Assembly (NCBI GenBank): GCA_938743325.2
Contig: OW568882.1
Span: 248,001-312,000, forward strand
Source: Pycnococcus provasolii
Lineage: Eukaryota > Chlorophyta > Pseudoscourfieldiophyceae > Pseudoscourfieldiales > Pycnococcaceae
Direction of reading: 5' to 3'
Length of the DNA: 64,000 nt
A program made the translations under genes and the position numbers. This document shows, piece after piece, positions 1 through 64,000 of this stretch; the first letter of the stretch is position 1; every line of letters begins with the position of its first letter. The notes under the pieces were generated by a model. It was not told the origin of the DNA. It made no database searches and worked only from the letters and a program-made list of their open reading frames with translations.

Positions 1-2510
1 TGCGCAAGCTCAAGCATGCGAACCGACGCGCTCAGCACGCGACAGTCCGCCGAGGTGAGGCGGTGCGAGATACCAACCACGTCCGTCGCGATCGGCGTAC
101 CTGACGCCTTCCTCGGCTGAGCCAAAGCGGGCGCGGAGCCTGTCGTAAGCACGCGTCCGCCGCGGCTTGCCAAGAGCGCGTCTGACTCGTGCAGGCCCGC
201 CGTCGCCGCGATGGTCCATCGCATCTCGTACAGGCACGTGGCGCCTGTGACAGGCTGCGTAACCTGCGATCCGCCTGCGGCGGTCGGTCGCGCGCCAATC
301 ACACGAGCATCGAGCTGATGGAGGTTCGCGAATGCGCCGCCTTCGCGATCGACGATCCAGTGGTTGCTGATCGCGGACGCATCGCTCGAAGACACGGCGC
401 GAGCCATGACCCACGCGTGCGTGTCCTGCGATCGACGCGCGATCGTGTATGCGCCGAGTGCCGCGGGCACGCGCGTCGCCGACTGCTCCGAGCTTGCAGT
501 AGCGGCGTACGCAGCCGCGCTCACCTGCATGGACGCGTCGAGCGTTGCCGGATGCACGAAGCATCCGCGACGTACGCCGACATCGTCGATCCACAGATGA
601 CCAGCCACGACCCCCGCGACGTCCGAGGGTCGACGGATACTCGTGAGCACGGCGAACGCCGGGCCGTACTGTAGTCCAGACGCCGCGACGCGCTCGTATG
701 CTCCCACCGCGCTAACTGGAGAACTCGCTCCCGCGCGACCTGCACTCACGTTCTCCAGCGATGGCACGATCGCCGCGTCGCGCGAAAGGCTGCGATGCTG
801 CGCGTAGCTGCCGCGGATGTGAGTCATGCGCGCCGAGGATGAGATGCTCACCGCGCTGTTGGCGCACGAAACGCTGCACGCGATCACCACGGACCTAAAC
901 GAGGCGTCCGACGGATCGGGAAGCGCGAGCGGCATCGGGATGCTCACGCCCGTGAGCGCGCACGGCGCCCCGCCGCGCAGCATCGCGCCGAAGGCTGCCG
1001 CCGTCTCGAAGAAGCCCGCGCCGGGGAACAGCGCCTGGCCTTGCACGCGGTGATCCCAGAGATAAGCGTGCATGTTGCGCCTCAGCGCGACCGCACCCTC
1101 CGCCGTGCCGTGAGCGGGCGCCGAAGCGCGACCAACGAGATGGTGCGGCTTCAGCACGATCCACAGCGACTCCATGCGCCATACGTAGCTCGACGAGTCG
1201 GCGGCGACGACGCGCGACGTCGTCGTCGAACTGGACACCTGCTCGCCGATGACGTGCGCGTTGGTGCCTTGGAACGCGAACGAGCTCACGCCTGAGGCCA
1301 CGCGCGTCGCGGAATCGCGCGCGAGCTGCGTCGCGGATTTCATGAAGGCGTACGCGGGCGTAGTGAGTACGCCGATCATGTGCGGGTTGACGGATGTCAG
1401 ATGCATCACCGGAGCGACCGACGTCGTGCGCAGGTCATGCACCACCTGAAGCAAGCCGACTGCGCCCGCGCCTGGCTCCGTGTGGCCGACGGCGGACTTC
1501 ACCGCCGACATGACGAGCGGCGATACGCGGCCCTTCGCCTGCACAAGCACGGCGAAAGAGCCGCCCACCTCGATCGGGTCGCCGAGCGGCGTACCGGTGC
1601 CGTGCATCTGCAGGTTGTGCACGCCGCTTGCCGGCATCGATGCCGACTGCAGCGCGATACGGATCGCGCGCTGCTGTGACGGGCCGTTCGGCGCGGTGAG
1701 TGCGCTCGAGCGCCCATCCTGGTTGACGGACGAGCCGGCAACGTGCACGATACTATCGTCGTGAGGCATCGTCGCGTCGTGTACTGTCGACATCTGCGTA
1801 CGAAGCACGCCGCACGACTCTCCGCGAACGTACCCGCTCGCCTTGGCGTCGAGCGTCTTGCACCGCCCGTCCGGGGCGAGCATGCCAGCACGATTGAACG
1901 TCTCAGCGTTCTGTGGAGTTAGCGTGAGGTTGACGCCGCACACGAGCGCGTCAGTCGACTGACCAGCAGCCATCGTCGTGCGCGCGATGTGCGCGACGAC
2001 GAGCGACGACGAGCACGCGGTATCGACGCTCACAGACGAGCCTTGCATGCCAAACGTGTACGACATCCGACCGCATGCGACGCTGAGCGCTCCTCCTGTT
2101 GAAACGTACGGTGTAATTTTTTCCATTGTTCCCAGCGCAATTTGGCTGTACTCTGCAACTGAGATTCCCACAGCAACTGCTGCGTCGCTGCTACGCAGGT
2201 CCGATGCGCCGCCGACCCCGCCGGCGGTGACCTCCCACGCGCGCAGAAGAAGCACGCGCTGCTGTCCGTCCATCTGCGAACACTCCGTCGTCGTGAGCCC
2301 GAACAGCTGGGTGTCGAACTGGTCCGCGTTGCGCAGATAGCTGCCGAACCGCGGCTTGAGCTCGAGGTCGCTCTCTGGACCTGCCTCGACGTCCCATCTC
2401 TCGTGCGGTACTTCGGTGATGGCGTCGACGAAGCCGCTCGACTGGAACAAGCTCGGAAGCAGGCTAGACACCGCAAGCACAGACATGCGACAAACGCCGT
2501 CTGACGAAGC
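1..2510 (-). other. PKS module M13: KS-DH, truncated by the window edge
   Basis: KS12 (1240-2510) has DTACSSS with Cys19379, QMHGTGTPLGDPIE, KSAVGHTEPGAG and FAFQGTNAH. DH (230-1150) keeps His19700 and Asp19871. The frame is open at base 1, so ER, KR, ACP and perhaps further modules lie to the left. Because the block 1-2089 is a near copy of 4933-7021 in M12, the next domain outside the window is probably an ER as well. Confidence 0.92.
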
Positions 2511-2735
2511 TGCCGCCGATGTCGCGAGGCCTCCTGCCGTCGCGGCATCGATCTCCTCTGCATCGTCGATGCTCGTGTAGAAGGCGCCATCGATGTAGTC
2601 GACCATCGCTGTCACGGACGGATAGTCGAACACCAGCGTGCCCGGCAGCTCGATGCCTACGGTCGTGTCGATCGCGTTCTTCAGCTCCACGGCGCCGAGC
2701 GAGTCGAGACCCGCCTCCATGAGTGGATCATTCGC
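1..2735 (-). repeat. KS-DH-ACP repeat, M13/M12 junction copy (open at left edge)
   Basis: Partner of 4933-7667. The copy is already in progress at base 1, so the repeat extends beyond the window. The diverged island here is about 2090-2184. Confidence 0.9.
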
Positions 2736-5700
2736 CTGCGCGTCCGGACCGACCACGCCGCGCACCACTTCCATCAGCTCGCGCTCGAGCTGCTGCTTGC
2801 GCTCTTCGGCGCCGAGGTGCACATGCTTGAGACCCGCCGCCTGCATCTTGGCGGCATCGCCAAGAGTGCCGGACGCATCGACCGCCTCGAGCAGGTACTC
2901 GAACTCAGACACGAAAGCGGGGACCGCAGGCATCTGCGCGAGGAACCGTGACCAGTCGAACGGGTTCGCTGTCACGACTGCGTGACCGCTAAGCTGCTTC
3001 AGCATGTGATGCAGCGCGCTCAGACCGTGATCCTCGTCCAGCGAGCCCATGCCCATGCGCTCGAGTCGAAGCGCCGTAGAGCGATCCTGCGATGCCATGC
3101 CGCCGCCGCTCCACGCGCCCCACTGGGCGCTCGTCGAAGCCACGCCGCTCGTCAGGCTGTGATGCGCGAAGCTGTCGAGCGCGGCATTCGCAGAGACGTA
3201 GTTCGCCTGCCCGCCGTTACCGAGCAGCGACGCGATCGACGAAAACAACACCGACGTGTCTACCGCGTGAGCCGCCAGCGACGCGCGCAGGTGCGCTGCG
3301 CCGCACACCTTCGGCGCGTGCACGGCCATTGTGCGTGACGCGGACTGGTTCAGCAGCATCGCATCGCGTAGCACGCCGCCGGCGTGCAGCACGCCCGTGG
3401 TGGGCGGATGCGTGCTCGCGCCCACGACCCACCGCGCCTCAGACGCCTGCGAGACGTCGCAGCGCGCGAGCTGCACCATGCACCGTCCCGCCGACGCCGC
3501 CGTCGCCGTCGCGTCTCGCGCGCGTCCGCTGCGGCTGACGAGCCACTCGTGCGCCGCGCCGTACTCGCGCAGCCAACCCGCCATCATCAGGCCGAGCATG
3601 CCGAGTCCGCCCGTCACGAGCCATGAGCCGTCGACACGGACTTGTGCGACAGATGGCACCTGCACCACCACCTTGCCGACGTGCTGCGCGCGCGCCATCA
3701 CGACGAACGCCTGTCTCGTGCGTCCGACCGTGTGAGACATCGAAGGCAGCGCACGCACGACGCCGCCACTCAGCGTCGACACGAGCGCGTCGAATGCCGC
3801 GCCGAGTACCGGCGGAGGCAGGAAGTCAACAGCCACCAGATGGAAGCTCACGTCACAGCGCTCGGCATGCACGCCGCGCGCCGTCCAGATGTCGCGCTTG
3901 CCGATCTCCACGAAGCCGCCGCACGCGCCGAGCGCGCTCAGAGATGCCGCGACCATGCCCGTCGATGTCAGCGAGTTGAGCACGTTCGTCACGCCCTCGC
4001 CCCTTGTGAGCGCGTGGATCTCGTCCGCGTACGCCGTGCGGCGCGTGTCGAGAGCATCGCACACGCCGCGATCGCGAAGCAGGGCGCGCTTGCGCGGTCC
4101 GCCCGCCGTGCCTACGACGTGCGCGCCGAGCGTGCGCAGCACCTCGAGCGCGGCGAGTCCGACTCCGCCGGACGTCGCCTGCACGAGTACGCGCGACTCC
4201 GGCGTGGCTTCTGTCGCGCGCGACAGCGCCATGTCGACCGTCACGAACACCGTCGGCGTCGTCGCCGCGGCGGAGAACGCAATCACGTCCGGCTTGCGTG
4301 CCGCAGCGTACACAGACGTGCGCGCGTGCGATCCCAGGCATCCGGGCGCCAGACCCAGCAGCGACTCGCCTGCATGGAATGCGCGAGGCGCCAGCGGCGA
4401 CACGGATACAGCCACGCCGGCGCAGTCGGCGCCGGGCGGACCCGGGTCGCCGGGGTACATGCCGAGCACGTTCAGTACGTCGCGGAAGTTGACTCCCACA
4501 GCCACCACGCGCAGTGTCATGGCGTCCGCGCGATCGGATACGCCCAGCGCGTCGAGCGCGTGCGCCTTGAGGCCCGTGAAGGCACCGCGAGGCATCGGCT
4601 CGAGCTGGAAGCGACGTACCGTCTCGTGCGCCTGTGCGTGTAGCAGTCTCGGTCGGAGCAGCGCGCCCGCGCGAGCCGCGGCGCCCTGCGCGTCGCCGAG
4701 GTCAGCCTTCGTCGTCGTCGGCGCCGTCGCGCCTGCGCTTGCGTCGACGTCGACGCCGCCGCACTGCACCTGCGGCAGCTCCGCCGCGGCTGTGCGTAAT
4801 ATACCCCACGCTGACGCGAGCGCGACGCCGGGCCACGTGCGCGCGGTGCCGGCTGCTGCACTGACTGCGGCAGGCGCGTGCGCGCCACGCGTGACGAGCT
4901 CGAAGCGGCGTACGCGGAGCATGCTCGCGCACTGCGCAAGCTCAAGCATGCGAACCGACGCGCTCAGCACGCGACAGTCCGCCGAGGTGAGGCGGTGCGA
5001 GATACCAACCACGTCCGTCGCGATCGGCGTACCTGACGCCTTCCTCGGCTGAGCCAAAGCGGGCGCGGAGCCTGTCGTAAGCACGCGTCCGCCGCGGCTT
5101 GCCAAGAGCGCGTCTGACTCGTGCAGGCCCGCCGTCGCCGCGATGGTCCATCGCATCTCGTACAGGCACGTGGCGCCTGTGACAGGCTGCGTAACCTGCG
5201 ATCCGCCTGCGGCGGTCGGTCGCGCGCCAATCACACGAGCATCGAGCTGATGGAGGTTCGCGAATGCGCCGCCTTCGCGATCGACGATCCAGTGGTTGCT
5301 GATCGCGGACGCATCGCTCGAAGACACGGCGCGAGCCATGACCCACGCGTGCGTGTCCTGCGATCGACGCGCGATCGTGTATGCGCCGAGTGCCGCGGGC
5401 ACGCGCGTCGCCGACTGCTCCGAGCTTGCAGTAGCGGCGTACGCAGCCGCGCTCACCTGCATGGACGCGTCGAGCGTTGCCGGATGCACGAAGCATCCGC
5501 GACGTACGCCGACATCGTCGATCCACAGATGACCAGCCACGACCCCCGCGACGTCCGAGGATCGACGGATACTCGTGAGCACGGCGAACGCCGGGCCGTA
5601 CTGTAGCCCAGACGCCGCGACGCGCTCGTATGCTCCCACCGCGCCAACCGGAGAACTCGCTCCCGCGCGACCTGCACTCACGTTCTCCAGCGAAGGCACG

Positions 5701-8700
5701 ATCGCCGCGTCGCGCGAAAGGCTGCGATGCTGCGCGTAGCTGCCGCGGATGTGAGTCATGCGCGCCGAGGATGAGATGCTCACCGCGCTGTTGGCGCACG
5801 AAACGCTGCACGCGATCACCACGGACCTAAACGAGGCGTCCGACGGATCGGGAAGCGCGAGCGGCATCGGGATGCTCACGCCCGTGAGCGCGCACGGCGC
5901 CCCGCCGCGCAGCATCGCGCCGAAGGCTGCCGCCGTCTCGAAGAAGCCCGCGCCGGGGAACAGCGCCTGGCCTTGCACGCGGTGATCCCAGAGATAAGCG
6001 TGCATGTTGCGCCTCAGCGCGACCGCACCCTCCGCCGTGCCGTGAGCGGGCGCCGAAGCGCGACCAACGAGATGGTGCGGCTTCAGCACGATCCACAGCG
6101 ACTCCGTGCGCCATACGTAGCTCGACGAGTCGGCGGCGACGACGCGCGACGTCGTCGTCGAACTGGACACCTGCTCGCCGATGACGTGCGCGTTGGTGCC
6201 TTGGAACGCGAACGAGCTCACGCCTGAGGCCACGCGCGTCGCGGAATCGCGCGCGAGCTGCGTCGCGGATTTCATGAAGGCGTACGCGGGCGTAGTGAGT
6301 ACGCCGATCATGTGCGGGTTGACGGATGTCAGATGCATCACCGGAGCGACCGACGTCGTGCGCAGGTCATGCACCACCTGAAGCAAGCCGACTGCACCCG
6401 CGCCTGGCTCCGTGTGGCCGACGGCGGACTTCGCCGCCGACATGACGAGCGGCGATACGCGGCCCTTCGCCTGCACAAGCACGGCGAAAGAGCCGCCCAC
6501 CTCGATCGGGTCGCCGAGCGGCGTACCGGTGCCGTGCATCTGCAGGTTGTGCACGCCGCTTGCCGGCATCGATGCCGACTGCAGCGCGATACGGATCGCG
6601 CGCTGCTGCGACGGGCCGTTCGGCGCGGTGAGTGCGCTCGAGCGCCCATCCTGGTTGACGGACGAGCCGGCAACATGCACGATATTATCGTCGTGAGGCA
6701 TCGTCGCGTCGTGTACTGTCGACATCTGCGTACGAAGCACGCCGCACGACTCTCCGCGAACGTACCCGCTCGCCTTGGCGTCGAGCGTCTTGCACCGCCC
6801 GTCCGAGGCGAGCATGCCAGCACGATTGAACGTCTCAGCGTTCTGTGGAGTTAGCGTGAGGTTGACGCCGCACACGAGCGCGTCAGTCGACTGACCAGCA
6901 GCCATCGTCGTGCGCGCGATGTGCGCGACGACGAGCGACGACGAGCACGCGGTATCAACGCTCACAGACGAGCCTTGCATGCCGAACGTGTACGATAGCC
7001 GACCGCATGCGACACTGAGCGCACTTCCCGTGGACATATATGCGGTGATCTGTGGCATGAAGTACGCGGCGATCTGCCCGTACTCTGCGGCCGATATGCC
7101 GACAGCAACCGTCGCGTCGCTGCTACGCAGGTCCGATGCGCCGCCGACCCCGCCGGCGGTGACCTCCCACGCGCGCAGAAGAAGCACGCGCTGCTGTGCG
7201 TCCATCTGCGAACACTCCGTCGTCGTGAGCCCGAACAGCTGGATGTCGAACTGGTCCGCGTTGCGCAGATAGCTGCCGAACCGCGGCTTGAGCTCGAGGT
7301 CGCTCTCTGGACCTGCCTCGACGTCCCATCTCTCGTGCGGTACTTCGGTGATGGCGTCGACGAAGCCGCTCGACTGGAACAAGCTCGGAAGCAGGCTAGA
7401 CACCGCAAGCACAGACATGCGACAAACGCCGTCTGACGAAGCTGCCGCCGATGTCGCGAGGCCTCCTGCCGTCGCGGCATCGATCTCCTCCGCATCGTCG
7501 ATGCTGCTCGTGTAGAAGGCGCCATCGATGTAGTCGACCATCGCTGTCACGGACGGATAGTCGAACACCAGCGTGCCCGGCAGCTCGATGCCTACGGCAG
7601 TGTCGATCGCGTTCTTCAGCTCCACGGCGCCGAGCGAGTCGAGCCCCGCCTCCATGAGTGGCTGATTTGGATCTACATCAGAACCAAGAATGCCTTCCAC
7701 GGCAGCCATGACTCTGCTCAATGATGAGATTTGCTGTGATCCAAGATTAAGACGCGTTGTCTGCGTTTTGCTATCTAAGGATGTCGCTGTATTGTGATCG
7801 CTGCTATGAACCACGATATTGATGTCACGCAATAGAGCAGGAGTCACTCGCATATTTTTGACGAAGTTTTCCCAGATGAAGGGATTCGCCGTAACAAGTG
7901 AACGAGAAGGAGTGGTACAACTGTGCGTTGACGAATCTTGGAGAATACCAAACAGTACTTGCAACCCACGATGCGCCTCGAGGGCACCCATCCCTCCCTT
8001 GACAGCACGGCGTATCACATCATCTGACGCCATACCTCCTCCTGCCCAGGCACCCCATTGGATGCTTCGAACTAACATACCCCTCGCGTCGAAGTGGAAT
8101 GAAGCCCCATCCAGATTGCCGTTCGCAGCGCTGTAGTTGCTCTGACCTCCTGAGCCAATTAACGCAGCCACTGACGAAAATAACACAGTATAGGCTCCTG
8201 GCACCGTACCAAATGAAAATGTGTTTATGTTGGCCAATCCTTCAACTTTCGGCGCCATCACGCGATTGAATCGCGACGCCGTCTGCTTCGCAAGAGCCAA
8301 ATCCATCAAAACACCCCCTGCGTGCATGATTCCAGTTGTGCCATACTTTCTTTCGCTAAGAGACAATGCATACTGAGCTTCGCTGCGATTGGCCATGTCA
8401 CACCGCTGTCCAATGAGCAAGCAGTGCTCGGAATGCGATCCCAGGCTCGCACCCCTGCCCGAGCGTCCCAGTATCACAATCTCCTTTGCGCTTGACACTA
8501 GATCCGTCCGAATCAAGTAGCCAAGACTTCCAAATCCGCCGGTGATCAGCACGCTAGGCACCTCGCCGTACGTACCACGAGGTACCTGCACCACCACCTT
8601 GCCGACGTGCTGCGCGCGCGCCATCACGACGAACGCCTGTCTCGTGCGTCCGACCGTGTGAGACATCGAAGGCAGCGCACGCACGACGCCGCCACTCAGC

Positions 8701-11700
8701 GTCGACACGAGCGCGTCGAATGCTGCGCCGAGTACCGGCGGAGGCAGGAAGTCAACAGCCACCAGATGGAAGCTCACGTCACAGCGCTCGGCATGCACGC
8801 CGCGCGCCGTCCAGATGTCGCGCTTGCCGATCTCCACGAAGCCGCCGCACGCGCCGAGCGCGCTCAGAGATGCCGCGACCATGCCCGTCGATGTCAGCGA
8901 GTTGAGCACGCTCGTCACGCCCTCGCCCCTTGTGAGCGCGTGGATCTCGTCCGCGTACGCCGTGCGGCGCGTGTCGAGCGCATCGCACACGCCGCGATCG
9001 CGAAGCAGGGCGCGCTTGCGCGGTCCGCCCGCCGTGCCTACGACGTGCGCGCCGAGCGTGCGCAGCACCTCGAGCGCGGCGAGTCCGACTCCGCCGGACG
9101 TCGCCTGCACGAGTACGCGCGACACCGGCGTGGCTTCTGTCGCGCGCGACAGCGCCATGTCGACCGTCACGAACACCGTCGGCGTCGTCGCCGCGGCGGA
9201 GAACGCAATCACGTCCGGCTTGCGTGCCGCAGCGTACACAGACGTGCGCGCGTGCGATCCCAGGCATCCGGGCGCCAGACCCAGCAGCGACTCGCCTGCA
9301 TGGAATGCGCGAGGCGCCAGCGGCGACACGGACACAGCCACGCCGGCGCAGTCGGCGCCGGGCGGACCCGGGTCGCCGGGGTACATGCCGAGCACGTTCA
9401 GCACGTCGCGGAAGTTGACTCCCACAGCCACCACGCGCAGCGTGAAGATATCAGCATGCTCGGCCAATGAATCATTTGCGAGCGTGAGATGTGAACTGAC
9501 TGCCACTATGGAGCTGATTGCACCCCGAGGCTGCGGAACAATGCTGAACGCGTTCTTAACTTCGAATGTTTCGGAGCTGGGATGCATTCGAGGAACCTCA
9601 ACAATACTGCCGATTGTTTTTGTGCCATAGTCTTCCGACTCGATTCTGCGAGGTTGTATATTGCGGAAAGATGTCGTGGGGAGCAGATGACTGCTCTGGT
9701 GAACATCGTTGGATGTGAATCCAGGCAAGATATGCCCCTCCTGCAGAGCAGTCCGCGATAGCGCCAGTACAGCACTAGCTCGTGGGTCCGTACATGCAAA
9801 TGGAATGCTATGGCCACCTTGAACACCCATCCTCGTATGAATGGTCTGCGTATGGAGATTAGACTGGAACACGCTCGCAGCTGAAAGGATGCAGCGTCTC
9901 GTCTCAAGAAGGGGATACAACGCAAGCAGAATACCTCCAGATTCAAATGCCTTCAGGTGGATCATTGCCGGCGAAACGTCGGTGTAGTCATTCCCACGAG
10001 AATGAAGAGCAGGCGCGTAGTCGGATGAAGCTTGCCAGTGGATCCTGTATGTGTACTGAGCAGACTCTGCTGCCTGCAAGGTCTGAACATTCATCTCTGT
10101 CTTGGTGTGTCCACCACCCACCACACGCGTTTCCAGGTCTTCCACGAAAGCGCTTGCACCAAGTGCGTGGCAGCTAAATGTAGACCCGCTTCCTTCATCA
10201 GCACTCGTTAGTGCCGCCGACGCAGTAACTGTAACTGTCGTGCAGCGACGAGTCACGCGGAATGCTTTCAAGCCTGCGGGAATGCGCGTGACAGAGTCCG
10301 TGGACTGAGTTGCTCCAGCTGCGGCTGCTAGAAGATGGATGGCACCATCCATGGCTGCCGGGTGCGCGAAGTACCCATCGCCGTGTGCTCGTGGACCCAC
10401 CCATGCGGTACCAAGAATGCACTGACTGATACGACGAAGGGACTGAAGTACTTGAAAGGCTGGTCCGTACTCGAGACCAGACCGTCGCATGCTTGGATAT
10501 GCAAAGGCAGCATCGAGGATAAGTTGAACTTCGCCATCCTTGCCGACGCGAGCCTTTGGACTTGGGATCGGAAATGCGCGCGCAGTCTCTGCGCTCGAAT
10601 CATGAGGTACTACCACTGCCATAAGAGATTTCGCTTGTGTTGACCCCCTGGCGCTGGAAACAATGCCAGAGCAGGTTGTCTGCTCTCTAGTATTGCGGAT
10701 GTGCCAATGGAAAGATCGCGTAAGCGTGTAGCATGCCATCTCGCGACTTGCTTTCCCAAGATCCGCCGGTAACATCAGCGGTGCCGGAAGGACGGCGTTT
10801 GCGATGAGACTTCGCGCGTCGTCATCATCGGTGCGCGATGGATGCAGGCTCCGCAGGGACGAGAACGCCATCTCAAAGGATGCGGTGGCTGGAAGGATGG
10901 ACTTGCCCGACACCTGATGGTCCCACAGATAGGACAGTGCAGGCGTACGACGAATATTGATGCCCTCAACGCGCAGAATTGTCGATGTGTCTGCCACACT
11001 TACAGCTCGAGCCGTCTGCAGTAGTACGTGGCCTTGTACGTGCGCGTACGCGCGCATTTTCACGGCAGCACTGCGCAGAAGAAGAGTAGCTCGCGACGAC
11101 CCACATTCCGGAACTGCGGTGGGATTTTGGAGAACAGCGTGTGCATTGCATCCGCTCATGCCAAATGAGCTGCAGCTTGCAAGTGTGCTCGAGGGATCGG
11201 AATCGGTGTTCTGAGCGGCACCTGCAGCCATGGGAATCACGGTGTATCGCGATGTCGAAGAAAGGGCGGTGGAAACATACGAGTTCACAGATCGGAGGTG
11301 GAGCACAGGAGGCACCGCAGCGCCAGACAGGTAATTCGCGGCAAATATGAGCGTCGCAATGCCAGCGGTACCCTCCGTGTGACCTTGCATCGTCTTAACC
11401 GCTCCAACCACGAGCGGTTGCACAGAGGAGCTATTAGATCGTCCAGGTGATCGAATTGCACTCCCGAGCACCTTAAGTGCTCCGCGCGTCTCAATCGGGT
11501 CACCGAGCGCGGTTCCAGTTCCATGCGCAGAAAGCATATCCACTGGTCGCGTCGTGTCGGCGTCGATGAGAGCGCGGCGAATCAGCGCCTCCTGCGAAGG
11601 ACCATGAGGCGCTGTCAGGGCGCTTGAACGCCCATCTTGATTTGCACACGATCCAGCAATGATGAATGCGGCCGAATGCGGCCGTTGCGGGTCATTCTCC

Positions 11701-14700
11701 GCGGCGAGGAATCCAGATTGCATCGCAACCACGGCAAAGCCCTCGCCTCGCCCGTAGCCATCACCACTTGCATCGAACGTTTTGCAGCGGCCATCAGACG
11801 ACAGAGCGCCGAGCGATGACATGGCGATGAATGTCTCCGCAGTGAGCATGATCTGAGTGCCAGCTCCAATCGACGCCACCGTGCCGTCCCGGCGCATGTA
11901 CGGTTGTCCGTTCTTTGCCAAATGACACGCAACAAGCGAGGACGAGCAGGCGGTATCCATGATAACACACGGTCCGTTAAAGGCGTAGACGTATGAGACC
12001 CTACCGACTAGGAAAGACAGTCCGTTGCCTGTTCCCACGTAGGAAGAAAGACTGCCAACGTAGCGTTTTATCACGTCGAGGTACTCGGTCCACATACAGC
12101 CTACATACACGGATGTATTGGTATCGGTGTACATGTCGACAAAACTCACATCCTTCTCAGACGATCCTCCATCTAACACCCTCGTGTCGCAAACATCGAG
12201 GCTCTCGTGCACAAGCTCGAGCAGATGCCTTTGCTGAGGATCCATGAGAGCACATTCTGCGTGCGAAACCTTGAAGATTGCTGCATCGAACACCTCGATT
12301 TCAGGTAGGAAGACAGCGTGCAATGTGGAAGAGCGCGACTTATTTGAGCTGCTGAGAGACGGATCGAACACTTCGTCCACGTCGCAGCGACTGAACGGAA
12401 CCAGGCCATGGAATGAAGTACCCGATACACTTTCCTTCAGCATCTGCTCGCAAGTTCGCCCGCTTGGGAACGATGTTGAGGAACCGAAGACGTGCGCGAA
12501 ATTCATTGATGCGTTGTCGGCCATCACACCAGATAGGTCCACGAAAGCAGGGCGAGATGATTGCATTCTAGGGTCATCAAAGAACATTGCGTCGCTGTCA
12601 TCATCGTCGCCTTCTCCAAGCTTGAGCTCATCGAACAAATAGCTCGCAAGTGCTTTGGCTGTCGGGTGATCGAAAACAACGGTTGCAGGAAGTTCCAGGC
12701 CATAGCTATTAGACAGAGCATTTCGCAATTCAGTCGTCATCAACGAATCAAGTCCCGACTCCATCATCGGTTCGTGGGCTTGGATTGTCGACGATCCAAT
12801 CAAGCGCCGAAGAACGTCAAGCACCTCATCGGTTAAAATCTCGAGAGTCTGCGCCGGCGCAATCGATTTCTTTGACTCATCAATAGCGACGATATCTGTA
12901 CTTCCGTGACGCTCACGTTTCGTCGGAAACGCAGATTTGGATCGACGGATCGTGCCTTTAAATGTCCTAACCTCGTTATCAGCTGGCTCCACCGCCTCAG
13001 CCGCAGTCGTTGGCATATTCACAAAGTCAGAAACCAAAAACGGAACGATGGGACTCTGCGCGAGGAACCGCGACCAGTCGAACGGGTTCGCTGTCACGAC
13101 TGCGTGACCGCTAAGCTGCTTCAGCATGTGATGCAGCGCGCTCAGACCGTGATCCTCGTCCAGCGAGCCCATGCCCATGCGCTCGAGTCGAAGTGCCGTA
13201 GAGCGATCCTGCGATGCCATGCCGCCGCCGCTCCACGCGCCCCACTGGGCGCTCGTCGAAGCCACGCCGCTCGTCAGGCTGTGATGCGCGAAGCTGTCGA
13301 GCGCGGCATTCGCAGAGACGTAGTTCGCCTGCCCGCCGTTACCGAGCAGCGACGCGATTGACGAAAACAACACCGACGTGTCTACCGCGTGAGCCGCCAG
13401 CGACGCGCGCAGGTGCGCTGCGCCGCACACCTTCGGCGCGTGCACGGCCATTGTGCGTGACGCGGACTGGTTCAGCAGCATCGCATCGCGTAGCACGCCG
13501 CCGGCGTGTAGCACGCCCGTGGTGGGCGGATGCGTGCTCGCGCACACGACCCACCGCGCCTCAGACGCCTGCGAGACGTCGCAGCGCGCGAGCTGCACCA
13601 TGCACCGTCCCGCCGACGCCGCCGTCGCCGTCGCGTCTCGCGCGCGTCCGCTGCGGCTGACGAGCCACTCGTGCGCCGCGCCGTACTCGCGCAGCCAACC
13701 CGCCATCATCAGGCCGAGCATGCCGAGTCCGCCCGTCACGAGCCATGAGCCGTCGACACGGACTTGCGCGACAGATGGCACCTGCACCACCACCTTGCCG
13801 ACGTGCTGCGCGCGCGCCATCACGACGAACGCCTGTCTCGTGCTTCCGACCGTGTGAGACATCGAAGGCAGCGCACGCACGACGCCGCCACTCAGCGTCG
13901 ACACGAGCGCGTCGAATGCCGCGCCGAGTACCGGCGGAGGCAGGAAGTCAACAGCCACCAGATGGAAGCTCACGTCACAGCGCTCGGCATGCACGCCGCG
14001 CGCCGTCCAGATGTCGCGCTTGCCGATCTCCACGAAGCCGCCGCACGCGCCGAGCGCGCTCAGAGATGCCGCGACCATGCCCGTCGATGTCAGCGAGTTG
14101 AGCACGCTCGTCACGCCCTCGCCCCTTGTGAGCGCGTGGATCTCGTCCGCGTACGCCGTGCGGCGCGTGTCGAGCGCATCGCACACGCCGCGATCGCGAA
14201 GCAGGGCGCGCTTGCGCGGTCCGCCCGCCGTGCCTACGACGTGCGCGCCGAGCGTGCGCAGCACCTCGAGCGCGGCGAGTCCGACTCCGCCGGACGTCGC
14301 CTGCACGAGTACGCGCGACTCCGGCGTGGCTTCTGTCGCGCGCGACAGCGCCATGTCGACCGTCACGAACACCGTCGGCGTCGTCGCCGCGGCGGAGAAC
14401 GCAATCACGTCCGGCTTGCGTGCCGCAGCGTACACAGACGTGCGCGCGTGCGAGCCCAGGCAGCCGGGCGCCAGACCCAGCAGCGACTCGCCTGCATGGA
14501 ATGCGCGAGGCGCCAGCGGCGACACGGATACAGCCACGCCGGCGCAGTCGGCGCCGGGCGGACCCGGGTCGCCGGGATACATGCCGAGCACGTTCAGCAC
14601 GTCGCGGAAGTTGACTCCCACAGCCACCACGCGCAGTGTCATTGAGTCCGCGCGATCGGATACGCCCAGCGCGTCGAGCGCGTGCGCCTTGAGGCCCGTG

Positions 14701-17700
14701 AAGGCACCGCGAGGCATCGGCTCGAGCTGGAAGCGACGTACCGTCTCGTGCGCCTGTGCGTGTAGCAGTCTCGGTCGGAGCAGCGCGCCCGCGCGAGCCG
14801 CGGCGCCCTGCGCGTCGCCGAGGTCAGCCTTCGTCGTCGGCGGCGCCGTCGCGCCTGCGCTTGCGTCGACGTCGACGCCGCCGCACTGCACCTGCGGCAG
14901 CTCCGCCGCGGCTGTGCGTAATATACCCCACGCTGACGCGAGCGCGACGCCGGGCCACGTGCGCGCGGTGCCGGCTGCTGCACTGACTGCGGCAGGCGCG
15001 TGCGCGCCTCTCGTGATGAGGCGAAGCAGTGCCATTCTCATTGCCGTACTGCTTTGTGCTATGTTGAGCATTTGCATGCTGGTATGCACGGTGGTCGCTT
15101 GTGAAGCACTCTGCAGGTCGATGGCTTGATGCCTTGTCGCGTCGTACATGCTGTCCGTGTCACGAACAGATGAAGTTGTGCACGTGATGCGACTGGTTGA
15201 ACTGGTGGTACATCGTGTCGAGTTTTCGCCGAGCGTGCACTCAATTGTCCAGGATGTTTCGTACAGGCACGATGTGTCAAGAGCTGACTTTGGCGCTTTG
15301 TGGACAATGCTGGCTCGCTGCGTGCTTCGTACGGCGGTGGTGATGAGACCGCGTAGAGAAGACAGATTGGTCATCGAAGCATCTGGTACGTACAGACTGT
15401 GATCACTAGCGCCATCTGATGAGAGCGGGCATGCAGCATACCCGATTAGCTGCGACATTCCTCTCGGTGCACTCCCACTAACATGAAGCGCCTGAATGCC
15501 CGTTGGAATACGTGTTGTTGTGGACATGTCGTCATCCTTCGTCGCGCCATGGGTGCGGCATGCTGCAGCAAGTTGCATAGAGCCATCAAGGCATGTCGGG
15601 TGAAGAATCCATCCATTGCGTGATGCTAGAACATCGCCCAAATGAATGTAAGCATAGGCGTGCTGCTCGTCGCGTAGCCTTCGCGAATACAGAGCTCCAT
15701 TAATGACTTGGAACGCCCGACCATACATGAGACCGCTTTCGTTGAGCCCTTGGTACAGCATGGTGGCATCTCCGGCAACCTCACAACTCACCGCTCGTGA
15801 AACTTCCCATGACGACGAGCGCTTGCCGCGTGTCTGTGATGACACTTCAGGAGGAAGTTGCGTCGCCATAGTATGAGTGCGGGAGCTGTATCCGGCGACA
15901 TGGTTCATGCCACTCCCTTCAGAAGATGAGAGGTTGAATGATCCATCACGCAGCAAAATGCGCATTGCAAGCGTCTGCTGCTTGCGTCTAGGATCATGCA
16001 GACTGGCGAGAATCATCGGAGCGTTGATTGAAATTCCACCTAGGATGCGGTGACCTGGCTCTTCGCTGATGTCCATTGTTCGGCTTGCCTGAAGTGCGAA
16101 CTCCATAAAGCCAGCACCAGGGAATATGACAGAGTCGTTCACCACGTGGTCGTGCATGAAGGATAGTCGCCCCATGCCTGGGGCTGTGCACTGCATGCTG
16201 AATGATGCATCTCGCTTCATTTCCGACGAAGGATGCATAATGCAAGGGAGGGGCACAACCCATGGAGTTTCCTGATGAAGCACTCTTGAGTACGCTCTGG
16301 ATAGACTCGTGCATGACGCACTCGACAGGGCGGTCCTTTCAACAGCCGACATTTGCACGTGTGCGTTTGTACCTTGGAAGGCAAATGCGCTCACACCGAA
16401 GCACTGCTCCACCACGCGACCAGCTCCATTACTGCACTGCTGCTTCGGCATCGTGCACGGCCGGTCACCTCTCGCGACGGATGAGGAAAGCAACGTGCAT
16501 ATGTGTGCATTCACCGAAACCAGATGGAGCACAGGTGGAGTTGATTGCTCCGACATGGTCAGGCACGCACGAACCAAGCCAATGATGCCCGCTGATGGTT
16601 CGCCGTGACCAACGGCAGACTTTGCAGCATGCAGTGACAAAGTACGCCCCTTGTCGTTGCCAAGCTTTGCAAGAGCATCAAGGCCGGCGCCAACCTCAAT
16701 TGGATCTCCGAGAGGCGTACCGGTCCCGTGCATCTGCAGGCCAGCAACCTTGCTTGAATCGTGGCGGCTATCGCGCAGGCATGACAAGATCACGTCTTGC
16801 TGACTTGGTCCATTTGGCGCTGTTAGTGAGCTGGATCTACCGTCTTGGTTCACTGCAGATCCCGTCGTCCCCGTTGCCGTCTTCGCTGCCTCATGTATCA
16901 CGATGGATGATCTGCAATCATCTCCGTCATCATGCGCAGCAGCACCGACTGTCAACAAGATCATGCCGCAGCCCTCCGCGCGAACGTAACCATCAGCGCG
17001 GCTATCCAGAGCCTTGCAACGACCGTCTGAGGCCAGCATACCAGCCTTCTGGAACATGACAGATGGATCGCTGGTGAGGATCAGATTCACGCCAGCTGTG
17101 ACTGCGCCGTCTCCGTGTGTGGAGAGTGGATCGCTCGAGGGTCTACCGTAGGTGCGCAGTGTCTCCTTGCCAACGTGAGTGGCAACGAGTGAGCTCGAAC
17201 ATGCAGTATCAGTGCTCAAGCACGTCCCCTTGAGTCCGTAGAAGTATGCAAGTCGACCTGACGCGACGCTCAGATTTGAGCCAGTCGCGGTAAATGCGCC
17301 TGGTGGCATCTTGTACGTCTTGGCCAGATTTCCGTACTCAGGATTGGACACACCAACAAATATGTGCCATACCACCGACGACTTATTGTTCATCAATCCG
17401 ATTGGGGAAGACGAACTTGGTCCCTTGATCTCATCCGAGCAATTCGCAAGACTGCGTAGGAGAAGCCTCTGTTGGCCATCCATGAGCCTTGCCTCACTTT
17501 CAGAGCATCCACTCCCACGAATGTCGATTTGTGAGGCACCTTCTACGAAGTAGCTGAATCGCGGGGGTGCTGATCGCACATCAGCATCCCAGCGATCTAG
17601 CGGAACCACGGATATGCCATCACGTACGAGATGTGAGCTGGAAAAGGGATCAGTCGCCGTCAAGCTTGCCACCGCCAACATGCCTGATGAAGCACTGAAA

Positions 17701-20700
17701 TTGCCCTCAACTCGGGTGTCCATCATACCCGCAGCATAGTCCTCCTCCTCCTCAACGATTGAAGCACCCAAAATGCTCGCTACGTATGAAACAATAGCCG
17801 TAATCGTCGGATAGTCAAACACCAACGTTCCAGGAAGATCAACACCCACACTCGTCTCCAAGCTGTTACGGAATTCTACTGCACTCAGCGAGTCTATGCC
17901 GGAGTCCATCAACGGCTCATCCGCTCCGACGATCGTGCCAGTTGCACTGATAACAGCGCCCTCGACCTTCTTTTGCACTTCTTCCAAAGATGCCATGGAT
18001 TGCACAAGCTTGGTACGGTACATCTCGTCCTTTGACGGAGCTGTTTTCTTCCCAGCATCACCAATATGATCGCCAGAACTACCACTCAAGTCAAACACGC
18101 AAACCGAGGAAAGGAACGAAGGCACTGCAGGTATCTGCGCGAGGAACCGCGACCAGTCGAACGGGTTCGCTGTCACGACTGCGTGACCGCTAAGCTGCTT
18201 CAGCATGTGATGCAGCGCGCTCAGACCGTGATCCTCGTCCAGCGAGCCCATGCCCATGCGCTCGAGTCGAAGTGCTGTAGAGCGATCCTGCGATGCCATG
18301 CCGCCGCCGCTCCACGCGCCCCACTGGGCGCTCGTCGAAGCCACGCCGCTCGTCAGGCTGTGATGCGCGAAGCTGTCGAGCGCGGCATTCGCAGAGACGT
18401 AGTTCGCCTGCCCGCCGTTACCGAGCAGCGACGCGATCGACGAAAACAACACCGACGTGTCTACCGCGTGAGCCGCCAGCGACGCGCGCAGGTGCGCTGC
18501 GCCGCACACCTTCGGCGCGTGCACGGCCATTGTGCGTGACGCGGACTGGTTCAGCAGCATCGCATCGCGTAGCACGCCGCCGGCGTGTAGCACGCCCGTG
18601 GTGGGCGGATGCGTGCTCGCGCACACGACCCACCGCGCCTCAGACGCCTGCGAGACGTCGCAGCGCGCGAGCTGCACCATGCACCGTCCTGCCGACGCCG
18701 CCGTCGCCGTCGCGTCTCGCGCGCGTCCGCTGCGGCTGACGAGCCACTCGTGCGCCGCGCCGTACTCGCGCAGCCAACCCGCCATCATCAGGCCGAGCAT
18801 GCCGAGTCCGCCCGTCACGAGCCATGAGCCGTCGACACGGACTTGCGCGACAGATGGCACCTGCACCACCACCTTGCCGACGTGCTGCGCGCGCGCCATC
18901 ACGACGAACGCCTGTCTCGTGCGTCCGACCGTGTGAGACATCGAAGGCAGCGCACGCACGACGCCGCCACTCAGCGTCGACACGAGCGCGTCGAATGCTG
19001 CGCCGAGTACCGGCGGAGGCAGGAAGTCCACAGCAACCAGATGGAAGCTCACGTCACAGCGCTCGGCATGCACGCCGCGCGCCGTCCAGATGTCGCGCTT
19101 ACCGATCTCCACGAAGCCGCCGCACGCGCCGAGCGCGCTCAGAGATGCCGCGACCATGCCCGTCGATGTCAGCGAGTTGAGCACGTTCGTCACGCCCTCG
19201 CCGCTTGTGAGCGCGTGGATCTCGTCCGCGTACGCCGTGCGGCGCGTGTCGAGCGCATCGCACACGCCGCGATCGCGAAGCAGGGCGCGCTTGCGCGGTC
19301 CGCCCGCCGTGCCTACGACGTGCGCGCCGAGCGTGCGCAGCACCTCGAGCGCGGCGAGTCCGACTCCGCCGGACGTCGCCTGCACGAGTACGCGCGACTC
19401 CGGCGTGGCTTCTGTCGCGCGCGACAGCGCCATGTCGACCGTCACGAACACCGTCGGCGTCGTCGCCGCGGCGGAGAACGCAATCACGTCCGGCTTGCGT
19501 GCCGCAGCGTACACAGACGTGCGCGCGTGCGAGCCCAGGCAGCCGGGCGCCAGACCCAGCAGCGACTCGCCTGCATGGAATGCGCGAGGCGCCAGCGGCG
19601 ACACGGACACAGCCACGCCGGCGCAGTCGGCGCCGGGCGGACCCGGGTCGCCGGGGTACATGCCGAGCACGTTCAGCACGTCGCGGAAGTTGACTCCCAC
19701 AGCCACCACGCGCAGTGTCATGGCGTCCGCGCGATCGGATACGCCCAGCGCGTCGAGCGCGTGCGCCTTGAGGCCCGTGAAGGCACCGCGAGGCATCGGC
19801 TCGAGCTGGAAGCGACGTACCGTCTCGTGCGCCTGTGCGTGTAGCAGTCTCGGTCGGAGCAGCGCGCCCGCGCGAGCCGCGGCGCCCTGCGCGTCGCCGA
19901 GGTCAGCCTTCGTCGTCGTCGGCGCCGTCGCGCCTGCGCTTGCGTCGACGTCGACGCCGCCGCACTGCACCTGCGGCAGCTCCGCCGCGGCTGTGCGTAG
20001 TACACCCCACGCTGACGCGAGCGCGACGCCGGGCCACGTGCGCGCGGCGCCGGCTGCTGCACTGACTGCGGCAGGCGCGTGCGCGCCTCGCGTGACGAGC
20101 TCGAAGCGGCGTACGCGGAGCATGCTCGCGCACTGCGCAAGCTGAATGAGGTTGCACGACGTAAGGAAGGTGGATAGTCCTATCATGGACGTTTGCTCGT
20201 TCTGATGCATCGGCGTGAGGTGCGGTTGAATCACCTTGTTGTCGACGATGACACGCGACACAGAGTCGCATTCGCCGTTGGCAGACGGCGCCAGCGCGGA
20301 TGTATGCTGCCATGTAACTTCGTAGGTTGTGTTCGGTTTTGTCTCCACACTTGCGAAAGATGACGGCATAGCTCGGGGAGCGATCTGAGGTTGTAGGGGT
20401 CGCGCCTCAAGCTGAGTGAGACGAACGTCGACTGCGCAATCCTCATGCTGAATGCTATGTGAGCTGAGTGCAACGACATCATCGTGGCTTTTGCAACCAA
20501 TAAACAGCTTAGAGCTCGTGAGTCTGTCCGAGATACAGTACGAGGCGAGTGCTACAGGTACGTATGTCGCCTTGTTGTCAGAGTCCACATTCTTTTGGGA
20601 CTGCATGCTCGCACGGCAAGCAACATTGAGCTGCATGGATCCGTCAAGGATGGAAGGGTGGCAGAAGTATGAGCTCGTCGAGGTACTCCCCTGATGGAAT

Positions 20701-23700
20701 ATATTGCCACTTCCGATGCAGGTAGCGCCACCATCAGAAGACGACCATCGCACGGATGTGACGAGTTGAAATGCTGGTCCGTACTGCAGCTTCACTGAAC
20801 GCATGCTGGCATAGCCATAGGCCACGTCGGCTGGCGTTGGATGAAGATATGCGTGGCGAAGTGGCGAGGAGGCAACACCAAACATCAAAGAAGGTTTATT
20901 GTACTGCCAATCGACACGCGCGCTCACGTGCTGCTGCTTGCGATCAGCGCTTGAAGTGCCTGCCGCACTTGATTGCACCGCAACTTGTCCCGACTTCAGT
21001 ACGTTGACGAACAAATTAGTAGACTCGCCTTCTTCAGCTCGACACATGTTGAGATCGTATGGCAACGCAATGATAGCCTTTCTCAGCGCAATGCCACAGC
21101 AGAGCGGTGGAGATGATCCCATCATAGAAGGGTTGCATACGGCGTAGCACATTTCGAAGAATGCTGCTCCAGGCATGAGCGGCTTATCCATCACCACATG
21201 ATCCCAAAGGTACGCACAGCGATTCTTTCGAAGATTGCATGCAATCGTGGTGAGAGTTTCACGGTCTATTGACAGAGGAGAAGTCGGTATTGCGCTGTCG
21301 ACAAGAATGTGCGGAATGGGAAGCGGCCAGAGGATCGATCGTCCTCCCTCTTCGCCGCGACATGTCGAAAGCGATAGCTGCGATGGCTCGAATTCAAGAC
21401 GACTGTCCACCTCAACAACACAGTGTGCGTTCGTCCCTTGAAATGCAAATGCAGAGATTCCAGAATTGACGTCCGTGCGCAATTCGGAACTGGGAAGCTG
21501 TGTCTCACCTCGCATCATCGCAAGCTCAACGCGAGAGCCTGTTCCAAGAGAATGCGCGACATGGGCATTCACGCGCCTAAGGTGAAGCACGGATCCAGCC
21601 GAGCGATTATGGAGCAGGTACGCTGTATGCGCAATGCCAGTAACACCCGCCGATGGCTCACCGTGCCCAACAATGGATTTGCTCGCCATGAGATTGATCG
21701 GTTTGGACTGTGCAAAGACAGCCTGCAGCGCTCCAACCTCTATGGGATCACCCAAAGGCGTGCCCGTACCGTGCATCTGCACAGCCATCAAATCGCATCC
21801 CTTGCCTTCACCTGTGCTCATGCATGCAAGCCGGATCACGCTCTGTTGCGCAGGCCCGTTCGGGGCCGTCAGGGCACTTGATCGACCATCCTGATTTACT
21901 GCGCTCCCGGCGAGGGTGAGAGCAACCGGTAAATAGCTCAAGCGTGTTGCCGAGTGGTCTGGCCTCACATAGCAGTATATTGCACAACTTTCACTGCGTA
22001 CATACCCACTAGCCGAGGCATCGAGTGCCTTGCAGCGCCCATCAGGTGCAAGCATCCCAGCCTTCTGGAAAATTGCCGACGTATCAGAGGAGAGTGTGAT
22101 ATTCACGCCTCCGTGAATGTGGCCCTCTTCTACCTCACAGCGCAAATGCAGACGTGCAGTGTGCAATGCAACTAGGGAGCTCGAGCATGCAGTATCGTAG
22201 CATACTGCAGGTCCGCTCAACCCGAAGACGTAGGAAATGCGACCACTCACCACGCTGAGGATCCCTCCTGTGCTCATGTAAGCAATTGGCTTGGCATGGA
22301 ATCTCGGAATCACCTTGGAGAAGTCCGGGCTCGACACGCCAATCGCCACACCAGAAGTGAGAGGTAGGTGCGTCTCGTGGCCAGCTTCGACAGTTGCCTG
22401 TAGTACCAAGCGCTGTTGGGGATCAATGTATGTTGCCTCAGCTCCTGACAGCGCAAATGTCGAACCCTCAAAGCACTCCAGATCTGTGGAGATGCATCCA
22501 CTGAATCGTGCAGCCATCTGGGATGCATCGTCGTCTGTGCCACAACACTTTTCGATGTCCCATCGACGCAGCGGTGTTTCACGGATGCCATCACGAGTGA
22601 CACCCATGCTATCGTTGGATGGCAGACCACGAGGCACGACCTCGCATAAACCCGCAACAAGTGCCCTTGCTATCGAGTCGACAGCACGATTTCTAGTATC
22701 GTCAACAAGATTCGCTTCGACGAAAGCACCATCGTCATCATCATGCTCATGACGAAGTTTCTCCTCGAGGTACTGTGAAAGGGAATCAAGTGTCGGATAG
22801 TCAAAGATGAGCGTGCCTGGCATGTCCATCCCAAGCGTGGAGCAGAGATCGTTGCGCAGCTCGACCGCACCAAGCGAATCGACACCAGCCTCCATCAGCG
22901 GCTCGCTCGCACCCACCTCGCGACCGACAATCTTGGACACAACCGAAGCAATCTCTGAACGTAAGCCGGCAAAATCTGATCTCTTGCCATGCGATGGGCC
23001 GACCATCTTTCCATCTTTCGTAGACACACCACCGATGTCCTTACGAGTCGTACTGAACGAAGACAGAAGGTACGGTGTATATCCAAGCTCTGACAAAAAT
23101 CGAGACCAGTCGAACGGGTTCGCTGTCACGACTGCGTGACCGCTAAGCTGCTTCAGCATGTGATGCAGCGCGCTCAGACCGCGATCCTCGTCCAGCGAGC
23201 CCATGCCCATGCGCTCGAGTCGAAGCGCCGTAGAGCGATCCTGCGATGCCATGCCGCCGCCGCTCCACGCGCCCCACTGGGCGCTCGTCGAAGCCACGCC
23301 GCTCGTCAGGCTGTGATGCGCGAAGCTGTCGAGCGCGGCATTCGCAGAGACGTAGTTCGCCTGCCCGCCGTTACCGAGCAGCGACACGATCGACGAAAAT
23401 AACACCGACGTGTCTACCGCGTGAGCCGCCAGCGACGCGCGCAGGTGCGCTGCGCCGCACACCTTCGGCGCGTGCACGGCCATTGTGCGTGACGCGGACT
23501 GGTTCAGCAGCATCGCATCGTGTAGCACGCCGCCGGCGTGTAGCACGCCCGTGGTGGGCGGATGCGTGCTCGCGCACACGACCCACCGCGCCTCAGACGC
23601 CTGCGAGACGTCGCAGCGCGCGAGCTGCACCATGCACCGTCCCGCCGACGCCGCCGTCGCCGTCGCGTCTCGCGCGCGTCCGCTGCGGCTGACAAGCCAC

Positions 23701-26700
23701 TCGTGCGCCGCGCCGTACTCGCGCAGCCAACCCGCCATCATCAGGCCGAGCATGCCGAGTCCGCCCGTCACGAGCCATGAGCCGTCGACACGGACTTGCG
23801 CGACAGATGGCACCTGCACCACCACCTTGCCGACGTGCTGCGCGCGCGCCATCACGACGAATGCCTGTCTCGTGCGTCCGACCGTGTGAGACATCGAAGG
23901 CAGCGCACGCACGACGCCGCCACTCAGCGTCGACACGAGCGCGTCGAATGCTGCGCCGAGTACCGGCGGAGGCAGGAAGTCCACAGCAACCAGATGGAAG
24001 CTCACGTCACAGCGCTCGGCATGCACGCCGCGCGCCGTCCAGATGTCGCGCTTGCCGATCTCCACGAAGCCGCCGCACGCGCCGAGCGCGCTCAGAGATG
24101 CCGCGACCATGCCCGTCGATGTCAGCGAGTTGAGCACGTTCGTCACGCCCTCGCCCCTTGTGAGCGCGTGGATCTCGTCCGCGTACGCCGTGCGGCGCGT
24201 GTCGAGCGCATCGCACACGCCGCGATCGCGAAGCAGGGCGCGCTTGCGCGGTCCGCCCGCCGTGCCTACGACGTGCGCGCCGAGCGTGCGCAGCACCTCG
24301 AGCGCGGCGAGTCCGACTCCGCCGGACGTCGCCTGCACGAGTACGCGCGACTCCGGCGTGGCTTCTGTCGCGCGCGACAGCGCCATGTCGACCGTCACGA
24401 ACACCGTCGGCGTCGTCGCCGCGGCGGAGAACGCAATCACGTCCGGCTTGCGTGCCGCAGCGTACACAGACGTGCGCGCGTGCGAGCCCAGGCAGCCGGG
24501 CGCCAGACCCAGCAGCGACTCGCCTGCATGGAATGCGCGAGGCGCCAGCGGCGACACGGATACAGCCACGCCGGCGCAGTCGGCGCCGGGCGGACCCGGG
24601 TCGCCGGGGTACATGCCGAGCACGTTCAGTACGTCGCGGAAGTTGACTCCCACAGCCACCACGCGCAGTGTCATGGCGTCCGCGCGATCGGATACGCCCA
24701 GCGCGTCGAGCGCGTGCGCCTTGAGGCCCGTGAAGGCACCGCGAGGCATCGGCTCGAGCTGGAAGCGACGTACCGTCTCGTGCGCCTGTGCGTGTAGCAG
24801 TCTCGGTCGGAGCAGCGCGCCCGCGCGAGCCGCGGCGCCCTGCGCGTCGCCGAGGTCAGCCTTCGTCGTCGTCGGCGCCGTCGCGCCTGCGCTTGCGTCG
24901 ACGTCGACGCCGCCGCACTGCACCTGCGGCAGCTCCGCCGCGGCTGTGCGTAGTACACCCCACGCTGACGCGAGCGCGACGCCGGGCCACGTGCGCGCGG
25001 CGCCGGCTGCTGCACTGACTGCGGCAGGCGCGTGCGCGCCTCGCGTGACGAGCTCGAAGCGGCGTACGCGGAGCATGCTCGCGCACTGCGCAAGCTGAAT
25101 GAGGTTGCACGACGTAAGGAAGGTGGATAGTCCTATCATGGACGTTTGCTCGTTCTGATGCATCGGCGTGAGGTGCGGTTGAATCACCTTGTTGTCGACG
25201 ATGACACGCGACACAGAGTCGCATTCGCCGTTGGCAGACGGCGCCAGCGCGGATGTATGCTGCCATGTAACTTCGTAAAGACTGTTGGGATCCGAAAGGG
25301 CATCAGGCGTCTTTTGTGCTGAATGACCTGGTCTGTGAATCCCTCGTGTTTCGAGATCGACTAGTGTCGATGAAGTGCTCCGAGACCCGACGATGCGATG
25401 CGTAGAAAGCTGACGCTGGTGATCTTCGTAAGTCACTGCAGTCAATGCAAATATTTCGGCGTGACTGGATGGTTCGTCAGTCGCGAAACAAGCGAACCCT
25501 ACGGGTACCTTAGTCGAGGACCCATCATTAGTCTTAAAATGGAGCTTACGTAGTGCACTCTGTTGCATGCTCGCATCGATCACACATGGATGAACAATGT
25601 AACCCATGTCAAGCGTGCACATTCCAACACTGGGGCTGTTGAGTCGGCCAATGACATCTCCATTTCGACCCACACGAGCAGACGTCATGCCCTGAAAGCT
25701 TTTGCCATATCTAAGACCAGCCTTGGCGAATTCGTCGTAGGCATGCACCAGATTGATCGGGATTCCGCCAGATGCATGACGAAGGAGAATTTCTGTTTCC
25801 TCGAGACCACGTTTCGCGTCCATGCGTGGTGAAATACATCGCTGGTACGAAGCAAGCATGTGCTTGGTATCAGAAGACTCGTCGTATTCTGCTTTCTTGC
25901 TCAAGACTGTGACAGCACCCGCGGACATATCGCCCGAAATTTCCAATAGCTTATGCTCGGTGTCACGACGTAGCACACAGGGCATCGGGATTGAGCCATG
26001 GACGATGTGTGGCAGGTCACGCAGTGACTGCGGTGAGCCTGTTACCAACGTTCTCGATGCCATGAGTCCCATCTCGATGAAGGCAGCACCAGGCACGAGC
26101 ACGGAATCGCCAACCTGATGATCGTTCAGGAATGCGAGAGCGGATCGAGCTGCCCCGTGCAAGTCGCTCAGTAATGCGTTCATTGCCCAAGCCTTGCGGC
26201 TCGCTAACACGGATCGTTCGAGCAGGGCGAGCGAACGAGACGAGTACCAGAGGAAGTACGAGCGAGACAACGTTTGCTGTAAGGGCAAGAATTCGCTCGC
26301 TTTGATTGACGCGGATGAGATCTCCGATGCGGCTATCGCATGCGCATTCGTTCCCTGAAATGCGAAGGAGCTTACGCCACCAATCGAATCCTGCTTGTTG
26401 GCGACGTGACTTGTGCGTTGCCGATGTGCGCCAAAACATGCGCCCTCTACGTCCTTTGGGAATGTGCGCATCACCGCGGTGATGTGCGGATTCATGGCGC
26501 TCAGATGCAGCAAATCAGCATCCAGGGCACTTTGCGTGGCCGATGCAAGTTGCGTCCAACCAATCAATCCAGCTGCAGGCTCGCCATGACCAACGCAGGA
26601 CTTCACCGCGGACAGCACGAGAGGCTGCGAACGCGAGGCACCGTGAAGGTGATCAGCTCCACTGCTCATCATGTACACTGCAGCTGCCGCACCAACCTCG

Positions 26701-29700
26701 ATGGGATCTCCAAGAGGTGTTCCTGTGCCATGCATCTGCAGCATGCTCACCTCGTGGCTCGAGAGAGCGCTCTGCGCCATTGCACTGCGAATCGCTTTCT
26801 GCTGACTTGGCCCATTTGGCGCCGTAAGGGAGCTCGAGCGACCGTCCTGGTTCACGTGGCTCGATTTCAGCAGCACGCCACCGCTTCCACTGCGCGTTGT
26901 GCCAAAAAGGGCAAAGCCACAGCCCTCGCCGCGCACATAGCCATCTGCCGAGAAATCGAGCGTCTTGCATCGCCCATCCTCAGCTAACATGTTCGCAGCA
27001 ACGAACATTGACGTCGTGTGAGGACTAAGAGTGACATTCACACCCCCACTTAGACCCACGCGCGAAGCGTCGGACGCATCTTCATGTGCTTCCATGTCAG
27101 ATCGCATCGAGTTGGCGAGCAAGTGCGTGCTGACGAGTGAGCTGGAACACGCTGTGTCAATCGCAACGCTGATTCCCTGGAAGCCATACACGAAGCTCAC
27201 GCGTCCTGCGGCTACGCTGTGTCCAGATCCCGTGGCAATGTATGCTCCACCAGGTGTGCCGTGCTCGACACAGTAATAGCTGTACTCAAGTTGGCCAATG
27301 CCTACAAAGACGCCACATGTCGACGCGACTGATGATTGTGACGCGAGCATATCAGATGCGGTCACAACACGATGTGCGTGCGTGAGCAGGTGGCGCTGCT
27401 GCGGGTCCATCACCTGCGCTTCGCCATGCGAGAGTCCCTTGAAGTACGACAGATCAAACATCTCTAGCTCGTCGAGGAAGTGACCAAATCGGTAGAAGCG
27501 AGACGCCGTCGTCTTGGATGGCATGTCAACATCGTGACGTACGTATGGCACCACGGATCCTGCATCTAAGGTAACCACGGGCGTTCCGACATCAGCCCAG
27601 CTCAGGCCGTTCGCCGCGGCGACGGATGAGGTCACAAGGTTCAGATGCTGCAGTCTTGTAGTGATGCTATGTCGGTGCAGGTTCCTATCATCGCTGAGCT
27701 GCACCATCCCTCGATCCATCGAAGCTGATGATGCTTGCAACTCTGTCTGAACCTGTTGCAAGGTAGCAGCGGTCGTTGCTATCACCGGCATCATCTTGGT
27801 TCCCGATGTCAAGGCGACGAGTTTCGTAAGGTGCGCAATCAGCTGACCGATGGTGGGGTAATCGAATGCCAAAGTGGCTGGCAATGGTGCTGCAAGCTCA
27901 AGAGCCTTGCCAATCGCATCTCCAACACCAACGGCAGAAACGCTGGTAAGACCAAGATCCCAGAGGGATGCACTTGCGTCGAGAGGAGACGCTGCTGTCA
28001 CACTTTCACCACCAAGAGTTGCTTCCAGTGCATTTTTAATGACCTCATGCAAATAAGCCTCACTCACAGCTGCAGTAGTCACAGTAGCTGATGGCACGTT
28101 CAGGGCGTGTTGTTCAGCAGCAGCTTCACTACTGCTACCACCCCTGCCTGCATGGCGAGAGGAGGAGGAGGAGTAAGAAGATGCTGTTCCCACAGCTGAC
28201 GGCGTTGACGACGGATTCACAAGCGTTGCAACGTAACGTGTCATCGCCTCGATGGTAGGATAGTCGAAAGCAAGTGTTGCGGGGATGAGAGCACGAGGAA
28301 ACGCACTCTGCAGCTCCTGCGTAAGAGCGACAGACGTTACGCTCGTCAATCCAACGTCGAACAGGCTCGTCGAGACGCTAGCTGTCGCACCCTCGCCGAT
28401 GACATTCTCAACAGCATCAAGCACTATTCGTTTTGTATCCACCACAGCAGAAAACGAAGAAGTAGTGCTCGCCATCTCTGATGGATGATGAGGAGTAGCA
28501 TCCAAGGTTGATGAGGATGCAAGATTATCGTCATCGCGCTGCTCGTGGTCTGCATTACGCTCATCTCTAAGCGTGACAAATGCGCCAACGGGCGGGAATG
28601 TCAGGCGCAGCATGCGGCAGAAGCATACGAAGCCTTCCGCATTATTGCCGATGCAGCACACCATGACGGCGACCCCTGCCTCGCGTAACGCCTCCTCGAC
28701 GCGAGCGTGCGCTTCGCCACTTTCGTGGTGGTTCCAAGATGGGTCCACGATCAGCACAACGTAGTCCGCCCGCCATGCCATAATGCGAGAGGCAACATGC
28801 TCCGCCCGCTGCACAGATGAGAGATCCGCTTGCACACGAACCACGAGCGTTGAGGCGCTGGGTGCGTCGTGCAGACCTACCACGTATCGATTCAATTCCA
28901 CCGAGCTTAGGGAAGGGTCAATGTCGTCTGTGCTCCACACGTGCTGGCTTATCACCCGTACGTTTGAATCGGCGATGAGGAGGGAAAGATCAAACACGTC
29001 TTCGCTCTGAACACCCTCGGCGGCGGTGGAGCCGCTGATGAGAATGCGATCCTTCACCTCCTTCTTCACAATCTTGCCAGATCCGGTGAGTGGCATCTCT
29101 GGGAGAAACGATATGCTCGTTGGCACCTTGTACGAACTGAGCTTCTCGCGGCAAAAGTCCTGCAGCGTGCGGACTGTTGCCGCACCCGTGGCGTCCGCAG
29201 CACCGTGGAGCACGACGGCGGCGGCAACCACCTCGCCCATCACGTCGTTTGGTACGCCGAACACGCAAGCTTGCGCGACGAGCGGATGCGAGAATAGCAC
29301 GCTTTCAACCTCGGTGCTGTACACGTTCTCTCCGCCGACGAGAAGCATATCCTTCGAGCGATCGACGATGCGAATGCGCGAGCCACGCGAAGAGGCGTAC
29401 TTCGCCGGCCGAACTACAGCTGTGTCACCTGTCAAGAACCAGCCGCCGGCTCGGAAGCTTGCCGCGGTCTTTTCAGGATCCTTGAGGTAACCTTGAAACA
29501 CGGTCACGCCGCGAATCGTCACCTCGCCTGGCGAAGTGCCATCGCATAACACGTCAGAAGAATCACTGTCGTCGTCCGACGAGATGATACGGACGTCAAG
29601 CAGGAAAAATGGTTCGCCGGACGTGTCGACGTCGTCAAGCGTGCGCGCTAGTGTCGCCGTCGGTGCGGACAGACCGCCATCAGTGGGACGAATCATCGAC

Positions 29701-32700
29701 ATGGAAATCTTTCCGCAGCACTCCGTCATGCCGTATGACAGGAAGAACGTGCATCCGAACGTCGCAATCACGCGCCGAATCGCGGCAGATGGCAGCGGAG
29801 AGCCGCCGCAGGACAGCATGCGCAGGCTGCGCGTGTCAAAACCTCGACTGCCGCCATCTGCCTGTGCATCGTGGTTGAGCAGCAGAACCATCATGGTTGA
29901 CGCCATATTCGTCACGGTGATGCACTCTCGCTCGAGAAGATTCCATACATACTCCGCGTTGAAGCGGCCTGGGTTGGACTGCTGCGGTCGGCAAATCACC
30001 TGCCGGCCACCGACGAGCGCCATGCCGTACATGCCAAAAGCATCAACAAGATGAAACATGGGTGCGATATGACCCCAAATGTCCCTAGCATCGAAACGAT
30101 GTTCAATGCTGGCAGCCACCGCGTGAGAGGCGACTATGCGGTGCGTAAGCATCACGCCCTTTGACTTCCCGGTTGTGCCTGACGTGTAGTACAGATCGAG
30201 GCCCTCGATGGATGCTACCTCTCCGTCCGTCATTAGCTCAAGCTGCTGATGCTTGAGCATCTTGCGCACGCGAGCGGCTGTCAGAGCTCCCGCCGCCGCC
30301 GTATCATCATCGAGCACGAAGGTGTCGCTACCTCTCGCACTTGTCTTCATTGATGATGGCACGACGAGCTCGTTGACCCACAGCACAAGTGAAGAATTGG
30401 GCGAGCACAAAGCCAGCAAGCGCTCGGAGGAGGAGGCGAAATTGGTGGCATCCGCCGCAGCAAGATCCGCAACGTCTCGCAGGACGTCGCGGAAGGTTAC
30501 GTGTGCGATGAGGTACTGCACACCCGAGTCAGCAAAGACGTGCGCGAGCTCCGCCGGCGTCATGTGAACATTCACATTCAGGCACGCGTAGCGAAGGAGT
30601 GCGCATGCGAAGTGCGTTTCAAGGACACGTGCGGAGTTGTGCAGCATAATACCAACGACGGGCTGCGTAGTCGTCTCCTCAGAGTCATCAGCGTGTGCGA
30701 CGTTCCGCTGCAGGTATCCCGCGAGCTGACGCACATTTTGCATCAAATCGGAGAAGCTGAAACTCGATCCGCGCGAGCTGTCGTCGTCGCGCTTCGGGTC
30801 AACGAGAGCTATGACGTTATCATCGTCGCAGTTCGCATCGGCATCCTGAAGGAAGGTGAACACGTTCGTCAAACGAGAGACGAGCAAGGGCGGACGAATC
30901 ATGGTGGTGGTCACGTCTTCGTCGCTTGATTCCGCCACCTTGCACGTAGAGACGGCATTTTGCACAATCATTGGCAGACCTTCGTCAGCGTGTGAGGCGA
31001 GTGCACTTCGCAGCATTGCCAAAAAGAGGGCATGAATGCGCTGCATCGTACGCGGCTCGTATCGCGTTGTGTCGTACATCAGATGGCCGGTGATAGATCC
31101 ATTCGGACGCTCTCCAATGCCAAGCCACATGTCGAATGCCGCCTCCGGGAACGGGAAGGTCTCCATGCGTTCCATGGCTTGGAGAGAGGCGGCAGCACCT
31201 CCCATCGATGCTGCCACGGAACCTCGAGGTAGTGGCACGTAGCTGAACTGGCACGAGAAGAGTGGATTGCGACCCATCTCCGGCGCTCGGTGCAACGCTG
31301 GTCGCATCGCCTGAACAAGCTTCAGATAAGGAACGTCAGCATGGCTAAATGCACTAGCCATTGCCTTCGTCACCTCTCCAGACAGATTCGCGAACGTATC
31401 ATCTTCGGAAAGCGGAATGCGAGCACGTATTGGCAAGATGCCCGCATAGCAGCCGACAGATGTACTGTAGTCATCTTCCGCTCCATTCTGACCATAGACA
31501 AATCGCTTATCGATGGCGACGCCGACACAAACGCTGTCATCGTCATCGTCGTCGCCGCAATCATCTTCCGACCATGCGTGGCGCTCAGCTTCGACGTGCT
31601 TCAGTGCCAGCATATAGGCCGCAAGGCAGACCTGGAAAACACTCGTCTTCTGCGCAAGAGCCATCAACCGGAGCTCTTTCACGTCAGGGGCTGGTATGTG
31701 CACGCCCAAGGCATCGCATCGACGGCGAGCATGGGAAGGAAGCGCCGCCGGAAAGTCTGGCGCAATCGTTGTCGGCTTGAAGTGAGATTTTCCGTCGAGA
31801 AGGCAATTTGTCCAGTGCAAAATGGCATCGCCGTCGTCGTCGCGAGCATCCTCCTTCGCCTGCAGGTGCGTGTACTTGAGGAACCACAGGTCACGTTGGT
31901 GCGCCACGCCACGAATGCCATCGTCGACGTCGTCGGCACCACCTTGCTGCCGCTCGTAGGCAACACACAGCTCTGTGCAAAGAAGTGCGAGTGACCTCGC
32001 ATCGGACACGATGTGATGCACAACCACCAGCACTCCCTGGCGCCTCGAATGTGGCATGTTAACCACAAATGCACGCACACATCCAGAGTTGACCAGGTCA
32101 AGTGACACGCTGACAAGCTCTGAATACGGGTGTTGCGCAGCCTCGCCGTCTTTGGATTTCACCGCCACATCAACGATGAGATTTGCGGCAGACTCGATGG
32201 TGGGTTCCGCATTCAGCAGGTAATGCGACCCGTCTGGTGCAAACTTCGCGGTAAGTATTGGATGTGCAGTCATCACCTGCACGAGTGCCCGTGCGAGATG
32301 AGCTTGGTGGACTCTGCCATATCCGTCTCCATCGATGCCGCCGCCTTCGTTTAACGACGGTGGAAGCACGTCCACGAGATACGCTAAATTGTAGCAGCTA
32401 CTCTCAGGAAAGAACATGTAGTGAGACCAAAACAGCTGCTGTTCGGAGCTCAGTGTGAGATGGCTGCTTTGCAGAAGCACCTTCGTGATTGTGTCGTCAG
32501 CCGCCATACCACCACCACGGGTGGGAGCTGCTGCTGCAGAGGTTGCTATAACAGACCGTTGTTCAGCATGAATCGTCGCGAGTGTTTCCTCGGAAACGTC
32601 GCACGCATCTCGATCGGAAAATGGCGTTGCCGATGATGATGGTGACGGAGAAGAAGAAGCCATCTTCACTGCTGCGGCGGCCGCAAGCATATGGAGGGAA

Positions 32701-35700
32701 GAAGAAGAGGCTTGTTCAACCTGCTCAGCTATGCTTCGTAACGTGGCTGGCGGCTCATCTGTCAAGAGAGTCTCGGGAAGTTCAACCTTGAACGTGCGCT
32801 TGATGGCAGCACGAAGTTCCATCGCGCTTAAGCTATCCAGTCCCAGGAGAGCGAGTGGCTCATCGTCAGAATCAGGACGAACTCCGAGGACTCCCTCAAC
32901 CGCGTCGCGTACGGAGTGGAGTATTGCCGGTGTCTGCCCAGCTGCCACTGCTTCACCAGAGGTGATGGCAGCCCTTGCCCCGAGATGCTGCTGCGACGAC
33001 TCCTCCGTGTCGATGGATGTCAAGTCAGGCGTATCATAGCTCATCCAGCTAAGATGCATCTTCGTGAAAGCAAGCGATGCGCCGGCAGCAAGGCTGCCGT
33101 ACTGCATGCGCGCCTCCAGAACCGGAGTGTCTGACGTGGAATCAGCCGTTGCCCTCACTCGCGCGTCAACTGTGACATGGTCTGCACAGCCGCCGCTGTT
33201 CCGACGGCACGCTTCGCCACCACGTTTCGCTAGAACGCACACCTCAATCGCCTTTGGGTTCCATGCACCAGACGTCATCACGGGCGCATTTGGATCAAAT
33301 CGCGCGTGACTTTCAGGGAGTGCCTGCATTACGTCATCGAGGAGAGTGCGGAGTGACGGTGGATAGACGAGGTAACGCTCGAACGCATCCTTTCCTCCAG
33401 CCACATCCTGGCGATATGCGTGAAATGTATCGCCTTCCACAATCTTTGCCAGGCCAGCGTGTAAACGCTCAGAGCAAGCAGCGCGTGCGCACTCAGAGCT
33501 GCCAGAAAAGCCTGCAATGTAAGGAATCGCCGTCGCCGATGCCGATGACTGCGCTGATGATATGGCAGCGCCATGCAAGCACCGAAACATCGCATCGTTT
33601 TCGATGACTCCGCCGTGATTGTCGCCGTGCTCGCGAATCTCGAAGCTTCCACCGTGCCTGAGAATGGCTTGAGCACGCCCACCGACAAGATCGGCGGCTT
33701 TCTTCACCATGCGATTTGAAGCACAGAAAATGGCATTTTGAATCATCGGATCCCGTGCAGATCGCATTCCAGCATCTACCATCATCGTTCCAAAAGCGAA
33801 TGCAAGCTCCAGGATTGCATACGGGCAAATTGTGTGTAAGCCGTGAAGATGTGTACTGCTATCATCAGACGACAGAGGATGCGGAGCTGCGATGAGTGTC
33901 ATATCTACCGTCGCAGACAAAAGTGGAGTGATCGCTGGCAGCATTCGTGCGACGCTATGACGCACGAACGTACTGGATATCGAGTCAAGTGTGGCATGCG
34001 GTCGGATGCCCTGGCAGTACACATACTGCATCTGCCATGTTCGCACCGGCTTTTGTGACGAAAGACAGCAGTGAGTCGTAGACGCCGCAGAGACGACGTG
34101 GACATTCGTTCCCATGAAGGCAAAGCTCGATACAGAAGCTGTCCTACACGTCTCGGCCGTCGAGGCACTCGCCTGAATACTTCGAGGCGCGCCAGCTGAG
34201 AGCGACACCGCATCGTCAAGGGCCATACGCACATGCGGATTCACCGACGTCACGTGCAAGATTGGACTCACCGAGCGCCACCGCAGCGACATCCACGTCC
34301 CAATTGCTCCGATTATACCAGATCCAGCCTCAAGGTGCCCGACGAGTGATTTGGAAGCCTGTAGGAGCATGCCGTCACCATTCGTCTTTCTCATGGAAGC
34401 CACCGAGTCCAGACCAGACAACAGGGCTCGAAGCTCAATCGGGTCGCCAAGTGACGTGCCAGTTCCGTGGAGCTGCACAACTTCCGGTGTAATCTGGAAG
34501 TCGCTTGAGCGGAGGGCGGATAAAATCACCTTCTGTTGACTTGGGCCATGAGGCGCTGTAAGCGTGCTCGATCGACCATCTTGATTCGTGGATGCACCAA
34601 CGATGGCAATGCTACCGCCTTCGCTGCTAATAGCGGTTGGCGCTGCGGCGTGCAGAATGGCAGCTCCGCAGCCCTCGCCTCGGACATACCCATCAGCCGT
34701 TGCATCGAGCGCCTTGCATCGCGAATCTCGAGAGAGCATACCTGCAGCTCGGCATGCACCGAATCCAGCAGCCTGAAGCGCAACACTCACACCGCATACA
34801 ACAGCGTTAAAGGTGGGAGGAGGCGTGTTAGCATCACCTCTGTTCGCACCTTGCTGCACATACATCTGGGCGTTGTGCAAGCTCACTAGAGCAGAACTGC
34901 ATGCCGTGTCTGTGCTCGTGGCAGGTCCGTGGAATCCAAACGTAAAGCTGATTCGCCCTGATGCGACGCTGAGAGCAGTTCCCGTGGCAGTGAAAGGCGT
35001 CATCTCGGCAACGTACTTCGCAAGGAGCTGCTTGTACTCCACTGTCGAAATACCAATGAATGTACCGACGTACGGTGCTGTGCGCTGGTGGTACGTCGGG
35101 TCCTTCAGGAAAGACTCGTCAAGTGATTCCAGAACATTGGCAAAAATGAGACGCTGCTGCGGATCGAGCGCAACACCCTCGGCAGGAGTGATGCCAATGA
35201 GTTGAGCATCAAGGGCAGAAATGTCACGATGATCGAGAAACGCGGCATTCGGGCACGCAGTACCGCTTTCTTTAACCTCCACATCACTCCATCGTTGGAA
35301 TGAGTACGGTCCGATGCAGTCCTCTTGCCACAGGTCAGACGTCCTCTTCATGGATCGTGCGAGAACATATGCCCATGTCGAAATGCATACAGAAATCTCC
35401 TGCTGCACACCACTTTGCCTCATCACAGAATCTCCAGTAGATGCAAACGCTTTTGGTGAATCGACAAATAGACTCTCCACGAAATCCACGATCGCATTCA
35501 CGGACGGGTAGTCGAACATCAGCGTTCCGGGAAGGCTCACGCCCGCGCCTGATGCGATGGCATTTCGAAGCTCCACCGCCTCCAGCGAGTCCAGTCCAGC
35601 AGCCATCAAAGGCTCGTCCGCCGGCACGTCTGACCCAACCGCGGCACTCACCGCAGATCCGACGAGCGAGCGCAGGTGCGCCAGGCGTGCCTCCGACGAT

Positions 35701-38700
35701 AATCCAGCCAGCGGGCCACCTGCCACCACCTGATTCGACGAACGCGTCGTCGTCGTCGTCATGTGTCCTTGAGCAGCAGAGGCAGCAGCATCCTCAACGG
35801 AGGTGTGAGCCGCGAGCCGCTCCATCAAAGGCCACGCACCGCGCACCGTGTTCAGCTCCACGAAACGCGCGCCGTCCATATCCACGATGACACTGTGGTC
35901 CTGCGCGCCGCAGGCATTCAGAGACCACCACACGCGAGACGCCTCGAGCCCATGCAGACCGAGCGCCTCGAAGGAGTCCGAAAGCGAGGCGGCCATGCCC
36001 ACGTCGGCGAAAGGCCCGAAGTTTACCGCGCATGCAGCCTCGCCGCGCCACATGCGTTCACTTGCGACGTGATCGAGGAATGCGTTGGCACACGCGTAGT
36101 GCGACGACGCTGGTTGACCCCACACCGACGAGATCGATGAAAGAAGAAGCACAGAGTCGAGCGGATGCTCGCGTGCGAAAGCTTGCACGTGAGCCCCACC
36201 CTCCACCTTTGGAGCGCACACGGACCAGAAGCTGTCCACGTCCAGCTCCTCGATGGTGCGCATATCCGCCACTCCCGCCGCGTGCACGTAGGAACTGACA
36301 GCCGGGAGTGTCTCGCGCATCCACGCGCTCACTCGCGCGTGTCGACGAGCGTCGGATGCATCTGCACGCACGACAAATACCGCCGTTTCCTCGCCGTCGT
36401 CATCATCCTCTTGCTCTTCCATAAGCGAAATGCACTCCTCCACGGACAGCGCCGGACGCCGCGACGTCGCTACAACCGCCCGAACGCCGTGTTGTACCAG
36501 CTTGCGCGTGTACGCAAGTCCGAGCCCCTTCGTACCCGCGCTTACCACGTGCGTGGCATCCTTGCGGCGAGGCGTGTGCAGGCGAGGCGCCGGTGTCGGA
36601 CTCGGCTCCAGGCGTAGCACAAGGCGCTGGCTGCGACGAAGCGTCGCGCAGTCGCTCGGACGGAGCGAGGCGATCAAGCGAGGCAGGTTGTGCATCACCT
36701 CGTCGCAGTCCTCGACGAGTCCCGCAAGGTGCACGCGGCTCTCATGAAAGAGGCATCGCGCGATGCCGAGGAGCACGCTCGACGCAGCGGCGTCGGCATT
36801 GCACGGCGGCTCGCCTTCTTCAGCATCCAAGGGCCGCAGACCGCGAAGCGCAAAGCATACGCGCGACGACGTGCTCAGCACGCCGCGCACCGTCGTCAGC
36901 ACCGCCGCGCTGACTGCACGAGTGACAGACTCCAACTCGTCGTCGGAGAACGTCGACGTCGCGGAAGCGCGTAACACGACCACGTCCACGCCATGCTCAA
37001 CAAGCAAGCTTGCGAGATCCGCCTCGCTGGAGAACGCAAGGCTCCGTGCTCCACCTTCCAGCTCGAGTGCCAGCGGAGCTGACAGCAGCGTAACCATGCC
37101 AACACGACACGCCGCCGCTGCGTCGCAGGTAGTATCCGAGGAGAACGCCTCCTCGTGCCAACGCAGTACGTACTGCAATCCACCATCAGGACTAGCACCA
37201 CCACCGTGCTGCTGCGATACACGAGGTGAGCCAAGCTGCATCCCATGTAGCGTGCCCAGACCTTGCACATGCGCAATCGTCGCGCTGCTCGACTCGTCGC
37301 GAGCCACAGAGCAGACCGCGTGATGACGAGCCTGTGCGCCGCACGAGCGGGCGCCACTCGCACCAGATGCACTCCCGAGTGCAGCGATCGCGTGCACCGC
37401 ACGCAGCATGGTATTGTCACTGCTGCTGCTACTTACGCCATCATGCTCGCGTGAAGACATCCAGCGTGACAGCTGCACTGCAACCTCCAGCGACGCTACT
37501 CCCGTGCGGCTTAGCCATCCACACGTCGCGGTGGACGGAGACTCCCGCACACGCGCCCACGTGCACTGCTGCGACTGGTGAACCGCGCCGTCGATGGCGA
37601 GCAGATGCGCGCCGTACGAAGTGCCGATGCGTGCGTGACTCTCAGTCAGCGCGGCGCCAGCAACGGGCACACTCACCCCGGTCGCGCGCGCATGCTCATC
37701 CGACGACGGCGCTCGCTTGGCGCTGCGGCCATCGCACGCGTACGCACAAACGTGTGCCGACAGCACATCTTGCACGCCCACGTCGTTCGTGCAAGCGCTG
37801 ACGCGACACTCCACGCTCGTAAAGGCGCCCTCGACGGTAACCTCGCCAAGCAGTGACACCCCGACGAGCGTGAAGCACGTGACGTCGCCCGAGGCATGCG
37901 CGGTGCGGACGCTCGCAAGCGCAACCTCAATCACGCTCACGGCGGCTGCGACGCGGCGAGTGCCCATCTTGAGGTCGAAGGGCAGTCGTGCGCTCAGAAC
38001 CACCGCAGGGGGACTCGCGGTCGTCCGTTCCACGCCGCCGGCTACGATCAGAGGATGTGGTGCCGCCACAAGCCAGCGCCGAGACGCCTGCGCAAGTCGC
38101 GAGCCCTGCCACGGCACACACGCGTGAGGCACGTTAGCTCGCACGACGCTTGCGTGCGCGTTCGTGCCCTGGAATGCGAACGAGCTCACGCCGCCCAGCA
38201 CCGAAGCAGCCCGCACAGCGTCGTGATTGCCATCGCTTGACGCCGCTCGTGGTGCGCACACGAGAGCGCGCCGCACGCTTGCGGCGGTATCGTGCATCGC
38301 CGCAATGTGAGCGTTGAGGTGGCTGAGGTGTAAGACGGCCGGTACGGCTGCGCGCTCCTGCGCCACCTGAAGCTGCCGCATGCCAATCAAACCCGACGCC
38401 GCCTCGCAGTGTGCGAGACTCGACTTTGACGCGGACAGCACCAATGCGCGCGTGCGATCGTCAGAAAGCAGAACGGCGTATGCCGCGCCTACCTCGATCG
38501 GGTCGCCGAGTGCCGTGCCGGTGCCGTGCATCTGCAGGCTCCCGACATCGCGTGCATGCCACGTTCCGTCGAACACAGAAACGATAGCACGCTGCTGCGC
38601 AGGTCCATTGGGAGCGGTGAGCGCGCTCGAGCGTCCGTCTTGGTTCACAGCGCACGCTCGCAGAGCGACCGCCGCCGTGCTCGCGTCAGTCGTCGACGCG

Positions 38701-41700
38701 GCGGCACGTCCATCCATGGCGTCGAGCGCGACGATGTTGCATGCTTCACCTCTGACGTATCCATCTGCGGCGGCATCGAGTGTCTTGCACCGTCCGTCGG
38801 GAGCGAGCATTCCTGCAGAGCTGAACATCGCTGTGTTATCTATCGTGAGAGTGACATTCACACCTCCCACAAGAGCAGCAGGATATTCAGCATACGATTT
38901 CATTGCGCCATGGCAGCATACGAGCGAGGACGAGCATGCGGTATCCACTGAAACAGAAATGCCGTGAAGGCCAAGCGTGTATGACAGGCGCCCGCATGCT
39001 GCACTCAACGCCCATCCCGTGGCACGGTATGGACCGCTTTCAGCTCCAAAGGTGATGCACAGCTGGTTAAATTCCGGTGACGAGATGCCAACGAACACCG
39101 AACGTTCCATGCGCTTTGGTATCGCACAACTGCTGCCATTATTCCTTGGCAGGGCATTGCATGCATGCTCAAGAAGCATACGCTGCTGTGGATCCATCAG
39201 AGTCCCCTCGCCCGTTGATACGGCGAACGCGGCGCCGTCGAATGAAGCAAGACCCTCCAAAAATGACCCGAAGCGCGCCGGCATCGCCGCAACGTCGCCG
39301 CCGCGCGCCGAAGAGTCCACGTCCCAGTGGTCGAGTGGTACGACGCCAACGACGTCCGTTCCCACGGCGCCGCGTGCGTTCAGAGCTGTCGTTCCGGCAG
39401 TCGCAACGAGCGACATGGTGGCACTTTCGCCTCCCACCTTTGACGACTCTGCGATCGCAGACGATGCTGCTGCCACCGCATCTGCGGGCACCAGTCCGTC
39501 AAGTGCCAACTCACATACGAACGCCGCAATCGAGCTCACCGATGGATAGTCGAAGATCAGAGTGCCCGGTAGCTGCATGCCCACACCTGAGCTAACGGCG
39601 TTGCGCAGCTCCACCGCGCCCAGCGAGTCTAAGCCCGCGGCCATCAGCGGCTCGTGCGTGCTTACTTCGCTGCCGAGCACGGCGTGCACGGCGCGCATCA
39701 CGTGTCCCTCGAAGTGCGCCTGGCGCGCACTAGCATCCATCGCCAGCAGGCGGTTCACCTCGTCGCTTCGACTGGATGTCGTCACCGCCGCCGATGACGA
39801 TGCTATCACCGATCGCGCCGACTCCGCGTGCGCGTGCGCTTCCGCATCCGCCTGCTCAAGCAGCGACGCTGACAGGAGGTCGCGGGCGCCAGCGAATGCC
39901 TCGACGAAGCGTCCCCACACGAACGGACTCACGGACACGTTCGCTAGCGGTGGGTACCGCTGCTGCTGAGCGTTGCGCACCAGCGCGCCCAGCGCACTCA
40001 CACCATGTGATGGCATCACCATGCCCAGACCGAGACGCTCAAGGCGTTTGCGGATACCCACATCATCAGCCATGCCGCCTCCGCCCCAGGCACCCCACTG
40101 TACACTCAGCGTGCATGCGCCGCTCGTCTGAGACGCCTTCGCCGCCTCGTCAAGCACGGCATTCGCGGCAGAGTAGTTCGCCTGCCCGCTGATCCCAAGC
40201 AGCGCGCTGATGGACGAGTACAGGATGCTGCATCCCAAGGGGCTCGCGCCGAACGCGCGCTCGATGTGTTCCCAGCCACACACCTTCGGTGCGAAGACGC
40301 GCTGCGTGCGCTGCGCGGACTGGTTGGCAAGAAGCGCGTCTTGCAGCACGCCACCGGCGTGCAGCACCGCGCTCGCCGCCGACGCCGAATGAGCAAAGCT
40401 CCCAAGCAAGGCACAGCCAGCTTCCGCCGAACGCGAGACGTCCGCGCGCATCGCTTCCACCTGAGCCTGCACACGCGCGTCGTGCATGATGAAGCTGGCA
40501 TCGCCTTCGACGGCCGCGGCGGTGGCGGCGACGCGTCCGCTGCGTGACAGCAGTTGGATGCGACGCACGCCGTGCTCGGTAGCCCAGCGCGCCGTAAGCA
40601 AGCCGAGGGCGCCGAGTCCGCCCGTGATGGAAAGACGCGTGTCGTGTGCACCGGAGGCTGCGGGGCCGCCGATGGGAAGGTCGTTCAGGCTCACGCGCAG
40701 GACCACCTTGCCGACGTGCTTCGACTGCGACATGCATCGAAGCGAAGCGACAATCTGGGCGTGCACGTTGAGCTCAATCTGTGGCAGCGTTCCGTCGTTC
40801 AGTTGATGCATCGCAGCAGCGAGCGCACTGCCCACAATGCGTGACTCGGCGAAATCAGCCGCGAAGATGTGGTTTGATAGGTCACCGCGCTCGTCGTGCA
40901 TACGAGCGGATGACCAAATATCCCGCTTTCCAATTTCCACGAATCGTCCGCCCGCACACATGCACGCAATAGCCGCAGCGACCATTCCTGGCGATGTGAG
41001 CGAGTTGAGAGTAAGAGTGACTGCAGATGACGATGATATCTCCACGCTCTCCGTGCTGAATGCGGTGCTCCTAGAATCAAGGACGTGCTCGAGGCAGGCA
41101 CCGTGCGAACGGCATCGCTGCCGCTTCGAGCGCGATCCCGCAGTACCTATTACCTTCGTAGTGGATGCGCCAGTTGATATTTCGCTGTTGTGGGATCGAG
41201 CGCACTCCGCAATCGCCGTCGCAACAAATCCAACGCCACCCGCTGCAGCATGAACTAGCACCGTGTCCACTTTCATGTCGATGTGGCACGCATCGTGAAG
41301 CGTGAGAAACGCGGTGACGGCAATCGTTGGCATCGCAGAGGCGGCGACGTGCGGCAACGTCATCGGCTTGTCCACGACAAGCGACGCATCGGTGCTGCCA
41401 ACATTCCCAAATGTGCCTGGTGCGAGAGCTACCACAGCTTTGCCGACTGCGGCACCTGTTGTCGTCGTGCCTGAGCAATCTGTACCCGGATTTCCTGGAT
41501 CGCCAGGGTACATACCAAGCACGTTCAGCACATCGCGGAAGTTGATCCCCACCGCCATGATGCGAAGATGCACTTTATCAGATGCAGGCACGCCGCCGCT
41601 AGCTGCGGTGGTGTTGGGATTATTAAGCTGCTGCATTCGAAGAGACGACAGCGATCCACGAGGGGCGGGAACCACGACAAAGTCAACGGCATTCCCACGC

Positions 41701-44700
41701 ACCGTGGTACCATGCAGCATGCGCCTAGATACCACGGAGCAAGCAACGGCCAGCGTGCTCACATGGCCCGTTTGTGGTGGTTCGCCGTCAACTTGCTGCT
41801 GCGACAGGCTGAAGTCTCGATCCATTGGGGAGGTGAGCATGAGAGTAAGACTAGGTCCGCTGCTACTGCATGTTTCTTCGTCTTCCATGCTTGCACTACG
41901 CAGAATGCCCCAAAGCAAGCCGACTACTACACTGGATGCCTCACCACGCGGCGCCTTGGATACATGCTGCATCGAAGCGAAGCAGATTGGAATCGTCGCA
42001 CGATTATTGCGAAGATCGTGAGTGCGAGCCAAGAGACGTTCCATGGTGCCAAGAGCAATGCGTGCAGCACTCCTGCGGCTCACTTTTCCTTCAGTCACTG
42101 ATGATGGTGTCCGCGCGAAGACGCCTGCCGTCCCGTGCGGGTGGTGGTGGCGCATCGTCGTCGTCGCAGTAGTTCGATGACAAACGCCTGCCGCGTCCCA
42201 ATCCAGGGTGTACATGCACGCCTCCTGCACAGAGGAGGATGCCGTCGTCCTCATGGCATCGGCTGCGGACGTGTCGCCGACGCGTCCAATTGCGCGCGCC
42301 TCCATTTGCTCCATACGTGCGGCACAGTGAAAAATGGTGTTGTGTTTTCCAGCTCTAGGTAGGTCCTCGCCGAGCCGAAAGGACACCACGAGGGCGTGCG
42401 CGCTACTGCTACTGCTGCTCGAAGAAGACAACTCCTCACGTGCGGTGACGAAATAACTTCGATCAACGCGACGATGATGAGCGCCGCTTCCATCCCACGA
42501 ATAGGCTCCGATCGATGCTGGCACAAAGGTTGCTCGCTCCGCGATGCTGCCACGTGAAAACAACGAAGCCATGCCCACTTGCATGGAACAATCAAGCGAG
42601 GCGGGGTGAACTGCGTAGCCGTCCGTCGAGCCGTTGTTGTTCACAAGTGCAGTTGTGACTACCCCCGCCGAATCGTCCGAGGCTACGAGACACTTGCCAG
42701 AAACGAGCTGGAATGCCGGGCCATACTGCATACCATCTTGCGCGAAGCACGCATACATAGCCGAGGCTAGAACGGTGCTAGTGCATGGCACAGCTCGCGA
42801 TCGATATTCTTCCGAAGAGCAGGAAGAAGGGGGCAGAGATGATGTCTTGCTTGTACGTCCTAGCGATGTTGCCGTGACGCTAACATGCCTTGTTGGAGTT
42901 GTCGCTGCTGCTCCACTTTCACCATATTGTTGTGACGACTTCGCCTCCACGCGATGGTGTGCATGTGCATGATGAAGCACCTGTAGAGTCGTGGCTCCCG
43001 TCGCGGGCAAGATCAATGCCGAATGCAGTACAATTGATGTGATGCAAGGAATGCGATAGCAGTCTTCCCCCGGAGTTAGCTTCGCGACCACGAAAGCCAT
43101 TGCCGCTTCCACAAACGCAGAGCCTGGGAAGATGAGACGGTTGGCAATACAGTGGTCACGTAGGTATGATAGCCGCGACGAATCCAGCGAGCACGCGATA
43201 GCCTCGCCGGAATGCACTACGCGCTCAACGAGCTGATGGGAAGGCAGATTGAGCTGTGCCACATTGTAGTGCCTCGTCTCGAAGCAAGAAACCTTTCGCC
43301 AATCCTGGGATGCCACTCGTTTGCCATTACTAGCAACTGTTTCCTCCTTTTGCTCAAGGATTGCATGCGCGTTTGTGCCCATGAATGCGAATGAACTCGT
43401 GCCGGAAACAAGAGCCGCAGATGACGACGGCGAGGAAAGAATTGCAAGGGGCTGCCTTGCGACGCACGACGCACCGTGGCTCGCCCGTCGCGCGGAGGCC
43501 AGGGCAGATGCAACAAAGGCATTCATCGTCGTCATGTGCTGAATCGGCTGACATGCGGCGGTTGTCGTCGAGGTGAACGTCATGTGCACTGCTAGCAACC
43601 CAGCGTACCCAGCCGCAGGTTCCCAGTGACCAACGCTCGACTTGGCGGCACACAGCAGAGGAGCATATTCGCGTGCATCTGCCGCAATGGATGCGTACAC
43701 ATCAGAAGCCGCACTCACTTCGATTGGGTCACCGAGCGCGGTGCCAGTTCCGTGCATTTGGAGCATGTCATTCTGGCGGTGAACCATCACATCCGCCTTA
43801 GAGATTGCGTCGCGTATGACCGCCTGCTGACTCGGGCCGTTCGGCGCGGTGAGAGCACTCGAACGGCCATCTTGGTTCAGGGCTGTGGAGCACAAAACCG
43901 TTCCACCTAGCGACTGCTGCTGCTGCCGTTGTGCAAGATCTTCCTCTTCAGCTGACGCCAGCACGTGCGCACCACAACCTTCGCCACGAGCATATCCATC
44001 AGCGGAAGCGTCGAGCGTCTTGCAGCGTCCGTCCTGCGAGAGCATGGATGCCGCCTTCGTTGAAAGAAATCCAGCGCGTGTATGCAGTAGATTGACTCCT
44101 GCACACAGAGACTTTGGCTCAGATCCACCAGCTGGTTGACGCCGACGTCCCTCCATCGCAAGGTGAACCGTTACAAGCGACGAACTGCATGCTGAGTCAA
44201 CGCTCATGGCAGCACCTTTCCACCCCAGCGTGTATGCAACGCGCCCCGAGGCTACACTGAGCGCGATGCCCGTTGCACTGTACGGCGTGAGCGCGTGGAA
44301 GAGGTGGTTGTCGCACGTGCTCGCGTACTCCGTAGATGACAAGCCAACGAAGGTTGACGTTGATGCAGGAAGAATGCCATCAAGCCTCGACGAAGAAAAG
44401 GCGCACAACAAGACCAGCCGCTGCTGAGGATCCATAATCATCGCCTCGGTTTGAGATACCTGGAATAAGCCTACGTCGAACTCATGACTCAACTTGACTT
44501 GCGTGGAGAAATTAGGACGCGATGCGATCGTGTTGCTATCATCATCATCCCAACGAGTAAATGGAATCCGCTCGATTCCGTCATTCATGAAATACGCGGA
44601 TGTGTCAGGATCAACTGAACCAGCAGCACGCGACATATCCTGCGCACCTGTCAAGCTCATGAAGCTTCGCACAAGCGATGTGGAAAGGCTGCCACCATCT

Positions 44701-47700
44701 GCATATTCGAATGGGCCTGCGGTACGCGTGATCGCAACACCATCGCCCAATTTGTCGTTGAATAAACTTGTCAGGTAGTCCATGATTGCATTCACGGACG
44801 GGTAGTCGAACATCAGCGTTCCGGGAAGGCTCACGCCCGCGCCTGATGCGATGGCATTTCGAAGCTCCACCGCCTCCAGCGAGTCCAGTCCAGCAGCCAT
44901 CAAAGGCTCGTCCGCCGGCACGTCTGACCCAACCGCGGCACTCACCGCAGATCCGACGAGCGAGCGCAGGTGCGCCAGGCGTGCCTCCGACGATAATCCA
45001 GCCAGCGGGCCACCTGCCACCACCTGATTCGACGAACGCGTCGTCGTCGTCGTCATGTGTCCTTGAGCAGCAGAGGCAGCAGCATCCTCAACGGAGGTGT
45101 GAGCCGCGAGCCGCTCCATCAAAGGCCACGCACCGCGCACCGTGTTCAGCTCCACGAAACGCGCGCCGTCCATATCCACGATGACACTGTGGTCCTGCGC
45201 GCCGCAGGCATTCAGAGACCACCACACGCGAGACGCCTCGAGCCCATGCAGACCGAGCGCCTCGAAGGAGTCCGAAAGCGAGGCGGCCATGCCCACGTCG
45301 GCGAAAGGCCCGAAGTTTACCGCGCATGCAGCCTCGCCGCGCCACATGCGTTCACTTGCGACGTGATCGAGGAATGCGTTGGCACACGCGTAGTGCGACG
45401 ACGCTGGTTGACCCCACACCGACGAGATCGATGAAAGAAGAAGCACAGAGTCGAGCGGATGCTCGCGTGCGAAAGCTTGCACGTGAGCCCCACCCTCCAC
45501 CTTTGGAGCGCACACGGACCAGAAGCTGTCCACGTCCAGCTCCTCGATGGTGCGCATATCCGCCACTCCCGCCGCGTGCACGTAGGAACTGACAGCCGGG
45601 AGTGTCTCGCGCATCCACGCGCTCACTCGCGCGTGTCGACGAGCGTCGGATGCATCTGCACGCACGACAAATACCGCCGTTTCCTCGCCGTCGTCATCAT
45701 CCTCTTGCTCTTCCATCAGCGAAATGCACTCCTCCACGGACAGCGCCGGACGCCGCGACGTCGCTACAACCGCCCGAACGCCGTGTTGTACCAGCTTGCG
45801 CGTGTACGCAAGTCCGAGCCCCTTCGTACCCGCGCTTACCACGTGCGTGGCATCCTTGCGGCGAGGCGTGTGCAGGCGAGGCGCCGGTGTCGGACTCGGC
45901 TCCAGGCGTAGCACAAGGCGCTGGCTGCGACGAAGCGTCGCGCAGTCGCTCGGACGGAGCGAGGCGATCAAGCGAGGCAGGTTGTGCATCACCTCGTCGC
46001 AGTCCTCGACGAGTCCCGCAAGGTGCACGCGGCTCTCATGAAAGAGGCATCGCGCGATGCCGAGGAGCACGCTCGATGCAGCGGCGTCGGCATTGCACGG
46101 CGGCTCGCCTTCTTCAGCATCCAAGGGCCGCAGACCGCGAAGCGCAAAGCATACGCGCGACGACGTGCTCAGCACGCCGCGCACCGTCGTCAGCACCGCC
46201 GCGCTGACTGCACGAGTGACAGACTCCAACTCGTCGTCGGAGAACGTCGACGTCGCGGAAGCGCGTAACACGACCACGTCCACGCCATGCTCAACAAGCA
46301 AGCTTGCGAGATCCGCCTCGCTGGAGAACGCAAGGCTCCGTGCTCCACCTTCCAGCTCGAGTGCCAGCGGAGCTGACAGCAGCGTAACCATGCCAACACG
46401 ACACGCCGCCGCTGCGTCGCAGGTAGTATCCGAGGAGAACGCCTCCTCGTGCCAACGCAGTACGTACTGCAATCCACCATCAGGACTAGCACCACCACCG
46501 TGCTGCTGCGATACACGAGGTGAGCCAAGCTGCATCCCATGTAGCGTGCCCAGACCTTGCACATGCGCAATCGTCGCGCTGCTCGACTCGTCGCGAGCCA
46601 CAGAGCAGACCGCGTGATGACGAGCCTGTGCGCCGCACGAGCGGGCGCCACTCGCACCAGATGCACTCCCGAGTGCAGCGATCGCGTGCACCGCACGCAG
46701 CATGGTATTGTCACTGCTGCTGCTACTTACGCCATCATGCTCGCGTGAAGACATCCAGCGTGACAGCTGCACTGCAACCTCCAGCGACGCTACTCCCGTG
46801 CGGCTTAGCCATCCACACGTCGCGGTGGACGGAGACTCCCGCACACGCGCCCACGTGCACTGCTGCGACTGGTGAACCGCGCCGTCGATGGCGAGCAGAT
46901 GCGCGCCGTACGAAGTGCCGATGCGTGCGTGACTCTCAGTCAGCGCGGCGCCAGCAACGGGCACACTCACCCCGGTCGCGCGCGCATGCTCATCCGACGA
47001 CGGCGCTCGCTTGGCGCTGCGGCCATCGCACGCGTACGCACAAACGTGTGCCGACAGCACATCTTGCACGCCCACGTTGTTCGTGCAAGCGCTGACGCGA
47101 CACTCCACGCTCTTAAAGGCGCCCTCGACGGAAACCTCGCCAAGCAGTGACACCCCGACGAGCGTGAAGCACGTGACGTCGCCCGAGGCATGCGCGGTGC
47201 GGACGCTCGCAAGCGCAACCTCAATCACGCTCACGGCGGCTGCGACGCGGCGAGTGCCCATCTTGAGGTCGAAGGGCAGTCGTGCGCTCAGAACCACCGC
47301 AGGGGGACTCGCGGTCGTCCGTTCCACGCCGCCGGCTACGATCAGAGGATGTGGTGCCGCCACAAGCCAGCGCCGAGACGCCTGCGCAAGTCGCGAGCCC
47401 TGCCACGGCACACACGCGTGAGGCACGTTAGCTCGCACGACGCTTGCGTGCGCGTTCGTGCCCTGGAATGCGAACGAGCTCACGCCGCCCAGCACCGAAG
47501 CAGCCCGCACAGCGTCGTGATTGCCATCGCTTGACGCCGCTCGTGGTGCGCACACGAGAGCGCGCCGCACGCTTGCGGCGGTATCGTGCATCGCCGCAAT
47601 GTGAGCGTTGAGGTGGCTGAGGTGTAAGACGGCCGGTACGGCTGCGCGCTCCTGCGCCACCTGAAGCTGCCGCATGCCAATCAAACCCGACGCCGCCTCG

Positions 47701-50700
47701 CAGTGTGCGAGACTCGACTTTGACGCGGACAGCACCAATGCGCGCGCGCGATCGTCAGAAAGCAGAACGGCGTATGCCGCGCCTACCTCGATCGGGTCGC
47801 CGAGTGCCGTGCCGGTGCCGTGCATCTGCAGGCTCCCGACATCGCGTGCATGCCACGTTCCGTCGAACACAGAAACGATAGCACGCTGCTGCGCAGGTCC
47901 ATTGGGAGCGGTGAGCGCGCTCGAGCGTCCGTCTTGGTTCACAGCGCACGCTCGCAGAGCGACCGCCGCCGTGCTCGCGTCAGTCGTCGACGCGGCGGCA
48001 CGTCCATCCATGGCGTCGAGCGCGACGATGTTGCATGCTTCACCTCTGACGTATCCATCTGCGGCGGCATCGAGTGTCTTGCACCGTCCGTCGGGAGCGA
48101 GCATTCCTGCGGTGCTGAATGTGAGCGTCGTGTACGGCAAAGAGGTGGTATTCACGCCGCCAGCCATTCCACTTTCGCCATAGCGCTTGAGAATCGAAGC
48201 CGCTACAAGCGATGACGAGCATGCTGTATCGATGCTAATTGCGGGGCCCTGCAGATTGAAGGCGTACGATACTCGTCCGCTTGCGACGCTCAAGGCGGCG
48301 GATGTTGCCGAAAACGACGATACTTCCGTAGCATATGTCAGTAGCACACCATTGATATGTTCCGTCCAAGCAATGCCAATGCTGACAGTGCGCATTTGCT
48401 GATCCGTCGCTGCCGACGACGAACGCAACACATCGCGACCAAACGTCAACAGCATGCGCTGCTGCGGATCCATCAGAGTCCCCTCGCCCGTTGATACGGC
48501 GAACGCGGTTCCGTCGAATGAAGCAAGACCCTCCAAAAATGACCCGAAGCGCGCCGGCATCGCCGCAACGTCGCCGCCGCGCGCCGAAGAGTCCACGTCC
48601 CAGTGGTCGAGTGGTACGACGCCAACGACGTCCGTTCCCACGGCGCCGCGTGCGTTCAGAGCTGTCGTTCCGGCAGTCGCAACGAGCGACATGGTGGCAC
48701 TTTCGCCTCCCACCTTTGACGACTCTGCGATCGCAGACGATGCTGCTGCCACCGCATCTGCGGGCACCAGTCCGTCAAGTGCCAACTCACATACGAACGC
48801 CGCAATCGAGCTCACCGATGGATAGTCGAAGATCAGAGTGCCCGGTAGCTGCATGCCCACACCTGAGCTAACGGCGTTGCGCAGCTCCACCGCGCCCAGC
48901 GAGTCTAAGCCCGCGGCCATCAGCGGCTCGTGCGTGCTTACTTCGCTGCCGAGCACGGCGTGCACGGCGCGCATCACGTGTCCCTCGAAGTGCGCCTGGC
49001 GCGCACTAGCATCCATCGCCAGCAGGCGGTTCACCTCGTCGCTTCGACTGGATGTCGTCACCGCCGCCGATGACGATGCTATCACCGATCGCGCCGACTC
49101 CGCGTGCGCGTGCGCTTCCGCATCCGCCTGCTCAAGCAGCGACGCTGACAGGAGGTCGCGGGCGCCAGCGAATGCCTCGACGAAGCGTCCCCACACGAAC
49201 GGACTCACGGACACGTTCGCTAGCGGTGGGTACCGCTGCTGCTGAGCGTTGCGCACCAGCGCGCCCAGCGCACTCACACCATGTGATGGCATCACCATGC
49301 CCAGACCGAGACGCTCAAGACGTTTGCGGATACCCACATCATCAGCCATGCCGCCTCCGCCCCAGGCACCCCACTGTACACTCAGCGTGCATGCGCCGCT
49401 CGTCTGAGACGCCTTCGCCGCCTCGTCAAGCACGGCATTCGCGGCAGAGTAGTTCGCCTGCCCGCTGATCCCAAGCAGCGCGCTGATGGACGAGTACAGG
49501 ATGCTGCATCCCAAGGGGCTCGCGCCGAACGCGCGCTCGATGTGTTCCCAGCCACACACCTTCGGTGCGAAGACGCGCTGCGTGCGCTGCGCGGACTGGT
49601 TGGCAAGAAGCGCGTCTTGCAGCACGCCACCGGCGTGCAGCACCGCGCTCGCCGCCGACGCCGAATGAGCAAAGCTCCCAAGCAAGGCACAGCCAGCTTC
49701 CGCCGAACGCGAGACGTCCGCGCGCATCGCTTCCACCTGAGCCTGCACACGCGCGTCGTGCATGATGAAGCTGGCATCGCCTTCGACGGCCGCGGCGGTG
49801 GCGGCGACGCGTCCGCTGCGTGACAGCAGTTGGATGCGACGCACGCCGTGCTCGGTAGCCCAGCGCGCCGTAAGCAAGCCGAGGGCGCCGAGTCCGCCCG
49901 TGATGGAAAGACGCGTGTCGTGTGCACCGGAGGCTGCGGGGCCGCCGATGGGAAGGTCGTTCAGGCTCACGCGCAGGACCACCTTGCCGACGTGCTTCGA
50001 CTGCGACATTTGCCGAAATGCTGCTTCAATCTGCCGGATGTCATGTTGGATGTTGACAAGCGATTTTATCGACATGTCCTGAATCCATGAGGTTACTTCA
50101 CACATTGCCTCTCGGACGATGTGAAGCGACGCAAAGTCAATCGCAACGACGTTGTATGCGATACGTTCGCGCTCTGCAGCGACGAGTTGGTGAGACCAAA
50201 TATCACGCTTGCCGATCTCGACGAAGGAGTCGCTAGTCAATGACAGGGATGCGGCAATCATGCCAGGTGAGGTCAAGGAATTGAGCGTCGTCGTGGCGCA
50301 GAAGTGCTTTGCTCCAAGCTTTGCCTGTGCGGTAATTACGTCGCTTACGAACGATGTGCTGCGCGACGACATGGCGGCATGGCCCATCTGACGCACGATG
50401 CTTCTCTTGGTGCTCGACCCAGCAGTTCCGTAAACTTTTGCACTAGCGTCGCGAAGAGCCGCGATTTGCATCGCTGCGATTCCGATTCCACCGGATGCGG
50501 CGTGTACGAGAAGCGTTCCCACACCGTTGCGCCGTAGCGATAGGCACACAGTTGCCGCAACAGTTGGGAGGGTCGCAGCCTCGACATGGGGAATGCTCAT
50601 CGGCTTAATGCTCACGCCAGACTCGGTGGTGGCAGTAATGCCAGATCCCATGCATCCCATCAAAAGCCCGTACACTGCATCGCCGATGTGTAGAGCTGCT

Positions 50701-53700
50701 GCTGACGACTTCGTGGGCAGTGAGATTGTCGATGAAACGCTTGAAACGATTCCGGATACATCGCTTCCTGGCACACCAGGATCGCCCGGATACATGCCAA
50801 GTACGTTGAGAACATCGCGAAAATTGACGCCAATGGCCATGATCTGAAGACTCATCGTCGATGTCATTCCATCGCCCGTCGTACCACCGCGATTATCCGC
50901 AACCTTTCGAAGCTTCAAACCTGACAGTGAGCCGCGTGGCAAAGGCACGACCGAAAATGGCTGTGCGAAGACTCTGCTGTTGTAACGGCTCTCAGCCACG
51001 AATGACGTGTGCGAAATCACATTTCCGGTGCACGAGGCTGTCGACGTCGTCGCGCTGGTGGTGGAGCCGTTTGTCGCAATAGCAGAATGCAGTCGAGTTT
51101 CCGATGTAGTCGGCGCCACGCACATGATGGCAGACGAAAACGGCGCCTCCCTCAACTCAGACCTCATTGTCCTTGCTAGTCCCAGAAGACACGACTGCTG
51201 TCGTCGTGCCTTGCTTATCGTCATCACAGGTGAGGCCTCCGGCTGCTGGTTGGCGTACAATACGACATTCACCATGCTTTCGAATGACGCGTACTGTGCC
51301 AGTGAAATGCCCGGAAGGATCGTGCGTAGCTCATCGCGCGATGACGGCAGTCCATATCCACGTCGCGTTGAAGTCCACGACGCATCAATGCTGGCCAGCC
51401 GGCACGCATCTCCAATTGCCGCATTCGTTGACACCCAGCTTAATCGGTAGACGATGGAAGGAATCACGAGATTTGATGGCACTCGTTCTGCGTCAAAAGA
51501 AGTACGCGTTCCCGCGGAAACCTCCTTGATCGCCAAGTCCGATATGATCAAATCGGTGGAGTGCCCGAGCAAACGGTGTGAGGAGACAACATCGTCGTCA
51601 CTACTCGTCCGCGCAGACACCACTGCATGAACGGACGAAGACGAAGACGCCTCGCCACGAGAAGCAGCGACCCCGCGGATGACGACATGGCATGCAAGCC
51701 CAACTGGGATGCGTACAGACGAAGTGCGGGCGCCCGCGAGAGCCAAATGAAGAACGGCATCCAAGGTGGCGGGGTGAACATCGCACGCGTAATCTCGAGC
51801 GTTTGATTTCGAAGAGCGAATCTCCGCCATGAGCCTGGAAAGAGGCGTGGGCTTCGACATCGATGATCCGTCGTCGAGTGTCGCGAAGACGCGGTCCAGT
51901 AGCTGAAATTCGCAGCCGTAGCCAAGCTTACGATCTCTAAGCGAACGATACACCTCGCCCGGCGCAATGGGAACCCCACTGGCGGTGGCCATTTCCGCGC
52001 GGTGCGCCTCCAGCACGGTTGCTAGTGAAGCAAGCTCTTGCTGCCGCGAATGCTCTTTCGGCTGAAGGTTGCCACCGTGTGCGCGGTTATCGTGCAACCG
52101 CTGCTGGATTCCACGCATGTGAAGTCCCCTATCCGTGCGAATGACGAACGATTGATCGGTCCTTTGCTCGTTCCCAAAAGTTACGCGAAATCCACGAGAG
52201 CTCATCGACGAATCCATGATGAGGGCCATGGGAATGGAGACATTGGTTGTGCATCCTAGATGCGAGCTGCTTCCATCGAGCAGCTGCGCGCGCGCAGACG
52301 CGACAGCCTCCAGAAAGCCAGCAGCAGGAAAGACTGCGCGTCCGTCAAAGGCATGGTCACGCATGTACTGCAGTCTTGCCGCCGCCAACCCGGAGGATGT
52401 CACTCCCGCAAGCGCGACACACATATCGAATGACATCTGTTGAGGCAGCTGCTGTTGACTGAAAACAAACGGCCCGTTTGAAAGAGCGTACGCCATGGGA
52501 CGCAGCCAGAATCGCGCTCCCATTCGCCGCAAACGCTTGAGGCTCGAGACTTGCGGGTATGCCGAATCACCACGATGTTGCTCCTCCAGAGCCGACGTGA
52601 GCGAAGAGGAGGCCACGATCGCATGCGCGTTTACGCCGGACATGCCAAAAGAGCTTGTTGACGACGCCATTTCTCCAGACGTTGCTTGACGGCGTCCATG
52701 CGGCCCAGCCTCTCGTGGGATGCTGAGCTCCGCGGTTGTTCCGCTCGAATGGACCGCCCAATCGGATTCCACAGCGCCGGCGACGAATGGGTTGAGGACG
52801 CGCAGTGTTGGCATTGCGAAGGCAAAGCCTCCACGACGCATACTAGCTGTGGCAAAGATAAGTCCAGTCACGCCGGCGGCACCCTCGGTGTGGCCGTAGA
52901 TAGATTTGTTCGAGCCCAGTGTTAAGGCCTGTCCCGAGCGAGCGTACGCTTTGCCCAGCGCACTCACCTCGATCGGGTCGCCAAGGGATGTGCCAGTGCC
53001 ATGCACGGCGATGTACTCGACGGCGGGCTGAACATCTCCAGCGCCACGACGTGCATCTCGCATCGCCGCATCAATTAGCAGCTTCTGCGATGGCCCGTGC
53101 GGCGCGGTGAGGCTGCTGGATCGTCCGTCCTGATTCACGTGTGTGCCGAGCAGGCGAGTTGAAATTCCACGCGGCGACGTGCTGTCATCGGCACGACTAA
53201 TGTGCAGACAAGTCACAGCCTCGCCTCGCCCGTATCCGTCAGCGGACGCGTCGTACGACTTGCATCGACCATCAGCAGAAAGTGCGGAAAGAGCGCAGAT
53301 GCTCGCGGACGTACCTACGCTCAGCATGAGATTCACACCCGTCGCGTACGCACCACCGCCGTCCACCTCATCGACACTCTGCACGGCGTTGCGTGCCAGG
53401 TGTACCGCGACGAGAGAGCTCGAGCACGCCGTGTCAACGGAAGTGCACGGTCCCGACAGACCAAAGGTGAACGAGATTCGACCTACGAGCGCCCAGTAGG
53501 TACCCCCGAGGAAGGCGTAGGCACTTGCCACGAATGTATCGGGTGCGAGCATGGACATCTCGCTCCACATCAGCCCCACGTAAACGCCAGCATGCGATGG
53601 GGTCAGATCATCGAAAGATGCGCATGCGCCACCTTCAATCGTGCTATGCATGGCATCAAGCGTGCCATTCAAGACGTGCCTCGCCTGTGGGTCAAGCATG

Positions 53701-56700
53701 CTCGTTTCGCTGGGAGACAGTCGGTACACTGCGGGCGCAAATTCGAACACGTCTTCCACATACGACGCCAGCGCAACATACGTCCGAAGCTTGCCTGGTT
53801 CGCCCTTTTCGCCGCCGAAGTACACGTCATTATCCCAGCGATCGAGCGGGGTGACGTCCGTGGCATCACGCGACGAGGCTGAGAAGTTGCCAACGTGATC
53901 GAGCGAGCTAATGCCCTGGCCGTAGAAGCATGATGTCCCAGTGATTGCAGCCTCGACGCGACGTCGCGCACCATCGTCGACGGAGGATGATGTGTTTAGC
54001 ATGTCGCTGCTATCGGCGGCTGAGATCCCGCCCGCCTTTTCGACGAGCGTGCTGTGAACGAACTGTGCCATGGCACGCGCAGTTGGGAAGTCGAACATGA
54101 AGGTCGCGGGTAAAGCAACGGAGAATTCCGAAGCAAGCGAGTTGCGCAGCTCAATGGCTCCGAGGGAGTCGATGCCCGACTCCATGAGCGGATCTTGCGG
54201 CCCAATCTCACAATCAGCACTGTCGTCGTCATCCACCATTGCCGATGCGATGCGAAGCAGACGCGACTCAATGTCGGCGAGGGGAGCAATCTTGCCAACA
54301 GCAGTGGCAGCGGCAGCAGCTGCTGCTGCTGCTGCTGCAGACACGGTGGCGCTGGAAGAACCTGTCTTCGCCGTCGTCGAGGAATGCATCGCAACTACCT
54401 CGGAGTACATCTCTGCCGTTACCTCCACGATGTTCCTCGCGGCAAAGGTCTTCCAGGAAAAAGCACTTGCGGTAAAGCTCGCGGGCGATTCGCTTGTAGA
54501 TGCACTGCAGGCGAACACGGCACTATGAAGCACTCGCAGACCCTGCAGCTGGCTCAGCACACCCAATCCGAGCCTCTCAAAGCGCTTCAGGATATCGACA
54601 CCTTGACCACGTGCAGCCATTCCACCATCGCTCCATGCGCCCCAACGCACACTCCTTGCACGCAGACCTTGGAGCTGCAGATGATTCGCGGTGGCATCTA
54701 GCAAGGAATTTGCCGTGCAGTAGTTCGCCTGGCCCGGCGTGCCCACGAGTGCGACGACTGATGAAAACGCCATTAGACCAGCGAGGCCTTGTGGCGCACT
54801 CGTACGGAGGATACGGTCGAGCGCTCCTGTCTTGGCAGCGAATACATCGCGAGCGCCATTCTCGTATCGCTGGTTTGGGAGCAGGGCATCGCGCAGCACG
54901 CCACTCGCGTGAAATATGGCAGGATGGCGCAGACGGCTTGGTGCTGGAATCGACTGAGCCACAACGGCGGAGGCATCGGAGGTTGACGCCACATCACACC
55001 TGGCGATGGAGACCATCTCTCGCATGCCTTCAGCGCTTGCGATGCTCTCTCGTCGTCCTCGTCCAGATCGCGACAAAAGGAGCGCCTCTTTCAGTCCTGG
55101 CACGGCAAGGCTAAGCCAAACCTTGACAAGATGCCCCAATGCGCCGAGGCCTCCCGTGATCACTGCTGTCCGCAGGACTTCTTGTCCGCTCAACGACGAC
55201 ACACCAGACGCTCTGAGATTTGCAGTCGCCATCAAGTGCGCAAGCCGTGGCACAAGCTCAACACCATCGTACAAGGCACTGATACGCGATTTGCGCATGG
55301 AGAGCGGCGTCTTCTCTAGCGCGGTGGCTGCGGCTGCACGTGAGTCCACATCGCACGCCTCGAAGCTGTCGTACTCCACCTCGCCGATCAATGCGGGGAT
55401 GATTGCCTGCACCACGCGCGAGGCATGGTCCGTTATGGTAGTCGCTGAGTCCAACACCGGAGCAAGTCTCGCCATCGAGGCCACACCGCTCGTCGTCCGA
55501 AGAGACCATCGTGATAGCGGCGACGCGGACTGCGCCATGGAGATCACGCTAGCGAACGTCCGTAATGCTGTTCCCTGCCGCTTCAAATCCGATGGTAACA
55601 TCGCCAAACGCTGGTCGACAAGCAACTGAGAACTGCAAGATGTTGCCGTGTTGGACACGGAGGACGGCAGGAAGAAGAATCCAACCGAGGACAAAGCTCG
55701 CCAGTTCATCGCGTACGAGATTTGCGCCGCTGTGTGCTTCTTCGTTTTCGTCGCGGAACCTTGCTGCAGCTCCTTTGCGGTGAGACTGCTGAGTTCCACG
55801 TGCTCGCCGCGAGCTGCAGCATGACAGTCTTGCGGCGACGCATCGACTCGGCCGCCCGATGAAGAGGAAAACGCAGCATCTTCCGTCATGAGCATATGGT
55901 GCGTGCATTTTCCATCGCCTTCAAATCTCGCAAGGATGCGCCTGCAGTTGCTGCTGCTAACGAGAGCTCCTCGGCTCGACTTTGCGCACCGGAAAGCGCC
56001 AATCGCATATGGCACGTGAACAGACGATTCCACTCCGTTCGCCACGGAACAAGCGTGCAGCATCATACCCTGCTGCAGACACGTGTCGAGGATAGCAGGA
56101 TGAACGAGATAGCCATCTTCTGCTCGATCAAGCGTTGGAACGATGGCATGAATCGAGTCCAACGATGAAGAAGAGGCTTCGCTGCCATCATTCCTCCTCA
56201 CGAGAAGAACGTTCATCATCATCTGAAAAGCTGGTCCGTATGCGAGACCTACATCCTTCAGCCTATCGTAGGCGTTTTGGGCAGACATGGGTTCACGTCG
56301 ACGGTGTCGAAGTTCAAAAGACAATGACGCCTCATCACCAACAACACTAGCGACTGTGCGATGCCGTGGCAGCGATGGCGACCAGGATGATGATGATAGT
56401 ACGACGCCAATGGCAGCACCCACCATGTGCTTCGTCAAGCCTTGACTTGACTCGATTGCAAATTGGCCCTTGCCAAGGAAAAGCGCACACTGCATCCGCG
56501 AACTGTCGTCTTGGATGTCAAATGCGGCACTGGAACGAAGTAGGAGTGGCGCGGGAATTGAGATACCTTCAAGCAACCCACCCGTGCTGCTAGTCGCCGC
56601 CGTCGTCGTCGTTATGCAAGCATCCTGCCATGCACTCGCAAGCTCAAGAAAAGCCGCTGCGGGCACGATCGCACGTCCAGAAACCACGTGATCGAGAAGG

Positions 56701-59700
56701 TAGCTGAGAATGCCACCACATTTTGTGACGGGACAGGTGGTGACAACAGCAGCTGCTGGCATAACGGAGGAGATTGAGGCAGGAACAGAAGACAGCTGAA
56801 ACTTGTGCAGCATGCTTCGGTGCACAGCCATAGGTACGACGTAGAGACGCTTGCATCGGAAACTCAGGCAGCCGTTTCCCATTGCACAGTCTGTATTCTG
56901 ATCCCACGTTCGGTCCACGATCAGAGCGTGCGCGTTCGTCCCCATAAAGGCAAACGAGCTCGTGCCACTGATCAGTGCATCGTTCCTTACGTCACCGCGG
57001 CGCTCAATCATCGGATGCGCAGCTTGCTCCCGAGGAAGTACAGCCAGTGGAAGCACTGCAAGGTGAACGTTGACGTGGCGCAGATGCGACACAGGCGCGA
57101 GCATGGAGGCACTTGTCGAGGCGATCTGCTGTGCAAGGCCGAGCATGCCCGCAGCTGGCTCTCCGTGTCCCATGACGGATTTGAGCGCGGCGATCGCAAG
57201 CACGCTACTACTACTGCCGTCGCGAACCGATTGTATCACGCGTGCGGCGGCACCAAACTCGATCGGATCGCCAAGCGGTGTGCCTGTGCCGTGCATCTGG
57301 AGCACGTGGTGGTGGTGGTTTCCACCTGCGTCTCCGAGTGCCGCCTGAAGCACCTTTTGTTGGCTTGGTCCATGTGGCGCGGTGAGAGCGCTCGATCGGC
57401 CATCCTGGTTCACAGATGATCCCACCATGGCGCGTGTCGTTGTCATCTCCGCGTCGTCGTCGCCTTCGAGGATGCTGCGAATGTAAATCGTCGCGCAGCC
57501 TTCCGCACGAACGTACCCGTCGGCATCTGCATCGAGCGCCTTGCATCGCCCGGATATGGATAGCATGCCCGCGGAGTTGTACATGCGTGAAATCTCGGGT
57601 GTTAGAAACACGTTCACGCCGTGCACGATAGCTGACAGCTGTCGTGCCTTTGCAAGATGTGCACAAACCAGACTTGACGAGCATGCCGTGTCCACGGCAA
57701 GGGCAGGTCCATGCGCGCCGAATGTGAAAGCCAGGCGTCCAGCCGCGACGGACATAGCAATGCCCGTCGACGAAAAGGGTGATGATGCCAGCGACGACGA
57801 CTGCCCATCAGGCGGCAAAAGGTTGGCGTACGTCGTCCAAGACAGTCCAACGTACATCCCAAGCACATCCAGACTGTCGTCGTCCAATTCGTCTGAGTAC
57901 AGCATGTGCGCGGTGTTTGACAGGCACATGCGCTGCTGCGGGTCGACGAGTCGAGCCTCCTGATCGCCCAGGTGGAATGCTGATGCGTCCATCCTGTCAA
58001 CGTCGTCGACGGTAGCAGCAAATTGCGGCATTAAGACGGCCGTGCTGTTGTGTGATGGAGATAGTGCCCAGCGATCCACGGCGACGGTCGTGATGACGTC
58101 ACCGATTGCAGGTGACGACGTGTGCATGTGCCTCGGTGCAATCAACTTCGCGTTGGCAATCTCCATCATCGTTGTCAGAGAAGACGCCACGAATGCCACC
58201 GGCGACGTCGATGATGGCGGTGCCGTCGTGCTCGTCGTCGTCAGAAATCGCGCGAGTGCCTCGGGCGTGGGATGATCGAAGATCGTCGTAGCAGGTAGCG
58301 CCCCACCAGACAGCTCCAGGCGCTGCGCCACCTCCGCGTGAAAGCGAATGGACGTTCGCGAGTCCACACCCACTGACATGAACGGGCTGTCCTCACCGAC
58401 AGCGACGTTTGGTGCAGCAAGGCTGGCGGCAACATCCAGTATGATGTGAAGCGTCTGCAAGTACGACAGATTCGTGTAGTTGACGATATCTCCAGTCACT
58501 ACTGGTGATGACGACGACGAGGTTGTCGTCGAGGCAGCTGCGTTGCGAATGGAAATGAGGTGCGCGAGATCGTCTGGCATCTCACGACGCACCGTCGACG
58601 CAATGGTCCCACGCTCCGCCGGAAGGCCAGTCGCATCGTCAATGCCACCAGGCCCGAAGTCAACGAACTCCGCCAGCATCATCGTCGACGACACGTCTTC
58701 TTCTTCTTGCTCCTCTTCAATCGCCATGACCACCAGAGCAAACGTCGCATCCAGGGCCGCTGGCCAGTCAACGGACAGGAGGCACTGCTCGTCGAGGAAA
58801 CGACGCACGATTGCGTCGGTGTCGCCGCTGAGATTGTACAAACTTCCATTATGTGCCGAGATGACACGACAGGAAGGAGGAGTGGATGGCTGTTGGAGGC
58901 GGATGCCACGCGATCGAAGAATTTCCACCACCTTTGCCGGAACTGAGCTGCATATGCTCGAGGCGTGGAAGGGCACAGTCACGTCCATCAGCGACGTGCG
59001 CACGTCACCGCCAACGCCTTCAAGAGAGTCGTGAAGTGTGCCAATCTCATCAGCCGTGCCCGACACGACATGCAAATTGTCACCATTGCGTACGGTGATC
59101 GACGCTGAAGACGATCGCTGGCTGAGGGCATGCTGAAGCTGTGTGTACGACATGCCACGCACAAGCAACATGTGCGGCTGACGCAGCTTTCGTGGCGACG
59201 ACGGTGCTCGCAGAGATGAGAACGACGAAGAGAGGTCGGAGGATGCGACGGATCCGTCCTCGTCATCATCGTCATCATTGTTGTTGCTGTCTATGATGAC
59301 CGCGTCGTCGTCGTTGTTGTCGTCGTCGTTCACGACATCGTTTTCAGCAAACGAGTGGAAGCTGGTTGTCGAAGACGAATCATCATCATCACCACGTAGG
59401 CGCGTGATCGTAGATGAGGACGACAATGGCGTGGAAAAGAACTCTTGCTCCTGCTGCTGTTGATGGTTGTTGTTGTCGTCGTCATCTGCATCCGACGTCG
59501 CATCAAGCAGGCATACCGATAGCCAAAGCAGCGTGCGCACAATCGTGTCCGCACACAAGAGCAAGCTATCTTCCGATTCGCCTCCGAGCGCCACGCACAG
59601 AGCCGCCGCGGTACCCAAGCTGTGTCCCACTGCCGCAAATATGGGAGGGCGCTGTTCGACGATGTAGCGCGCGATGGACGTCACGAAGCCAAGCACGACG

Positions 59701-60149: not shown

Positions 60150-60504
60150 CGCTACACGTGTTCACGAACACAACTCAAGCACAAAGAATGACGAAAAGAA
60201 TGTTTTTTCTTGGAAGAAGGATCTGGAACCCTGGCACGTGGGGTTCCATCGATCGCCGGAAACCCCAATCAGAAAATGCGCCTCTTACTCATCCCCGAAT
60301 CGAAACAAATCACCTCTTGGAAATATCAAATACAGTATCTGCTTTCCCGCAGCCAGGTTCCATTCAAAATCCAATAACTGCACGCCACTTCCGAACCGCC
60401 CAGCTTGCGAATCATCATCATCATGGTGCGTACACAACACGATGAGGAGTGTGCATGCGCGAGCGTGGTAAACGTGCTGGCCAGCAACGCTGCAGTACCA
60501 CGAC
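60150..60504. promoter_or_regulatory. Divergent intergenic region between the PKS and the sulfotransferase-like gene
   Basis: These 355 bases separate the two divergent start codons, so they should hold both promoters and 5' UTRs. I see no convincing TATA box, no Shine-Dalgarno sequence before the PKS ATG (the bases before it read cacgtgtagcg) and no long open frame that fits either protein. The close head-to-head spacing suggests shared regulation; this is inferred from layout only. Confidence 0.45.
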
Positions 60505-62175
60505 ATGGCGGAGCGCAAGGAGAAACTGAAGGATGTCGACGCGACGCTTCCTGTAAGTCAGGGATTGGTGAATGCCATCTCGGAGATTCGCGGATGCACG
60601 TACGAGCAGGCGAACGTGATTGTGGGTGAGATGGAGCGCGATGCGCTGGACACGAGAGACGTTTACTACGTACTGCAGGAGTGGTGCGCGGATCGTATTC
60701 TCGTGGACAAGACGCCGCCGTACGCTTGGAGCATCGACACGCTGCGTCGCGCTGAGACCATCTTCAAGAATGCAAGGTACGTGTTCTTGCATCGGCATCC
60801 GTACGCGACGATTGCAAGCATGGTGAAGGAGAGCTTGAATCGCGAGTGGATTGTGAAGCAGATGGTCAGCAGCAATGCGAGGAGGAGGAGGCGAGCACTG
60901 GAGGTGGAGGAGGTTGTGGCAAGGATTCGAAGTGAGGAGGATGATTTCGCCGCCTTTGGTGGTGGTGATGATGATGGTGAGGAGAAGGAGAAGGAGGAGA
61001 TGGAGAAGGAGGAGGAGATGGAGGAGGGGGAGTCTGCGGCGGCGACGGAAATTGCACGTCAGCAGCTGCAGCGCCTGGATCCCGTGCTGTGGGACGAGTC
61101 TGATCGTCTGTACGCAACGGCGAACGCGAACATCCAAGACTTCTTGACCAACGAGGTGAGCCCCGTGCGATGGACGAGGATGGCGTACGAAGACTTTCTG
61201 AGAGATCCCAGGGAGGAACTCACGAGAGTGCTCTGGCACGTGCTAAGGCTTCCGTTCGACGACGCGTGCTTGGATCCGTACAGTGCCGAGAACGTGGCGA
61301 CGAGAGAAGGCCGTCAAGGTGTCGAAGGTCGATCTGGCATGGCTGCGATGGATCCACGCGTGCTCGAGAGACGTTCGATTGATGCTAGCATGGCTAATGC
61401 GTGGGTACATGCGCCGGCATTGGCACCGCTGAGCACGTTTGCCATGCACGTGGGTCGAGAGCTAGGCTATGAACCAGCTCTTTTCAAGGAGCCAACGATG
61501 CGACCAGGCTGTGCACCGGAGATTATTCGGCTCAATCGAGGTGTGCGCGGCTACCCCGTGGTGATTGTTCACGACGTGCTCGGTGAGGTGAATGCTGATT
61601 TGAGAGGAGTGGTGGATGAGCAAAGGCCAGCCTACGGGTTGCGACTGACACCTGCTGGGCTGGGCTTGCATGATTTGGATGACTTGGCAAGACTGTATGC
61701 AGCTGCGGTGATGAGCACGGCATGCCCTGAGGAGGTTTGTGGCGATGTGGTTGTGATTGGCAAGGGACGCTTTGGAAGCGCTTTGGCTGTGGAGGTGGCG
61801 AGGCAGCTTGGTTGTGCTGATGAGAGAAGAGTGCTTTGCCTAGATCCAGATGTGATTGAGGATGATATAGACGTGCTGCTCAAAAGCAGCAGTCTGATGA
61901 TTGATGAGGATGAGGATCATCGTGAGCAGCTGAGACACGACTTGAGAAACCTCGATGCAGATGCACAACTTGACGTGATCTACATGCTGAAGCCAAGCGG
62001 TGTGAGTGAGCGAAAGTGGCGAGCTTCTGTCGATAGAGGATTGAAGCGCATGGCTTTCTGTGAAGCGCTCAGGCTGAAATATGATGGTGGTGGACTTGGT
62101 GGTGGTGGTGGTGGTGAAAGGAGGTGTAGTGTGAGTGGTTTGGAGGAGCTCAGGGATAAGTTGAACGAGCTCTAA
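60505..62175 (+). CDS. Sulfotransferase-thioesterase-like protein (ST-TE), apparently N-terminally short
   Basis: The 556-residue product resembles the ST-TE pair that ends some cyanobacterial PKSs (CurM/Ols type), where a beta-hydroxy acyl chain is sulfated and then released with decarboxylation. Residues 1-330 match the sulfotransferase from its middle on: DKTPPYA at 68-74, the 3'-phosphate-binding RHPYATIAS at 97-105, YEDFLRDP and LPFDDACLDPY near the end. An acidic Glu-rich insertion occupies about residues 126-178. Residues 350-556 look like an alpha/beta-hydrolase thioesterase, but the nucleophile elbow reads GKGRFGS at 419-425, with Arg422 where Ser is expected. The N-terminal PAPS 5'-phosphosulfate loop is missing. 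In-frame codons before the ATG are open only to 60472, and a CTGCAG just upstream could be a splice acceptor for an unseen exon. Activity is therefore doubtful. Confidence 0.75.
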   Translation: MAERKEKLKDVDATLPVSQGLVNAISEIRGCTYEQANVIVGEMERDALDTRDVYYVLQEWCADRILVDKTPPYAWSIDTLRRAETIFKNARYVFLHRHPYATIASMVKESLNREWIVKQMVSSNARRRRRALEVEEVVARIRSEEDDFAAFGGGDDDGEEKEKEEMEKEEEMEEGESAAATEIARQQLQRLDPVLWDESDRLYATANANIQDFLTNEVSPVRWTRMAYEDFLRDPREELTRVLWHVLRLPFDDACLDPYSAENVATREGRQGVEGRSGMAAMDPRVLERRSIDASMANAWVHAPALAPLSTFAMHVGRELGYEPALFKEPTMRPGCAPEIIRLNRGVRGYPVVIVHDVLGEVNADLRGVVDEQRPAYGLRLTPAGLGLHDLDDLARLYAAAVMSTACPEEVCGDVVVIGKGRFGSALAVEVARQLGCADERRVLCLDPDVIEDDIDVLLKSSSLMIDEDEDHREQLRHDLRNLDADAQLDVIYMLKPSGVSERKWRASVDRGLKRMAFCEALRLKYDGGGLGGGGGGERRCSVSGLEELRDKLNEL

Positions 62176-62223
62176 AAAGTTTTAGTTGTTGTGTGTGATG
62201 ACACTTGTTTGTCATGTTTTGTT

Positions 62224-62228
62224 TGTAA
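62224..62228 (+). terminator. Candidate TGTAA polyadenylation signal of the ST-TE gene
   Basis: TGTAA lies about 50 bases after the TAA stop at 62173-62175, in an AT-rich stretch. TGTAA is the usual polyadenylation signal of green algae. Two more copies occur at 62617-62621 and 62639-62643. Confidence 0.45.
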
Positions 62229-62705
62229 TTGTTAGAACAACAACTATTACCATAAACTCTTTGTTAACCTCCCAGCTCTGCGTCGTTCCCTCATGTTTCT
62301 TGGCAAACTCTGCAAGCCATGCGAGCGAGACTGCTCGAAAGACGGGCGAGGAGGACCTTGAAGGTTCAGGCGCCTGACTTATCAAGTTCCTTGACTCATC
62401 ATCATCATTGTCAAAGTCAAGCCTCGTTGCCTTGACTGGCAGCACAGCTGTGGTCGTTGATGTTGACGTTGACGCCGCGCATCCCCTGGCATGCCTAAAA
62501 GCTTAAAAGATATCACTCAAGGAGTCAAGGGTGATGCGACGTACTTTCGGAGGCCGAAGAGGAAAAAGGCCACTGGGAGTGTGGGATGGGTGCAAGCAAC
62601 CAAGTACAACAGTACTTGTAACAATAAAATATTTGTTTTGTAAGCAACCAAGTTCAAAAGTTATTGTTAAAGAAAGCAGTCAATGCAAATAGTTAGAATA
62701 TGTCG

Positions 62706-62725
62706 CGAGCTGCTAGTGCAGCTCG
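62706..62725. other. Perfect 8-bp hairpin
   Basis: cgagctgc and gcagctcg are exact inverted repeats around a 4-base loop (tagt). No T-tract follows on either strand, so a bacterial-type terminator is unlikely. Role unknown. Confidence 0.5.
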
Positions 62726-62829
62726 TACCAACGCTCCGACTTGCAGCAGCGAGACGAGGCTTGCCTCTCTCACCTAATCGTCAGACGCTATCGCGACACT
62801 GACCACGCTCTCCTAGTTCTCCCGCCTTA

Positions 62830-63306
62830 TCAATGTTGGCAGCCTCCATAAATGTTTTTCCAAAACTCACCACTCTCGTCGCCTTTCAAAGAGGACAACT
62901 TCGCCCTTTCGCCTGCTGATCCCGTGACGGTCTTCACCGTGATAGCCGCGGCGATAGCGAGGGGCCACCTGTGTGTACCACCAATCGCCATGATCGCCGA
63001 AGCGACACGCGCGCGCGTCAGCGCGTCCTCCCCGACGAGCGCCGCGACAAACGTCTGTACGCGACAAGGTAGGTCACTAAAGTACTGCGTGTTTGAGCAC
63101 CCAGCGGTGACCACGAGAGGATTCGTTTTCACTACCTTCGTCGCGTTGACGACTTCACTTCGTAGTGCCACCGCCGCGTGCCGAAGCACTTCATCTTCTC
63201 TTGTCGTTAGATTAGTCGCAATAGCGTGGTCACGGCGCGCCCTCCTTAGCTCATGCGTCGTGAGTTCGAGCCGAGAGTGAAGACTGAAGAGTGTCGACTT
63301 CTCCGC
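62830..63306 (-). other. Possible exon or gene remnant, function unknown
   Basis: An open frame of about 159 codons reads down to a TGA at 62830 and has balanced amino-acid use. It has no ATG near its start (a GTG occurs at 63189) and begins immediately after an in-frame TGA at 63307-63309. It joins by a +1 shift to the heptad-repeat ORF upstream, so the two could be exons of one minus-strand gene or parts of a broken one. A donor-like GGTGAGT occurs near its end. I recognise no domain. A plus-strand frame (62852-63280) overlaps it and is less convincing. Confidence 0.3.
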
Positions 63307-63421
63307 TCAAAGCATCCACTTCTCCGCGCAAAGCATCCACTTCTCCGCGCAGACGCTGTGCCTCTCGCGCATCCGCTCTGCTGACCCGGTTGCACTCCGT
63401 TTCTCCTCTTGCTCTCCGCAT
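63251..63421 (-). CDS. Small ORF with coiled-coil heptad repeats (fragment or exon)
   Basis: ATG at 63419-63421 to TGA at 63251-63253 encodes 56 residues. Near the middle are three heptads close to LRGEVDA, giving a clean leucine/valine 4-3 spacing typical of a coiled coil. At DNA level this is a 21-base tandem repeat (63318-63350). The ORF is too short to be a complete known protein and is probably an exon of a larger minus-strand gene. Confidence 0.35.
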   Translation of the reverse strand: MRRARGETECNRVSRADAREAQRLRGEVDALRGEVDALSGEVDTLQSSLSARTHDA

Positions 63422-64000
63422 AAAATAGAAAGCAAGTGAGGGTTTGTATGCTTCTGGCTGTTGAGCCTGCTTTGAGCCTGCTTTGTATTTTTCGACTTAG
63501 GGGACCTACTTCGGGGATTGTTTTTCCCCTTGGCGCGGACCTATCTGAGGGAAGGGGGAGCAAAAGGGACAGGTCGACGGATGCCGACCGTTGCTGTAAG
63601 GAGGTTTCCGGGCAAAAGACGACCGTATATGGTTGCCCGAGGGGACTGACAGAAGACTTGATTGAGCATTTTAGTCACTTCAAAGACGCCACGTCGTGAC
63701 GACATGGTGCAAACTTGCTCTTGTGTTCCAAATCGTAAATCACCAATCACGGGATGGGATGGGATTGTGATTTGGTCGGGAAATTAAGTCCACAGTGAAC
63801 TGAACAAGGTTGGCCCGGGCGTGTGATCTTGAGCTGGGCTGGCGTATCTTCTACCGCTCACCACCTCACCCTGTGCAACGTCCCTGAACAGACGCCTGCT
63901 CGAGGCCCACGGGGAGTTGCCACGGTTCCCTGCACGCTCGAAGAAGAAGAAGTACTTCATCAGCTCTCCATCGACCCTGTCCCTTCAGCTCATAACCTTA
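63422..64000. other. Right-edge region, unassigned
   Basis: No gene can be called with confidence. On the minus strand the last 130 bases give an open stretch with a Trp-rich, helix-like RWRADEVLLLLRAC motif that recalls a Myb/SANT-like domain, followed by a donor-like GTGAGG near 63865-63870. This could be the 5' part of the gene whose fragments lie at 62830-63421. An 11-base direct repeat (ttgagcctgct) occurs at 63461-63482. Confidence 0.25.

Follow-up and report, generated by a model that had tools for sequence, protein, structure and literature searches.

Does a reading frame of more than 60 kb, cut by the edge of the DNA under study, belong to one intact gene for a single giant PKS, and how would such a protein build and release its product? 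The frame, its domains and the assembly-line working proposed below are very likely those of one intact gene for a giant modular prasinophyte PKS. The details of its product are less certain, and are weighed where the evidence for each is given.

Reading frame and host

The window, meaning the whole 64,000-nucleotide stretch that was analysed (C22:248001-312000), contains a minus-strand frame (3..60149) that is open for 20,049 codons and is not closed at the left edge. Flanking DNA of contig C22 was added to reach the end of the ORF, and the genome searched comprises 32.3 Mb in 46 contigs. The giant ORF runs from an ATG at window position 60149 to a TAA at C22:237401. It has 23,582 codons over 70.7 kb, which gives a calculated mass of 2,472,530 Da (2.47 MDa), and 3,533 of its residues lie beyond the left edge of the window. 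The fifth codon upstream of the ATG is an in-frame stop, with no ATG between the two. The sequence-only reading had proposed a single ORF of more than 60 kb for a megasynthase of at least 20,049 residues, without a stop and still open at the window edge. The longer sequence bears this out, since the edge cuts the gene and the true stop is the TAA outside it.

No in-frame stop occurs across the 70.7 kb, and the other five frames contain 440-752 stops each over the same DNA. Twenty single-base shuffles of the ORF DNA gave a mean of 729 stops and a longest open run of 275 codons. Codon usage was taken from a second giant PKS gene in this genome (contig C5); with this reference the giant frame outscores the other five in each of 117 windows, 200 codons long. 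The window also contains antisense ORFs of 333-387 aa. Several of them recur opposite the homogenised ER-KR segments described below, as a repeated, GC-rich stretch would lead one to expect, and they are not taken as genes.

The earlier suggestion that the host is a green alga agrees with its light-harvesting (LHC) proteins, which match Lhca-type and prasinophyte Lhcp chains. One LHC protein matches Lhca-type chains in the PDB. A second LHC family has 12 equal-scoring gene places on contig C31, and the two that were read are identical. This 12-copy protein matches 7yca_P (3.3e-81), 9uc6_A (1.1e-79) and 7yca_Q (5.7e-79), and the best chain printed as Lhcb reaches only 3.5e-31. Its top PDB match overall is a fused LHC, 9vfj_11 (3.9e-86), and the fused chains of 9vfj are presumably from Euglena. 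The structure 7YCA is described in the available text as an Ostreococcus tauri complex with prasinophyte-specific Lhcp (PMC10097422). Together with the small size of the genome, an antenna protein of this type points to a prasinophyte host. The genome also contains a small-subunit rRNA locus; the placement of the host relies on the LHC proteins.

Domain order and proposed product

Pfam was run with E up to 0.01 on 16 pieces that span the protein apart from M13 (residues 19181-20830, about 1,650 aa), which is near-identical to M12. In addition, 65 domains were placed with models built from the giant's own domains, which match by construction and so locate the domains but do not prove them. By these models the protein has 1 AT, 16 carriers, 13 KS, 10 DH, 8 ER and 12 KR, and a single copy each of a C domain, an AMP-ligase, KS0, a sulfotransferase (ST) and a tail domain. 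The order of the domains is given in Table 1.

Table 1. Coordinates of the giant PKS gene, its modules and its repeats (window positions unless marked C22).
Feature	Position	Strand	Evidence
Giant PKS ORF, residues 1 to ~20,049 of 23,582	1..60149, on to TAA C22:237401 outside window	-	frame, codon scoring
Loading part: AT-like domain (GHSLG; SAT-like by Pfam) and ACP	58200..60149	-	SAT 9.5e-9, PP-binding 1.4e-8
M1 KS-DH-KR-ACP	54120..58199	-	Pfam, active sites, own-domain models
M2 KS-DH-ER-KR-ACP	48840..54119	-	Pfam, active sites, own-domain models
M3 KS-(DH region without catalytic His)-KR-ACP	44760..48839	-	Pfam, active sites, own-domain models
Divergent block around KS active-site Cys, M3	48120..48450	-	comparison with M5
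M4 KS-DH-ER-KR-ACP	39540..44759	-	Pfam, active sites, own-domain models
M5 KS-(DH region without catalytic His)-KR-ACP, near-copy of M3	35520..39539	-	Pfam, active sites, DNA identity
Corresponding divergent block, M5	38826..39174	-	comparison with M3
M6 KS-(degenerate DH-like region)-ACP, KR not found	32550..35519	-	Pfam, active sites, own-domain models
M7 condensation (C) domain (HHIVSD), AMP-ligase (acyl-CoA synthetase-like), 2 carriers (C-ligase-ACP-ACP)	27630..32549	-	Pfam, PDB, NCBIfam
M8 KS-DH-ER-KR-ACP	22740..27629	-	Pfam, active sites, own-domain models
Homogenised ER-KR segment of M8	23104..25060	-	DNA identity
M9 KS-DH-ER-KR-ACP	17820..22739	-	Pfam, active sites, own-domain models
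Homogenised ER-KR segment of M9	18134..20107	-	DNA identity
M10 KS-DH-ER-KR-ACP	12570..17819	-	Pfam, active sites, own-domain models
Homogenised ER-KR segment of M10	13072..15027	-	DNA identity
M11 KS-DH-ER-KR-ACP	7530..12569	-	Pfam, active sites, own-domain models
Homogenised ER-KR segment, shorter part in M11	8584..9443	-	DNA identity
M12 KS-DH-ER-KR-ACP, starts near-identical run of M12, M13 and first half of M14	2610..7529	-	Pfam, DNA identity
Homogenised ER-KR segment of M12	2933..4906	-	DNA identity
M13 first part (KS-DH)	1..2609	-	own-domain models and DNA identity to M12
Rest of M13 (ER-KR-ACP), M14 (KS-DH-KR-ACP), KS0-sulfotransferase-tail	left of window	-	Pfam (M14 onward), own-domain models
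Right arm, inverted repeat	60489..64000, on to C22:312839 (window-equivalent 64839)	.	arm alignment
556-aa ORF, truncated second copy of giant's tail, begins within sulfotransferase past PRSGS loop	60505..62175	+	arm alignment
Left arm, inverted repeat	C22:234730-239087, outside window	.	arm alignment

The sequence-only reading had all catalytic residues in place. This stands for 13 KS, which read DTACS or DSACS, and does not stand for three DH regions and the last KS. The Cys, HGTGT and second His are intact in 13 of the 14 KS. The terminal KS0, which lies outside the window, has lost the Cys and the first His (DTASS within DTASSSA, and SGLGE within MEASGLGE). The DH histidine is kept in 10 of 13 aligned modules and is missing in M3, M5 and M6.

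The N-terminal AT has NCBIfam matches to MdcH (1.9e-9) and FabD (8e-5), both below the cut-offs, and in the PDB it had no match at E 0.1 or below. These weak matches, to malonate decarboxylase epsilon and FabD, suggest that the loading AT might handle malonyl. Acyl_transf_1 is absent from all 16 Pfam-scanned pieces, where the sole AT-type match is the N-terminal SAT. Genome-wide, this family has four matches above the cut-off. One sits in a frame on contig C29 that also carries a KS match; the other three are in frames of 376-639 aa without a KS match and are candidates for free-standing ATs, one of which may be the plastid FabD. The loading AT would put a starter onto the first ACP, and the malonyl units for the remaining modules would come from free-standing ATs in trans.

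From there the chain would run once along the modules. M1 would leave an alkene, M2 a saturated unit, M3 a hydroxyl, M4 a saturated unit, M5 a hydroxyl and M6 a keto group. M7 would use its own ligase to activate an acid, which it would join on through an amide or ester bond, and M8-M13 would contribute a saturated stretch of about 12 carbons. The product of M14 would keep a beta-hydroxyl, given its chimeric DH, or an enoyl.

The last 600 residues match two PDB entries, 4gbm (CurM Sulfotransferase, 1.1e-39) and 4gox ('Polyketide synthase', 9.8e-37), and beyond these two no PDB match to the region is better than 0.52. Both alignments span the PRSGS and RHPY of the ST. The entry 4gox is presumably the olefin-synthase ST. 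Pfam assigns Sulfotransfer_3 to the domain after KS0, and the nodulation protein NoeE also matches it below the NCBIfam cut-off. A search of viral contigs for the ST domain gave no match. M14 is 93% identical to M12 over residues 1-651 (to mid-DH) and at most 36% identical beyond. It has a KR, no ER match and a chimeric DH that retains the first DH motif; the second-motif patterns were negative in M14, but they also missed M1 and M11. M14 may leave the beta-hydroxyl needed by the ST.

In CurM and the cyanobacterial olefin synthase (OLS), the ST sulfates the beta-hydroxyl; a thioesterase (TE) then frees the chain as CO2 and sulfate leave, so that it ends in a terminal alkene (PMC3903477, in the part available). 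The giant's ST would likewise sulfate the M14 beta-hydroxyl, and a TE acting in trans would give decarboxylative release and a terminal alkene; in an alternative ending, the product would be released as a sulfate ester. A TE is not recognised after the ST, so the CurM route is incomplete inside the giant protein. The terminal alkene, taken alone, is a tentative proposal.

It is quite possible, although somewhat short of an even chance, that the tail yields no alkene, with the sulfate staying on the product or the ST being inactive, and that KS0 passes the chain to a separate release enzyme. The two strong PDB matches of the ST, which are STs of decarboxylative termination (4gox presumably so), speak against this, as does a last module of a type able to leave a beta-hydroxyl. 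In its favour, Pfam, NCBIfam and the comparison with the giant PKS on contig C30 found no recognisable TE after the ST, and a release or transfer role has been proposed for terminal KS0 domains (PMC4661987, available text).

For the last 227 residues, Pfam returned nothing up to E 0.05 and NCBIfam nothing up to 0.001. By eye the last domain reads GKGRFG where a TE would carry GxSxG, which is compatible too with a nucleotide-binding GxGxxG. The C30 giant carries a homologue of this domain (38 bits, 8e-14 against that single sequence) behind an intact TE. A weak hit below the cut-off, to PF01210 (N-terminus of NAD-dependent glycerol-3-phosphate dehydrogenase; E 0.026), overlaps this homologue. 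Alignment of the last domain to the true TE of the C30 giant scores -2.4 bits. The tail was considered as a TE with a lost serine. This is weakened by the missing family match and by the separate intact TE that precedes the homologous domain in C30.

The C domain of M7 keeps the HHxxxD motif (HHIVSD at residue 9378). PDB sequences matching M7 at E up to 1e-20 fall on the ligase in 44 of 45 cases, the exception being Txo2 on the C domain. The PDB names these 44 as CoA, acyl-ACP or aryl-AMP ligases; among the aryl-AMP ligases are stand-alone NRPS starter ligases such as EntE and PchD. In NCBIfam, the best 25 of 96 matches are acyl-CoA synthetases and their kin. At the position of the amino-acid-binding Asp, a His is seen by eye. 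M7 was initially read as an amino-acid module, and the acyl-CoA-ligase-like matches weaken that reading. An ordinary NRPS module inserting an alpha-amino acid would fit the unbroken HHxxxD of the C domain and the AMP-binding and carrier domains that accompany it. The PDB and NCBIfam matches and the His make this rather unlikely, and an acid activated by the ligase is preferred.

The DNA frame could be real and the cell could still make several shorter proteins from it, through internal promoters, splicing or proteolysis, that work as a complex. Shelest et al. raised the several-protein option for algal PKSs (PMC4661987, available text), and introns are apparently present in this genome, where an LHC match on C31 lies in two pieces (C31:367451-367522 and C31:367980-368369). 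The giant frame itself has no stop, has the best coding score in every window, and carries its Pfam domains without interruption. It is therefore improbable that the giant is made in pieces, and a single protein remains the preferred reading.

Repeats within and around the gene

The gene contains long near-identical blocks. Coding positions 52483-59387 match 57418-64319 at 98.5% identity, and M3 matches M5 at 99.7% over most of its length. An ER-KR segment of about 2 kb shows 98-100% DNA identity in core windows among M8, M9, M10, M12 and M13, and M11 shares a shorter part of it. The first 700 codons (KS, DH) of the modules that share this segment are only 33-57% identical in 100-codon windows, the recent M12/M13 pair excepted, and the boundary between the uniform and diverged parts is abrupt. 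Since module duplication alone would have carried the KS and DH too, the ER-KR uniformity is most simply explained by gene conversion or domain replacement. A simple count of synonymous and non-synonymous columns was made. In the five full ER-KR copies, 22 of the 36 variable columns are synonymous, where a non-synonymous fraction of 0.73 was expected (p 2e-5); M12/M13 have 14 synonymous and 10 non-synonymous (p 0.001). This excess suggests that the copies have been kept working.

M3 and M5 differ mainly in one block around the KS active-site Cys (331 and 349 bp) with near-identical flanks. A blastn search within the giant gene found no donor for this block. In bacterial PKSs concerted evolution is a familiar process, and it has been speculated that KS domains convert less freely there (PMC4256081, in the part available); module duplication has been described in algal PKSs (PMC4661987). 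The giant gene would have enlarged by module duplication and stayed uniform through gene conversion. Uniform ER-KR beside diverged KS, DH and ACP in one gene provides a case for how such genes grow and stay in-frame.

The gene is also bracketed by an inverted repeat. C22:308489-312839 and C22:234730-239087 align over 4,359 columns at 99.63% identity, and 2 of the 16 differing columns are in the coding part. The left arm contains the end of the giant ORF (its final 1,687 bp) with the DNA downstream of it, and the right arm starts 339 bp upstream of the giant's ATG. The right arm terminates at TAGGGTTAGGGTTA; contig C1 ends in TTAGGG repeats, and TTAGGG is found inside C1 as well. Past the right arm, inverted similarity resumes with C22:231365-231727 in two short stretches. 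The insertion that separates them has direct repeats of 242 bp, identical to each other, and its ORF is copia-like by eye. These features are read as the remains of an older inverted duplication of greater length, from which about 3 kb was lost; telomere-like DNA would then have sealed it, and a retroelement would have inserted later. Seven other PKS loci had no inverted repeat of at least 300 bp (0 of 7) in flanks of about 0.2-8 kb per side, one of these genes running past the end of the DNA covered. No report of an inverted repeat around a giant PKS gene was seen among the titles and abstract openings found, in searches aimed at other topics.

Blocks of 98.5-99.7% identity and a 99.63% inverted repeat are hard-to-assemble DNA. 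Part of the module count could then be an assembly error, or an arm a misjoin of two haplotypes. This is very unlikely, since the repeat copies differ, mostly by synonymous changes, 16 columns differ between the arms, the right arm has its own telomere-like junction and a different flank, and contig C22 is 681 kb long.

Because the 3' end of the gene lies inside an arm, the gene would be whole again after an inversion between the arms. Recombination between the arms could thus flip the 69-kb core without breaking the gene, and the assembly shows one orientation only. A bolder and doubtful proposal is that the gene is flip-neutral, with arm recombination inverting the 69.4-kb core and rebuilding the complete gene each time, and with the same activity homogenising ER-KR while the KS active-site blocks diversify. 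If this is true, flipping would change the strand and neighbourhood of the giant gene and would restore its 3' end and outer upstream context. A sulfotransferase near the end of the protein, together with a near-perfect inverted repeat of the gene's own tail around it, is unusual, and the inverted repeat makes the locus a case for studying the growth of giant genes.

Comparison with known giant PKSs

Most sequenced chlorophytes have PKSs in the MDa range, mostly trans-AT, with up to 14 KS domains, and the functions of green-algal giants were called 'mostly enigmatic' as of 2015 (Shelest et al. 2015, PMC4661987, available text). The heaviest proteins in a 2019 survey of 144-145 species are all PKSs in the part of the paper available, with 22,244 aa in Volvox, 21,004 aa in Chlamydomonas and 18,193 aa in Ostreococcus lucimarinus (PMC6681478). 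At 23,582 aa, the present giant is about 6% longer than the largest of them. The sequence-only reading held that only titin and haptophyte giant PKSs reach this size and that a green-algal example would extend giant PKSs to another lineage; in view of the 2015 description and the 2019 listing, neither claim is supported. Giant green-algal PKSs are already known as a kind, and the present gene adds a complete contiguous example. It has the multiple KS-ACP modules of chlorophyte giant trans-AT PKSs (13 KS and KS0, 16 carriers) and extension modules without AT. The KS of three giants from this genome, 31 in all, were placed in one tree. Its three terminal KS cluster at 81/90, KS0 carrying a long-branch warning; 13 of the 28 inner branches are open, as are most other relations.

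Among the closest known systems are OluPKS3, MicPKS2 and OtaPKS1. The domain entry IPR027417, which enters this comparison, is presumably a P-loop NTPase. As described in the available text of Shelest et al. (PMC4661987), these prasinophyte PKSs are multimodular, have modules mostly without AT and contain near-identical repeated modules, as here. OluPKS3 is described with 14 KS and perhaps a C domain at its centre; the giant has 14 KS including KS0, and a central C domain. In all three and in the giant the first His of the terminal KS is changed to Ser (SGLGE for HGTGT in the giant), and this KS stands before an IPR027417 domain in the three and before an ST (Sulfotransfer_3, Pfam) in the giant. 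The Cys change differs, being DTASS in the giant and a shifted Cys (e.g. DCASASG) in the prasinophyte PKSs. The ligase behind the C domain is a feature of the giant, unlike the three. Compared by description and not by sequence, the giant fits the prasinophyte PKS account of Shelest et al. closely. The CurM-type ST supplies a concrete, testable chemistry for a terminus that is called merely hydrolase-like in these related PKSs. Among the titles and abstract openings found, mostly of open-access literature, there is no report of a CurM-type ST in a prasinophyte PKS; an Emiliania PKS with an ST has been reported (PMC7073580, in the part available).

Chlamydomonas and Volvox PKS1 are giant modular green-algal PKSs as here (21,004 and 22,244 aa; PMC6681478). 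Their terminal KS reads HANGT (PMC4661987, available text), like the HANGS of the C30 giant; the present giant has a different terminal type. A Chlamydomonas type I PKS mutant forms zygospores impaired in durable wall formation, according to the available part of PMC11808291.

With CurM and OLS the giant shares a C-terminal ST that follows the last reducing module, and the CurM ST is its best PDB match. Unlike them, it has no recognisable TE, a KS0 between the last ACP and the ST, far more modules, and extension modules without AT. Single PKZILLA proteins are reportedly larger than the present giant. PKZILLA-1 and PKZILLA-2 of Prymnesium parvum are likewise giant algal multimodular PKSs, with 56 modules across both, and differ from the present gene in their haptophyte host and polyether product (PMC12300183, available text).

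Inverted repeat around the C22 giant gene

The giant polyketide synthase (PKS) gene on contig C22 is bracketed by a 4,359-bp inverted repeat, and the 3' end of the gene lies inside the repeat. Telomere-like TTAGGG sequence is found at the outer junction of the right arm, the copy on the window side. A search for four TTAGGG units gives 3,806 overlapping matches genome-wide; the places are listed for contig C1 only, where many of the matches are in the contig interior. Beside the right arm there is also an inserted ORF (L011) flanked by exact 242-bp direct repeats.

Features of the Pycnococcus provasolii genome and their coordinates
Feature	Label	Location	Remarks
Inverted repeat arms		C22:234730-239087 and C22:308489-312839 (window 60489-64000 and beyond)	inverted; 4,359 bp, 99.63% identity
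ORF	L011	C22:313069-315056	copia-like by eye
C5 giant PKS frame	L021-L025	C5:1056928-1098435	13,835 codons
C5 giant start, partial copy	L028	C2:394456-402932	8.5 kb, 98.2%
C30 giant PKS frame	L015-L020	C30:13615-65130	17,171 codons
Open frame	L030	C40:9988-18003	resembles rearranged C30 giant pieces
RuBisCO-large-like protein, 583-aa ORF	L036	C8:308000-312000	PF00016, 75.9 bits
Small-subunit rRNA gene	L013, L037	C2, about 243.4-254 kb	
Lhcp-type antenna gene, six places		C31:133072-142609	
Lhcp-type antenna gene, six places		C31:360395-366434	

Other loci

The small-subunit rRNA gene seems to contain insertions, which, judged by eye, are perhaps group I introns. The places of the Lhcp-type antenna gene have identical scores in both clusters and occur in both orientations. 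The C-terminal part of the RuBisCO-large-like ORF is cupin-like by eye.

Other giant PKS genes

The frame of the C5 giant includes two enoyl-CoA hydratase domains and an HMG-CoA synthase at about residues 4080-6230 (L023, L024), and together these look like a beta-branching set carried on a single polypeptide. In the C30 giant a module is repeated in about four nearly identical copies (a stretch of 13.7 kb matches the gene itself, one unit on, at 99.6%), and its terminus consists of a ketosynthase-type condensing domain with the motif HANGS, a carrier and a thioesterase, followed by an extra domain. The open frame on C40 looks like pieces of the C30 giant in rearranged order.
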